Origin: Zygaena filipendulae
Taxonomy: Eukaryota > Arthropoda > Insecta > Lepidoptera > Zygaenidae
Reading direction: 5' to 3'
DNA: 64,000 nucleotides
NCBI GenBank assembly: GCA_907165275.2
Contig: OU015663.1
Location: 6,274,501 to 6,338,500, forward strand
The notes under the pieces are model-generated. The model was not told the DNA's origin, ran no database searches, and saw nothing but the letters and a program-made list of their open reading frames with translations. Below, one piece after another: positions 1-64,000 of the stretch. The position numbers and the translations under genes were made by a program. Each line of letters starts with the position of its first letter. Position 1 is the first letter of the stretch.

Positions 1-9
1 ACTACCTAT

Positions 10-405
10 TTAGGGTATGTTCCGTAAATAGCTACGCTCGCATGTATGTATAGTGCTCGCAGTAACGAGAAATTCGTTCCGTTATAACTTTCAGTCAGTT
101 GCCGCAGTATCCACAGTAGGCGGTATAGTATGACGTCATGATCGTCGCCATTTCTGTATCTTTGTTTTTGTACTGTGAGCACTAGCGTTTTCGAATTAAG
201 GTGCTCTCGGTGGTTTGATCACGTAATCAACCTCAGAACAATGATTGGCCAACCACGTTGGTCTATTGACATGCCTGAGTGGTCGACAGCGTGACATGAT
301 AATGACATGGAGGAGGTGGCAACACCGCTATCGCATGTTAACTAACTAGGCGCGTCGCTTACACAGTGTGACAGTGCTATCCGTAATAACCGAACATACC
401 CTTAA
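10..405. mobile_element. Candidate TIR element (TTAGGGTATGTTC ends)
   Basis: TTAGGGTATGTTC at 10-22 is repeated inverted as GAACATACCCTTAA near 392-405, with a third inverted copy at 423-435 (GAACATACCCTTAA). The ends suggest a nonautonomous DNA transposon of about 0.4 kb. No target duplication was seen. Confidence 0.35.
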
Positions 406-473
406 CAACAAATTGGAATTGGAACATACCCTTAACCACAAGGAGACGTCATTGATGAATGATCTGGAAACCA

Positions 474-518
474 GGAATGCACAACACGGTATTGTAGATT
501 GGTAGATACGACACCGCC
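474..518 (+). repeat. 15-bp minisatellite, three degenerate units
   Basis: GGAATGCACAACACG, GTATTGTAGATTGGT and AGATACGACACCGCC follow one another. The first 30 bp closely match the start of the seven-unit array at 49750-49854. Confidence 0.55.
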
Positions 519-519
519 A

Positions 520-1210
520 GACCCGCTAGATGATTATTTGCTCAGTTATTGTGCTGTTTAGATGATCTGACGTAGCGTTCGTATCACCGATGGCAAGCAA
601 TAAAAGAAAAATTCAAATTTTAGAAAATAGAGTAATTCGCCTGCAGTTATGGATTAGTATATAATATTATATTATACTGAGGTATCACAGGACAGCAGTG
701 AAGAAATATTAAAAAAAAGTGAAAAACATTAAAATATATTGCAGGAAATGCAACCAAAAGCTTTTCGTTACCTACCTACCTATATGTTTTAAAGACAGGC
801 ATCTTTTCTCATTTCTCTTACGATATTTTTTTACATATTTTCTATATTCCCTTATTTTTTTCTGTCTCATCACTCCCATCACTACTAAAAATAGTTTCTA
901 GTGCGAGTCAGGTAGATATAAGCCCGCCACTTTCCCTTGTTTATTTCTCATTGCCTGTTTGGCAAATCCAGGGGTGAATCGAATCTAAGGAAGTTGGCTT
1001 CAAAGTCATTCTAACAGTAGTAAAAAGAATGTACACATTATGTTTTCGGTAAGTTATAGCGTTTTAATCTACCCTTGTGCTGGCAGCTGGTGGGTCGAGA
1101 ACGACCTGCCACGCACTGGCGGAAATATCGTTGGGGGCGCATTTCGAACCGCCGACGCACCAGATGAAGGTCGCACCTTTGGTTTGTAATTTATCTAAGT
1201 AGGTAACTAG
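520..1210. other. No recognisable gene
   Basis: AT-rich sequence with a pyrimidine-rich stretch near 800-900. The frame at 719-901 has no coding signature. Confidence 0.5.
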
Positions 1211-1214
1211 CCTA

Positions 1215-1345
1215 ATATCAATTGCTCATCACCTTTACAATATATTGCTTTTCCCGATGCAGGGAAAAGCAATATATTAATTGTTGAGGAGTTCTCCTGG
1301 TACATCACCATCAGTTCCACTTCACCATATACATTGTGACGAGCA
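1215..1345 (+). repeat. Dispersed repeat shared with 35605-35730
   Basis: Both copies contain ATTGCTTTTCCCGA and ATTGTTGAGGAGTTCTCCTG, then CAGTTCCACTTCACCATATA. This copy carries a perfect 17-bp hairpin at 1239-1278 that the other lacks. Confidence 0.8.
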
Positions 1346-1365
1346 TAAATTTTAGTATTTTGCTA

Positions 1366-2024
1366 GTCGGACTCGCCCATGAAGGGTTCCGTAGCAGCAA
1401 GTAACATAATATTTATTTTTAATTTTTTTATTTTCGTTTATTCAGGACAACAACAGCTACAAGAACATTATAATAGATTTAGGTTACAAGATTACACTAT
1501 TATAAAAGTAAAAGTTCTTGTAGTTCGTTGTAACTTTGATCGATGTTTTAATAATATTTAGTGTATTTTTTTTGCGGTTTACGATTTATGACGTAAAAAA
1601 AAACTACTGACTAGATCTTGTTCAAACAAATTTTCGGTGGAAGTTTGCATGGTATATCATATATTTTTTTGGTTTTATCATTCTCTTATTTTAGAAGTTA
1701 CAGGGGGGGGGGATACACATTTCACCACTTTAGAAGTGTCTCTCACGCAAACTATAACACGTATGGGTTTGGTGAAAAAAAATTTTTTTGAGTTTCAGTT
1801 TTAAGTGCGGGGACCCCCAAAAATTGTTTTTTTTTTCTATTTTTGTGTGAAAATCTTAATGCGGTTCACAGAATACATCTACTTACCAAGTTTCAACAGT
1901 ATAGGTCTTATAGTTTCGGAAAAAAGTGGCTGTGACATACGGACGGACCGACAGACAGACAGACAGACATGACGAATCCATAAGGGTTCTGTTTTTGCCA
2001 TTTGGCTACAGAACCCTAAAAATA
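1366..2024. repeat. Lepidopteran-type interspersed repeat ending GAACCCTAAAAA
   Basis: Starts near AAGGGTTCCGTAGC and ends with GACAGACAGACAGACATGAC, AAGGGTTCTGTTTTTGCCAT and CTACAGAACCCTAAAAA, so the ends are related in inverted orientation. Includes a G10 run at 1705-1714. Sequences with these ends are very common in moth genomes; the superfamily is not assigned here. Confidence 0.55.
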
Positions 2025-2815
2025 TCTATTACTTAATGCGCATCCTGCGAAGCAGTAATGCTAAGATATAGGTATACCTAGGTATAAATACCTATGACAA
2101 TTTGATGACTTTCCCTAAAATGAAAAAAAAAAACATTTTCTTAATTTCAACATATTTAATCTATTGGTCAGTATTTTATTTATCATTAATTTTGTTCGGC
2201 GTATTACAAAAATATTATAGCACTACACATAAGTACCTACATAAAATATATTTTTAACCTATTTACAAGATAAGTCTTATAATATAATATGTTGTTAAAC
2301 TAAAGACTAATCTAATCACAAGTTCAGATTTTCACAAACCTGACAGATTTATGATAAACAACCTACTTTACTTTCATTTCATCTCGTTGGTATTTTTATC
2401 ATAGGTATTATCATGGTATTATCTACCTACTCTTATTATTTACTTTCGTTTTACGCCCGGTGCTTGGGTTGATTGCCTATTTCGACGCTCCCGGGTAACA
2501 AATCGGTAATATCAATATTCAAATTTTACAGGAAAAATAAAAGAAACATTCTTCATGCATAACTTTTCTCAAAATATGTTACGGGAGACGATCCTCGTAA
2601 CATAGGTAAAGTGCTCTTAAGTCTAAACCATCAAATTAAATATTTCTTGTGGTTATGTAAAAAAAACCTGAATTATTCCGTCTCTTTCATAACTTCAATC
2701 AAAAAATTCTAGAAAAAATTAACAAGGTGCATTCCAACCTCTAGACACCGAATCTGCTATAAGTAACATGAATAACCCCGTAATAGCCATTACTGGTTTA
2801 TTCCCTGTGGACGTT
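2025..2815. other. No recognisable gene
   Basis: AT-rich single-copy-looking DNA with no coding signature and no clear repeat ends. Confidence 0.5.
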
Positions 2816-2816
<1 letters not shown>

Positions 2817-2912
<96 letters not shown>

Positions 2913-2942
2913 ATGTGGTGTGTCTGCGCGTGTGTGTGTATG
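2817..2942. repeat. (GT)n microsatellite
   Basis: About 45 uninterrupted GT units to 2907, then imperfect GT with GC and TA interruptions. The four overlapping ORFs here are low-complexity artefacts. Confidence 0.98.
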
Positions 2943-3950
2943 TGGAAGTGGCTGAAAGACATGATTTTTGTGCAATCCCAAAAAACTGTATTTGTGTATA
3001 TGGCGTAGGTACCTAAGTAGGTATATAACCATAACATATATACATTATACATATCACAATGATACCAATGGAATAAAGGAACTCGTTAAAATACGATAAA
3101 CAAGGGGAAAAAATATTCAATCTTAATATGGCGACAAAAGATATCAATTAAGCTTTTCCATCTTTCTTCATCAGCGATGACTAGATTAGGTTACATTTCA
3201 CTTCTTCGTCACTTACCTTCGCCTTCTATTGAACTCTACTAACTATAATACCTACATTGATTGTGTTTCTTAAAAATATTCTTAGTCTAGAAAGTACCTA
3301 CCTACCTACTGACATAATACATAGGACCTATGTGGTTTTATGCAAAGAATTTACCTATTCGTGATAGTATAGGTATAGCCTAAACAAAAATACTTAAAAT
3401 AATTTATATTATAATTATCAACTGTCGTTTTTAAGCCAACGACGCGCCGCTGCGTTAATTTTCGGAAACTCCATCTTTTTGAAAATACAACAAAACAACG
3501 GTTGCGTAAGTAGGTACCTATATTATGAGCTCATTTCCAGTCAGATAAGTAAGTACCTACCTACCGGTCACTTACAAATGCATCAACAATTAACATTTAA
3601 TAAACGAAGTTTAAAGAAAAGATTAAGGTGCCTACTTCTACTTACCTGCCTAATTATCATCATCATCGCAGCCAGTAGGAAAATTCACTTTTGGAAAAAA
3701 TCCTTCCCCAAGGATATCCACAGCGATTAATTTCATATGAGCATAACCTTGAATTTTATTGCATAATTTTGATTTGAAATATTATTTTGCTCTGAATGTA
3801 GGTACCTACCTATACTCGTTTTCGTATGATGTTATCATGAGTAACGCTTTTTTTAAAGAATTAAAGATACCTAAGTAATCTTACCACGGTGGATAGAAGT
3901 GGATGATAGTTTTTTTTTAATACCTACCTAGTTATCTATTTCCTGTGTCT
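2943..3950. other. No recognisable gene
   Basis: AT-rich DNA with many TAGGTACCTA motifs. The frame at 3479-3730 lacks coding character. Confidence 0.5.
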
Positions 3951-3952
3951 AT

Positions 3953-4166
3953 TACAGAGGCGTCTTTCTTTACCTATGGTGCAGGGTGTACGTTGCACAC
4001 GGGCGCTGCAGTCCTAGGGAGCGCCGAGCACCGCTCGCTACGGAGCCCGACTCGGCACGCACGTTGCCCGGCCGCGGCACTTTCAATAACCAACGTAAAA
4101 AGAGGTTGTTTTGTATAGCATGTTTGTTTGCAAACGGGCGCCACATGGGCTAGAGACGCCTCTGTA
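3953..4166. mobile_element. 214-bp MITE with TACAGAGGCGTCT ends
   Basis: TACAGAGGCGTCT at the left matches AGACGCCTCTGTA at the right exactly (13 bp). The inside is unusually GC-rich (GGGCGCTGCAG, CCCGGCCGCGGC), standing out from its flanks. The target duplication is not clear. Confidence 0.65.
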
Positions 4167-4608
4167 TCTAAAATCTAAATATATCTAAATCTGCTTATTA
4201 TAAATACACTAATTTTGAACGGTTTTGTGTGTTCTTTAATATCTGTTAGGTACCTACCTAAAATACGAGTATGGTAATACCTACTTACAAGATGAAAATT
4301 AAAAGCGAGAGTTAGAGAGAAAGTAACTATCCTAATTGGAAAAAAAATAGGTAATGAAAAAATCATTCCTTGATTTTGAAAAATAAGTAGATACTAAAAC
4401 TCAAAAAGTTTTACCTCAGCACTAACCTAAGGTAGCCTGGTTGAGATCACTTAAAAGTCGTCCATTGTAGCCTCGATTTCGTGAGTTCTTATAGTAGGTA
4501 CCTACCAAAATTATTTCATTTCATCTCATAGGCGTCTCGCACACCTGCGCGGTACGCATCTTTTGAGGCTCTACAAACGGAACGTCCCGCTTGTCGCGGG
4601 TTGGCAAA

Positions 4609-4659
4609 CCCCCCCCCCACTAACTAACTAATAGACGGGCGTTAGTTGAGGGGGGGGGG
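4609..4659. repeat. C10/G10 hairpin
   Basis: C10 followed by ACTAACTAAC and, after a short loop, GTTAGTTGAG plus G9-10 form a stem of about 19 bp with one mismatch. Confidence 0.75.
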
Positions 4660-4922
4660 CAATTTTGGTTGCACCACGAAGTTTTTAGAATATACAGGTT
4701 AGAGATTTTTCTAAAATTGGATTAAAGTAGGTAGGTACCTAACTACTTTAGTTGTCAGGCGGGGGGAGGGGAGCAATTGGCACCCACTGCCTCCCCCCGT
4801 GGATCAGCTCTTAATAACCCGTGCTAATAATAACCAAATACCTACGTATTATTTATTCTACGATGTTATCAATTTGAACTTACATTTCGATGGTCTGTAC
4901 GCGCTACGTACGATCCCGTATC

Positions 4923-5280
4923 CTCAGATCAAATAAAAACTAAAGACGGAACGTCTCGAACAAAGAAGTCAACGAAGTGAAGCCGGTTGTGTATGCATGT
5001 GGTAATAAGGAAAGTGTATGAATTTACTAAGTTTACTTACTGGTGATAAGTGATTCCATGCTGTTTTTTATTTTTTGACCGTTGACGACACAATATGGTA
5101 TTTTTTCTAACTTAATTGTTGCGTCACCTCCATTAGCGGGAGAAGCTCAAACTAAAAGGTATGGTGTCTTTTTCTTGTGAGTGTGTGCGTGTTTCTGTGT
5201 ACGTGCACGGCGTGGTGTCTTTTTCCGGGCTTCACTTGTTTGTTCTACGCGTTCCGTCTTTAGTTTTTATTTGGTCTGAG
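4923..5280. mobile_element. CTCAGA-family DNA transposon, 358 bp, 8-bp TSD
   Basis: CTCAGATCAAATAAAAACTA at the left is inverted at the right end (TAGTTTTTATTTGGTCTGAG), a 31-bp TIR with one mismatch. It is flanked on both sides by CCCGTATC (4915-4922 and 5281-5288), a perfect 8-bp target duplication. An 8-bp duplication fits hAT-, P- or Merlin-type transposases. No transposase is encoded. It sits inside the end of another MITE. Confidence 0.85.
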
Positions 5281-5378
5281 CCCGTATCTGAAAAAGTCAA
5301 ATTAATCAAATTTTTGCTTTCTAACAATGATAATAAAATAGAGTTCAAAATTTTAGATTTCACTTTTTCAGATACGGG
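5281..5378. mobile_element. 98-bp MITE, TIR CCCGTATCTGAAAAAGT
   Basis: A perfect 17-bp TIR (CCCGTATCTGAAAAAGT and its complement) bounds 98 bp. The first 8 bp of its left end are duplicated at 4915-4922 because the 358-bp element inserted there. It lies just downstream of the ZIP stop codon and so probably in the 3' UTR or flank. Confidence 0.75.
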
Positions 5379-5396
5379 ATTGTAAGTAGGGTATCG

Positions 5397-5402
5397 ATTT
5401 AA
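5397..5402 (-). promoter_or_regulatory. Candidate poly(A) signal of the ZIP gene (ATTAAA)
   Basis: The variant signal ATTAAA reads on the minus strand 90 nt beyond the ZIP stop codon. The next canonical AATAAA on that strand is at 5272-5267, inside the terminal repeat of a transposon. Either could be used; 3' RNA ends would decide. Confidence 0.35.
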
Positions 5403-5491
5403 TACTATTAATAAATAAAATATCAACACTTAATTATTGTACTTTAGGAGTTATTGGTGGAGCAAGACAGCAGCAGGACAGCGATCAGCGC

Positions 5492-5580
5492 CTAGCGGTC
5501 GTGCGAATGGCCGTGGTCTCCGCTGCCGTGCGAGTGCCCGTGGTCATCGTCCCCGTGGGAATGGCTGTGCGAGTGGCCGG
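5492..5580 (-). CDS. ZIP transporter exon 5 (His-rich C-terminus, stop)
   Basis: The acceptor is ATGTTACAG|CCGGCC. The 29 codons read GHSHSHSHGDDDHGHSHGSG and end DHGHSHDR, then TAG at 5494-5492. A His-rich C-terminal tail of this length is unusual but not unknown in the family and would be expected to bind zinc in the extracellular or lumenal space. The exon is much too short for an ORF caller and was found by following the splice phase from exon 4. Confidence 0.9.
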
Positions 5581-8500
5581 CTGTAACATTCAATTCGCGT
5601 TAAGTACGAACCTACATTCATAATTTGTATGTTGAGAAATTACAGATTCAAGGCGAGTACAAATATATCGCTTTCCTGTATGTTGTGTTTTAAGAATTAA
5701 AATATTGAAACTGAATCCGAAACTCACGAGGGTGATTCTCCGAAGCGGTTGGACTGATTTTGACGGGACTTTTACTGCTAATTAGCTGAGATTATCAGGA
5801 GTAAATTAGGCTACTGGAGTTCTTGCGAGAATTCCGAAACTCAAGCGGGTAAAACCACGGGGCACAGCTAGTATGCATACCATACATACTATAAGTTGTT
5901 ATAATAAATAAGCTAACCGTAGATACATTTAGCAAGCGTCAAGTCACATAATTATAATGTAATAAATTTGTTTTTTATTATCTTCATCATAAAGTTGAAA
6001 TTGCAGTTTTTGTTCCACGGTACTGCAAATCTTTCTCGGAATTGTTGGCGGTCATCGAGACATCATTAGTAGCAGCACAAATAAAAAACTTTCTACAGTA
6101 CACAGCATTTTTAACTGCAGAACACCGTCTCATCACCACAAAGAGCTTGCGGGTTAATGTTATGATCTAGTAAGATCATAACATTAACCCGCAATGGTAC
6201 GGGTCTTAATATATATACTATATGTATAAAGCTTGCATACCTAATGCAATGAATATATTAAAAAAAAAAAACTCACTCAGTAACTGTAATCCAAACATGA
6301 CACCGAATCCGACCAGTGCAGCCAAGAACTGCAGTATCCCCGTTCGATCGTTCTTCCAGATTTCGAAGAAGATGACATATAGCAGTGTCCCAGAAGCGAG
6401 ACCTTGCAGCACCACGGAGTATACACCGGCTGCTACGGCGCCCTGACCGCCCACCAGTACTATGCCAATCCCAATACCAAGCGGAGAGACAATGGCAAAG
6501 GTCGTTACGTAAACGACCGACAGGCAAGTTTTGGTGCGGGTGGCGATCAGTTCAACACCGATACAGAAAGCGATGACGAGCTTGTGTGCCGACACCGCCC
6601 CCAACATGTACCTAGAAAATTTAAACCTATATTAGAGGCGAGTGCTGCGCAGGTGTTGTCAGAATAATATAATAGATACCATATCACGGTAGAGATCAAA
6701 GGTAATTTAAATATAACTAAGCGACTTGCATGTCACGTTTATCACACACATTGCTTTTCTTCCCAAAATTAGCCTGCGTTTCAATTTTTTTTATGTTTTC
6801 ATGCAATATTGGATCAGTAAGTAAGTCAGGGCATCTAATTTTACATATATTTATAGTCATACCATACAGATTTTTACATTCAGGCTTAAATTTAATAAGA
6901 TACAGATAGATAGTATTAATCATAAATCACCACAAATCTCTATCTCTGTCTACCAATTTTTAAAGTCAATAAAAAAAGCTTTTTTTAAATCAGCTACTCG
7001 AACATCGATGGCTCTAGAAGCAGCAGCTTAGTATTAAGAAATAATAACATTTGTCAGGCTTACCAAACATTTGACGAAGTGGATTCCAAACCGACAGCAA
7101 GTCCTTCGAAGAGCTCATGGATGGATAAAGCGAGCACGATGAGCAGGCCACGTAGAGCGGAAGTGACGTCATCGCCCACGTTCACGGGCATGTGGCTATG
7201 GTTGTGCGAGTGGCCATGACTGTGCTCGAGATCCTGTGGTGGTTTCGATAAGCTTAATGTCGAAGGAAAAGCAAAATTCTTCCATTTTTGGAATTGGAAG
7301 AAAAGTGGATGACCAAGTAAGAAAACATTTTTTAAACTGTACGTAGGAATCCCCGCGGGAACTCCGAAACTTTACTTGGGTGAAACTGCGGGGAACAGCT
7401 TATATTTTTAAAGCTGTTTTAAGATGTTACCCACTCACTTTTTTTAAAGTATCACTGTCGGCGTGATTCGCTGTGGTGTTGGTACAGCCGTTGGTTTGTC
7501 CGCCACTCCTGCGCATACTCAAATTTCTCACTAACGGCGCGGCCGCGCCGTTTCTCTTCTCCCGGTGATGGATGTAAAGGTGCACTAACTCCTCTACCAG
7601 ATACATGATGAAGAAGCCGCAGCATGTCAGTAGAGGTGTGAGCTGAAAGTCCAGTTCACGAAGTCTCCCTGATGCTGGAATAGGAAATTTATAAAAACAT
7701 TTATTTATTACAGTTTGCAACAGTATCCACAGCCCTTAAAAATATCAAACAACACTCATAAAAAGTTGTTGATATATACCTGATAGGTATATATCATACA
7801 TTTTCTCTATTTAAGACTAATCAATTCCCCAAGGTTTCACTTGCGGTAATTTCGGAGTTCTCGTGAGAATTAAGGGATAAAAGGACCCTATGTCACTCAG
7901 GAACCAACTTTAGCTTAAGCTATCTATAAGAGAAATAATTTTTGAAATCAGTGAAATAGTTACTCAATAAGTTCAATAACTCATAAGTTTATCCATTACA
8001 AAATACAAACAAACAAATAGATAACTATACAAAAGATCTAATATTTTTTTCTTTCTAATATTAGTACCTATAGATACCTATCTACCTATAATATGTGATA
8101 CACAGTACCTACCTACTATCTGCCTTAAAAGACAAATTATAATCAATAAATAATTATTTATAAATTTATCCCATGGCGACTTTTATCTTAAAGCAACCGA
8201 TATTTATGTGGATGCAGACAAGTCCTAATCAAGTATGTTTACGTTTAGGTTTTTTTCAGTTCTCACTAACAAAACTACCATAAATTTTATTGGCATGCAA
8301 ATGACCCATTGATTTTAAAAATCAAAGCTTGAAGCAAAGGACATAATATTTTATCCTCTCATGTGAAAACGGCTGCAAAATTAATAACATAAGGTAAATA
8401 AACAACAATATTCACTGTCAAAGATATCGCGAACATTTGTCATTCATAAATAATACCTGTAATACTTAGGTACCTACCTGTACCTACAATAAGCAACTAA

Positions 8501-11500
8501 ACTAATCACAGAACTGGAGAGTTATACCTACTGGGTAATTTATTTCCCCTTATGAAAATTTATTCTATGTTTTATATGCATTTGTTTAGAACATAAATAA
8601 AAGTAAAAATGGCATTAAATAATCGCATTTATAACATTAGTTAGGATTAGGTCTCAGACGTAATAAAAAGTTTATTAATAAAGATTTTTATTTCGTCTGA
8701 GGATTAGGTACACATAGAGCGAGATTTATGCCTAAGATTCGAGTAAACGTTACATCTACCGTCCTATAGAGTATAGATATAGCCGTCATCATAAATTAAC
8801 ATAGTTCTGAGAATCGCATCAGAAGTCATGGTTCATGGTCTTGGTCTAAAGTAGCAACAGACAATATAGTCTAAAGTCAAACAACTTTGAGCGTGTTCTT
8901 TTTTTAAATTTAAGTTTTACATTTATAGCACTTCATAGATACATTTCGGAGCTCCTTCAGAAAGGAATGCGTAAATTTACATTTGGAATAATTGTTTCTG
9001 TTGTAAATGTAAAACGGAAGTTGTAATCCCATTAAACAGTTTCAACATTATAGTCACGAACACTGATAACAATGAGATCTTGAATTTAATACCAATTATT
9101 CGCGAGTACTTAGATCGAGGTATGTCGATTTGTACGTGTATTCGCAACAGTGTCTACAGAAGTTTCACATCATAAATTTAATAGACTAGCTTTTACCCCG
9201 CGGTTACATCCGCATTAATTTCGGAGTTCCTGGGGGAATTCCGGGATAAAAGTACCTACCCTATGTTCTTTTCTGTACTCCATACAACGTGTATGCAAAA
9301 TTTCATCCGTTGAGCCATGAAAACGTATTTAATACAGTTTAACTAGCATTAATTTCGTAATTCCTGTGGGAATTCTGGAATAAAAAGTACCTACCCTATG
9401 CCCTTTTCTGTGCCTTTGAAAACGTGTGCAAAATGCAATCCTATGCAAAATTTTATGATGATCGGATGAGCCGTTAAGGCGTGAAAGGGTAACAAACAAA
9501 ATCATATAATACCACTCGCTGTGCCACGCGGTTTCACCCGCGTAGTTTCGCAGATTCCGCGGGTATTCCGAGATAAAATTACTTACTACCCTATATTTTT
9601 TTCTGTAGGTAGGTACCTACCTACCCTTGACAACGTGTATAGATTAGGTAATATGCAAAATTTAATGTAGTTTCTTCCGCGTTAATTTCGGAGTTCCCGT
9701 GGGAATTCCAGGATATAAAATAATCGATGTCCTCCTCTGTATACCCCTGACAACGTGTATGCAAAATTTTGTGGTGATCGGTTGAGCTGTTTAGCCATGG
9801 AAGGGAAACAAACAAACAAACAAACTCACTTTCGCATTTATTTATTTATTTATTCAAAACAAGATAGGCTTGCAGTGTTCGCCAATTTAGGTATAATATT
9901 AAGTAAGGTCATCGGTCATCTGTTATAGGTACTGTCTATCCCATACTAACATTTGACAATTACCTATCTACTTCTAAAACATTTTCGTGCTTCTAACCTT
10001 GAGACAGGAGTAGGTAGGTAAGATGTGGGTAAGTAAGTTTGACCTTTTATTGTGTATATGTATAATATATATAATTACGTAAAGGGTCGGCCTTGGTCCG
10101 CACCGATCACTTTTTTTTAACGTATTCGGTATTCGTAGTAGGTATACGATCATAATTCATAACAAATTATTTCTATACTAGCTGTTCCCCGCGGTTTCAC
10201 CCGCGGTAATTACGGAGTTCCCGTAGGAATTCCAGGATAAATGTAGGTAGGTACCCTTCAACGGGTACCAATGCAAAATTTAATGCAACTTTACCAGCGC
10301 AGCGTTAATTTCGTAGTTCTTCCGGGAATTCCGGGCCAAAAAGTACCTACCCTATGTCCTTCTCTGTACCCTCTGACAACGTGTGTGCAAAATTTCATGA
10401 TGATTGGTTAAGTCGTTAAGGCGTGACACCGTAACAACCAAACAAATAAACTCACTTTTGCATTTATTATAGACTAGCTGTCCAGCTCGGTTTCATCCGC
10501 GATAAAATCCGGAGTTATCCGAAATATAGCCTATATTACTTATCAAATCTTTCCTCTTTATAATATTAGTAGGTATAGATACCTAATAGTAAAGATATTC
10601 GTACCTCCAAATATCGGTATGTTGTTATTTTTAGCTTTTTAGTATAGTGCATTTTAGTGTTTTTGGAAGTCGGTTTTAATTTTTTTGTTAAAATTTTTAT
10701 AATGATAACAATTCTTAAAAGATATTATTTTTTAGGAAACGTCTAATTAATATTCTTTATTGCTCTCATATCTGTATCTACCTATACCAATATTATAAAG
10801 AGAAAAGTTTTGATTAGTTTATGTTTGTAAAGCATAAACTCAAAAACTAATAATTAATTCTTTTACTTATGGGAAGCTACAGTGTTCCTGAGTGACATCA
10901 GTTCCACAGGGTACTTCTTATCCCGGATTTCCTTAAACAGGGCAAAGAACCTATTGAATGGAGCAAAAAAGCAGAGGAAGCTTTGAACAAGCTCAAAGAT
11001 GCCCTTATTTCTTCTCCTGTAATGATACGTCCAGATTTTAAGCTTCCTTTTAGTCTTTCTAGTCCTTTTTAGTCTACATTGTAACGCTTCGGCCGTCGGT
11101 TTGGGTTCCGTTTTGACTCAAACAGTCGATGGGGCCGAACGACCTGTTGCGCTAGGATGCGCAACATGATATGTTTATCGAACGAAAGATAAAATTGTCG
11201 ACACGACAAATATTTGTGGGCGTCCAAGCAAAAAAGTGCATTAATGAGGTATTGAGTTAAGACTAGATTCGGTTAAACATTTTTTACCACTGGTAGACAA
11301 AACGATATATTATGTCGACGAGAATCGATAAAATGGCTCGATAAAATTTTATCATGTTGTGCATCCTAGCTCCGCTGTTCGGCTAGCTCAAATAAAGGTT
11401 TATCTTAGTAATTTTTAATCCATTTATTTTACAAGAAAAAAGATTCAATTTCATTCGTACAAATCTTTAGATATCACCCTAACAATCCTCTCTCCATCTT

Positions 11501-14500
11501 TTGACACCTCTCTTTCAAAAAAAAAAAAAATGATATACCAAAAGAAAAAATATTAAAAAAGGTTGGTAATGTAGCAGAATGCTACACTAGTTACTAATAT
11601 TATAAAGCTGAAGAGTTGTTTGTTTGGTTGAACGCGCTAATCTCAGGAACTACTGGTTCAAATTGAAAAAAAAAATTGTGTTGGTTATTCCATTTGTCGA
11701 GGAAGACTATACATATAGACTACTATACATATAACATCACGCTACGACTAATAGGAGAGGACCATGAAATTAACGCGGGTGGAACCGCGGGGCACAACTA
11801 GTTACATATTATAAAGCAAATAAAAAAACATAGTAAAACTGTATATATTTTTTAAAGAACTTATTTTTCCAATGTATTTTCCTTGTATAGTAAGTAACGC
11901 ATTCACACATGACTAATTACATCGTTAAAATATTTTTACATCTGTCAAGGATACTTCACGTTGTGACTTTCTAGTTGCTTGGCAATTTAAACAAATCTGA
12001 CCGTTAGAAAAAAAAAATAGTCAATTTTATGACTTTCTAGCTTTTGCCGGCGATGAATCATGCATCGTTAATTACTTATCCCAACTAAATCGTGTGCAAC
12101 TATTGCTTGCGCGATTCCCACCGGATCTCCGAATTTCACGTTGTCAGGGGTAAACAATGACATTATAAGTATTATAGGAGGTAAAAAGAACGTGATCCAT
12201 GATGTACGTGTTAAATAAATGTAACCTTTTGTTTTTCCAAATAAACGAATAAATAAATAAACTAAATAACTAAAATTAAGCAGGGAACAGCTAGAAATAT
12301 AGAAAAATTTAATGATGTTTCTCCATCTTAGGTTATATGATACAAGTTCGCTTAGTTTAGAACCCAGGCTATCAACTTATTCCTATTCTGCCTCTGAATT
12401 ATATAGTGTACTAGTTGTCCCCCGCGATTTCATCCGCGGTAATTTCGGAGTTCCCGCGGAGGTTGCGGGAAAAAAGTACTCTATGTCCTTCAGTTCCCGA
12501 GGGAATTCCGGGATAAAAACTATCCTATCTTTTAAGTTGGACCATATTATAAATGGTTGCAAAATTTTATCAAAATCCGTTTAGTAGTTTTGGAGTCCAT
12601 CGCGGACAAACAACGTGACACGTGATTTATATATATTGGATGTTGCCATCACTGTACATTTTGGTAAGTATAGGTTACGAACCGTTTACCTAATAAACGC
12701 ATTTTAATTTTTTTTCATTTTCATCTACAGGTACTAGCCGTCCCCCGCGGTTTCATCCGCGGTAATTTCGGAGTTACCATGGGAATTTCGGGATAAAGAA
12801 AGGATACCTTTTCTTGTGAAGTTTCTTTCTGAGTTTGTGAAGTTGTAATTGGTAATCTCTGGATCTACTGAACCGATTTTGAAAATTCTTTCACTTATAG
12901 GAAGCTATAGTGATCCTGAGTGTCTTAGAGTACTTTTTAACCCATAATTCCCGCGGGAACTCCAGAGTTTGTGAGTTTGTGACGTTGTAAGGGTAATCTC
13001 TGGATCTGCTCAACCGATTTTGTTAGTTATTTTACTTATAGCTACAGTGATCCTGAGAGACAAAGAGTACTTTTTATTTACTGCGGGTGAAACCGCAGGG
13101 GACAGCTAGAAATTACTTATATAAAAATTAATCCCTATTTCTCTTGGTCACGGCATCACGCGTGAACGGCTGGACCAATTTCGCTAGTTCTTTTTTTGTT
13201 GTTTGTTAGTTGTTACTGTAAGGAGAAGAAGAATAAAAGAAGTTTGGAACTCCTGCGGGAATTTCGAAACTCACGCGGGTGAATCTCCGAAACTGCAAGG
13301 ACCGATTTTGACGGGACTTTCACTGCTAAATGATTACCGCCTATAAACAAACAAACTCTTTATGTAATGTTATCTACTAATGTAACTAAGTACATATACA
13401 TATAATACCTACTTATCTATTACTCGCTGGTTGCTGGTAATGACCGGGTCGCCTTTTTGTAACATTACATATTCCTGCCAGCTACGTTCTCTTCAATACT
13501 ATGTTGTTGCGAAAATAAACAAGAGCATTTTATAAAACGAGTTGCGTTCTACTTGTAAATTGGGATCTTTTGAAATAGGTATTTAATATGAAAATTAACT
13601 TTATGAATTGTATAAATTGTGCATAAAATTCAACATATTCACATTATTGTATTAATTATTTGTACAAAAAATAAAGTTCTTTTTTATATTGTAGCTTGTG
13701 AATGGGTAGGTAGATAGGTACTCGTATTGTTAATACGTATTATTATCGGTTTTATATAGATATAAAAAGTTTAATTTTTCTATACCTATTCGTTTTGTCG
13801 ACACACCTACCTACCTTATCAGTCTACAATCTCACCTGGTAGTAAACAGAAACTTAATTTACCTACTAGCTCCAGATTAATAGTATAGTCTATAGGTATA
13901 ATTATACAGTAAAAGCTATAGTATTACAGCTGATGTATAAGTAAATATAAATATATAATAACTTAGTGTACTTAATAACTTAAGTAGGTCTTGCATTCGT
14001 AATGAATTATCCATTCGAAAGTTATCCTCGGGAGAAAGACTACTTTCACCCCTAGGATAACAATGTACTATTTTTCTTCATTATCCTCAAAGACCTCCCG
14101 TACCTACTCAATAAAAAAGAAAATTCCTCAGGCTGTCCCACAATTCATGCGTGCGAGTGAAACCGCTAGTCTTCTACGCATAAATATAAAATTACGAGTA
14201 AGTAGGTACAATGATTATGGTTGTAATTACATATGTAAATTACATGAAGTTAATATGTAAATTGTAAATACCTACTTAATATCTGATGGCACAAACCCTG
14301 GACCAAACCACTGGATCTAGAATCATGAAATATTGTTTACCCCTAAAATTTGTTACCGTTATTTTTGAAGAAACATGTACGTACGATTCTTTCATGTTTT
14401 TTGGTAGGTAATCAAATCTCAATATTTAATTCGATTTGAATTACTTATAATACTTAGTTTTTTTATCCTTTTATTTATTTATTTATTTATAACACAAAAA

Positions 14501-17500
14501 GTTCAGCGCATTACAGTAAAACTAAGGCACTGTGAAGTTAATAATACAAATACGCTAAGACTACTAATAAACTACAACAAGATAAAACCTAACCTAACCT
14601 AACCTAAACCTTTATGATCATGCTCGCTACAATAGCTTTGACTAGGTACCTACCTACCTATGTGTTTATTGAATACCAATTACCAACCTTCAAAGACAAG
14701 GATAGAAATTCTGTTTTTATCATTTCATTTCGAAATTGTATCTCTTGTAGCTTGAATTTGCCAACAATCGTCGCAGAAAACTTAATTCAGAGGGGCTATT
14801 ATGTAACTTTTGTTTCTATCGTTTTTCGCTTGCAATCAAAAACATCGTGGTTTTGCGATTACAATATGCACTTTTTGACACCTACAATATCTAGCAATCA
14901 AACAAAACAAACATATTTCAAAACTTGAAGCTGTCTAAACATAACCAATTAATCACAAAACCACTATTTTTCCGATTGAAATCGAAAAATGATAGAAACA
15001 AAAGTTACATAATCGCCCTACAGATCTATTTATTTACGGTTGCATAAACGGCGACTTCACCTCAAGACACGAAAACTGGTTTTGTGAGAATTTTTATAAA
15101 AAAATACCTAATGTTTCGGGAATACCTAGGGCATGAAGAAAATAAACGATTACCTAATTAGAGTGTCGCCACGTTAGCCTTGGGTACCTACGTACCTACC
15201 TACCTATTGTGGTTTCACCAACATTAGGATTACCTACTCTCAAGCTTTAGCTTAGAGCCACGCGTATTACGCGCGAGTCGAGAGTCCGACGCGTTGCAAG
15301 CGTTTTACGCGCGAGAGTATCTGGACGGGATCTACATTTATGTGGCTCTCTAGAGTCTAGTGTCTTAGGAACACGCGCGTTCTCAACTCGCGCGTAAAAC
15401 GCCTCATCTGGAAAATATGAGTTTAAAAACACTGAAGAAACGCTTTATACAATTAATCGATGATACTATTATTATACCTATGAACCTATGAAATCATAAA
15501 TTGATGATCCTGGTGAGAATTCCAGACCAACTTCATGAAACAATTTGTTTGTCAGTTATCACCGATTCCTAATACGTTTGCAAAATTTCAAATTATTTAG
15601 AAAATTGAAAGTGGTTGAAAATTTAACTGAAAGATACATTACATTCTGACATTTTAAGAACCTACCTACATATTAGACACACAGGTTAAGTTTGTATAAT
15701 ATAAAGCTTGTAACGATTTATCGTCGACGTCGCGCGTCGTATCTATCTAGGTAATAATTGCGACTAACACCATGCTAACACAAACTCAGACCTCGCGGCG
15801 CGAATGTTAGAATCATCTTTGTTAAGGCGGAAACACACTTATGTGTCATGTCGTGTTGTGTCGACAGAAGCATATCTGTTTCATAAAAGTCTAGTTAGAG
15901 ACCAGCGTTGCCAGACGTACCGATTTTTAAATCAAAATTAAACGTCCCGCGCGGGGCAGGCTCAGTCCCACTTTTCGGGGATAACTCAGCCGTGCGTGTA
16001 ACATTCACTCCTCAGACTATTAAAACTACATTTTTCTAATGAATAAAACTTTTTTGACTTTAACTTTTTATTATTTTTTATTCAGAAGACGAAGTAGACT
16101 CAACTACCTAAGGATACGATAAATATGATTTATAATATCATATTTTTTATTAAAATAAATTTTCTATGGCTATTTTTTCTGTCTATCGTTACGTAAACGT
16201 AATTTAAAACTCAAATGAAAAGATAAATATTCAAAAATATCTAATGTATATCGTATGTATACGTTTTTTTTACTATGCTCCGCTTTCGACGAAATAATCC
16301 CGCTTTTTTCACTCAAAAAGTTTCAAAATCCTGACTTACCAAAAAAATCTGGCAACGCTGTTAGAAACACACCACAACCGAACACGCCACAACATAAAAA
16401 TATGTATCTAACCATACTAAACGTATGAAACCGATATTACGGTTTACCGTGCCGATATGCTTCTGTCAAGTTCTGTCACAACACGACACGACGTGTGTTT
16501 CCGATTTTGGTAACTGCCTAAGTCCGTCGTAAAAAAGTCTATAAGTTTTTTAAATCTTTCATATTATGTACTACAGTGCTATCGTATCATTTATTGAGTC
16601 AGCCCGTTTATACTCAAACTTATTTCTTTTACCGCCCCCTTTGAAAATCAATTATTTATCAGCGCCCCCAATTTTTTATAGGTACACTCCTAAAACTTAA
16701 AAAAAAAAACACAATTTTAATACCTTAGTTTAGTTATTGGGTGCAATATTATGCAGTTCTGGTGTTTAAGCTTACATTCTAAACTAGACATTTTTACCAG
16801 TGATAGCAATCAAAACACAACTTTATAATATTAAGAATTTATTGTAATCAAATTAAAAGAAACAATATAGATAGGTAATAAATATAAACTAATTATTCGA
16901 TATTGAGTAATAGGTAGGTTTTAATTTTAGTGAATTTTAAAATATAAATTACCTAAATGATGCCCCCATTTTTGTCAGGAGGGCAATTATGTAACTTTTG
17001 TTTTTATCATTTTTCGATTTCAATCGGAAACATATCGGTTTTGTGATTAATTGTTTATGTTGAGACAGCTTCAAAATTTGAAATATGTTTATTTTGGTTG
17101 ATTGCTAGATATTGTAGGTGTCAAAACGTGCATATTGTAATCCCAAAACCACCATGTTTTTGATTGCAAGCGAAAACCGATAGAAACAAAAGTTACATAA
17201 TCGCCCCTCTGGGCCCCATTAGGCCATGTAGGTCTCCAACGTCCACAGGGGGCGTTATCGTCCACTTTGAGAAAGACTGTATTAGAATAGAGAAAAGAGA
17301 GACATAGAGCTGAAATAGATGCAGAAGATCTCTAAAATAATTTCCTGATAAGACGAACGCTGACGAAAGATTTCAAAATTCAAAACAGGCAAGTAGTTTA
17401 TAGTTCCATAAAAAGAAATTCTTTCTACGAAACAGGTTACGTAAAACAAATTTTTAACAAAAAAATTAAAACCTAATAATTATTCTAATAAAGAGAAATA

Positions 17501-20500
17501 GCTTTAACATAATAATTATTCTGATAAAGATAGTAAAGGAGTTAGGTGACAAGGTAACATTAAAGTAGTAATGCACCGTTATGTCCTAAATCCGAATATA
17601 GTAGGAATGCTCAGCACATATTTGTGACTTGAGCATGATAAGCATGCAGGATTGTACGCACATTGTGACCGTCGTTATTTATGCTAAAGTTGAAACAAAT
17701 ACCTACCTACTTAGGTCCGGCGGCGCCCACTGAGCGGACGACATGGCATCATATTTTTTAACGATGAATATGGTTTTGACGCCCGGATTGGCGCAGTATG
17801 CCTACCCGCCATTCCTACCCGCTAATCAAGAGGTTCCGGATTTGACTCCCGGTGAAGTTTGACTTTGTGTGATGAACACAGGGTTCCTGCACTTATCAGT
17901 CTGGTTGCGTTTATATGTAGGTATAGGTATTTATTGTATAATACACTAGCTGTGCCCCGCGGTTTTACTCGCGTGAGTTTCGGAATTCACGCAGAAACTC
18001 CAAAGTAGCCTAATTTACTCCTAATAACATCAGCTAATTACCAGTGAAAATCCCGTCAGAATTGGTCCAACCGTTTCAGAGATTCACCCGTGTGAGTTTC
18101 GTAATTCCCACAGGATCTCTTTATTTATTTGGAACCGGAACCTTTGCAGTTGCAGGCAGATCAACCCGTCAAAGTTTCATCACAATCGGACCAACGCGTA
18201 GAAGACAAACATACAAACATTCATTTTTATTTATAAAGAAGAAGATGCAGTCTCAGACGTCGTCTGAGGATGCAGTATACAATTCCACGTTGGCTTGGTT
18301 TCCACCACTCAAGAAAATGATAGTGTGGGATCAAGTTTGGATCTGTATGTTGTGAAGTGTCATTAAAAAAACAAAATTTTAACAAAAAACTTAAAACCGA
18401 CTTCAAAACACAAAATGCACTAGGTACACTAAAAAGTTAAAAATAACAAAATACCGATTTAATCCGAAAGACAAAAATGCACGTAGGTATTATTGGTAGG
18501 TACTACCTACTACCAACTAATCTGTTTGAAGTCGGTGCCAAGTTAAATAGGTAGACAGACTAGTCCGCTCCCACCACATTGCATACACGACATTTAACTA
18601 AATTTAACTTAATTAGTTAAATGTCAATTAAGATTAATTAAATTATCGTCTCTGAGTGCGACAGTTTTGTTTTTAAAATTACGTACCTAGTCATTAAAAC
18701 GACTGAGAGCGGCCGTTAATAAATAATTTGTATTATGTACCTAACTACCTACATAAAATCAAAGCACGCCACTGAATGACTGAATGTCGTATAAAATCTT
18801 TCGATGGTGCATTACAATGCCAAGATGATTCAAAATGTAGTTGACGTAGACAGTAATAATAAAATATCATAAAATTAAAAATATAATGAATGATGGTAAT
18901 AATGTTTAAAAAATACTTTCTAAGTGATGGGTTTTTTTTGAACACGTGCAATATTGTGCAATTGTGCATACCTACCTACTGTCTTTCATAACATTTTGTT
19001 AAACATCTTGACATCTAACCACTTACAACATGTTCACCTGTCTTTTATCGGGTTATACTATGCTTACTTCGGCGGTTAAGTAGATTACTTCTTTTTTATT
19101 GTTACATTAAAGCATTAGGTACGAAATATTAATATACTTATAACAACTATAGTAGGTATTTATTATGTGAAATGCGCCTGAACGGTTATGACTCCACTAA
19201 TTTCCAATGATCCATCCAAATCATATCCATATTTTGATATCTGTATAAGTGTATAAACTTTAGGACACTCTAGGTAGAGCTTATATAAACTAAAATGACG
19301 CGCCCCACTACTTTAATAGCAGTTTTAGATGTGTAGGATCATGTATCAGATAATATCTATTTAATAGTTGAGTGCGGCGACAATATTGCGCACTTGATGC
19401 GCACTTGTGATGAATAGACAGACCAGTAGGGTAATTATGTAACTTTTGTTGCTATCATATTTCAGTTTCAATCAGAAAAATAGCGATTTTGTGATTAATT
19501 AATCGTGTTTAGGCAGCTTCAGCTTTTGAAGTGTGTTTATTTTGGTTGATTGCTAGATATTGTAGGTGTCAAAACGTGCATATTGTAATCGTAAAACCTC
19601 CATATTTTTGATTGAAACCGAAAAATGATAGAAATAAAAGTTACATAATAGCCCCTCAGATTTATGTGTCGTATTCATACCCGATGGAAGGGCGCGTCAT
19701 TTTAGCTTAGATGATCTCTACATTCTAATGCATGCACCTACGACCTATGAATATATGGGAGTGAATTTTATATTTCGCGTCGCGATGGGGGCAATATGAG
19801 CATTAATATTGTCTTTCTGCAGAAAGTAGTCGATAGGTACTTTACAACTTTGTATGAACCGAGAGTAGGTAGGTGGTAGATTAAACCATTTATCTTCTGT
19901 TAAAATAAAATTGAATAAATTAATTAACACTTTAAAGAAAATTAGGATAGGTATTTACAAGCGTTTTAAAAAGAAAAAAAAATATTTTAATTTCTCAATC
20001 TTCATCATCTCGTTGCATAGAAATTGAATAATGAAGTTCCTAAAACGACATTACACAAACGATAATAAATGTAATTACTAGGTAATATAACTAAGTAGTA
20101 GCTATAAGTACAATAGAAATAATAAGAACTTGTACGTGACGTGAAGTAAGGACATTCTTAATAGAGCTATGAGTTTTTACGACTATTTTTTATTCTTATT
20201 CTAGTAGGTAAGTAGGTTCGTACAGTGTATTATTTAATTATTTTAATATATTTATGACGTAATTAGCAAGATAATATTAGCAATATAGATACCTAAGTAG
20301 GATCTTAAATATTGGTTGTTTGCTTTTATATGGTTTGCTCTCTGTGCAGTTTTTTTGATAGGTCTACATAATATGATTATTTTACATCCATATCCCGAAC
20401 TGACGAATGCAATGATGCAGTTTCAAGTACTTACTATATATACACACATGTATCTACTACAGTCTATCACAAGTACCACACTGCTGTCAGGCCTCAGCAA

Positions 20501-23500
20501 GGGCCTCAGTTATTCAAGAGTAAATTGAAAAGTTCATATAATTTATAGATAAACAGTGGAAGCATAGCTCTTTCAGTTTATCCCTTTTTCACGCGGTGAG
20601 CTCTCAATTGAATTTTAAATCACAAAATCTTGTGTCTTTCTCTCACTCAAACTTGTAGTCTAGACTTCTAGACTGTTAGATTAGCGATCTTAACTGCTAC
20701 GCCATCTCATCTTACCTCAATAGGTATTCGAGTACCTGCCTTCGAACAGCTTGAGAAATCCCTTTAAATTGAATTGAAGTCAATCGGTGGTATCGAGTAA
20801 AAAGACAATGACATGAGAGAAATACCCGTTTATTTGAGTCAAAGTAATTACCTAGTATACTATGTACTACGAAAGATGACCTTCAATGTATTGTAATAAG
20901 CAATATAAATATTTGATTTACTTTGTAAAGTCGATATGTGAGGTTTATGATTCATTAAATTGTAATGTAATATTACACGCTATAAACAGCTACTTATCAG
21001 TGTAAGTCTTAATATGTACCTGTCCACTTGAAGAAAAAAAATAAAGACGAAAGATTTGACTTTTTGTTTGTTTTTTTGTTACGATTCAACTCAAAAACTA
21101 CTTTACCGATTTCAAAAATTATTTTACCATTAGAATGCTACATTATCCCTGAGTAACATAGGCTATATTGTAATCCGGAATTCCCGCGGGAACTCCGAAA
21201 TTACCGCGGGTGAAACTGCGCGGAACAGCTATTCTTAAAAGAAATCATCCACATAAAAGTTTTGGGACGGAGCTCATATTATACGGCGCCATCTCCTTTT
21301 GCATACTACACGTTGTCAAGAAGGACAAGGGTACTTTTTTTCCGGAATTCCCGCGGGAACTCCGAATTTCCCGCGGGAAGCTACTGAACCGATTTTGAAA
21401 AATTCTTTTACTACAGTGATCCTGAGTGACAGAGGGTACCTACTTTTTATCCCGGAATTCCTGCGGGAACTCTGGTGATTGTGAGTTTATAAGTTTGTAG
21501 GGGCTAATCTCTGGATCTACTGAACCGATTTTGAACATTATTTCACTCATAGGAAACTACAGTGATCCTGAGTGACATAGGGTACTTTTTATCCCGGAAT
21601 TCCCGCGGTAACGCCAGAGTTTGTGAGATTGTAATCTCTGGATCTACTGAACCGATTTTGTACATTATTTCACTTATAGGAAGCTAAGTGATCCAGAGTG
21701 GCAAAGACTACTTATTATTGAAATTGAAATTGAAAATTACTTTACTAATTCGAGTGGTAACTCCGAAATAACCGCGAGTGAAACCGCGTGGGTCAGCTAG
21801 TACCTATATAAAAACGATGTTACTTACGGACTACTTCATTCGATGACAAAGTATTTCATTCTTATATGCATAATTTATTAAATTATTTATTAAATTTTAT
21901 GTTTAATAGTGGTATGATTTTCTTAATAATATGACATTTTTGTTGAAATAAATTATTTATTATTATTATTATTATTAATATTCCTTCGATATTCAATAAA
22001 TAATAGTTTTTGTTTTTCATTAGTGACAGTGACATTGTAGGTAGGTATTATACACATATACCTATAACATATACACAGATATACCAGATCCGTGGTATTA
22101 TATACTATTACCTGACTAGCTGTCGCCCGCGGTTTCACCCGCGGTAATTTCGGAGTTCCTGCGGGAATTTCGGGAGAAAAAGTACCCTATGTCCTTCTCT
22201 GTACCCATGACCTGTAACCACCTGTGTCCACCTGTAACCAACCTGTACCTACTTTTGCAAAATTTAATGGTGATCGGTCTAGCCATTCACGCGTGATGCC
22301 GTGATCAAAGGAAATAGGGATACATTTTTATATACATACTATATAGATGAACGTATAAGTATTAAAAAAAATTGAAAAAGTATTAAAAAACCGTTTTCTA
22401 AGGTTATGTTCCTTTATTACTGATAGCACTGTATGGTATGAGTATATGACGGATTTTCATCTCAAAGTTCTCGAGATAATCCTGAAATTCCCGCAGAAGA
22501 ATCCCCGGCAAACGCTAGTAGATAATAAACAATAGGAGGAGGCAAGGTGAGGTGAAGTGAACGTAGTAGTTGAGTTCTTTCCAAAAGTCAAATTAAATAA
22601 GTACATTAAACATATTAATCTGGTTAGTCGATTTATTAGACGTTTGGACCACCGAGTCAAATCCGTATAATCAATAATGGCTTGTGAGAATATCTTCACG
22701 GCTCCAACATATAAGAACAATGACATCACTTGTCTGGTCGATGGTCAAAACACAAACTAGCTTTGGGACCCACAACGTGCGAAACAAATGAAGACGTGTT
22801 TCGATAAAGTTCGGCAGTACCTACATGTATGTTGCCGGCATATTTTTTTTTCGTCCGTTTAAAAACGGTCGGCATTCTGTATAATGCTGAGGACAGAAAC
22901 TGCCGCATAGTGGGTGCTCGGCGCTCGCATATTTGTATAGGTGCCTAGTATTATATCATGTGTCGGTAGTAAAAGTAACCGACTCTACATATTATCTGTG
23001 ACTCTACCAACAAATGGGTCTTTTGCGCCAGGAGCGACCAGAGGTGGGCTATTTCATATAGGTGACGTGTTCAGTTATAGGTAGTTTAATTAGTTAAGTA
23101 GTCTTATTATATTATTCAGTATTGTAATTTTGTATTCAATAAATAAGTTCAGTAGCAAATGAGTCTATTGTCATCACTAATAAATAAATACAACCTAACC
23201 TAGGTTCGCTTAAGTGTGCATAACAGACTGCTCGCAAATAGAAAACAAGCATTTTCCGTCCTTGGCATTTAAAAAATCGTGAAAAAAACTACCTAGCTTT
23301 TTGTAAATGGAAATTATACAATTCGGCTGCAAATTCTATCTACACAAATTATTAAATTTTGAATATCAATTATGAATTAAACTCCTTTAATTGGTTGACA
23401 TAAGTTGACTTAAGACTAAAGACATCATATAATAGGTAGGTACCTATATCTAGACCAGGGTCATGTTGTAGGATTGACGAAAAAAACTATTTAAGTTGTT

Positions 23501-26500
23501 GTTGTAGTGACACCATTCTTTTTGTAAACGATTGGTAGGTACGCAGGATGTCAAACGTTAATGATGATGATACTACTTATTTTAAATTCACGATATACGA
23601 TATAGAAGTGAGCCACAGTGAGCGCTAGCGGAGTTTGGAATTGTGTCTACATATACTTATACCACCCCTTAGCCAAGTTGACAATCTATTTGTTATTGCT
23701 ATAGAGGACTAAGGAACTATCGTCATATCCAATTTTGCGAGATCACGTGACACGACGATAAATTCCTTAGTCTTTTAAAGCGATGACGAATATAGACTGT
23801 CAGCTTAGCTAAGGCAGACGATTCACGCATTGTTCTTGTGTGGTGGACGGTGGTCCAACATGGGTTCGCGCCGGCTGAAGCCGGTTGCGGTGTCTGTGTC
23901 ATTCGAGCGAGCGGGTGCCCCGACTACTGGCACAAGCACAACACATTACGCACTACGACTCACAAACATTTCACAATACGTTATTAGATAATGTCCTCTC
24001 AACCGAGCGGTTGAGCCAAGCGGCTGTCTACAGAAGGTACTTTGCACATTCTACTAACTAACTAGTAACTCAGCCGCAAACCATTGAACCTTGAAAATTA
24101 GGTAACTAGAAAACATTTTACATTTTAATGTTTGATACGAATGTAGGTGCTTTAGAATAATAAATAACTAAATGAGTTTTTACTCATTGTTACATTAATA
24201 GGTACCTAATATGGGTTCTTTCTTCTTATGTAAGTATACAAGGTGTCCCGTAAATCGACGTCAAGCCAGAACCAGGTGATAGGCTTGTCGTAACAGCTGT
24301 TAACAGAAAAATATAAAAAATAAAAAAATATATAAATCTTTGCTATGCCTATTTAAAAATAAAAGACAGTTATTAAAAACTGACGAAAGCAATAATTTTG
24401 AAAACTTCACTGGCAAAAACTTAAATTTTAAGTAGTAGTTTTCAGAATCACTATTCAGGATTACACAATAAGAAGAAAATTGAAAAAAAGTTAAGGTTTG
24501 TAGCAACAGGAGTTCGCAGGGTGTAAATTTTTATAATTTATATAAATGACCATTTTCTTAAAGATTATTTTTTTACGTTTTTCTATTAAGTTCTACCTGG
24601 TTTTGGCTTGACGTCAATTTACGGGACACCTTGTATATAAGTATAGGTACCTAATGGGTACCTAGTACCTACAATATCTGCGACCCTATTTACAAAAGAA
24701 TTGAAGAAAATATTATGATTTGCTCCATTTGATCAGAAATACAAAATTCATACCTATAAAGTATAAATTAAATAATTTACTAATATTAAAGAATCATAAT
24801 AAAATTAGATGAGATCCAACTGTTCTAAGCCAAAAAGAAGATATGAGATTACGTCGACATAATAGCAATTTTTTTATTAAATAATTGACAGATCTAAAAA
24901 TAGATACAAATCCTAATTTTTTAAATGCGAATTCGAATTTTTTTGTTACTCATTCAACGCCTTAACTAACTACTTAACCGATAATTAATTAATCATCGCA
25001 TATACAGCTACGTACTCGTTGTTAGGGGTACACTGTACAGAACTGTATGAACAGAGGAAATATAAGAAAGAACAAAAAAAAATACTGTAGGTAGGTATGC
25101 AGAGAGATATAAAATTTATTGACCAAATACATACACGCGAAAAAGTTCGCTACTATCAAAAATTAGATACCTTGTATAATATAATCTATATAATAAAAAT
25201 GAATCGCCAAATGTGTTGTAAGCGCATAACTTACAAACGACTGCACCAAATTGGAAAATTGTTTTTTTTTTGTGTTCGTTATTGTCAGGACAAGGTTTAT
25301 ATAAAAGAAGTTTGGAGTTCCTGCGGGAATTCCGAAACTCACGCGGGTGAATCTCCGAAACGGTTGGACCGATATTGACGGGACTTTCACTGCTAATTAG
25401 CTGTTGTTATAAGGAGTACATTAGACTGCATTGGAGTTCCTGCGGGAATCCCGAAACTCACGCGGGTGAAACCGCGGGGCACAGCTAGTATTAGTATAAA
25501 ATATACAAGTGAATTTTTTACTATTAACACTTTATACGTATATTTGAGAAGTATAGCAATTAATGTTGTGCTGGAAAGTGCCTTCTACTGTGTGTATCTA
25601 TGTACCTATAGAGTTGATGTTGTGGTCTTTATTGGAACTCTCACTACCGGAAACATCGTAGACGTGCACTAACCAAGTTTATGTCCGTTTCGCTTAGGTT
25701 GAATTAAAACTGCATCGCTTCCTACCAGACGTTAGGTAGCCAAAGACATAATATGACATGGTTTCTAATGGGTTCGTTTTGAACAACGCATAATAGAGAA
25801 TATTATAATATTCTCGGATTTCGGGGTTTTATGAAACTAAAGTATATACCTATACTCAAATAAATTTATATCGAATATTTCTTTAACACCGAATTTGGAC
25901 TTATTCGTTAACTCGCACGTGTCAAACTCGTGTGTGTGCGCGAGTAAGCACCTTCCGTTTTTATCTACTTTTTCTGTCGTTAACTCGCTCAACCGTGAAA
26001 ATGTGTAGAGTCAGCTAGTTAGTTAAGAGTCATTTTTGAAAATTAATACACATAAGGTATATATTATTAAGGCAGGTACCCACTTTAAATGTATAAAAAT
26101 TTTATACGACTTGACTTTAAAATAAAACATAATACTTATCGTTTTTGAGATAGATATTTTATGTATAATACAAATCAACATAACAATAATATTATTTACC
26201 CAATAATAAACAAAATTACAATGACTTAAGATTTTCTTTTATCCATCGATCTCTTAAAGTGAATTAAAAAAACTAAAAAATAAGCTTTTTATAGAAAACC
26301 AAACTAAAAAATAGAAAATAAATTTTAATAAATTTGAATTAAGAATAGTGTATAAAAATTTTAATAAATATAAATTAACAATATTAAATGTATTTTATTT
26401 AAAAAAAAGCGTGGGGTGCGTGGTTTCAATTGTTATAAATATTTTATTGACAGATTATCATTTCGATAATATCTTAAAAATACCTACGCTTTTTTTGAAA

Positions 26501-29500
26501 TAAAATATTTTTTTTTTTATTTACACTATTATTAGTATATATTTATTAAAAATTTTATACAATATTCTGAATTCAAATTTATTAAAATTTATTTTTTCCT
26601 TTTTAGTTTGGTTTTCTATAAAAAGTGTGTTATTAGTTTTTTAAACTATTATTTATTCTAATTTTTAGTTTGGTTTATTTTTTAATTTTCTTAACTTTCG
26701 TGCCTGGTAGTTTCCCTTATTGGTCTTGACGCAGACACTCCGGGTCTCAGGAAAACAAAAAAAAAATCGCTAATCCTGATTATCCTAGTACGTATAATGG
26801 GTCAAACTATTTAAAATATTTAATTTTCATCAGTCCTTAATAAGTTTGTCAAATTTCAAGTTAATCCGACGTTTTGGAGGGGGTCAAAATTATGTTCAAA
26901 GATTTCGTTACATACTAACATACATACGTCTGAAGCTAATAAAAAGCGTGTAAAAAGTACATACACAGTCCCATACAAAAGTTCACTTAGAAACTGTCCA
27001 CAGTCGTGTTTACGTAGTTAAAGCTGTGGTTATAGTTAGTATGATCATAAATTAATGCAAATTTAACCTTATGTACTCGACTTAAAGTTATATAATCTAC
27101 AAAAAGCAATAAAATTTTATGACCGAGTTTCAACAGTGTAGGACAATGTGGAAAATGTTAAACTGTCTAATCTCTATAATATAATCTGAACAAATAACTA
27201 CACATAACAATAATATCACAATATGTGATTGCAGCATTTCGGTTATTATCATCTAAATTATTACCGAACCTACTTATGCGAATCAGCCAGCAGCCAGCGT
27301 GGACAATATTTTATAGTTTTTAGTTTCAAGCTCTATCTGACTGTACTTTACATGTACAAGCGAGTTGACGACAAAAAAAGTAGGTAAAAACGGCAGGTGC
27401 CAACTCGCGCGCACTCACGAGTTTGATATGTGCGAGTTGACGAATAACTCCGAATTTGAATAGGTACATTTACATTGGAGTTTTTTACAGATAAATTTTA
27501 ATGAACTGATGATCCAAAATATAAAATATCTAAGTAGGTACTTCAAAGTTTGTTATATATCCGGGTTTTGCTAACAGTGAATTTGAATAAAAGGAAAATA
27601 CAAAGTTACAATTTACAAAGTAGATAAGTACCTACCTACCTAGTTTATATCGGGATTTTCCGTACTGCTTTAAATAAACGGACTACCCAAAGTTACAACC
27701 ACCTCGCTGTAAATTAATGAATAATCCTATAAAATAATAATAAGTTTCTAATTCCACGAAAACTCTCGCAATCGGTGAACCGCACATAATAGGTATTAAA
27801 TATGGCTATAACGCCTGGCCAATAAAAACCTGGCCAATAAAATGTTAAAAATAACTGTTATATTTTATTATTGTTCGAAAACATAGTTTTGTAGAAACAG
27901 CTTTTGATATATATACCTACCTACCTGCCTAGTTACAAGATTCGGTTGTTTAGTAGGTACCTACATAAAGTTGATAATTATGACTTTATTGGGATATTAT
28001 ATTTATTTATTTATTTATTTATTCTTTATTGCACAGTGTGTACAAATGGCGAACTTAATGCCTTGCGGCATTCTCTACCAGTTATTATACTCTTTGAATT
28101 AACGATAGAATACTACGAATTTACGTATGGGAGATTAGACCAAAACCGGGTATGGGGGTAAAACCGGGACAAGGCAGTATAGCAGTTTACGTGTTTTGAA
28201 TTTAGCCGCGTATTTAATAGATTGTTGACTATCCTTAGTTTGACAACTCAATGACCCCGGTGCTCAGTCGATATTATAATCTATAAATACACAGACATAC
28301 TAATAAATAAAATTGAAGTGTATTTAATTCCAAATTAACAGTTTTTCACTAAATGCATATTATGAAGGCATATGCGGTAGTTACATAAAAAAACCTTTTT
28401 AAATTTTTCTTTCTGTCTGTCTGTCTGTTTGTTTGTTCCGGCTAAGAAACGGCTGGACCGGTTTTAATGGAACTTTCACTAGCAGACAGCTGTTGTTTTA
28501 TGGAGTAACTTAGGCTACTTTTTTTTTAGAAAAAAATTGTTCCTGCGGGAATACCGAAACTCACGCGGGGAATACTAGGGGCAGCCCCGTGGTTTTCCCC
28601 TTGTCGATTTCCGAATCGTCCCGGAAACTCGGGATCAAAAAGAACCTATGAAACTAGGGAACACTGTAGCTTCCTATCAATGAAAGATTTTTTGAATCGG
28701 TTCATCCGAACTTACAAACCTAAAAAACATTTTATTAGATATATTTTAAGATTTTCTTTTATTAGCGTAGATTTATTTTATGTACTTACGTGGTAGGTAC
28801 ATACCTAAGTTCGAAAGGCGACAGGAAACGTAAGAAATATCCGAAGGTGAACTGGTCGAGCCAGTGAATTGGTAAGTCTATAAATATAATTATATAACTG
28901 TGTATACACTACATACAGTTGTGCCCGCGGTTTCACTCATGTGTGGTTCGTAATTCCTGCAGGAACTCCTAATTTTCTTTAGCATGAACCTTGCATCTGT
29001 TCACGATGAACTCATAAACTGCTAAACGTATTTTCATGTGGTTTTCACTGTAAATTGATCGAAATATAACGACATAACTGTTGGAGCTGTCGGAAAAAGT
29101 GCATTAAATTTTGCATACTACACGTTGTCAGGGGTACCGACTAGAAGGACATTTTTGAGTTGAAATGTCGTGGGACGTCTAAACTTTATACGTACCTAGT
29201 TATGACGTCACCACTCACGAGCTCTCACTCGTAAATTTAGAGCGTTATATCTAAGATTTTTTTCAATAGCTTTAAAAAACAATAAATACGTGTCTATTAT
29301 TTTGAACGGACTTTTAACGTTAAAAATAATAGAATAGAATAATAGACACGTATTTATTGCTTTTTAAAACTATTGAAACAAATCTTAGATACAACTTGTA
29401 ACCCGTGGTTCTAACTGACGGACTAAATAGAATTTTTATTTTTATACCCAGTCATCATGCCAGAGAATTTTTTGTACAAACAACTGTTTTTTTCGCAAAT

Positions 29501-30605
29501 AAATACTTAATAATATATTAATTGTGGTTGGATACTCGGCTAAGAAAATCCTCGAGACTCCTTGGAGCATTATCCTCGTAGTTTTAGATTTAGCCATGCA
29601 CGCCCACTTGAAAAATTCACTTGTAGGTAGTATTCTAATCTACCTATAGGTACAGCAACAAACAAATTTATAAAATTAGATGTAAACATAGATACATGTT
29701 TATTTGTCCCTCCGCTCCTCACTATTCGTCCGATGGCGACGAAATATGAATGGAAATTGAAAATTATAATTAGGTAGGTACCTATGTGGGTTGTTGCTCG
29801 TAGCCGGGGAATATTTCGAGTTGTTTGCATGTCGCAGCTATAGCAGCTATAGTAGTTAAGTAACAAATACATATTTTCTGTGACATTATGCAAGTAAGCT
29901 ATGTCTTATGCAAATAAATAATTTATTATTATTATTAAGTAGTATTTATGAAAATGTGAATATGTTCGCTCAAAACTTTTACGAGTACCTATATCTTACG
30001 TCATATCCTTTATTCATTTTCCATGTGTTACAAATTTTTAATGACATTCGTGTAGGTAATTCGGTTAGCTGAGACAAGAATGAATTCGCTCCATAATCCG
30101 TAAATGTTTACCCAAATGTATAATTTGAAGAATATGAAGTTAAAAATAAACATAATTAATGTAAATTGAGGGTGTTTAAATTTTGTTAGGTAGGTAAATA
30201 CGCGTATTTACTAACTAGCTGTCCCCCGCGGTTTCACTCGCGGTAATTTCAGAGTTTCCGCGGAAATTCCAGGATAAAATATACCTTCCTCATGAATCAC
30301 TCTACCTATTGGTGAAAACCGCATGAAAGTCCGTTGCGTATTTTTAAAGGTCTATAAGCATACATAGGGACAAACAGACTGCGTTCACATCACACCTTCA
30401 CAAGAGTTGGATCATGGAGGAAACTTCATCCGAGTATACGGAACCCGGAATATCCTTAATTATTATTCCGGCTTAAAACCAGCGCTGCCGCACACTGTTA
30501 AGTGTGTGAGATAGCATTATGCTGAGCCGGGACCATTTTGTCAGCATTTTTGTATTGTCGCAGTTGTAATACATATTTTGTGTTGATTGACAAATAAATT
30601 TATTT

Positions 30606-30662
<57 letters not shown>

Positions 30663-33509
30663 TTATTCCGATTCCTTATCTATTTCCCTAACAGTATAGG
30701 TACCAATTGCTGAAATATCTCGTATAATTATTAAGGGTCAAGGTAGGTACCTATATATTACTTATTGTTGTGTTTTATAATGATATTTGCGTATTTTGGT
30801 GTTCACGTCTGTATAGTCGCCTTTCTGAGTCGCATCGGCTTCTGATATAATTTATATACTTGGGTACTTCTCCCAAACTTTATATAGATAGGTATAGGTA
30901 CTACTATAGTAAGTAAACATGTGCAAACAATGAGGTGATAATGAAATCAAATTTCAATTAGCAACGTTAAGTATAAGTAATAGAATCAATAATGGGCATG
31001 TTGACTAATTTTTATTTTTTAGTCCGTCTTGTAGATTATTAAAAAATATTGGACACGTATTTTTAATTTTTTTACGTAATCAATAAATAACGGCGATATA
31101 TTGAGTTGAAATTTCGCGTGACGTCACTATTCTGACAGTCTGTATGGCAGTTTTAGCGGTTAGTGACGTCACGACCCCCTCAACCAAAACTTTAATGCGT
31201 TTTATCTCTGTATATTTTAATTTATTTGAAAAAACAAAAAATATGTGTCTATTGTTTTTTTATTTTGTAACTGACGGACTAATTACAATTTTTATTTTCA
31301 AGAGTAGTCCACATCCCCATTATTAGACTGACAAATGAGAATCGGGAATCCCTACGACTAAGAATGATGAAAAATATGAGTCAGGAGAACACCGAGATGC
31401 ATAGGTATACACTTACGTAGTGTGTCTACTTGTTTGTTACGTGACTTAATTATTGCAATGGTTGGGTATTCACATTGTACCTACTAATATCATCTACCTG
31501 TATCATTATTAGGTACTAAACATTATTATTATCTATATTATAAGCTCATTACCTGTATTACTTACGTATTGATCAATAATTGCATACAAGTAACTACTTA
31601 GAAGGAAAAAGTGAAGTTCAATGTCAAATGTATACTGACTGGTACGTTTTTATTTATACCGAATGTTAAAGAATGCTAAGTAATTTCTTGCACTAGCTAC
31701 TTTAAAGGGGTAAAGTTTGTAAGTTTGGATGTAGAAAGTAAACTTTGGAACTATATTTGAACCGATTTTAAAAATTCTTTCATTGATAGGGAAACTATAC
31801 AGTATTCTTGAAGGAGTCCTGAAAACGTTGGTAGCTCCATTCACATGAGCGTAAAGTGAAAAATTTATCCACTGTTTACTTTTCTGTAATACAAAAGTTC
31901 TTGCAGTAACGAAACGGCCAATTGCCACATATTATAAGTGAGCTCTCTGTACTACCCGAAGGTTGATTGGCAGAGAATGCCACTGTGACATTAAGTCCGC
32001 CTTTTGTACCATGATGTGCATAAAGTTTAAATAAATAAATAAATATTCTGACTAAGGTGTAGAGTTTGAGAAGTTAGGCCTTGTAGGGTTAGGGTGTGTA
32101 GAGTTATAAGCTTGGCTCTACATGAGATCTGATAACTTTTTGACAGTGCCCGTCATATGGACTCGTATTGGCATCATTTTACATGAAAATGTTTGTATTG
32201 GGATTTCTTTTTGTAAGTCAAAATTGTGGAATTCTCATACAAACTTCCATCCCCTAGTTTAAGGGGTTGGGGCATAAAAGTTACAAGTTTTATAATTTTT
32301 TTAGTGTTTGTGTATTAATACTAGCTTACATGCTAAATTTCAGCTTTCTAGGCAAATACCCTAAGAATTTTGATGATCATTAGTGAGTCAGTGACGGAAT
32401 CAGGGTTTTTTAGATATCAATAAAATCTAAAGTTTATACTTATGAGTTATGCAATTAAAACTTTATATGTTTGATAAGTTCACTATTGACAACATATCCC
32501 GAGAATTTCGTTTATCTGGTATAATCCAAACCCAAGTTATAAGGGTCCAAAAAAACGACGAAGCGCTTCGAGAAAAGATAGGTAGCTTCGCTTGGCTCGT
32601 CTTGGCGGGGGCACTACCGTGCCCCCAGATAAACATAAAAATATAAAAATGCATGCTTATGATGCATTTCGGAAAAAGTAAACGAGAAACGTCAATTTTA
32701 TTCATAAAATGCAATATAAATTTTATAATAATTCAAAATCATAAATAAAATATCGTTTTTAAGGCATTTTCCGGTTTTATAAAATTGAAATAAAATTTTC
32801 ATTGGTTCATTACAATCTCAGGATTAATTTTAAACAGTTTTCAAAAATAATATAAAATACCCTATTGTATTAAAATTTAATTTATGTGACTTAATTTAAA
32901 TGAATTACCTATATTTGTCTGAATCATTTGGTTCTGACCGTATTTAAATTGATTATATCCGTAGAAATATTGTTTATAACAATTTAATCTGTGACTGATG
33001 TGTAATGAATAATCGTGTGAAGTTATGGATTCTAATTCCTGTATGAAAAAGTGGCTGCTTACTGAGGATGCCAAAATACCCAAGAATTTTTTTAAACACT
33101 GACAACAAAACACCTAAATATTTTATCCTTCATACGAACCTCAAATTGAAAAAAATATTAATTATTAAGCAGGATATGATATTGTAAATATTAATAGTAA
33201 CTACTCACATTGTAAGTACTCTACGCCCTCCTGTATTTCAGGTATAAGGTGCATGAAAGTGGTCGACAGTAGGACTCCTCCTCCGAAAGACAGCAGCGTC
33301 ATTACCATTTTATTGGAAGACTTAAGATTCCCGGCTTCATTTGGCGTTATCCATTTCAACCACCTCGCCAAAAGGAATGGCAGTAGACCGCATATCATGG
33401 ATGCGCAAAACAAAACAGCCATCGATACTCCTTTAGCTAGGATAACTCTATCTTCGTCTCCGTCGTTATCGTGCCTTATCAAAACGTCTCCAGTCATATT
33501 GAGCGTCAT
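5492..33509 (-). CDS. ZIP-family (SLC39) zinc transporter, five coding exons
   Basis: Joined coding exons on the minus strand are 33509-33209, 7674-7439, 7233-7064, 6611-6277 and 5580-5492. They total 1131 nt (376 aa plus stop) and every junction keeps frame. ZIP proteins import Zn2+ (sometimes Fe2+ or Mn2+) into the cytosol across the plasma or organelle membrane. Eight hydrophobic segments can be read in order, including TM4 with ALSIHELFEGLAVGLE and TM5 with SAHKLVIAFCIGVEL, which carry the family's metal-binding His/Glu residues. A His-rich loop (HSHGHSHNHSH) precedes TM4, and a second His/Asp/Gly-rich tract forms the C-terminus. Length and layout fit insect ZIP1/2/3-type proteins; the exact paralogue cannot be named from sequence alone. 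The first intron is about 25.5 kb and full of repeats. The start is the first in-frame ATG downstream of a TATA box; a second ATG lies four codons later. Confidence 0.93.
5725..5871 (+). repeat. GCGGGGCACAGCTAG-type interspersed repeat
   Basis: Contains AACTCACG-GGGTGA, CTGCTAATTAGCTG and ends ACCACGGGGCACAGCTAG followed by T. This is one of about 25 copies in the window. The family's 3' end (GC-rich inverted repeat, then CTAG before T) resembles a nonautonomous Helitron, but this is tentative. Confidence 0.7.
6147..6194. repeat. Perfect 21-bp hairpin in ZIP intron 4
   Basis: TTGCGGGTTAATGTTATGAT-C and its exact complement are separated by a 6-nt loop (TAGTAA). It lies within intron 4 of the ZIP gene. 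Confidence 0.9.
6277..6611 (-). CDS. ZIP transporter exon 4 (TM5-TM8)
   Basis: The acceptor TTTTCTAG|GTACATG completes Trp-Tyr-Met. The exon encodes YMLGAVSAHKLVIAFCIGVE (TM5, catalytic-type His), CLSVVYVTTFAIVSPLGIGI (TM6), VAAGVYSVVLQGLASGTLLY (TM7) and GILQFLAALVGFGVMFGLQL (TM8). The donor is CTGA|GTGAGT at 6276. The residues FFFFNIFIALGMQ that an ORF caller would add are intronic read-through. Confidence 0.93.
7064..7233 (-). CDS. ZIP transporter exon 3 (His-rich loop and TM4)
   Basis: Reads DLEHSHGHSHNHSHMPVNVG, then DDVTSALRGLLIVLALSIHE and LFEGLAVGLESTSSNV. The His repeat is the variable metal-sensing or metal-binding loop between TM3 and TM4 typical of ZIPs. HE-x-FEG in TM4 is the conserved transport-site motif. 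The donor TG|GTAAGC at 7063 splits a Trp codon. The acceptor used here is CACCACAG|GATCTC; an alternative AG at 7254-7253 has a better pyrimidine tract. Confidence 0.88.
7335..7400 (+). repeat. GCGGGGAACAGCT-type repeat fragment
   Basis: CCGCGGGAACTCCGAAAC and GGTGAAACTGCGGGGAACAG mark the 3' end of the common family, in ZIP intron 2. Confidence 0.65.
7439..7674 (-). CDS. ZIP transporter exon 2 (TM3 and cytoplasmic loop)
   Basis: The acceptor is CTATTCCAG|CATCAGG. The exon reads SSGRLRELDFQLTPLLTCCG, then FFIMYLVEELVHLY, the ZIP TM3 motif with its acidic pair, followed by a basic/polar loop ending ADSDTLKK. The preferred donor is AAAAAAA|GTGAGT at 7438 (phase 0). A weaker alternative donor 8 bases on (GG|GTAACA), paired with an acceptor at 7253, would also keep frame and add nine residues (VSGLSKPPQ). 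cDNA is needed to choose. Confidence 0.88.
7817..7915 (-). repeat. GCGGGG-type repeat fragment
   Basis: Reverse-oriented end (CCCCAAGGTTTCACTTGCGG, TTCGGAGTTCTCGTGAG), at the 3' edge of ZIP intron 1. Confidence 0.6.
7920..8640. other. No recognisable gene
   Basis: AT-rich ZIP intron 1 sequence with no clear element ends. Confidence 0.5.
8653..8701. mobile_element. 49-bp CTCAGACG mini-element, 8-bp TSD
   Basis: CTCAGACGTAATAAAAA at the left and TTTTTATTTCGTCTGAG at the right bound a nearly palindromic 49 bp. GATTAGGT flanks it on both sides (8645-8652, 8702-8709). Confidence 0.88.
9187..9845 (-). repeat. Cluster of four GCGGGG-type repeat units
   Basis: Four reverse-oriented units begin near 9187, 9343, 9513 and 9665. 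Each has a TTTCGGAGTTCC-like start, GGGATAAAA, and ends with GCAAAATTTNATGNTGATCGG and the GCGTGAAAG region. The last runs into (TTTA)n at 9838. Side-by-side insertions or tandem growth are both possible. Confidence 0.7.
10180..10540 (-). repeat. Two GCGGGG-type repeats, head to tail
   Basis: CTAGCTGTTCCCCGCGGTTT starts the first near 10182. It ends at CACTTTTGCATTTATTATAG, where a second begins (CTAGCTGTCCAGCTCGG, 10474). Confidence 0.7.
10615..10705 (+). repeat. Fragment of the GGAAGTCGGTTTTAAT foldback family
   Basis: TATGTTGTTATTTTTAGCTT and TTTTTGGAAGTCGGTTTTAA match the right arm of the full element at 35143-35530. Confidence 0.75.
10911..11150 (+). pseudogene. Ty3/gypsy-like pol relic (RT/RNase H junction)
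   Basis: Reads KQGKEPIEWSKKAEEALNKL, KDALISSPVMIRPDFKLPFS, then after a frame break CNASAVGLGSVLTQTVDGAE and RPVA. This is the W-x-xxxEAFxxLKxALxxxPVL...DAS-GLGAVL signature spanning the end of reverse transcriptase and the start of RNase H in Ty3/gypsy retrotransposons. The first RNase H catalytic Asp (expected in xDAS) is Asn here, and the frame is broken. It ends exactly where a TIR element (11151) begins. No LTRs were seen, so this is an internal fragment. Confidence 0.8.
11151..11370. mobile_element. TIR element GCTAGGATGC, copy A
   Basis: GCTAGGATGCGCAACATGAT at the left is inverted at the right (ATCATGTTGTGCATCCTAGC). The interior (GACAAATATTTGTGGGCGTC, AAAAAGTGCATTAATGAGGT) is almost identical to copy B at 45830-46069, in the same orientation. 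It is inserted in the gypsy relic. CTGTT lies on both sides, possibly a short target duplication. Confidence 0.8.
11590..11802 (+). repeat. ACTAATATTATAAA...CTAG repeat, near full length
   Basis: Begins TACTAATATTATAAAGCTGA, contains CGCGCTAATCTCAGGAACTA and ends GGTGGAACCGCGGGGCACAA then CTAG-T. Resembles Helitron-like repeats described from Lepidoptera. Confidence 0.7.
11803..12409. other. No recognisable gene
   Basis: AT-rich ZIP intron 1 sequence, including decayed pieces of the same GCGGGG family (12115-12160, 12275-12295). Confidence 0.45.
12412..13110. repeat. Cluster of GCGGGG-type repeats
   Basis: Reverse units start at 12412 (TAGTTGTCCCCCGCGATTTC) and 12734 (CTAGCCGTCCCCCGCGGTTT). 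Forward-type pieces with GGATCTACTGAACCGATTTT, CTACAGTGATCCTGAG and a terminal GAAACCGCAGGGGACAGCTA reach about 13110. Confidence 0.65.
13225..13345 (+). repeat. GCGGGG-type repeat fragment
   Basis: AGAAGTTTGGAACTCCTGCG and GACCGATTTTGACGGGACTT match the copy at 25183-25489. Confidence 0.6.
13993..14075 (+). repeat. Repeat matching 58331-58470 (empty site)
   Basis: GCATTCGTAA, TATCCTCGGGAGAAAGAC and CCCCTAGGATAACAATGTAC match the 58 kb copy but lack the 65-bp insertion present there. Confidence 0.8.
14588..14607. repeat. Interstitial (CCTAA)4 telomere-type repeat
   Basis: Four CCTAA units, the insect telomere motif (TTAGG)n on the other strand. A (TTTA)n run sits at 14470-14490. Confidence 0.75.
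14790..15020. mobile_element. 231-bp TIR MITE, copy 1
   Basis: GAGGGGCTATTATGTAACTT at the left and AAAAGTTACATAATCGCCCT at the right form inverted ends. The interior (ACAATATCTAGCAATCAA) matches copies 2 and 3 in opposite orientation. Confidence 0.85.
15250..15410. repeat. CpG-rich inverted repeat
   Basis: GCGTTTTACGCGCGAGAGT (about 15299) is inverted at AACTCGCGCGTAAAACGC (15387), with further CGCGCGAGT copies between. It is probably a small transposon with GC-rich ends. Confidence 0.5.
15828..16503. mobile_element. TIR element with CGGAAACACAC ends, interrupted
   Basis: CGGAAACACAC at the left, followed by GTCGTGTTGTG and GACAGAAGCATATC, is mirrored at the right (GATATGCTTCTGTC, CACAACACGACACG, GTGTGTTTCCG). 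Without the nested hAT-like insertion it would be about 210 bp. Confidence 0.75.
15903..16360. mobile_element. hAT-like MITE nested in the CGGAAACACAC element
   Basis: CAGCGTTGCCAGA at the left and TCTGGCAACGCTG at the right are typical hAT-type ends. The flanks TTAGAGAC (15895-15902) and TTAGAAAC (16361-16368) are an 8-bp duplication with one change. No transposase is encoded. Confidence 0.85.
16611..16806. repeat. Dispersed repeat, inverted copy at 55551-55746
   Basis: ACTTATTTCTTTTACCGCC, AATTATTTATCAGCG and ACATTCTAAACTAGACATTT occur as reverse complements in the 55 kb copy. Confidence 0.75.
16979..17209. mobile_element. 231-bp TIR MITE, copy 2
   Basis: GAGGGCAATTATGTAACTTT to AAAGTTACATAATCGCCCCTC. 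Same length and interior (GATTGCTAGATATTGTAGGT) as the other two copies. Confidence 0.87.
17781..17940 (+). repeat. tRNA-derived SINE
   Basis: GCCCGGATTGGCGCAGTATG carries a pol III A box (TGGCGCAGTATG, 17789-17800). GGTTCCGGATTTGAC at 17832-17846 is a B box at the normal tRNA distance. A unique SINE body follows. The 3' boundary is set by the next repeat. Confidence 0.7.
17945..18243 (-). repeat. GCGGGG-type repeat, long copy
   Basis: Starts CTAGCTGTGCCCCGCGGTTT, contains AGCTAATTACCAGTGAAAAT and ends in the GACAAACATACAAACATTC region. Confidence 0.7.
18252..18268. mobile_element. 17-bp CTCAGACG-T-CGTCTGAG insertion, 8-bp TSD
   Basis: A perfect 17-bp palindrome made only of the two termini of the CTCAGACG family with one central base. 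GATGCAGT precedes (18244-18251) and follows (18269-18276) it exactly. It is the smallest member of the family here. Confidence 0.85.
18368..18545 (-). repeat. Fragment of the GGAAGTCGGTTTTAAT foldback family
   Basis: AAAACCGACTTCAAAACACA and AATACCGATTTAATCCGAAA match the left arm of 35143-35530. Confidence 0.7.
18560..18715. mobile_element. Degenerate copy of the Tourist-like GCCGCACTCAGAG MITE
   Basis: AACTTAATTAGTTAAATG, CTCTGAGTGCGACAG and the end GACTGAGAGCGGCCG followed by TTA match the copies at 40785 and 48676. The left end is decayed. Confidence 0.6.
19290..19705. mobile_element. TIR element CTAAAATGACGCGCCC, interrupted
   Basis: CTAAAATGACGCGCCC at the left and GGGCGCGTCATTTTAG at the right are exact complements (16 bp). 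The 231-bp MITE copy 3 is nested inside. Confidence 0.75.
19427..19658. mobile_element. 231-bp TIR MITE, copy 3 (nested)
   Basis: TAGGGTAATTATGTAACTTT to AAAGTTACATAATAGCCCCT, with the same interior and orientation as copy 2. Confidence 0.85.
19710..21050. other. No recognisable gene
   Basis: AT-rich ZIP intron 1 sequence. The frame at 20316-20528 has no support beyond being open. Confidence 0.5.
21060..21803 (+). repeat. Array of GCGGGG-type repeats
   Basis: Repeated blocks of GGAATTCCCGCGGGAACTCC, TCTACTGAACCGATTTTG and CTACAGTGATCCTGAGTGAC at about 21180, 21340, 21450, 21590 and 21660, ending GAAACCGCGTGGGTCAGCTA. This looks like internal tandem growth of one family. Confidence 0.7.
21958..21978. 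repeat. (ATT)n microsatellite
   Basis: About seven TTA units. Confidence 0.85.
22117..22345 (-). repeat. GCGGGG-type repeat
   Basis: CTAGCTGTCGCCCGCGGTTT, TTTCGGAGTTCCTGCGGG, ending in the GATCGGTCTAGCCATTCACG region. Confidence 0.7.
22350..23660. other. No recognisable gene
   Basis: Mostly single-copy-looking AT-rich intron. The minus-strand frames at 22457-22908 lack family features. Confidence 0.45.
23667..23814. mobile_element. 148-bp foldback element (CCTTAGC ends)
   Basis: CCTTAGCCAAGTTGACAATC and GGACTAAGGAACTATCGTC at the left are mirrored by GACGATAAATTCCTTAGTC and GACTGTCAGCTTAGCTAAGG. The arms make up almost the whole element. Confidence 0.7.
23860..23991 (+). CDS. Small GC-rich ORF, 43 aa, function unknown
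   Basis: ATG in the context CCAACATGG opens MGSRRLKPVAVSVSFERAGA and runs 43 codons to TAA. The first 60 nt are clearly GC-richer than the neighbourhood (CGCGCCGGCTGAAGCC). It lies inside ZIP intron 1 on the opposite strand, next to a 148-bp palindrome. It could be a short host peptide, an exon fragment or transposon debris; nothing in it is recognised. Confidence 0.2.
   Translation: MGSRRLKPVAVSVSFERAGAPTTGTSTTHYALRLTNISQYVIR
24237..24635. mobile_element. 399-bp Tc1/mariner-like MITE
   Basis: TACAAGGTGTCCCGTAAAT at the left is mirrored at the right (ATTTACGGGACACCTTGTA) and the TIR extends to about 37 bp (GACGTCAAGCCA-AACCAGG). TA flanks both ends. AT-rich interior without transposase. Confidence 0.82.
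25183..25489 (+). repeat. GCGGGGCACAGCTAG repeat, nearly full length
   Basis: Starts ATCTATATAATAAAAATGAA and contains two internal blocks of GGAGTTCCTGCGGGAAT plus ACTCACGCGGGTGAA. It ends ACCGCGGGGCACAGCTAG followed by T. Use this as the reference copy for the family in this window. Confidence 0.75.
25490..26250. other. No recognisable gene
   Basis: AT-rich intron; nothing recognised. Confidence 0.45.
26255..26650. mobile_element. AT-rich foldback element, arms over 100 bp
   Basis: CTTTTTATAGAAAACCAAAC and AAATTTTAATAAATTTGAAT at the left reappear inverted (ATTCAAATTTATTAAAATTT, GTTTGGTTTTCTATAAAAAG). The middle holds a GC-richer patch GCGTGGGGTGCGTGG. Confidence 0.65.
26660..27980. other. 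No recognisable gene
   Basis: AT-rich ZIP intron 1 with a repeat-like stretch GGGTCAAAATTATGTTCAAA near 26880. Nothing coding. Confidence 0.45.
27985..28095 (-). repeat. LINE 3' tail
   Basis: (TTTA)n then TGTACAAATGGCGAACTTAA and CTTGCGGCATTCTCTACCAG. The same tail is at 59622-59700 (minus), 31945-32045 and 42052-42140 (plus, GGTTGACTGGTAGAGAAT...AATAAAT). Confidence 0.65.
28395..28605 (+). repeat. GCGGGG-type repeat
   Basis: TTCTGTCTGTCTGTCTG, GGCTGGACCGGTTTTAATGG and ACTCACGCGGGGAATAC. Confidence 0.6.
28915..29160. repeat. GCGGGG-type repeat fragments
   Basis: CAGTTGTGCCCGCGGTTTCA at 28917, and later TACACGTTGTCAGGGGTACC. Confidence 0.5.
29248..29391. mobile_element. 144-bp palindrome related to the 325-bp repeat family
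   Basis: TATCTAAGATTT...AATAAATACGTGTCTATTATT is mirrored by AATAATAGACACGTATTTATT...AAATCTTAGATA. Flanking GACGGACTAAATAGAATTTT (29418) and GACGTCACC (29203) belong to the 325-bp family. Confidence 0.7.
30215..30375 (-). repeat. GCGGGG-type repeat
   Basis: CTAGCTGTCCCCCGCGGTTT, then GGTGAAAACCGCATGAAAGT and GGACAAACAGAC. Confidence 0.65.
30395..30661 (+). repeat. LINE-like 3' tail with (CTTT)n
   Basis: TTAAAACCAGCGCTGCCGCA, ATGCTGAGCCGGGACC and GATTGACAAATAAATTT lead into about 14 CTTT units (30605-30661). Confidence 0.6.
30994..31318. mobile_element. 325-bp TIR repeat with TGACGTCA sites, copy 1
   Basis: Ends GGGCATGTTGACTA / TAGTCCACATCCCC are inverted relatives. The interior has GCGTGACGTCACTATTCTGA and TAGTGACGTCACGACC, two copies of the CREB/ATF palindrome TGACGTCA. 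Copy 2 (56439-56763) is the same length, inverted. Confidence 0.8.
31650..31930. other. No recognisable gene
   Basis: An open minus frame (31650-31928) overlaps a decayed ACCGATTTTAAAAATTC repeat piece; not coding. Confidence 0.45.
31945..32045 (+). repeat. LINE 3' tail, plus orientation
   Basis: GGTTGATTGGCAGAGAATGC, TTAAGTCCGCCTTTTGTAC and (AAAT)n at the end. Confidence 0.65.
32090..32640 (+). repeat. 550-bp dispersed repeat, copy 1
   Basis: From AAGCTTGGCTCTACATGAGA through CCCCTAGTTTAAGGGGTT and ATCCAAACCCAAGTTATAAG to GGCGGGGGCACTACCGTGCC. It aligns end to end with 50356-50885 in the same orientation. Confidence 0.85.
32645..33195. other. No recognisable gene
   Basis: AT-rich start of ZIP intron 1; no coding signal. 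Confidence 0.5.
33209..33509 (-). CDS. ZIP transporter exon 1 (start codon, TM1-TM2)
   Basis: Begins MTLNMTGDVLIRHDNDGDED, then a TM1-like stretch (MAVLFCASMICGLLPFLLA) and TM2 (MVMTLLSFGGGVLLSTTFMH) followed by LIPEIQEGVEYLQ. The donor is T|GTGAGT at 33208, leaving one base of a split Ser codon that is completed by CA of exon 2. A long open frame on the opposite strand (33253-33792) is only the antisense shadow of this exon. Confidence 0.93.
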
Positions 33510-33583
33510 TTTTTTATTTTGTTTTACTAGCCCGCAATTAGTACAATGTAAGATACGCGAATGTTACAGACGGCGAGCTCGGT

Positions 33584-33592
33584 CCTTTTATA
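33584..33592 (-). promoter_or_regulatory. TATA box of the ZIP gene
   Basis: TATAAAAGG on the minus strand, 75-83 nt upstream of the ZIP start codon. A start site about 30 nt downstream (near 33560, in TGTAACATTCG) would leave a 5' UTR of about 50 nt. The match to the consensus is perfect and it sits where expected. Confidence 0.65.
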
Positions 33593-33635
33593 CCGGAACG
33601 ATATCTGACTATTATCAATATACTATCAACGCGGC

Positions 33636-33642
33636 GCGTGCA
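33636..33642 (-). promoter_or_regulatory. Possible metal-response element core (TGCACGC)
   Basis: Fits the MTF-1 core TGCRCNC and lies about 45 bp upstream of the TATA box. A second core match (TGCGCTC) is at 33720-33726 on the plus strand. The motif is short, so two hits in a GC-rich 200-bp promoter are suggestive only. Confidence 0.3.
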
Positions 33643-33719
33643 TCGGCTTACAGCGGCGCGCCGGTACTATGCGACTGGCGTTTGCCCCGGTGGTCGCTTT
33701 GTTCCACTCCTGCGCAGCC

Positions 33720-33726
33720 TGCGCTC
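33720..33726 (+). promoter_or_regulatory. Possible metal-response element core (TGCGCTC)
   Basis: Second TGCRCNC match upstream of the ZIP TATA box, in opposite orientation to the first. MTF-1 control of zinc transporters is established in flies; use here is inference. Confidence 0.25.
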
Positions 33727-33844
33727 AATGTAAAGCGAAGCCTTACAACGAGCACGTTACTACAATTTTATATGCAACAAAACAATCAATAATTCACTTG
33801 TCAATGGTTATTGTTATATTCACACTTACTGATTTGGTATGCAT

Positions 33845-34042
33845 TTTTACTATTATAAATGCGAAAGTGAGTTAGTTTATTTGTTTGTTACGCTTTCACG
33901 CTTTAACGGCGAAACCGATCATGAAATAGTGCATAGTTACACGTTGTCAGGGATATAGAGACGGATATAGAGTACTTTTAATTCCGTAACTCCAGCGGGA
34001 TCTCCGAAATTTTCGCGCGTGAAACCGCGGGAAACAGCAAGT
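33845..34042 (+). repeat. TATTATAAATGCGAAAGT...AACAGC repeat
   Basis: TACTATTATAAATGCGAAAG, ACGCTTTCACGCTTTAACGG, ACACGTTGTCAGGG and the end GTGAAACCGCGGGAAACAGC. It lies upstream of the ZIP promoter. Confidence 0.7.
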
Positions 34043-34203
34043 AAGTAGGTAACAGCAAGTAAGTAAATTGGTAACTATTCAAATATTGTTTGTGTTTTGT
34101 GGAAATAAAGTAGATAGGCTGGTAATATAATAATATACCTAATATGGACAAAAAAATTATCTTGGATAGGTAAGTGAAGTTTTAAGTTTTTCAACTGTAC
34201 TTA

Positions 34204-34390
34204 TTAGAACGAAGTTCTTTATCGCACGATACGAATAAGGGCTAGATTTTCGTGCATGAAAGAAATTTTCCGTCACGGCGTCATAGATGTGTGCTTATTG
34301 GCTAATGGTCTGGAATTGGAATGATTACTATTGGTTGCTTATTGGTTTTTTCTTTCTCGGAAACTACGAGGCGCAGAAACTTCGTTCTAA
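34204..34390. mobile_element. Short TIR element (TTAGAACGAAGTT ends)
   Basis: TTAGAACGAAGTTCT at the left and AACTTCGTTCTAA at the right, about 187 bp. Confidence 0.5.
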
Positions 34391-34599
34391 CCAAGTGTTC
34401 CACGAAACTCACGCATTTTTTTAAATTGAATTTTATTGGTTTAAGTGTTCAACAGATTTGAAATAAATTATGTGTTAAAATTATACCAGTAGGTATATGA
34501 ATAAGGTAGGTAGAGTTCCTAAAAAGCGCCTGATGGATGCGTTTTTATCGTTGCATAAAAGTTCCATAATAGTAGAGAATAGTAGATCCATCAATCAAA

Positions 34600-35005
34600 T
34601 TATGTAGGTCCTTGACCTAAGGCATCTAGCTAACTCCAACAAGGATGGGAATCGCCAGAGAAGCGCCACCCAAGCGCTAGTTTTGCTCTAGCTCTAGCAG
34701 CACCATCACTAGACGGTGCTGTGTTTCATCCGTCAAAATTACAAAGTACCTACCTAACTGTGGACTTAGTTTCGCAAACGCAATCATGTTTGCGAATAAT
34801 GTCCATGGAGGTTATGCCACAATTCACTGTAAATAAGGATAATAGGATAAGTGCTTTTACAACAATGAATTTTAAAATGGCTTATGGACTTTTGGAGGAC
34901 ATTCAGTTGTTTTTTAATGTATTATGTATATGTGTGAAAGTTTGTGTTTGTATTGTTTGTTGAATCACACGGCCTAATATCGGGTGGGACATTTGTAGAT
35001 GATGA
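34600..35005 (+). repeat. Possible LINE tail ending in (GAT)n
   Basis: Sequence ending TTTGTAGATGATGATGATGA resembles RTE-type 3' ends. No coding piece was recognised. Confidence 0.3.
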
Positions 35006-35142
35006 TGATGATCCTATTACCTAATATTATAAATTTCTGGATATTTATATGTTTGTTTATGGACGCAAATGAGAAAAGATAGACTAGGGCACAGGTTAAA
35101 AATGTTTGAAAAAAATATAAAAAAAGATAGAGAAAATAGACA

Positions 35143-35530
35143 TATTAAAACCGACTTCCAAAAACATAAAACTAAAAATCTCAAAATAAAAAGCTAAAAA
35201 TAACAACATACCGATTTAATCCAAAAGACAAAACACACGTAATATTATTATTGGTTTGTGCTACCACTAATCGGTTTGAATTCGGTGACAAGCCCGCTGG
35301 TGTCTGCCCACTTGGGTTGTCCTGTTCACAAAAAACTGGTAGCGGGAGTCGATTTAGCCCATCTACCCCCTCCATATTTGGCTTGTCACCGACTTCATAT
35401 CGATTAGTGGTAGCACAAACCAATAATAATATTACGTGTGTTTTGTCTTTTGGATTAAATCGGTATGTTGTTATTTTTAGCTTTTTATTTTGAGATTTTT
35501 AGTTTTATGTTTTTGGAAGTCGGTTTTAAT
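35143..35530. mobile_element. 388-bp foldback element (ATTAAAACCGACTTCC ends)
   Basis: Two arms of about 130 bp are near-perfect complements, from ATTAAAACCGACTTCCAAAA / TTTTGGAAGTCGGTTTTAAT inward to TGCTACCACTAATCG. Because of the arms, both strands show 80-aa frames with nearly the same C-terminal 27 residues; these are not genes. Related pieces lie at 10615, 18368, 46480, 51020 and 59876. Confidence 0.88.
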
Positions 35531-35604
35531 TTTTTTGTTAAAAATTTGTTTATTTCTCGCTTTTAAGTGACTTAGTTCGTAATTTCTCTAAGTTACAATA
35601 GCCT

Positions 35605-36330
35605 AATGTCAACTGCTCATCACCTTTTACAAAATATTGCTTTTCCCGACGCAGGGACGTTAATTGTTGAGGAGTTCTCCTGGTACATCATCATCAGTTC
35701 CACTTCACCATATACATTGTGACGAACATAAATTGTTTAGAAACCATATTAAAGTTAACGAATCGGAATCTGTGAAATACCTATTATTTAGCAGTTCTGA
35801 TGACCATCTGTGGTCTTCATCATCAGTTCCACTTCTTCAAATTTTACTTCCCAAAAGCAAATAAACGATTTACTATAAAAAATCCAGAAATCGCTATAGG
35901 TGTACCTATAATTTTTGAAGAGTTCCCTCGATTACTCCAAGATCCCATCATCAGATCTCGACTTGGTGACAGTGGAATCAATTTGGGAGTATACTCTTTC
36001 AAACAAAAAAACAATTTTCGAAATCGCTCCAATCGGAATCCGTGAAATACGTATTATTGTTGAGTAGTTCCGATGACCATCTGTGGTCTTCATCATCAGT
36101 TCCACTTCTTCAAATTTTGCTTTTCATAAGCAAATGAACGATTTACTATAAAAAATACCCAAATCGCTATAGGTGTGCCTATAATTTTTGAAGAGTTCCC
36201 TCGATTTCTCCAAGATCCCATCATCAGATCTGGACTTGGTGGCAATGGGACCTAATTGGGAGTATACCCTTTCAAACAAAAAAAGAATTTTTCAAATCGG
36301 TCCAACCGTCTTCGAGTAATCGGTGAACAT

Positions 36331-36382
<52 letters not shown>

Positions 36383-36430
36383 ATACATACAATCGAACAT
36401 AGAACCTCCTCCTTTTTGGAAGTCGGTTAA
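35605..36430 (+). repeat. Dispersed repeat with a 270-bp tandem duplication and A47 run
   Basis: The block starting AATCGGAATCYGTGAAATAC occurs at 35761 and again at 36031. Each contains GATGACCATCTGTGGTCTTC and GAAGAGTTCCCTCGATT. After the second unit come CGAGTAATCGGTGAACATAC, an A run at 36335-36381, and CTTTTTGGAAGTCGGTTAAA. Confidence 0.8.
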
Positions 36431-36434
36431 AAAT

Positions 36435-36654
36435 AGGAGGAATTAAGAAGGCTATAAAAATTTTAACAAACAAGAATGAATGGATACCCAACATAAAAAA
36501 TAAAAAAAGGAGTCTCACAAACCAAAAGAACAGACATCAACAAGACAGCCACCAACTTTTATAAAGAGCTCAACTCAGAATAACTAAACACAAACGACAT
36601 CATCCTAAATGATATCACTGGAGTTCCACCAATACTGGGATCAGAAGTTGGGAA
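36435..36654 (+). pseudogene. RTE-like LINE ORF fragment (linker before RT domain)
   Basis: Reads IKKAIKILTNKNEWIPNIKN, then after a +1 shift TKRTDINKTATNFYKELNSE, stop, and DIITGVPP-like text (LNDITGVPPILGSEV). This matches the connector between endonuclease and reverse transcriptase of RTE-type LINEs. It stops where the TAGGGCTTCC terminal repeat starts at 36655. The RTE C-terminal part reappears at 39740, but the RT domain is missing. Confidence 0.7.
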
Positions 36655-37118
36655 TAGGGCTTCCAATATTCGACTATTTTTCCTATTCGAATATTTCGAA
36701 TAGTTCTAAATCCAATATTCGAATTATTCGAATATTTCGAATTTTTCGAATAATTTCTATCTAAAGAAAAATATGTCCCTTTTAATTTTAATATAGCACA
36801 TAATTCATGGATTTTAATATTAAGCAATTAACATTCGAGTACAATATTAATGGTTCGAAATTAGAAACTGCATTTTCTAACCATTTACCACCACCAAAGG
36901 CACCAAAGACTTTTATCTAAATCATAAAACAAATATCTCTTTTAGTATTATAATGTAATTACTAAAATATCAGTATACTAATTAAATCAACTTCTAATCG
37001 ACAAAAATATTTAAAATTACCTACTCAAATTCTTCTATTATTGACACAAAATTTTATCAAATTCTCGTGTATTTTGTCAAAAGTAAGTGATATAGTACGT
37101 ACAAGCACAAGTACGTAC

Positions 37119-38092
37119 AGCAGATGATACCCAACTGTATTATTCGTTCAAGAGTGAAAACGTGCGGGAAGCAATAAACAAAATAAATAGCGATCTCCAC
37201 AAAGTTTACAATTATTCACAAGATAATTCTCTCGTCCTGAACCCCGAAAAATCTCAGTTATTAGTATTAGGAACCAAACATCAAATACAAAGGGTACGGG
37301 ACTGTCCGGAGAAAGTAAAAATTAATGGTGTCGTAGTTGATCAGGTAAAAACTGCACGTAACTTGGGACTTATTTTAGATGGAGAGCAAAAATATATAGA
37401 CCATGTAAATGAAAAAATCAGAAATGCTTTCTTCAGACTGAAAACGTTATACAAAATAAGACCCTGCTTAAACGAGGAGTTGCGACTTCTTTTGACAGAG
37501 ACACTCGTGCTCTCTCCATTCAACTACTGCAGCTCCGTCTTTGGCCCCAGGATAAACAGCAATACTGAGCGAGCTATTCAAAGGGTACAAAATGCCTGCA
37601 TTCGATTCAGTTTTAATATAAAGAGAGGGGAACATATAACCCCTTATTTGAACAAAAAGGGTATTCTGAATATGAATGCTAGAAGGGATCTCCATTATGC
37701 CTGCACTGTCCAAAGGGTGATCTGGAATGGAAAACCTGAATACCTATTTGAGAAACTTACGTGGGTGAAAGATGTAACTCATAGAACCCTGCGTTCCGCC
37801 ACACAAAATTTGATCAGGACTCAAGACCACAAATCTGCGCGCTACAGGGGATGCTTCAAATTTAATGCTGCAAAAATTTGGAACGATCTACCCCCGCCTA
37901 TGAAAAAAAAAACAGGTACAGGCACCTTTAAATTTAAGTACAAGTCAGCACTATTAAAACGACAGACTGCTGCAGAAGACCTGAAGCTACCTTACTGGAA
38001 TACTTTAAGCGTTAAAGACTTTTTTACAAGTAAATAATAAACCCTACATATAATCGTATCTGGCTAATTTTTAAACACACGCACAAACACAC

Positions 38093-38128
<36 letters not shown>

Positions 38129-38492
38129 GCACGCACCTTTGCAAACACGCACGCGCACATAGCCTCTTCTTTTTAAATTTCAAAATTATTTTTGTTTATT
38201 TCTTTGTTCCTGTAAAAATTATTTTTGTTTATTTCTTTGTTCCTGTAATTTATTTTAATTTATAATCTATATCTAATAATAATTTTAATTCTCATAGTTA
38301 ATGTTGGCATTTCAACAAATGAGTTCTGAATTGCATGAGCCCTCTGTACTCCAGAGGGGAGTGATTGAAAACCAGCGCTGCTCGGGACCTAGGTCACGAG
38401 TAGCTCACGCTGAATCACTTCCTTTTGCCTAGAATAATTGACTAAGTTTAATTTTTATTTTTTTTGTACACCTTCTTGACGGCAATAAACAA

Positions 38493-38524
<32 letters not shown>
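37119..38524 (+). mobile_element. 5'-truncated CR1/L2-like LINE
   Basis: Starts inside the RT catalytic motif, has about 305 codons of the RT C-terminal half, then a 3' UTR with (CA)n at 38080-38130 and an (ATT)n tail at 38497-38524. 5' truncation during target-primed reverse transcription is the usual cause. ACAAGTACGTACA before and ACAAGTATGACA after may be a diverged target duplication. Confidence 0.82.
37120..38037 (+). pseudogene. LINE reverse transcriptase, C-terminal half (305 aa)
   Basis: The frame opens with ADDTQLYYSFKSENVREAIN, the second half of the YADD active-site motif with its Tyr lost. It continues NSLVLNPEKSQLLVLGT, NLGLILDGEQKYIDHVNEKI, the thumb-like LSPFNYCSSVFGPRI and AIQRVQNACIRF, and ends FKFNAAKIWNDLPPP...FFTSK and TAA. 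This order is typical of the CR1/L2/Jockey group. The frame is intact over 918 nt, suggesting a fairly recent insertion, but the fingers, half the palm and the endonuclease are absent, so the copy is dead. There is no own start codon; an ATG/GTG start call would be artificial. Confidence 0.85.
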
Positions 38525-38525
<1 letters not shown>

Positions 38526-38539
38526 AAGTATGACATTGC

Positions 38540-38660
38540 AACATCTGCAACCCGTGGGAAGCGAAGGACTAGTCTTTGTGGCGATCTTTGGGGACACCTA
38601 TGTCTAGCAGTGGACGTCTTGCTGCTGATATGATGATGTCTTTTTTGTTCATCCAGGAGT
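38540..38660 (+). repeat. RTE-type LINE 3' tail
   Basis: GGGGACACCTATGTCTAGCA, GTGGACGTC and TGATATGATGATG match the usual end of RTE LINEs in moths. Confidence 0.6.
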
Positions 38661-38779
38661 TTCATTCTCATTATCAAGCAAGGGTAGATACGAGGTCGAA
38701 ATCAAGCGACGTATGTTTATTAGGTACTAGGTTAGCCATGGGCCAGCTGAAAATACTCTAAAAGAACCGTAACATCACA

Positions 38780-39240
38780 AAAGTTGCAAAAACCTGACTG
38801 GGCTCTGGTGTTCCTCATATTGAAACACTCTACTGAGATATGGTTCCTGGCAGAATTGGAGAAGAAGACCACAGGCGCCCTAGAAATATGGCGCAGGAAA
38901 TACCGTTGGGAGTATTGTGGACAGAGTTGCCCACCTATATCTGACTTCGCATCAAATGACGTTAATATTAACTGTAGCTTAATACTCTCAATTCTGCGGA
39001 CACGTGACGCACCGGGACAATATTGCAGAGAACGAAGAAGAATGCACGAGACCACGTGGCAGGTCACCTATATGGTGAACCAACCAGAATAAATCTGCAA
39101 TAGACGGACCCTTGCTTGATTGCACGTGTCACAACCACGGACTTCTAGATATATGTCTGTGGTCACAGCAGACAGAGAAAGATGGATCTTGCTGCAACAT
39201 GTTGACCTCGACCACGTCAAGAGTGGGCCGAAGAAGAAAA
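38780..39240 (+). pseudogene. Decayed LINE ORF C-terminus
   Basis: Fragments in shifting frames: LEIWRRKYRWEYCGQS, ILSILRTRDAPGQYCRERRR, then after a stop HVSQPRTSRYMSVVTADRER and WILLQHV. The order (IWRR, ILR...D, R...ADRERW) is that of the C-terminal domain of RTE-like LINE proteins. At least one stop and one shift. Confidence 0.5.
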
Positions 39241-39739
39241 ATAATTTACTTTGCTATGGTTGTTTTTTTAAAATCTTAGTATAAAATACACGTGATTTGA
39301 CAAATTGACAAAAATCTAAGCATTTTCTATTTTAGTTTAGTACAGGAGAATTAATCAAGAAGAGGAAAAGTTAATGTTAGAAGAAGTCGATTTAATTTGT
39401 TTTTGTTAAGTTAAGAAAATCACTCTTAATATCTTGAAATTGTTGGTACTAAAAGTGATAAGATCTTTGTCTGATGGTTTTCGCAATAAAAATAGCATTT
39501 CATCATAATAATTATTTAAAAACCTTTTTTTATAACAAATTCGTGATATTTTACTTTAATATCAGTAAGCTATATAAAATCAACGAATTACGCACTAGAT
39601 TCTAGTTTAAAAGACTTTTTATTCGTCAAATAGGAAATATTCGAAAAATTCGAAATATTCGAATAGTGACGAGCCAAATATTCGAATAGTAAATTAGGTG
39701 AATATTCGAATAATACGAATATTCGAATAGGAAGCCCTA

Positions 39740-40235
39740 GATGCCAGACGTGGGCCCTCACCAATGCTCAGCAAAATAAACTAAGAACATGTCAACGAAG
39801 CATGGAGAGAAGCATGCTTAACAAGAAAAAAATTGAAAAAGCTTGACACACAACCATCAGGAAAACAGCCAAAGTCCATGATGTGGTACTAATAAAAACA
39901 AGAACCTTAAAGTGGCGATGGGCTGGTCACATGATGCGAGTACAATGTACATGATAAATGGAGCAAGGTCATCAGCATGTGGTACCCTAGAGAGGGAAAA
40001 CGCAAGAAAGGACGCCAATGAAAGAGATGGAATGATGAAATAGGGATGATAACAGGAAAAATTTGGACAAGGATAGCCTAAGATAAAGTAAAATAGAAAA
40101 GGTTGGAGGAGGTCTTTTCCAAAGGGCACACAGAGGATAAGTCGAAGAAATATGTGAAAGCACTATAAATTTTTTATATTTTAAACTAGAAAATCTGTTT
40201 AAGGCTATAAATAAATAAATATTCGGATGCTTTTG
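39740..40235 (+). pseudogene. RTE-like LINE ORF C-terminus
   Basis: QTWALTNAQQNKLRTCQRSM, ERSMLNKKKIEKA, stop, HTTIRKTAKVHDVVLIKTRT, LKWRWAGHMMRV, then W-PREGKRKKGR and KRWNDEIGMITGKIW. This is the RAMERxML...TKVxDV...LKWxWAGH...PREGKRxxGRPxxRW signature of RTE-clade LINEs. It ends in (AATA)n near 40215-40230. It is likely the other half of the element at 36435-36654, with the RT domain lost. Confidence 0.8.
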
Positions 40236-40239
40236 GACA

Positions 40240-40476
40240 TTAAGATAATATGTGGCATGAGTATATGCATATACAAATTAGACGACCTATATTTGCTAAA
40301 AGCAGTCTTTTCATAGGCCACCTAGAGGGTAGAGCGAAAGAAGGAAAGAAAGATATAGAATGTTCGGCATTTAATACATCTAACTTCTTCTTATTCAGCC
40401 TGTATCCATCCACTGCTGGATGTAGGTAGACCTTCTCATCCCATTTCCATCCGCTCCGACACCTTGTCTCTCGCAT
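40240..40476 (-). repeat. Antisense RTE-type LINE 3' end
   Basis: On minus: VYLHPAVDGYRLNKKK, from CTACATCCAGCAGTGGATGG-type DNA, the usual RTE tail. Opposite in orientation to its neighbours. Confidence 0.6.
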
Positions 40477-40739
40477 TCAGGTTATTATATAATTCATAAT
40501 TCATCTAATTATACTTACATATTATCTAATATTATTATTTATTTATAAGAATTACAGCTTAATCAACCACCACTAATTTTTGTCTAAGCGCTAATATCAC
40601 AATAGGTAGATATGTAAATACATACATATAAAAGGCTGTAGATCGTATCACTCAGCTCAGGTATAAGCTGCAGATGATCGATAAAATAATTGAAATAGGC
40701 AATATTTTTTCTTTTTTTACGTAGGATTAGTATAGTATT

Positions 40740-41265
40740 ATATTATTATCCGTAGGTGAGCAAAAAATAACGGAGATACATTAACGGCCGCACTCAGAGT
40801 CGACTTTAATGATTACTTAGTTAAGTATAGATTTTTAAAACAAAACTGCCGCAATCAGAGACGTTCAGTAAATTAATGTTAATTGGCATTTAATGAGATG
40901 TAACTTAATTAGTTAAATGCCAATTAACATTAATTTATTAAACTGGTCTTATTGCGGAAGTTTTGTTTTAAAAATCTATACTTAACTAAGTAATCATTAA
41001 AGTCGACTCTGAGTGCGGCGGTAAGGCGAAATGTCGCGTGACGTCACAAGCAGATAGGTACAGTTTTTACCTGCATCACAGATACTATACTAGCCTGCAT
41101 ATAACGTTACGAGCCCCCACTCCTAAACTATAATGCGCTTTAAGCAAGTAGGTACCTATATTTTCACTAATTTGAAAAAGCAAAAGTGTCTATTATTTTT
41201 TTATCACCTAACTGTCAGACTAAATAGAATTTAGAAAAAAAAATAGTCAAATAATGTATAAATAT
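40740..41265 (-). mobile_element. Truncated 325-bp-family copy carrying a Tourist MITE
   Basis: AAAAAATAACGGAGATACAT before and GGCGAAATGTCGCGTGACGT after the nested MITE are one interrupted copy of the 30994-31318 family. It ends near 41255 (GACTAAATAGAATTTAGAAA). Confidence 0.65.
40785..41021. mobile_element. Tourist/Harbinger-like MITE copy 1, TSD TAA
   Basis: CGGCCGCACTCAGAGTCGAC at the left is mirrored by GTCGACTCTGAGTGCGGCGG, with arms of over 70 bp (TTACTTAGTTAAGTATAGAT). TAA flanks both sides (40782-40784, 41022-41024). A 3-bp TWA duplication is the hallmark of PIF/Harbinger elements. Confidence 0.87.
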
Positions 41266-41267
41266 TC

Positions 41268-41470
41268 CTCTGGAATCACTCTGTCTATTGGTGAGAACTG
41301 CATGAAAATCCGTTCCTGGACTTTTAAGTTTATCGCGAACAGACAGACAGACAGATAGACGCGGCGGAGGACTGCTTTTAAACGAATTGTTTACTACTAA
41401 AGTTTTTATTCTGAAAATTCCGCGGGAACTCCGAAATTAACGCGGAAGAAACCGCGGAGAACACCTAGTA
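41268..41470 (+). repeat. GCGGGG-type repeat
   Basis: GGTGAGAACTGCATGAAAAT, GACAGACAGACAGATAGAC and the end GAAACCGCGGAGAACACCTAG. Confidence 0.65.
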
Positions 41471-41474
41471 TAAA

Positions 41475-42050
41475 ATATCTGCGATATGAGATTTTTTAGC
41501 GAACGGCGTTACGCAGTGTGTCGTCGTTGATCACGTTACGCAGCGTATATATGCCATAAGATAACATAAAACATCAAGCGTTCTTTAGATAAAGTATTCT
41601 TCCCCGTTTCGCTCCTTCAGAAATAATTCTTCCATGGAAACCAGTTTCGTACGCGTAATAAAAATCCGCCTTTGAAACTAGTTACGAAAACCTGGTTTTG
41701 AATTTTGATAGCGGCCAAAGCGGCTCGCTCGTTCGCATAGGTAATTCCCCTCCGTTGGAGATGGCATGCAAGTCGCGACTTGGGTTTTTTTTATTTATGA
41801 CTCCTGTGTAAATGAAAACAGGTTTCGGACCAACGAAAAATGTGGTTCGTGGGAATACCGAAATGGACGGAAATTCTCGTTGTGTAAATGCGAAATTAAA
41901 TTAGTAAATTCTTTTAAGTACAATTTTTTTCAGCTATAGTAGAGGTACCTAGATAGACGATCATTTTGGAGTGATAGAAAGTATACTTACACACTTTAAT
42001 AATAAATATATACCTACCTATCTACTGATATAAAAAAGAGGAATTATCAC
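41475..42050. other. No recognisable gene
   Basis: Mixed AT-rich DNA; nothing recognised. Confidence 0.4.
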
Positions 42051-42051
42051 C

Positions 42052-42140
42052 TAGCCAAAAGGTTGACTGGTAGAGAATACCCTAGGCATTAAGTCCGCTT
42101 TTTGTACAATAAAGTGCAATAAGGTTCTATAAATAAAGTT
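42052..42140 (+). repeat. LINE 3' tail, plus orientation
   Basis: AAAAGGTTGACTGGTAGAGA, GCATTAAGTCCGCTTTTTGT and AATAAAGTGCAATAAGG. Confidence 0.65.
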
Positions 42141-42404
42141 TTTTTGTTTGTTGGTGATCTCAGGTATGTACGACTAAATTTTTATTCCGAAACCAAAGAG
42201 AAGTAGGTATAGTAGGTATATAACCTCTACGTTTCAGAGTTCAGGGCGTTAATTATGAAAACGGGAATTGCCAGGTGTATTTATTTAGTAAAGCTTCCAA
42301 CATTGGGAGAGGACATTAGCATGCATAGCATTTCAAAATTGATGGGGTTCATACTAAATATTAATTAACAGCAAGAGGTCGATTGCGCTATTTTATAATG
42401 ACAT

Positions 42405-42835
42405 AAGCTGTTCCCCGCGGTCTCACCCGCGCCAATTTTCGGAGTTCCTGCGGGAATTCCGGAATAAAAGTACTCTATACTATAAGTGATATTGCTTTTC
42501 TTGATTTTTACGACAAAAGCTTATAACGATTAGTGTAGGATAGGTCTGTGTTGTGAAGTGTTATATGAATCCGCACTCGCCTTCTGAATCCCGGGTAAAC
42601 TTCAAGCTTTGTGGACGGTTCTCCAAAATATTAGGTAATTTACTAGCTGACCCCGCGGTAAGTTCGGAGTTCCCGCGGGAATCTCAGGATGAAATATACG
42701 TATAAACCTTCCTCTTGAATCAATATATCTATGGGTGAAAACCGCATGTAAATCAGTTCAGTAGTTTTGAGTTTTTCGCGAACAGACAGACAAATAGACA
42801 GATAGACGCGGCGGAGGACTTTGTTATATTATAAT
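42405..42835 (-). repeat. Two GCGGGG-type repeats
   Basis: AGCTGTTCCCCGCGGTCTCA at 42408 and CTAGCTGACCCCGCGGTAAG at 42643. The second runs to GATAGACGCGGCGGAGGACT. Confidence 0.65.
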
Positions 42836-42917
42836 ATAATATGTAGTAATGTAGTGTAGGAGGTTTTTGCTAAGTAACTGGATTAGAAATGGCGGCTCAT
42901 TAGGTACACTCGAATAA

Positions 42918-43353
42918 AGGTAGGTACACTTATATCTACAGAGATTGAGCGTGCCAGACACGTTCCGTCGCAGACACGTGCCACGAAAAAAATGTGAGCA
43001 AAAACCAACAGACACCGTTTATTTACAAAAGACGTCTGCACGATTCCGATGCTCTATTCACACTGCTCAACATATTGTGTCATGTAGTCACAGACACGTA
43101 GGTACAGAAATGAGCCGCGACTCGCGAGATAAAATATTCTTTCCGCGAATTCTGGTCCGTGCCTGTCGGCGTCTGCGCGACCGTATTAAAATAAATACGT
43201 TCATACGCACTGTATAGGAGAATATTATTTTGTCTGCCACGGAACGTGTCTGGAACGTTCAATGCTCAGACGAAATTTATTTCGTCATTTATTTCGTATA
43301 ACCTCAGACGAAATTTATTTCGAGGTTCAATGTCTGCAGATATAAACGGACCC
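42918..43353 (+). mobile_element. Harbinger-like TIR element copy 1, TSD TAA
   Basis: AGGT...TTATATCTACAGAGATTGAG at the left and CAATGTCTGCAGATATAA-CGGACCC at the right. TAA lies on both sides (42915-42917, 43354-43356). An inverted second copy is at 54250-54595. A 60-bp CTCAGACG element is nested near the right end. A 90-codon frame (42945-43217) contains VYLQKTSARFRCSI and SRDKIFFPRIL, also seen in the copy-2 frame. Confidence 0.82.
43265..43324. mobile_element. 60-bp CTCAGACG element, 8-bp TSD
   Basis: Starts CTCAGACGAAATTTATTTCG and ends GAAATTTATTTCGAG (right terminus eroded). GTTCAATG on both sides (43257-43264, 43325-43332). It interrupts the right TIR of the Harbinger-like element. 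Confidence 0.82.
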
Positions 43354-43427
43354 TAATAAGATACTGTAGGTACCTATACGTACCTATTGTTTAATATAAA
43401 TGTATTGTATATTTAAATACCTTTATT

Positions 43428-43520
43428 TGACGACCCGATCGGGGCCGGAGGTCACCATGCCTATATCCGCTAAGCAAGAGGTTCCAGGTTAACCCCCCCG
43501 CCCGGTGGACAGTTAATAAA
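43428..43520 (+). repeat. Degenerate tRNA-derived SINE fragment
   Basis: CCGCTAAGCAAGAGGTTCCA with a B-box-like GGTTCCAGGTTAACC matches the 17781 SINE; the A box is decayed. Confidence 0.45.
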
Positions 43521-43593
43521 ACTCAAGTCCGTAACTATATTTAGAGTAGGTATAGACGTATTGACGAGATCTGCGTTTAGGGAGCCTGTTCCC

Positions 43594-43740
43594 CAGGGTT
43601 GGCATGATTTAAACAAGTTGTTTTAAAACACGTGTTTAAAACAGTTTGAAATAAAACTATATTTTTTCAAAACACAGTTTAAAACCAATTTTAGACAAGT
43701 TTAAAACATGAAGAAAAAAAAGGGTTTAAAACTACCTACC
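43594..43740 (+). repeat. Possible hAT end (CAGGGTTGGCA)
   Basis: CAGGGTTGGCATGATTTAAA followed by repeated GTTTAAAAC motifs looks like a hAT terminus with subterminal repeats. No matching right end was found. Confidence 0.35.
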
Positions 43741-43859
43741 ATTAATTGCAAATGAATGGAAATAAATCCAAACGAATAAATATGTAGGACTCTACTTAGC
43801 TTAAAATAAATTTACAAGTTGAGACTTTGTTGTATTTTTAGGCTGGTACACTGCATAGC

Positions 43860-45825
43860 CCATAGGTAACTGCCCGCCAGTAAAGTCCCGCAGGGAAAGT
43901 CCCTATGTCGGCCGTCGAAAGAAAGTAATTCACTGGATTAGTGGCCAGTGGGTAAGTGTTCTGGTGTTCCCCGCTCTCTCTCTCTCTAGTTCTCTACCTA
44001 CCTACTACACTATAACACTACAAACAAGGTGTATGTAAAGTGTTTTGTATTGATTAATAATAATAATAATTTTTAATATTTAGATTAGAGATACCTACTG
44101 AGATACGCAACGAAAAGTAAATATTTATCGTTTTGTTTACTAATGCGAATTAGGAAACAGTTTAGAAATGGATTATTTTATTATTCACTATAATTGATTT
44201 GAAATGGGCAAGAACTCAGAAGAATAACTAAAGCTATTGTTCTGAGAGCAAGAATCAAAGATAAAATGATTTTAGAGAAAAATATATGTCAAAAGAACTC
44301 TTAATAGTCACTCAGTTTTCATCTAAACATTGTGATTAATTAGATTCATAAAATACTGCAATCGACCATGTTTACTAAAACACCAATCACAGCAAATGAC
44401 GTCACAGTCTAGTTATGCCGTGCATGTTACTTGAGACATAAGTCTAGATATTTTATGTGTTATGCATTTCGATTGATTGCTGGATCATTTAATTATAAAT
44501 CCTGGAGACAACCTAACCCAACAAAGCCGAGCTAACATGACCTAACCCAACATATTTCACAGAAACTCAATTTAATGTCAATGAGTTTCTTTGAAAAACC
44601 CAACAACCCAATCATCCCAACAACCCAACTTCAAGTGTAGGTACTGTCAATTTGGCGGTACCGAAACGTAATAGACATGATTAGCAATAAGCCCTATTGT
44701 ATAACGAAGTTTTATCTGTTTTTATCAATCAAGTCGTGGAGAATTTTCGTATGTTAGTACCTAATGAATTTTTAGGGTTCCATACCTCAAAGGAAAAATA
44801 AACCTTAATAGATTCACTTCGTTGTCCTGTCTGTCTATCTGTGGATCCTTTTTCTTAGAAACGCCTTAAGGTATCCAATTGAAATTTACATTAAAACGTC
44901 TAGAGTACTTCCTGTTGACCTATATCTAATTATGAAAGGCAAGAAGTAATGTCTCGAAACACATGTACGCCGAAAACTGTGAGTTTGTAGTTGTATCACA
45001 AAAAAGTCAAAGCCAAATAATTTTATTCAAATATTGTGGCTCGTAACCGAATGATAGTACAAATTGGCTGAAATATAGTACGATACTATATTATATGTAG
45101 TATAATAGTACGGGTGGAAAGTGGCAACCCTAACCAAAATAGACAAGATCTACCACCGTCCTGTATGTTTATTTTACTCTTTGATCTACCAGCTACCATA
45201 CCTAAAATTTTCCCGGAAACCCCGGTGCGCGAGTCCGTCTCGCACTTAGTCAGTTTTTTATCCTATACCTAAGTTAACGGACGTTATTCGCTAGACGTTA
45301 TCGTTATCGCCCGTTATTATTATCCAGCGTTTTATCAAAGAAGTCATAACGGCGGATTGAAGTTGAACAGAATAAAGATTATTATTATCTTTAAATAGGT
45401 ATATAATTCTATAGGCGGCTAGATGCTTAGTATTATCAGGTACACACTACACTGTTGCCCATGGTACGATTACTGTTGCCTACGAATGAAACAACACAAA
45501 GAGGATCATCTTAATTTTGAAAGCTAAGAAGATTACAACGGTTAATAAAAAAAAAAAATATGCGGGAAAACCTCATTGGCGTATCTAGGGTTATTTTTCA
45601 GGGTGGGCGGTCCCTGACATGCCATGACCGATGCGAAACTCTGTAGGTACTTACTAACAACAACAAGCTTCTTTGAAAAATAAATAATAATATAATACTC
45701 AGGGGCTCGCGGGTGCAAACTTTTAAATATTAAGTCTATTTTGAAGAGTCGTCTGAGTTATTTTTCACCTATTATATCATATTAGAATTTCGAATCGGTA
45801 GTCCCACACTATGGGCACTAGACCA
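43860..45825. other. No recognisable gene
   Basis: AT-rich, with repeat scraps: TTAGGGTTCCATACCTCAAA at 44774 (GAACCCTA-type family), TGGCAACCCTA at 45121 (hAT-type end) and (AAT)n at 44055. Confidence 0.45.
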
Positions 45826-45829
45826 TCCT

Positions 45830-46069
45830 GCGGAGCTAGGATGCGAACTACGATATTATGTTTATCGAACGAAAGATAAAATTGTCGACACGACAAATAT
45901 TTGTGGGCGTCCAAGCAAAAAAGTGCATTAATGAGGTATTGAGTTAAGACTAAATTCGGTTAAACATTTTTTGCTGCCATGTTACCACTGGTAGACAAAA
46001 CGATTATGTCGACGAGAATCGATAAAATGGCTCGATAAAGTTTTATCGTGTTGCGCATCCTAGCTCCGC
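45830..46069. mobile_element. TIR element GCGGAGCTAGGATGC, copy B
   Basis: GCGGAGCTAGGATGCG at the left and CGCATCCTAGCTCCGC at the right. The interior nearly matches copy A (11151-11370), with a small insertion (GCTGCCATG) near 45974. Confidence 0.83.
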
Positions 46070-46079
46070 TGGGGTGGGT

Positions 46080-46268
46080 AATTCTCGCGAGAACTCCGAA
46101 AATACTGCGGGTGAAACCGTGGGGAGATTAAAAGTTCGATTTTTTAAATTCTTTCACTTATAAGAAGCTACAGTGATCCTGAGTGACATAGGCTACTTTT
46201 TTTCCCGGAATTCCCGTGGGAACTCCGAAATTACCGCGGGTGAAGAAACCACGGGGGACAGCTAGTAA
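46080..46268 (+). repeat. GCGGGG-type repeats
   Basis: Two ends: GGTGAAACCGTGGGGAG at about 46108 and GAAGAAACCACGGGGGACAG then CTAG at 46265. Confidence 0.65.
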
Positions 46269-46304
46269 TTTATAAAGTGACAATTTATATACGTAGGTAC
46301 CTAA

Positions 46305-46510
46305 ATCGCTATAGGTGTGCCTGTAATGTTTGAAGAGTTTCCTCTATTTCTCCATGATCCCATACAAGTATACCCTATCAAATAAAAAAATAATTCCAAA
46401 TCGGTCCAGCCGTCTTTGAGTACCTAATCGCGTAACAAAAATAAAAAATAAAAACCTAGGTACAGTCGAATTGAAAACCTCCTGCTTTTTTTTGGTAGTC
46501 TGTTAAAAAT
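46305..46510 (+). repeat. Copy of the 35605-36430 repeat
   Basis: AAATCGCTATAGGTGTGCCT, CAAATCGGTCCAGCCGTCTT and GGTAGTCTGTTAAAAA. Confidence 0.7.
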
Positions 46511-46514
46511 TAAA

Positions 46515-47340
46515 TGAAAACAAACTTTATTTGTTATGACTTGTAAACAGAGTTAAGTAAATTATTTTTCACTTCAGTAGCTTAAACATGTAGGTTTTGC
46601 TGCCTGAAATCAGTGAGCAAAATGCGATTTTGCTCAGTGAGTGAGACAAAGTAACTTTTAATTTTTGTTTTCAGAAAGCCACGAATATCTTATTCAGCCT
46701 TGGGTTAATCATACAATTCGAAACATTTACACTCTATCTCTTTCCCGCCATTAGAAAGAGACAGAGACAAAGATCAACCCTTTTGAAGTTCCGATTTTGA
46801 ATTCGACCTCAAAGACAAACACGTTCGGAAATTTGTACTTTTGCAAAAAGATAATTATGTCTTTTAATGTAATTTTTTGAATTTTTACTTATTGTTGTAT
46901 TTAAACGAAAATAAGTATTTACTGCAAATAAAACTGATATTTCATCTGTAAATAACTATTATCACCTAAAGTGTTCTCGTTGCTGAAGTGAAAAGTTATG
47001 TGTATTACACGAGAGCAAAGTTTTTTGCATCTCGTGCCTTTGAATCCCTCGCCATACTCAGGATTCAAAATCAGCACTCGCAGCAAAAAACGACTTTGCT
47101 CTCTTGTTGCACAAGTAACTATTTCATACCACCTGCTCGACAATGATTCCCACCATCCTGACTTCTGCCAGCTTTAATTTCACTATCTATGAAACGTATT
47201 TAATAAGATATAATATAAAAACGATAATATAATTTAATATGTTTTTTTTTTATTACAATTTCAAAATTATTTATAAAAAAAAATCGGAGCTAACTGAGCT
47301 CGCCACCTATTTTTTCTAGTTAATATAAGTCCAGACTACA
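46515..47340. other. No recognisable gene
   Basis: AT-rich DNA. The minus frame 46919-47143 has no family signal. Confidence 0.45.
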
Positions 47341-47429
47341 TTACGTCTTGACTCTTGGTATCAACGACGATGAAATCATATACCCAAATTGCCGCCAGCT
47401 CCCTAGCTATAACGAGTACGCCACCAAGT

Positions 47430-47570
47430 ACCGAGTAACGAAACGTTACACACAATTCACAAATGCATTTCGTTACCTACTCGCACCGCCCGCACCGCGC
47501 ACGACGTTATACTTTACACGTGGTACAAGTAACGAAATGCAAATTTTGTGTGTAACGTTATACCGTACGC
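47430..47570. repeat. Inverted repeat AACG...ATGCATTTCGTTAC
   Basis: AACGTTACACACAA...AATGCATTTCGTTAC is mirrored by GTAACGAAATGCAAA...TGTGTGTAACGTTAT. The ORF at 47348-47635 simply crosses it. Confidence 0.6.
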
Positions 47571-47911
47571 AATATGCGACACGACTGTGTGATACTCTAC
47601 CTACTATGTTATCGGGTATCCAAAATAACGAGTAATTATGCTATTTTTCTTTACTTTTGCACCATCTCGACGTAAAGCAAGGCTTTACATCCCAACCCAC
47701 TGAGCAAATAATCACTACGTTTTAGTTTCACTACGTTCGTTAGAGAAGGCACTTCCATACTAATCGCTGAACCGATCTATGAAAGCATTTTGTGCCAACC
47801 ATACCAATGCGATGTATGACGCGGTCATAGTTTGGTTAAGTATTCCAAAGTTGGTAAAGAAGTTCACGCATAAATCTATAGTAACTTTTGCTTCAAGGGA
47901 GTGTCGCTGGC

Positions 47912-48182
47912 TTTTTTTTTTTTTGACCCAGGGAAAAAGGGACCCGGAGGACGACAACGCCACCTACTTAGGCCGCCTCGAACCGAACTTGCCCCCAACA
48001 AGTCGGTGAGACGGCCCCGCCCGGTGCCTCATGCCGGGCGCGGCGCCGGATGAAATCAACGGCGCCGTACTCGCCGGCATTCTGGCCCACCTCTGGGTTC
48101 CTCTTGGCTTCACCGTGGGTGGACAGTCCACGGTTACTAAGCCCCCCCGCCACGACAAGGCGGGAACCCAATTCGGGGGGGG
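47912..48182 (-). mobile_element. GC-rich poly(A) retroposon, 15-bp TSD
   Basis: On the minus strand a GC-rich 270-bp sequence ends in CCCTGGGTC plus A13. GGGAGTGTCGCTGGC flanks it on both sides (47897-47911, 48183-48197). It is therefore a TPRT insertion, 5'-truncated, with a G/C run at its 5' junction. The body reads GVGS...LSTHGEAKRNPEVGQNAG in one frame; the parent is not identified (non-LTR retrotransposon 3' end or processed RNA). Confidence 0.83.
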
Positions 48183-48199
48183 GGGAGTGTCGCTGGCCT

Positions 48200-48645
48200 G
48201 ACCCAACCTAAGGGAGGGAGGTACCTAATGTTGTATGCACGTAGTGATTACCTTCTCTCTGGTTGTATGAAACAAAGATCAAAATATTATAATCATTCAC
48301 TTGGTATGAAACTCCCAAGGGAGTTGAGTTGAGAGTGATTTGAGTTTGGAACGGTAAAATTTGTAGGAAAACTCTTAGCATTTTTTCCTTTTTATGTGAT
48401 CTACCGTGGCGTAGTGGCCAGTTCGATTTTCGAATAAACCCTGCTTGACTTGCTCTCAAAAATTCCGGTAATCATCGGGTAAAACATCGAAATACATCTC
48501 ACTAATGCATTTCAATGTAAATAACTTAAAATAAAAGGTCTTACTTGGCTGTATCGCTGTATAGACTGTAATTCCTTTACCATGACTGAAAGGGGAAAAC
48601 TTTATTAAAAACGTATTAAAAAAACTTTTCGGTGAAAGCGCGTTA
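48200..48645. other. No recognisable gene
   Basis: An A-box-like GTGGCGTAGTGG at 48408 hints at a truncated SINE, but no B box follows. Confidence 0.4.
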
Positions 48646-48654
48646 GGTAGGTAC

Positions 48655-48947
48655 CTCAGACGCACAAACTACTTACGACCACACTCAGAGTCGACTTTAA
48701 TGATTACTTAGTAAGTATAGATTTTTAAAACAAATCTGCCGCAATCAGAGACGTTCAGTAAATTAATGTTAATTGGCATTTAGTGAGATGTAACTTAATT
48801 AGTTAAATGCCAATTAATATTAATTTATTAAACTTGTCTGATTGCGGCAGTTTTGTTTTAAAAATCTATACTTAACTAAGTAATCATTAAAGTCGACTCT
48901 GAGTGCGGCGGTTAGAGATACTACACGGACTTTTTATTTCGTCTGAG
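48655..48947. mobile_element. 293-bp CTCAGACG element, 8-bp TSD
   Basis: CTCAGACG at the left, TTTTTATTTCGTCTGAG at the right, GTAGGTAC on both sides (48647-48654, 48948-48955). Most of its length is a nested Tourist-like MITE; without it and one TTA, only about 54 bp remain. Confidence 0.88.
48676..48911. mobile_element. Tourist/Harbinger-like MITE copy 2, TSD TTA
   Basis: CGACCACACTCAGAGTCGAC to GTCGACTCTGAGTGCGGCGG, TTA on both sides (48673-48675, 48912-48914). Strongly similar to 40785-41021 throughout. Confidence 0.88.
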
Positions 48948-48959
48948 GTAGGTACCTAC

Positions 48960-49745
48960 ATTTTCTTTGATCAAAACTACGGTAAAATCACAAATGGTGT
49001 ACTAAGTACTTGCATGGGATTTATGATAAGAAATTAGGTCATTATTTCAAAAATAAAGCTCGAGAAAAGCGTGTTCGTGAAAGATGTGTAATTGTGTAAT
49101 AAAGATAATAATTTTAATCACTACGTGATGTGAAAATTTTTTATTCTGTCAAACGGATGAAAGGGAACGACTTATTTTATTAGGGAAAAAGCTCTTCCAT
49201 GGAAAACAAAAGAAGTAAGTGCATACAATCCACACATATTTTTCTTTTTCTGAAGTTTTTTACTTTAAAATGCGTAGGTAAGATGCATTTCGATTCTTTA
49301 CTGGAACTTTTGGAAGAAACTCGACACCTCGACACAGATCAACCTTTGGATATTGAAATTATCTAATTATACACATGACCCTGTCAATACGACAGTGACA
49401 TCTCTAACACAGATTAATAAGGCGTAATTTTTAACTTGTGACGTCATTCCGCGTTTTGGCGGTAAAGTCAAAAGAAGGAACTTTGAAGCGCTTGTGAATC
49501 GAATCGAAACGCTCTATTTAATGAATTTATTCATATATATTTTTTCTTTTTCTTGATTTGTTTAAGTAGGCCATATATCTTTAAAATAGACTTAAAAAAA
49601 AATCATGTTAGTACCATAATCTCTACCCTCCTTATTACTATTGGCACCATTGATATACCCTCAGAGCAATAACAGTAGCATATTCTTCTGAGGATATTAT
49701 ATTATTATACCACATTGGCACAGATAATAAAATACTATACTAGGA
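48960..49745. other. No recognisable gene
   Basis: AT-rich DNA without recognised elements. Confidence 0.45.
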
Positions 49746-49749
49746 ACCA

Positions 49750-49854
49750 GGAATACACAACACCATATTGTACGACACCAGAAGGTACAGCACTGGAATA
49801 CGAGACACTGGATTGTACGACGCCGGAATGTAAAGCACCGGAATTGGTGACACC
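49750..49854 (+). repeat. 15-bp minisatellite, seven units
   Basis: Seven consecutive 15-mers around GGAATGTACGACACC, diverged but in exact register. Because 15 is divisible by 3, the open frame reads EYTTP-YCTTP-EGTAL-EYETL-DCTTP and two more pentapeptides. Confidence 0.8.
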
Positions 49855-50163
49855 GCTCCTATTGGTTGATGAAATCAAGCCTCCTTTCTTTGTGCTCGTT
49901 TACGTTACTTACCTAAATACTGGGTCAAGTTATTGTAGAGCCAAGCTTATAACCAGGCGCGGTCGCAGCCTGAAATTTTGGAGGGGGTCACTCACTACAC
50001 TAATAAAAAATAGGTCATTTCCAAGTTATTTAGGCCATCGTACGTAGTTCATAAAAACACCACTAGATATCAGCAAACTATAAATTTATCGCTATTAGGG
50101 GATAGCTAGAAATTTCCTTTTATAATTTGGCAAATTTGAGATTTTTCAATTTGACCTTAGATT

Positions 50164-50202
50164 GGGGGGGGGTCATGTCCCCTGTGACCCCCCCCCCCCC
50201 CC
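50164..50202. repeat. G10...C17 hairpin
   Basis: TTG10TCATGTCCCCTGTGAC then a long C run. Strong fold; likely hard to sequence accurately. Confidence 0.75.
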
Positions 50203-50275
50203 CTTCGGACCGAATCGCAATCGAAACCAAATCGGCAAAGTTGAACCCACTTAGCAAAGTTGCAGCGTTCTACGG

Positions 50276-50390
50276 TATCAGATCTCATGTAGAGCCAAGC
50301 TTATTAACTCTACACACCCTAACTCTACAAGGCTTATTTAGAATATGTGGCTTGTAGAGTAATAAGCTTGGCTCTACATGAGATCTGATA
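50276..50390. repeat. 38-bp-arm inverted repeat
   Basis: TATCAGATCTCATGTAGAGC with CAAGCTTATTAACTCTAC is mirrored by GTAGAGTAATAAGCTTG and GCTCTACATGAGATCTGATA, with one mismatch. It forms the left border of repeat copy 2. Confidence 0.8.
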
Positions 50391-50890
50391 ACTTTTTGTC
50401 AGTGGACTCGTCTTGGCATCATTTTACATGAAAATGTTTTTGATGGGATTTCATTTTTTTTTGTAAGTCAAAATTGCGAAATTCTCATACAAACTTCCAG
50501 CCCCTAGTTTAAGGGGTTAGGGGATAAAAGTTACAAGTTTTATAATTGTTTTATTGTTTGTGTACTAATACTAGCTTACATGCCAAATTTTAGCTTTCTA
50601 GGACATTAGGAAGTACCCTAAGAATTTTGATGATCATCAGTCAGTGACGAAATCAGGGTTTTTTAGATATCAATGAAATCTAAAGTACAAGAGCTATGCG
50701 ATTAAAACTTTATATGTTTGATAAGTTCACTATTGACAACATATCCCGACAATTTCGTTTATCTGGTATAATCCAAACCAAAGTTATAAGGGGTCAAAAA
50801 AACGACGCAGCGCTTCGAAAAAAGATAGGTAGTGCTCTCGCTTCGCTTGGCTCGTCTTGGCGGGGGTACTACCGTGCCCCCAGAGCCCCC
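50356..50890 (+). repeat. 550-bp dispersed repeat, copy 2
   Basis: Aligns with 32090-32640 from AAGCTTGGCTCTACATGAGA to GGCGGGGGTACTACCGTGCC. Confidence 0.85.
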
Positions 50891-51019
50891 ACATGAGAGC
50901 ATTACTGTCGGGGCCACATCATGAACTGATTACAAGGTAGTGTACCCCAATTTTGCTATCGAATTTCCGTCATATTTTGAGACAGTACTAAAACTCAGTT
51001 ACTAATAAACAAAATTTTA

Positions 51020-51295
51020 ACAAAAAAATTAAAACCGGCTTCAAAAAAAACACAAAACTAAAAATCTAAAAATAAAAAGCTAAAAAAAAACAACATACCG
51101 ATTTAATCCAAAAGACAAAAACACACGTAATATTATTATTGGTTTGTGCTACCACTGATCGGTTTGAATTCGGTGACAAGCCCGCTGGGGTTTGCCCACT
51201 TGGGTTGTCCTACTCACGAAGAGCTGGTGGCGGGAGTCGACTTAGCCCATCTACCCCCTCCATATTTGGCCTCCTTTTTGGAAGTCGGTTAAAAA
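51020..51295 (-). repeat. Foldback-family copy, left arm plus spacer
   Basis: TTAAAACCGGCTTCAAAAA, CATACCGATTTAATCCAAAA, GTGCTACCACTGATCGG, ending CTTTTTGGAAGTCGGTTAAA. It lacks the long right arm of 35143-35530. Confidence 0.75.
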
Positions 51296-51356
51296 CTACC
51301 TGCATTGTGTTGAATACTACTAAACTGAGCACGAAGCCGGCTAGGCCATGAAATCC

Positions 51357-51386
51357 GGTCTCGCCAATTCCGGTGCTGTACATTCT
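51357..51386 (+). repeat. 15-bp minisatellite, two units (left of insert)
   Basis: GGTCTCGCCAATTCC and GGTGCTGTACATTCT, the reverse complement of the 49750 unit. Confidence 0.65.
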
Positions 51387-51702
51387 GGAAAGAGTACTTC
51401 TACAAGCGAGCAAGAGAAATTGGTATATGGTATAAAACCATTCAATCAGAACCCCTACGGATACCCTCGTTCGGCAACTATTTCTATGTGTCCGGAACGA
51501 GTCATACAGGAGGCAACTGTTCATGGAATATCCATCATTGAGGGAACTGGGAGGATTTAATTGTGCTTTGGCCTTCCCACTTTGTGAGGAGGCGAAAGCA
51601 CTTTATTATTTGGTTAGGTTAGGACTTAGGCTAAGATAAGTAAGTAGTACACCATTTGTAGCTGTATAGAGCGACATTCAAATAAAGATTTAAAAAAAAA
51701 CC
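51387..51702 (+). mobile_element. Poly(A) retroposon inside the minisatellite
   Basis: About 316 bp between two blocks of the same 15-bp array. It ends AATAAAGATTT plus A9, as a retroposed RNA would. A 70-codon frame that begins in the array runs to 51560 (YGIKPFNQNPYGYPRSATIS, MCPERVIQEATVHGISIIEG) and stops. The source RNA is not recognised. Confidence 0.6.
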
Positions 51703-51762
51703 GGCGTCGTACAATCTCGTGTCGTGCATTCCGGTGTCGCGTTTTCCGGTGCTGTACAGTCA
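51703..51762 (+). repeat. 15-bp minisatellite, four units (right of insert)
   Basis: GGCGTCGTACAATCT, CGTGTCGTGCATTCC, GGTGTCGCGTTTTCC and GGTGCTGTACAGTCA in exact 15-bp register. Confidence 0.75.
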
Positions 51763-52099
51763 CAGGGACTGATGAGTGACGAGTAGGTACCTACTTTTAG
51801 ATTGATTACCAAAATTACTATTTGAGTCAGGATTCGGGACTCGGTTTCTCTTTTAAGTTGTCATTTTATGTAAATAATGCGTATCTATCTCCACAATAGC
51901 AACTTTTTTGAAGAATAATTAGCTTATTTGTCAATTGTGTGAGCTGCGACTTGTGAGTGGTCGTTGTGGCGGTCATTAATGCGCATAGTCAAAACTCAAA
52001 ACATTGCGCATGTAGGCTACCTCTGCGGAGTCGATCGACCACCCACCACTGCCAGGCGCCAGGCCGACACTTTCCGCCAAACGGACTGGACTAGGTCCT

Positions 52100-52255
52100 G
52101 ACTCCTGTCAGCGAAAAAATCGAACGGATCTAAAAGTACCTATCTACAGTCGACACGCATTTATTCTGGTGCCTAGTGGATGTAACAAAGTGAATTTACC
52201 TACACAATCGTTCCTTGTTTATATTTTAAGTGGCAGTCAACGTATTTTAAATCAA
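52100..52255 (+). other. Candidate untranslated 5' exon and promoter region
   Basis: A CpG-richer, apparently single-copy segment (51960-52110, with GCGCAT motifs) leads into a stretch ending ATTTTAAATCAA|GTAAGTGA, a near-consensus splice donor at 52256. It has no long frame. It may be the 5' UTR exon of the gene whose first coding exon is proposed at 54152-54189. The start is a guess; only the donor is clear. Confidence 0.28.
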
Positions 52256-52259
52256 GTAA

Positions 52260-53870
52260 GTGATTTTTTTGTTAGTAAGGCTTGAAATCTGAAAATGTAT
52301 GATCCATATCGCAATTTACTAATTAGTAATTACCTACAATGTTATGATCTTGTTAACTGTCAAGATATTTTCTTCTCTTATCGTCATAGGACCCTGTCTA
52401 GATAGAAATTTTACTTCTTTGAAACAATTAAAATGTATGATTGGCTTTCTCAATGATAACAGCTTACTAGGATTAATTCTACCTTTATACCAATTACCAA
52501 AGTAAAGTGCAGGGGCGGTTTTACCTACACACCTCAATTTTTGAATTTTCTTGGGAACTCTGTATTGGAATAAAAAGTACTGTATCCTATTTCAAGGCCT
52601 AAGTAAACGTGAGTAAATAAATAAAAAAAAAAAAAAAAACCGAAATAACTCATCATTATACAAAGTAGCTAATATGCATGTTTCCCACATGTGTGAACTT
52701 ACAGTTTTTGTCTCAAACCTTATTTTTTGTTCACTATACTCAGTAAACAAAATAAACATAACTTTTAACTTTAACAGTCAATCAAATGTAAGCCTATGCA
52801 CTGTATCTTAGATGTGCGAGTTTATAATAATAATAATAATAATAGTTTTATTTCAGGCAATAAACCCATAAAATAAACCCATAAAACCCATAAAATTCTA
52901 ATAGGTATAAAAAAGGTAATAAATTTATATTCAAGGATATTTAAGCCTCAATATCTGTAATATAAAAGTTATCATATTTTGCATCATTTTGTCTGTAAAA
53001 TATCCCCTGTACCCATAACTTTCTTTTAAATATCTTCAACATATTATACTCATGTTAAGTCAAACCTTTCAAATCTGTTTGCTAGTGTTTCTGTGAGGCG
53101 AGTTCAAGCTTACAAGCACATAAAGATTTAAATTGTCCACAGATTATACTTTAAAATTAAGATTCATTTAAAGCTAATATCAAAAGCTTAATTTAAAGAA
53201 CTATATAGAGGGTTCTTGAAAAAACTAGGCCATTAAGTAAAAACACTATTGTTTCTAACCATAGGCATTTTTCCTATAAGTAATAAGTGACAAGTGCATC
53301 ACATAACTCTCATACAATATTTTCATAACTTCATACAACTTATGAGACACATTATAATTATCTTATCACAAAATTATATGCTCATACATAGGTATATGAC
53401 ATCACAGGTAGGTATGACAGGTGCATCACATAACTCTGCCTGATACCTTAGGTAATTTAAAAGCTCATACATAAATATGACCATAGGCTTTTACCAAAGA
53501 ATACAGAATACCTATACTCATATAAAGAGTCCTTCCTCATACCCTGCAATATCAGGCAAGTTTCTTGGTAAATTCTGACGAAAGTTTGACACAATATGTA
53601 GAATCCACATGTGACAATTATTCAATGACAGCTGACTGTTACTGTCAGCTCGCTGCCAACCTTACGTTACACACACATACACAACATGTGTATGTAACAA
53701 GCCGGCCGTCTTTACTAGTGGGAAAGTAGGTACTTGAATCAGTTGATTTGTATGGAGTGTCGCTGGGCTGCTTTTACTAAAAGAGAGAAAGAGAGAGACA
53801 GAGAGACGTTTTACATGTGACTAGTATTTAATTAAATTAATTTTAGTGTATATATATTACCCAGATCAAC
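52260..53870. other. No recognisable gene
   Basis: AT-rich, possibly intronic. (AAT)n at 52829-52846, purine-rich GAGA tract at 53782-53806. The minus frame 52334-52537 is unsupported. Confidence 0.45.
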
Positions 53871-54151
53871 ATTTTTTTTCTATTTAAGTGATAAGTTAGC
53901 TGTGTGGTCGCGAAGTATTTCGGAATTTCGGTTTGCATTCTTTTGTCTATCAGAAATGCTCATTATGAATACAGTTTTCTCTGGTCTAGCCACTGGTTTT
54001 GCTTGCATTGTTGGAAACCCCTTAAGGACTATACAAACCAAACTCGTGAATGGAAAGTGTTGTTTTGACACTTTTCTTTCTTGCCTCCCCTCCCCCCCGT
54101 GCACGCGCATGACTGGGGGGCGGTCTATGAAAAACCGCGTGGACCATCGGG

Positions 54152-54189
54152 ATGGAGCTGACGCGCGACGCCACCATCAACCAAGTTAG
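54152..54189 (+). CDS. Candidate short first coding exon of an unseen downstream gene
   Basis: In a small GC-rich island (54090-54190) an ATG in good context opens MELTRDATINQV and runs into the strong donor TTAG|GTAAGC at 54190. An in-frame TGA at 54128 closes the frame upstream. Codon use (CTG, ACG, CGC, GAC, GCC, ACC, ATC) is unlike the AT-rich surroundings. Upstream (54066-54097) is a strong pyrimidine tract with no AG until 54156-54157, so an alternative is a 32-nt microexon starting at 54158. No matching downstream exon was found in the window, so the gene would continue past 64000. Product not recognised. Confidence 0.4.
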
Positions 54190-54249
54190 GTAAGCTGCGA
54201 TGGCTGGTCATGATCCTCCTCGAGGCTCGATCTCATACAACCACTCTTA

Positions 54250-54595
54250 AGGTCCATTTATATCTACAGATATTGAACGTGCCAGACACGTTCCGTCGCT
54301 GACAAAATAATATCCTCCTATAAGCGCGCTTCTATCGTAATTCGTAACACGCCGCGCAGACGCGGACAGACATGGGCCAGTATTCGCGGAAAGAATATTT
54401 TGTCTCGCGGTTCATTTCTATACGTGTCTGTGGCTACATGTCGAGCAGGGTGAATAATAGAGCATCGGAACCGTGCAGTCGTCTTTTGTAAATAGACGGT
54501 GTACCTATGTTGGTTTTTTCCCTCATTTTTTTCTTGCACGTTTCTGGCACGGAACTTGTCTGGCTCGCTCAATGTCTGTAGATATAAATGGACCC
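54250..54595 (-). mobile_element. Harbinger-like TIR element copy 2, TSD TTA
   Basis: AGGTCCATTTATATCTACAG at the left, CTGTAGATATAAATGGACCC at the right, TTA on both sides (54247-54249, 54596-54598). Inverted relative to copy 1 (42918). A minus frame (54318-54635) carries VYLQKTTARFRCSI and PRDKIFFPRIL. Confidence 0.85.
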
Positions 54596-54599
54596 TTAT

Positions 54600-55545
54600 A
54601 CTCTCGTGGCAACTGTTATGATGGGGCTTACCCAACTCGAGGTCAGCCCTCTGCTCTGATTGAATGTTTAGGACGTAGGTAGTACTAAATATAGTAGTGA
54701 TTGTTAGAGAATAATAAGATTTTACATAATGGCGTACCTAGGTACTTTTGATTATGAAATAAACAACTCGTTTCAAACTATTCGTCCGACCTACATAACT
54801 TTTTATACAATGAAATATAATGCAACACTGCTTGAAGACAAATATTTCGCTATAGGTAGGTACCTACTTTTAAGAGACTAGGTAACATAACTAACTACAA
54901 CACACGCCTGTTATATATATGCCTAATATATAACATGCCTACTATATAATATGTATACATATATTTATCATATGTAATGATAGATAGAAATGGGCTTGCG
55001 TAGTTCAGGAACTTGACAGAGCCCATCGAGTCTGATAATCGCATATTTACACACTGAAGCGCGTATTGTATGACGTCAACTTCGATTCTCCCTCTATAAT
55101 TACATACATCGTCTATCTAAATATGTATAATGTGATTTGCTTTGTCTAGTCTATAAATAATCGTTCACGGGTCACTGAGGGTTGTAATAACATAACTGTG
55201 ACATTGCACCCTAAACCTGACCGCCGCGGCAGCAAATTGATTTTGTGTGCCATGCCATTGACCCCATTAACTGGGTCGAATGCGTTTGTAAAATCAGGGG
55301 GACGATCGTGCTAAAATTCAACGTTCTAAGTTTGGTTTTGGTTGACGCTATTATTTCTGAACGGAATTGTTGACGTAACCTTTATCTACGTTTTGAGTAA
55401 AATCGAACCTGATTTCAACAAACTTGTTAAAAATCATCAAATCCATCCATCTCATTAGATTAGTTTTGAAACTAAAATTGATTACCTATCTATATTTTTT
55501 TTTAATTTGATAAAAATATATTCTTAATATTATAAAATGCGTCTT
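54600..55545. other. No recognisable gene
   Basis: AT-rich; a GC-richer patch CTGACCGCCGCGGCAGC near 55215 has no frame or ends. Confidence 0.45.
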
Positions 55546-55550
55546 AATTA

Positions 55551-55746
55551 CTATCACCGGTAAAAATGTCTAGTTTAGAATGTAAGTTTAAACACCAGCA
55601 CCGACTAATAATAGCTAACTATGAAACTTAATTATATAAGTAATGAAATTGTTTTTTTTTAAGTTTTAGGAGTGTATAAAAAATAAGGGCCGCTGATAAA
55701 TAATTAATTTTCAAATGAGGCGGTAAAAGAAATAAGTTTTGAGAAT
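55551..55746. repeat. Dispersed repeat, inverted copy of 16611-16806
   Basis: AAATGTCTAGTTTAGAATGT, CGCTGATAAATAATTAATTT and GGTAAAAGAAATAAGTTTT. Confidence 0.75.
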
Positions 55747-55874
55747 CTCTGCAGTATATAGACACAATTTTGGTTTAATTCTAATAATTTTGTGAGTAGA
55801 TACAATTTAATATAATATGTATAATATGTGATAATCAGTAAAATATACTAATCAGTAAAATTGTACGATATATT

Positions 55875-56151
55875 ATAGAAAAATGAAATAGTACGAAAAA
55901 TACTATATTTTTAATCCTAATTCAACCGTCGCGCTTTTTTATATTAACTGTGGCTGCTCTGGAACGCACCCGCAGCGCAGCACGGGGAATTTTAGAACGA
56001 AATGCATATAGCAAAAAATCGTCAACTGTCAAAAATGCTGCCCGATACATAATGATTAAAAAAAAATTCCCTGCATTTCCCAAAAATACTATATTTTGCA
56101 CCTTTTTTCGGAAAAATACTATATTTTTTCCAAAAAAAGGTGGCAACCCTA
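55875..56151. mobile_element. Possible hAT remnant (TGGCAACCCTA end)
   Basis: AAAAATACTATATTTTT-type subterminal repeats at both sides and a right end GGTGGCAACCCTA. The left end is not defined; overlapping frames are not genes. Confidence 0.35.
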
Positions 56152-56392
56152 ACTGTAAAGAAAAAATAGTAACTTTGTTTTTGGTAAAACGATCAAATTC
56201 ATTTCTAAAATTTACATATTTCTGACATCTATAGTCGTAGCCACATCATGAACTATAGATTAATCTATTTTAAGTTTAATGATTTGGGTAACAATGTTTT
56301 GCCATGTAGGGTGGTCTATACATATTAATTATAACCCCTAGAGCATTCTGGGTTAAGCGCTTACACTTGAATAGAGACGGTGACGGTGACGG

Positions 56393-56416
56393 TGAGTGAG
56401 AGAGAGAGAGAGAGCG
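56393..56416. repeat. (GA)n microsatellite
   Basis: GTGAGTGAGAGAGAGAGAGA; short. Confidence 0.8.
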
Positions 56417-56438
56417 AGTAATCACACTACACTAAATA

Positions 56439-56763
56439 GGGATGTTGACGACTTTTGAAAATCAAAATTCTAATTAGTTTGTCAGTTAGAAAATAAAAAA
56501 AACAATAGACACGTATTTTTTGCTTTTTCAAATAAATTAAAATATACAGAGATAAAGCGCATTAAAGTTTAGGGTGAGGGGGTCGTGACGTCACTAACCA
56601 CTAAAACCGCCATACAAACTGTCAGAATAGTGACGTCACGCGAAATTTCAACTCAATATATCGCCGTTATTTTTTGATTACGTAAAAAAAGAAAAAATAC
56701 GTGTCCAATATTTTTTAATAATCTACAAGACGGACTAAAAAATAAAAACTAGTCAACATGCCC
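56439..56763. mobile_element. 325-bp TIR repeat with TGACGTCA sites, copy 2
   Basis: GGGATGTTGAC to GTCAACATGCCC. It contains GGTCGTGACGTCACTAACC and AATAGTGACGTCACGCG. Exactly the same length as 30994-31318, inverted. Confidence 0.82.
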
Positions 56764-57239
56764 ATTTTGTCTTCGGCGCATAGGGCTTCTACCACGGCAC
56801 GCTCGCTACGTTCGCCCGGCAGCGAACAAACACAACGCGGTATAAACCTAACCTAACCAAGAATGTCGGGGTGCTCTACACCCTACTACTACTAGTAATC
56901 AGTTCATAATGTGGCTGACCACTACATGAAATTTGGAACTTTCTTTTTCTTATTGTTTACATACCGATAGCGTAATAACAGCTAATATAAGTAGCACTAA
57001 TTGTACAAATCTCTTTGGTTTTTTGTGCTATTTTATGTCAACTTAATTTTTTTTACTGTCAATTTGGTAAACAAATTTAAAATAAACATTATCATCAATT
57101 ATTGATCAATTCTCAGATGTGGTCACGACATAAGAATAAGTATAAATAAATAAAATTGAAGCTTTTGTTTGTAATGTCAAACTAACAGCTTTTTCTAAAT
57201 TCATGTGAAAGGGAATGTATAATTTGTTTGTACTTATTT

Positions 57240-57560
57240 TTAAAACGCTTGGCTGTCTGTCTGTTTGTATCTACCAGTTAATCTCCGAATCGATTGGACC
57301 CATTTGCACGGGAGCTTAGGAGTGGGGACTCGTGACGGACGTTATAAACTTCATCACTACATAGTATAAAACAAAGTCGCTTGACGCTTCCCGCTGTCTG
57401 TCCCTTTGTATGCTTAGATCTTTAAAACTACGCAACGGATGTTGATGCGGTTTTTTTAATAGATAGAGCAATGATATTTAGTATTTACATAGAATGTCAT
57501 TGAGATAGAGTGATTCAAGAGGAAGGTTTATACGTATAGTTTATCCTGGAATTCCCACCG
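57240..57560. repeat. GCGGGG-type repeat pieces
   Basis: GGCTGTCTGTCTGTTTG at 57251, CGCTTGACGCTTCCCGCTGT at 57379 and GATTCAAGAGGAAGGTTTAT at 57510 are parts of the common family. Confidence 0.5.
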
Positions 57561-57569
57561 GATTACACG

Positions 57570-58330
57570 GAAATACACCATGAGCTTGAGCGTTCAAGTG
57601 TATGTGTAGGTATAGTATATATATGTACATATATATGTATAGCTCCAAACACAATTTTCTGCTTTTCCGCTGCTTCCAATCACTTTCGTATTAACTATAG
57701 TATTATACTTCGTGGCTGAAATACTGGACTTCCCAAATAACTCAAACCCGCTATTATATTATTTCCACTAATCATAACTACATTACTTACGATATATTCT
57801 CAAACAATCTCATTGTTCCTATCAAATTAAATTCTTTAATTTTTTACAATTCAAAGAAAATTAATAGATATTAATAATTATAATCAACAGGATTGCATAT
57901 TTTACAGTTTAAAATTCACTATGTTAATACGCGGGTACCGTACCTGACCTGGATAGAGGCTAAAATATTTTACTAAACATTACTGAGACCAATTAAGTAA
58001 TATCATGACGTAGCACGTACGTACTAGACGTTGACGCTGAGACAAATTTTTCATTACTCATACTCGGAAAGTAGGTCTGAAGTTGCCTGAGAAGCGGGTT
58101 GAAAGTAACACTTTTCAGCCCTAGGGAGAATCGCTTTCAACTGACAACTGTCAAATTATTAAAAAAAAACTAGGTCTATTTTCACATTTCTATTGAACCA
58201 TGTTCCAACTTTCTATACAGCCAGCGCGATGTAAAATTGAAATAGCGTAAAGTTTAAGTAGGTATTAATTAAAATAAAATTCACTCATTTTTTCTTTAGC
58301 TAATTCCTATTTTTATTTTGACTTTCCTTG
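57570..58330. other. No recognisable gene
   Basis: AT-rich; a TATATATGTACATATATATG palindrome at 57618-57640. Confidence 0.45.
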
Positions 58331-58372
58331 CATTCGTAACGAAAAGCACAGTATTATCCTCGGGAGAAAGAC

Positions 58373-58437
58373 TTATTTAGTCCCTCGAACTATTGGCGCC
58401 CGAGCGTAGCGACCGACCCCGTCTCGGGACTAAATAA
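58373..58437. mobile_element. 65-bp palindromic-end insertion (TTATTTAGTCCC)
   Basis: TTATTTAGTCCC and GGGACTAAATAA bound a GC-rich core (GGCGCCCGAGCGTAGCGACC). The same flanks without it occur at 13993-14075, so it is an insertion into an older repeat. Confidence 0.72.
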
Positions 58438-58719
58438 ATTACTTTCACCCCTAGGATAACAATGTACTATTACACGCTTTTTCGGAAAGGAATGTCCCTA
58501 GGGTATCTATAGAAATATCCTTTAGGTATTCTAATTATAGAACGACTCTCATATATGACCGACATTGATTATATTAATTTGTAGTACCTACTTACTTGCT
58601 CGTGTTTTTTTTATTATACTAACCGATGTACCTACATGACGCCACGCTACGCACCCATCTTACATAGGAATAATATTATATGGAAAAACATCATCACCTT
58701 ATTAAAAATAATAAATCTA

Positions 58720-58903
58720 ATATATAAAATTCTCTTGTCACAATGTTCGTTCCCATACTCCTCCGAAACGGCTTGACCGATTCTCATGAAATTTTTTATG
58801 CATATTCAGTAGGTCTGAGAATCGGCTACTATCTATTTTTCATCCCGGAATTCCCGCGGGAACTCCGAAACTCACGCGGGTGACACCGCGGGGCACACCT
58901 AGT
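58720..58903 (+). repeat. GCGGGGCACACCTAG repeat
   Basis: AATATATAAAATTCTCTTGT, GGAATTCCCGCGGGAACTCC and GTGACACCGCGGGGCACACC then TAG-T. Confidence 0.7.
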
Positions 58904-59039
58904 ATTTAATATTATACTAATGTTGGGTTGAATCATCAAATCCGTTTGTTGGAAACATTTACTCATTAAATTTTCGTCGTGTCATTAGAAAATATTTAAA
59001 AATCTTCGAAAAAAGACGTGGTTAACAAACGGGTAGCAC

Positions 59040-59107
59040 AAGTGGTGAGGGGATGAAGCTGCTGGTCTCCGGCGAGGAGGGGGGCGGGGGCGGTGCGCGC
59101 GTCTATT
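59040..59107. other. Orphan GC-rich, coding-like island
   Basis: About 65 bp of very GC-rich sequence in AT-rich surroundings. On plus it reads STSGEGMKLLVSGEEGGGGG then ARVY and a stop. On minus it reads TRAPPPPPSSPETSSFIPSP then LVLPVC and a stop. Neither strand has a convincing acceptor with a pyrimidine tract. It may be a terminal exon or the relic of one. Confidence 0.2.
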
Positions 59108-59265
59108 GATTTACCACGTTACTCACATCCAGACTTCTGTTAAACATTGCCAAATGCACTATCTTTATAGATTCTATTATCAATGAATATCTAAGTTTAT
59201 ACGAGTATGACATTTTATGAAAAAAATCCTTAGTTGCACACAAAAACGTATTTTAAAAAGGAACT

Positions 59266-59304
59266 CGATTTTATGGCAAATTGGACAGATTTGCCATAAA
59301 ATCG
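59266..59304. repeat. Perfect 16-bp hairpin, 7-nt loop
   Basis: CGATTTTATGGCAAAT, loop TGGACAG, then the exact complement. Confidence 0.9.
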
Positions 59305-59309
59305 GATTA

Positions 59310-59620
59310 ACGGATCTACATTTGTTTGTAAATAAACAAACTTAAGAGTAATTAGAAAAGGAGTAAAGTTTCCTTTAACATAAAGGGCATGAAGTGAACA
59401 ATAAACTCTCCTCGGTTTTGCGTTAGATTTAATTCTTGTATTTTTTAATTAACTATTTTGGCAATAATTGAAAAAAATATTTAGGGTATTAGTTCCTATG
59501 TTATAGTAGGTATATTCTTGGTATTAGTGATTCTTAATGCTTGCTAAAATTATTAAAATCGTTTTCTAAAACGCTACACGAAGCACTTGGATGAGGTTAT
59601 TCTCTATTATCTTACCAATT
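59310..59620. other. No recognisable gene
   Basis: AT-rich DNA. Confidence 0.45.
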
Positions 59621-59621
59621 T

Positions 59622-59700
59622 TTTTATTAATTTATTCTTCACTGCACAAAATGTACAAATGGCGAACTTAATGCCTTGCGGCATTCTTTACCAGTTGACC
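59622..59700 (-). repeat. LINE 3' tail
   Basis: TGTACAAATGGCGAACTTAA and CTTGCGGCATTCTTTACCAG, as at 27985. Confidence 0.65.
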
Positions 59701-59875
59701 ATTGGGTAGACAGAGAGATAATATAATTCCATTTGGAAGATTGATACGAGTTCTCGGGGGAATTACGAAATTTAGATGGGTCTGGAAACTTATAGATACT
59801 TACTGTCTATATTTGCTTGGCCTTGTTGTGTACCTACTTATTAATTTGGTCACATGACTCAGCAGAGTTATTATC

Positions 59876-59960
59876 TTTTTTAACCGACTTACAAAAAGGA
59901 GGGAGGTTCTGTGTTCAGCTGTACTTATGTATGTTTTTTTTTTTACAATTAGCCGTTATT
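59876..59960 (-). repeat. Foldback/GTCGGTTAAAAA family end
   Basis: TTTTTAACCGACTTACAAAA, GGAGGGAGGTTCTGTGTTC and TATGTATG-T13 match the reverse of 36335-36430. Confidence 0.65.
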
Positions 59961-59964
59961 TCTT

Positions 59965-60540
59965 CACAACATACATATCTACTTGATCCCACACTACGCT
60001 ATCAGCTTGTCTATAAACTCGAAATTATATAAAAGAAGAATCTGACAACGCAGAATGAAGTTCCTGTTACTTTAATTGGGACTAGGGTACTTGACAACGA
60101 AAATAAACCAACTATGCCTACTTTTTGTTTTATTAGACAAAAAAATAAATCCTCTATAAAACAAAGCTATATTCATGCATGAAAAGCCAATACTCCTACT
60201 ACTATACCTATTACCTACAGATGCAAACCGAAGCGCTATACGCTCTACTACCTACTAAGTTACATTAATTCAAAGGTCAGCACGGCGTCACGCCAATGTT
60301 CATGTGAACTCGTAGTCTCTGGAACTCACACTTTAATATCCAATGCTTTTACTTTTACTTTCTTCGTTGCAATTTGGAATTTTGCTTGAAATAACCATTA
60401 AGTTTTTTTTCAATATGTTTTACTGTTCCAGATATCAAATCATAAAAACATGTTGTAGTTAAATCTTTATTGATTTTGTACAAAGCGCTCCGCGAATTGA
60501 GCTTAGTACGCTAGTAATATACCTAATCAGAACATATTAT
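59965..60540. other. No recognisable gene
   Basis: AT-rich DNA without clear elements. Confidence 0.45.
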
Positions 60541-60544
60541 TATA

Positions 60545-60965
60545 AAACAAAGTATTCCGCCGCGTCTGTCTGTCTGTTCGCGATGCACTCGAAAACTACT
60601 AACTAAACGGAAATACGGATTATCACGCGGTTTTCACCAATAGCTAGAGTTATTCGTGAGGAAGGTGTCAAGGTTTTGTGTAAATTCGTTGAAAAGTGTC
60701 GGAAGAAGTGCATTATATTTTACATACTACACGTTGTCAGGGTTGTAGGGTACTTTTTATCTCGGGATTCCCGCGGGAACTTTAAAATTAACGGGGGGAA
60801 CAGCTAGTATTTGCTATTTTAAGACAACTCTACAAAATGTGTTATTTTTCTTCACCTTCAAACTCAACCTGTGTATAATTTATGATGGAACTAGCTTTCC
60901 CCCACGGTTTTACCCGCTGTAATTTCTGAGTTCTCGCGGGAATTCCAGGATAAATTATACGTGTA
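60545..60965. repeat. Two GCGGGG-type repeats, facing each other
   Basis: A forward copy from ACAAAGTATTCCGCCGCGTC to GGGGGGAACAGCTAG (60807). A reverse piece begins CTAGCTTTCCCCCACGGTTT (60891). Confidence 0.65.
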
Positions 60966-60969
60966 AACT

Positions 60970-62015
60970 TGAATTACTCATATTATTATTATTTATTATA
61001 CATCTTAAGATTGTATTCAAAGAGTATATAATCAGTTAACCACTACGTATTGTACTTGAAAAATTAATTAATCTTTTTACCAATAAATAGCTTAAAATTA
61101 CGCAAATTAACCTTTATTGAGCCAGCCGAAGGCTCACCCTACTTCCGAACCTCACAGTTTTAAGGATCTAAGCATAGATAGATATAAGAGACAGACAGCT
61201 ACAGCGGGTAGCGACTTTGTTTTATACTTTGCATTCAATACTTATAATGTCCTTGACTATGTAGTGATAATTAGCAAGGTTATAATTTACATACCTAACC
61301 TTTTAGCTTCTGGAACCTTGTGAAGGTTAAAGGACATATAGCCGCAGGTCAACCAACCAAGCTTTAAAGGCTTAAAATAGCGATAAGAAAGATTAAGTCG
61401 ATTAAGGTCTGCCAAGAGCAGGCGATCTGCACGACGACGTTATTAAAGCCTTTTGATGTTTCTTGGGCGTTGCGATTTGTCAGGAATTCACCAAGCTGCG
61501 GGGGATTCAAAATCAGTCTGGTTATCTGCGGGGAGAATATTGATGAAGACAAAATGCGAGAACATCAATGACGTTTTAAGATAGAATGTCTTTGGAGAAT
61601 ATATTATTTTTGAATAATTTTACAATATAGTCACATTTGGTTGTGTTCAGTAAAATCAGGTGACCGAAGTTTTGGGGTAAATTAGTACATTAACAGTGTC
61701 ATGACGTCTTTAGAATTCAGCTCTATATTCATTTTGTAAATCTAAATAAAATATACCTTAACAATTTTGTGGGAATTGCGAAAGTAGTTAAAAATTAACT
61801 ACGACTGAAATCCGTTGCCGCAATGCAAACAGTTTGACATTAATGAGGGTGTGGAGGGTGGGCTCGCCCCTGCTTTGTTCCTCGGCCTACGACTCAAGTC
61901 CCTACGTCCAAGGTCACACCACCCACTCTGGGTATTTGTGATACCTACCTATTTATTTACCCGGTTCAGGCAAATTTTTATACACTTGTCGATATACAGT
62001 ATTCTGTTGCTTTTC
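60970..62015. other. No recognisable gene
   Basis: AT-rich. Frames at 61117-61323 and 61364-61552 show no family motif. Confidence 0.45.
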
Positions 62016-62019
62016 CTAT

Positions 62020-62200
62020 CCTTACTAGTATAAATTTGAAAGTGAGTTTATTTGTTTGTTACGCTTTTACAGCTTAACTACTCAACCGATCATCATTCAA
62101 TATTGCAGACACGTTGCCAGGGGTACAGAGAAGGACAAAGGGTACTTTTTGTAACGGAATTCCCATGGGAACTCCGAAATTGACCTGTGTGAAACCCCTG
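62020..62200 (+). repeat. GCGGGG-type repeat, full-length type
   Basis: TACTAGTATAAATTTGAAAG, ACGCTTTTACAGCTTAACTA, CAGACACGTTGCCAGGGGTA and GGAATTCCCATGGGAACTCC. Confidence 0.7.
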
Positions 62201-62439
62201 CAAATGCTTAAGTTAAATTCCTTATAGTAGGTACCTACTTTAAAAATATAAATTTAGTGAATGGTATGCTATGCTCAGCGAATCTTGTGCAATAATCCCT
62301 GAGAGATTAAAACTTCAATGATTCAGTAAGACTCCAGTCACATAGGCCACAGTTTTAGATCGAATACAAAGAAAAAGTGACCTTTTGAGCAGCCTTTGCA
62401 ATTCAATATTCTATATTGAGGTAAAAATGCAGTGTTATT

Positions 62440-62535
62440 TATATAGCTGTTCCCCGCGGTAATTTCGGAATTCCCGCGGGAATTACGGGTTTCAATATAA
62501 CCTATGCTACTCGGAGATAATGTAGCATTCTAATG
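62440..62535 (-). repeat. GCGGGG-type repeat fragment
   Basis: TAGCTGTTCCCCGCGGTAAT and GGAATTCCCGCGGGAATTAC. Confidence 0.65.
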
Positions 62536-62869
62536 GTGAAAGAATTTTACTCAAAATTCTTTCACTCAAAATTCTTTAAATGTTACTCTCCTTCATAGCT
62601 ATCTATGTATGTCAGACGTTCCCAAAATAATTCCGAAACCCCAGACGATGGCTTCAACCAAGGAGGATGACTTCAACTAAATTATAATAAGGATCACCAG
62701 CCGACGCTTACTTTGGTTTCGGCTCTCCTTGTCGTTGTTATAGTTATAATAATAAAAATATTTTCTTAAAAAATAAATTACGCAGAGATAGCTGACAAAA
62801 ATGCGCTTAACAATATGTGTGTACATAATCTTTAGGTTCATAAAAACACTTCCAAAAACGTCATCTCTA

Positions 62870-63178
62870 CTAATATTATAAATGCGAAAGTAACTCTGTT
62901 TGTCTGTCTGTTACGCTTTCACGCCTTAACGGCTCAACTAATCATCATGAAATTTTGCATTCACGTTGTCAGAGATACATAGAAGGACATAGCTTACTTT
63001 ATATCCCGGAATTCCCGCAGGAACTCCGAAATTAACATTGATGAATTCTCATATAATCGCATAAAATTTTGCATACACGTCAGGAGTAGGTACAGAAAAG
63101 GAAATACGGTATTCTTATCCCAGAATTCCCGCGAGATCTTTGAAATTTACACGGGCAAAATCGCGGGGAACAGCTAGT
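62870..63178 (+). repeat. ACTAATATTATAAATGCGAAAG...CTAG repeat, with internal duplication
   Basis: TACTAATATTATAAATGCGA, GTCTGTTACGCTTTCACGCC, two GGAATTCCCGC blocks (63006, 63120) and the end AAAATCGCGGGGAACAGCTAG. Confidence 0.75.
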
Positions 63179-63179
63179 C

Positions 63180-64000
63180 CCAGATAAAAGTATAATAATT
63201 TCGCTTGTAATATTTTTTTCTTCAAACTTCTAGGATTGTTGTGAAATAATTATACAGGAAAATTGCTTGAAAGATCCAGACGTCACGTTCCATTGTGTTG
63301 AAGTTATCAGTGTTGTTGGCGATAAGTTCTCCACATTTGCATTCGTGATTCATATTTAACACGCTAGCTAGTTTTGAAACTTACGTCATGCGCAAGGTTG
63401 ATTCGAGGCTACGCCTTGGAGAATTTTTTGCCTTCATCATTATCAGACTAGAGCTTTAAACCTAGGTGCTTACATATAAACATGAGTCAGCAAAGGTAAC
63501 TGATGTTGGTCATTTCCTTACATGTGTAGGAAGTGATCAGTCAAATCATACCTATCTTTTTGCTTAACTTTAAAATCTTACGTCTTTATTGGACGCAGTT
63601 AAGCAATAACATGTTAACCCACAATATTAATTTATTGATTCAAAACGCTTTATTGAGAGTTATAGAGCGTTTTTTAATTGTGTGTTTATCTTATTACATT
63701 GTTTAAATACCAAAAAACATTTAAACATAAAAAAAATGCTGAAACAAAATCACGATATGATTTTAAAACACGATTTATTAAAAATTTCTCCAATGTGGGT
63801 TAACACACTATTGCTTATCTATGTCCTATTATTCTTATCTATGAATTAACAGGATAAATTTATCAATCAAGCTATTTCAATAACAGACCTTTCTCCAATG
63901 ATTAAATCGAATAACGTAAAATTTTCGATCTACTATGTTGATCTACAATATGATCTATAAAGTTATGTATGAAAGAACCTCGAAGACCCATTTGCCCTTA
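63180..64000. other. No recognisable gene
   Basis: AT-rich; TTGGACGCAGTTAAGCAATA and GTTAACCCACA motifs, nothing coding. Confidence 0.45.

Follow-up and report, generated by a model that had tools for sequence, protein, structure and literature searches.

Five insertions in a 64,000-nucleotide window of the Zygaena filipendulae genome (the whole stretch of DNA that was analysed) raise the question of how pieces as short as 17 bp came to lie between perfect 8-bp direct repeats. It had been suggested, in a first-pass annotation of the sequence, that all five belong to one family of miniature elements (MITEs), mobilised by a hAT, P or Merlin transposase and needing very little internal sequence. 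We found the five insertions where they had been placed, each with an exact 8-bp target duplication (TSD) that differs from the other four, and their origin as independent transposon insertions was borne out. The short copies, however, are very likely scars: four of the five insertions were probably left by excision of a P-element-like transposon, and the fifth is an intact MITE. The end motif CTCAGACG/CGTCTGAG occurred 9 times in the window, compared with a mean of 0.47 and a maximum of 4 in 60 dinucleotide shuffles. As had been predicted, TSD-flanked end pairs were commoner than in shuffled sequence, with four in the window (up to two mismatches per end, perfect TSD) and none in 25 shuffles. 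The 60-bp copy is absent from those four because its right end is altered, reading TTTCGAG instead of CGTCTGAG.

The intact copy is a 358-bp non-autonomous MITE at 4923..5280 (TSD CCCGTATC at 4915-4922 and 5281-5288), with a 31-bp TIR, CTCAGAYCAAATAAAAACTAAAGACGGAACG, that agrees at 30 of 31 positions between its ends. The 49-, 17-, 60- and ~54-bp copies are joined pieces of two ends, with filler present in three of the four. The 17-bp scar at 18252..18268 (TSD GATGCAGT at 18244-18251 and 18269-18276) joins 8 nt and 9 nt from the two ends directly, without filler. In the 49-bp scar at 8653..8701 (TSD GATTAGGT at 8645-8652 and 8702-8709), the left tail is 17 nt with one mismatch (19 nt by the G variant of the end) and the right tail 17 nt, and 12 of the 15 nt of filler fall inside 6-nt words of the TIR (shuffle p 0.006), none inside 7-nt words. 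The 60-bp scar at 43265..43324 (TSD GTTCAATG at 43257-43264 and 43325-43332) has a 12-nt left tail, a 3-nt right tail and an interior of repeated TIR-end copies, that is, templated filler; 39 of its 45 nt lie inside 8-nt TIR words, a proportion that none of 5000 shuffles reached. The insertion at 48655..48947 (TSD GTAGGTAC at 48647-48654 and 48948-48955) had been taken for a single 293-bp unit and is a composite, in which a scar of ~54 bp with an 8-nt left tail and a 20-nt right tail, CTCAGACGAAATAAAAAGTC, is interrupted by a nested MITE; no TIR words were found in the filler of this scar. The nested MITE is a 235-bp hairpin unrelated to the CTCAGACG family (48677..48911, boundaries approximate; 97% identical to 40791-41022), is flanked, by eye, by TTAC/TTAG (TTAA-like), and came into the scar later than the scar itself. 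That hairpin family is represented in the window at 40782-41022 and 48677-48911 and by a partial copy at 18605-18679; by eye, its ends resemble CGGCCGCACTCAGAGTCGAC and its flanks TTAA.

The surroundings of two insertions retain uninterrupted counterparts. The repeat hit by the 43265 insertion recurs at three further places in the window (54247-54409, 54543-54600 and 42930-42976; 83-89% identical), all uninterrupted and each with one diverged target copy and no duplication. The first of these (54247..54409, minus strand) serves as an empty paralogous site, 83% identical in an alignment across the joined flanks; it holds the target once, with one letter changed. The 4923 element lies inside one arm of a ~110-bp foldback whose other arm runs through intact; this foldback, at 4904-5389 with arms ATCCCGTATCTGAAAAAGT, is the host of the 358-bp MITE insertion. 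No empty sites for the 8653, 18252 and 48655 insertions were found within the window. The positions of ZIP-transporter exons on the minus strand (33204-33563, 7430-7735, 7063-7371 and 6221-6631; Pfam, the second and third matches below the cut-off, yet in order) apparently place the 8653 and 18252 scars within an intron of ~25 kb, in a ZIP zinc transporter gene that spans 6221-33563. Two further features of the window are recorded here. At 57469-57502, a 34-bp insert with ends CAATGA/TCATTG and a perfect 8-bp repeat, AGATAGAG, could have been left by an excised element of another P-like family, or could be a chance occurrence. At 37096-38034, a 313-aa open frame resembles by eye the reverse-transcriptase-like tail of a retrotransposon, and no Pfam match for it was found at 0.001.

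We searched the genome (366 Mb) with the pattern CTCAGACG N0-30 CGTCTGAG, which allows a total length of up to 46 bp, and with the reversed pattern as control. The strict form occurred at 854 places and the control at none. TSDs at 25 of these places were perfect in 21, had one mismatch in 2 and were unmatched in 2, and one of the latter pair showed a perfect TSD once a longer right end was taken. The other, a scar-like junction at L033:4672 with flanks that differ at 7 positions as an 8-bp repeat, could be a join of two different breaks, or a diverged or rearranged site. Read letter by letter, 50 of the 854 places gave 44 distinct strings. Two tails of at most 20 nt explained 37 of the 50 fully, and the other 13 carried 3-11 nt of filler; the longer tail was exactly 20 nt in 14 and 19 nt in 12. 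Three more TSD-flanked scars that depart from the strict pattern were found in 200 kb (L030-L049, regions chosen around scars), and only one of the four window scars fits it, so 854 is a lower bound; on these small samples the true number could possibly lie in the thousands. IMG/VR contigs held 25 stretches that match CTCAGACGNAATAAAAA exactly, none with a second end and matching TSD, and these were set aside as chance; the two-ended form had no matches in prokaryote genome contigs.

Intact elements are far larger than the short copies. Of 932 genomic ends matching over 20 nt, the first 100 listed comprised 36 that formed 18 inward-facing pairs, spanning 566-1942 bp, and 64 that were unpaired; no neighbouring ends in outward or same-direction arrangement lay within 5 kb. 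Five of these parents (0.6-1.9 kb) were fetched; in all five the TSDs were perfect and the inverted ends measured 49-57 bp, with 89-94% identity overall and 0-2 mismatches in the first 35 nt. The parental TIR has the form CTCAGACGAAATAAAAA[G/C]TCAAGACGG..., a subterminal AAGTGAAGCC site is found at most ends of intact elements, and AAGTGAAGCCG was in place at 8 of 10 parental ends, being altered at one L068 end and displaced at one L071 end. No transposase was detected inside the five parents (best E 0.28, three P transposases compared). The description of the four short copies as miniature elements with little need of an interior was not upheld, as the intact elements fetched measure ~350-1900 bp with TIRs of 31-54 bp, while the short copies hold nothing past about nt 20 of each end and their interiors mostly differ.

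The 358-bp MITE belongs to a sister family (CC, as opposed to the CG parents above) with ends CTCAGACC..., for which 15 copies gave a 349-bp consensus with a TIR of 31/31 and the subterminal site spaced 12 bp on both sides. A first look at the genome gave 1113 candidates, and all 40 that were scored were near full length (the window copy itself and 39 at 91-94% identity). Among the 15 copies, the window's included, TSDs were perfect in 8 and had one or two mismatches in 5, and in 2 the automatic boundary was off. Strict two-ended places of the CC family numbered only 19 (reversed control, 1). A probable older scar of a sister family lies in the window at 44215..44246 (CTCAGAAGAATAACTAAAG...TTGTTCTGAG, flanks GGCAAGAA/AGCAAGAA, TSD 7/8); this decayed, scar-like sixth case had been overlooked earlier and is weaker than the others. 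At L049:7423-7486 a CC-type scar abuts a CG-type end, as if an element had landed beside another's scar.

Which transposase, then, could have moved these elements? The genome was searched for P-type transposases, and 58 matches to the GTP-binding domain of P transposase were found, 21 of them within open frames 600 aa or longer; the same search matched none of 14 control genomes. Two loci carry proven P elements: one at L064 of 3574 bp (perfect TSD ATATTTTG, TIR 35/35 from CTTAGA, 902-aa frame) and one at L072 of 3665 bp (perfect TSD GTATTTGG, TIR 39/40 from CATAGA, 792-aa frame). Pfam matches to the RNase H, GTP-binding and HTH domains of P transposase were present in five of five frames, one RNase H C-terminal match falling just below the cut-off, and a THAP domain was matched in two of the five (L064 and L066, not L072). 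For the two frames tested, a P transposase, 6p5a, was the sole sequence match of solved structure. Among the matches listed, the closest to the L064 transposase was a Colias eurytheme protein (75% identity over 94%). Eleven of the 58 transposase loci (5-6 kb each) were fetched: none lay between CTCAGACG TIRs or qualified as an autonomous copy of this family, and at most of the 11 TSD-flanked ends of any kind could not be fixed. Two further P families of this genome are represented by transposase genes between inverted repeats at L073 701-4004 (AATACTATATAAACTC..., TSD ambiguous) and L078 683-4969 (CATAGATTTAGAAT..., TSD with 2 mismatches).

The CTCAGACG family likely belongs to the P superfamily, judging from features of its sequence. 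TIRs of ~30 bp, a feature of that superfamily, are seen in the MITE consensus (31/31; parents longer), and 8-bp TSDs in all five window insertions, all five parents and, within one mismatch, 23 of 25 genomic scars. A six-letter CWYAGA start is common to the CTCAGACG ends and the two proven P elements, which is suggestive only; the element begins with CT, not CA, and its 17-nt end has marginal similarity to the Drosophila P end (shuffle p 0.039). The unequal 9/21-bp spacing to internal transposase sites that Drosophila P has is replaced by 12/12 in the MITE consensus, so we do not file the element as a Drosophila-type P element. A 21/12 spacing in the window copy, considered as a P-like 9/21, proved to be due to a private insertion.

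The rival that survives best, at a small probability, is that the scars were left by another superfamily with 8-bp TSDs (Merlin, hAT or Zisupton) that leaves long tails. TSD length alone does not decide this, and the autonomous CTCAGACG partner is missing. However, of the three superfamilies first proposed, which included P, hAT has CAGRG-type ends, unlike the CTCAGACG ends here; P elements resident in the same genome bear 8-bp TSDs and related ends of the CWYAGA form; and a long TIR tail is called unusual, and particular to P, in PMC7776569.

A probable position of the cut emerged from a comparison of ends. Genome-wide, 1811, 932, 465, 440 and 406 ends matched the parental TIR over 17, 20, 22, 24 and 28 nt, respectively: half of the matching ends drop out from nt 20 to nt 22, and 13% over the following six nt. 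In the first 100 listed 20-nt ends, the match continued to nt 24 in 33 of 36 paired ends compared with 11 of 64 unpaired ones. Of 14 scar tails reaching nt 20, 13 ran directly into the opposite tail and one did so with one mismatch. Beyond nt 20, AAG followed in none of these 14 tails, compared with 9 of 10 parental ends (CAG at the tenth). Read by eye, two scars (L042:764 and L072:4949) have just one 20-nt tail, which runs into a trimmed TSD. A 17-nt tail was our first idea, and was replaced by 20 nt after genome scars were compared with intact parents. The step would be explained most simply by cleavage 20 nt in from the end of the element. The 406-440 ends matching over 24-28 nt correspond to ~200-220 intact elements; set against 854 strict scars this gives about four scars per intact copy, the two counts being of unequal matching stringency. 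In the CTTAGA family (CTTAGATAAAT) short two-ended places numbered 10 (reversed control 0), of which 9 could be read as joined-tail strings, 6 without filler, with tails reaching 28-29 nt, or 33 nt if one mismatch is allowed, so the cut is not generally fixed at 20 nt. The CATAGA family (CATAGATTTA) had 33 such places, as a pattern count alone (reversed control 0).

We are confident that a P-superfamily transposon, in excising from the chromosome, left the short CTCAGACG...CGTCTGAG insertions behind as scars, and propose the following course. A non-autonomous element of 0.6-1.9 kb inserts with duplication of 8 bp, as its TSDs attest. A P-type transposase would cut the transferred strand at the outer edge of the element and the other strand ~20 nt inside the TIR, and with this stagger either side of the gap in the donor chromosome would retain at most 20 nt of TIR as a tail. 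Long tails at the donor would agree with a P-type staggered cut, at 20 nt here and 17 in Drosophila. By analogy, end joining may then trim and rejoin the tails, short stretches of which would sometimes be copied as filler in a polymerase-theta-like manner. The expected product, two tails of up to 20 nt each that meet at a junction or enclose filler, with a TSD outside either tail, has the layout that the scars display. The 358-bp copy, from the sister MITE family, has not been excised.

It is improbable that the short copies derive from the same element by internal deletion, through abortive homologous gap repair. That route is described for P elements (PMC2895639), and the 566-bp (L070) and 833-bp (L069) copies could be such derivatives, but it should leave tails ending across tens to hundreds of nt, and a step at nt 20 was found instead. 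On this point the end counts weigh more than the two-ended pattern, as the pattern is capped at 46 bp and the end counts are not. Still less credible are mobile micro-MITEs that need just the 8-17 bp of their ends: the short copies do have their own 8-bp TSDs and ends in common, but the 50 strings read include 44 distinct ones and are mostly tail junctions, and the TIR past about nt 20 is gone together with the subterminal site, which is in place at 8 of 10 parental ends. Hardly any weight attaches to hairpin collapse, in which palindromes are made by deletion between inverted-repeat arms, for although a hairpin MITE family has 21 such places, in the parents fetched here ~50-bp TIRs enclose 0.5-1.8 kb of other sequence, the places number 854, and neither scars with a single tail nor a step at nt 20 would be expected. 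The 21 places come from our negative control, an unrelated hairpin MITE without P features (reversed control 0), so counts of a few tens (19, 10 and 33 above) are by themselves no proof of excision.

Short palindromes with perfect TSDs readily enter catalogues as tiny MITEs; most of those here resemble dead scars. On balance we favour the broader view that natural germline break repairs, hundreds to thousands of them, are archived in readable form in this genome, each made after a P-type transposase had placed its second cut 20 nt inward of the end (17 in Drosophila, with up to ~28-29 hinted at in a second family here), and that in this family end-joined scars outnumber intact copies by about 4 to 1. 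Should this be true, cut position and repair pathway could be read from sequence alone, and the scars would suggest where the enzyme cuts without biochemistry. As every scar records a single repair event at a defined break, one genome supplies natural replicates for the study of germline end joining in an insect other than Drosophila. The scar reading also predicts that the length of the stagger varies among P-type transposases.

Compared with known systems, the 20-nt tail and the natural number of scars are the unusual points, and among the open-licence titles listed we found no report of natural P scars in Lepidoptera. Lepidopteran THAP9-like proteins (Plutella, Chilo and Heliothis) were similar to the L064 transposase among the matches listed, and its relatives in this order are annotated as hypothetical, unnamed or THAP9. 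Zebrafish Pdre2/THAP9, as described in PMC10983969, likewise has an 8-bp TSD and a P-type transposase, but its 13-bp TIR starts from CATACC and its subterminal layout is unlike that seen here. The P-MITEs of Anopheles gambiae resemble the present elements in being non-autonomous, with TIRs of ~30 bp, an 8-bp TSD and centres unrelated to the transposase gene; by the account in PMC1562414 their ends match identified P subfamilies, whereas here the CTCAGACG partner was not found and scars outnumber intact copies. The Drosophila P transposase makes a 17-nt stagger, with tails of that length, and its element has an 8-bp TSD and a 31-bp TIR (PMC7776569). At P{wa} excision junctions from Rad51-lacking flies, tabulated in Tables 1-3 of PMC2895639, both 8-bp TSDs are usually kept with partial TIR tails of up to 17 nt, and the junctions have short microhomology or templated inserts of TIR pieces. 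The scars described here have the same layout, but the P{wa} tails of at most 17 nt arose in laboratory flies, whereas tails of up to 20 nt have here accumulated in a natural genome.
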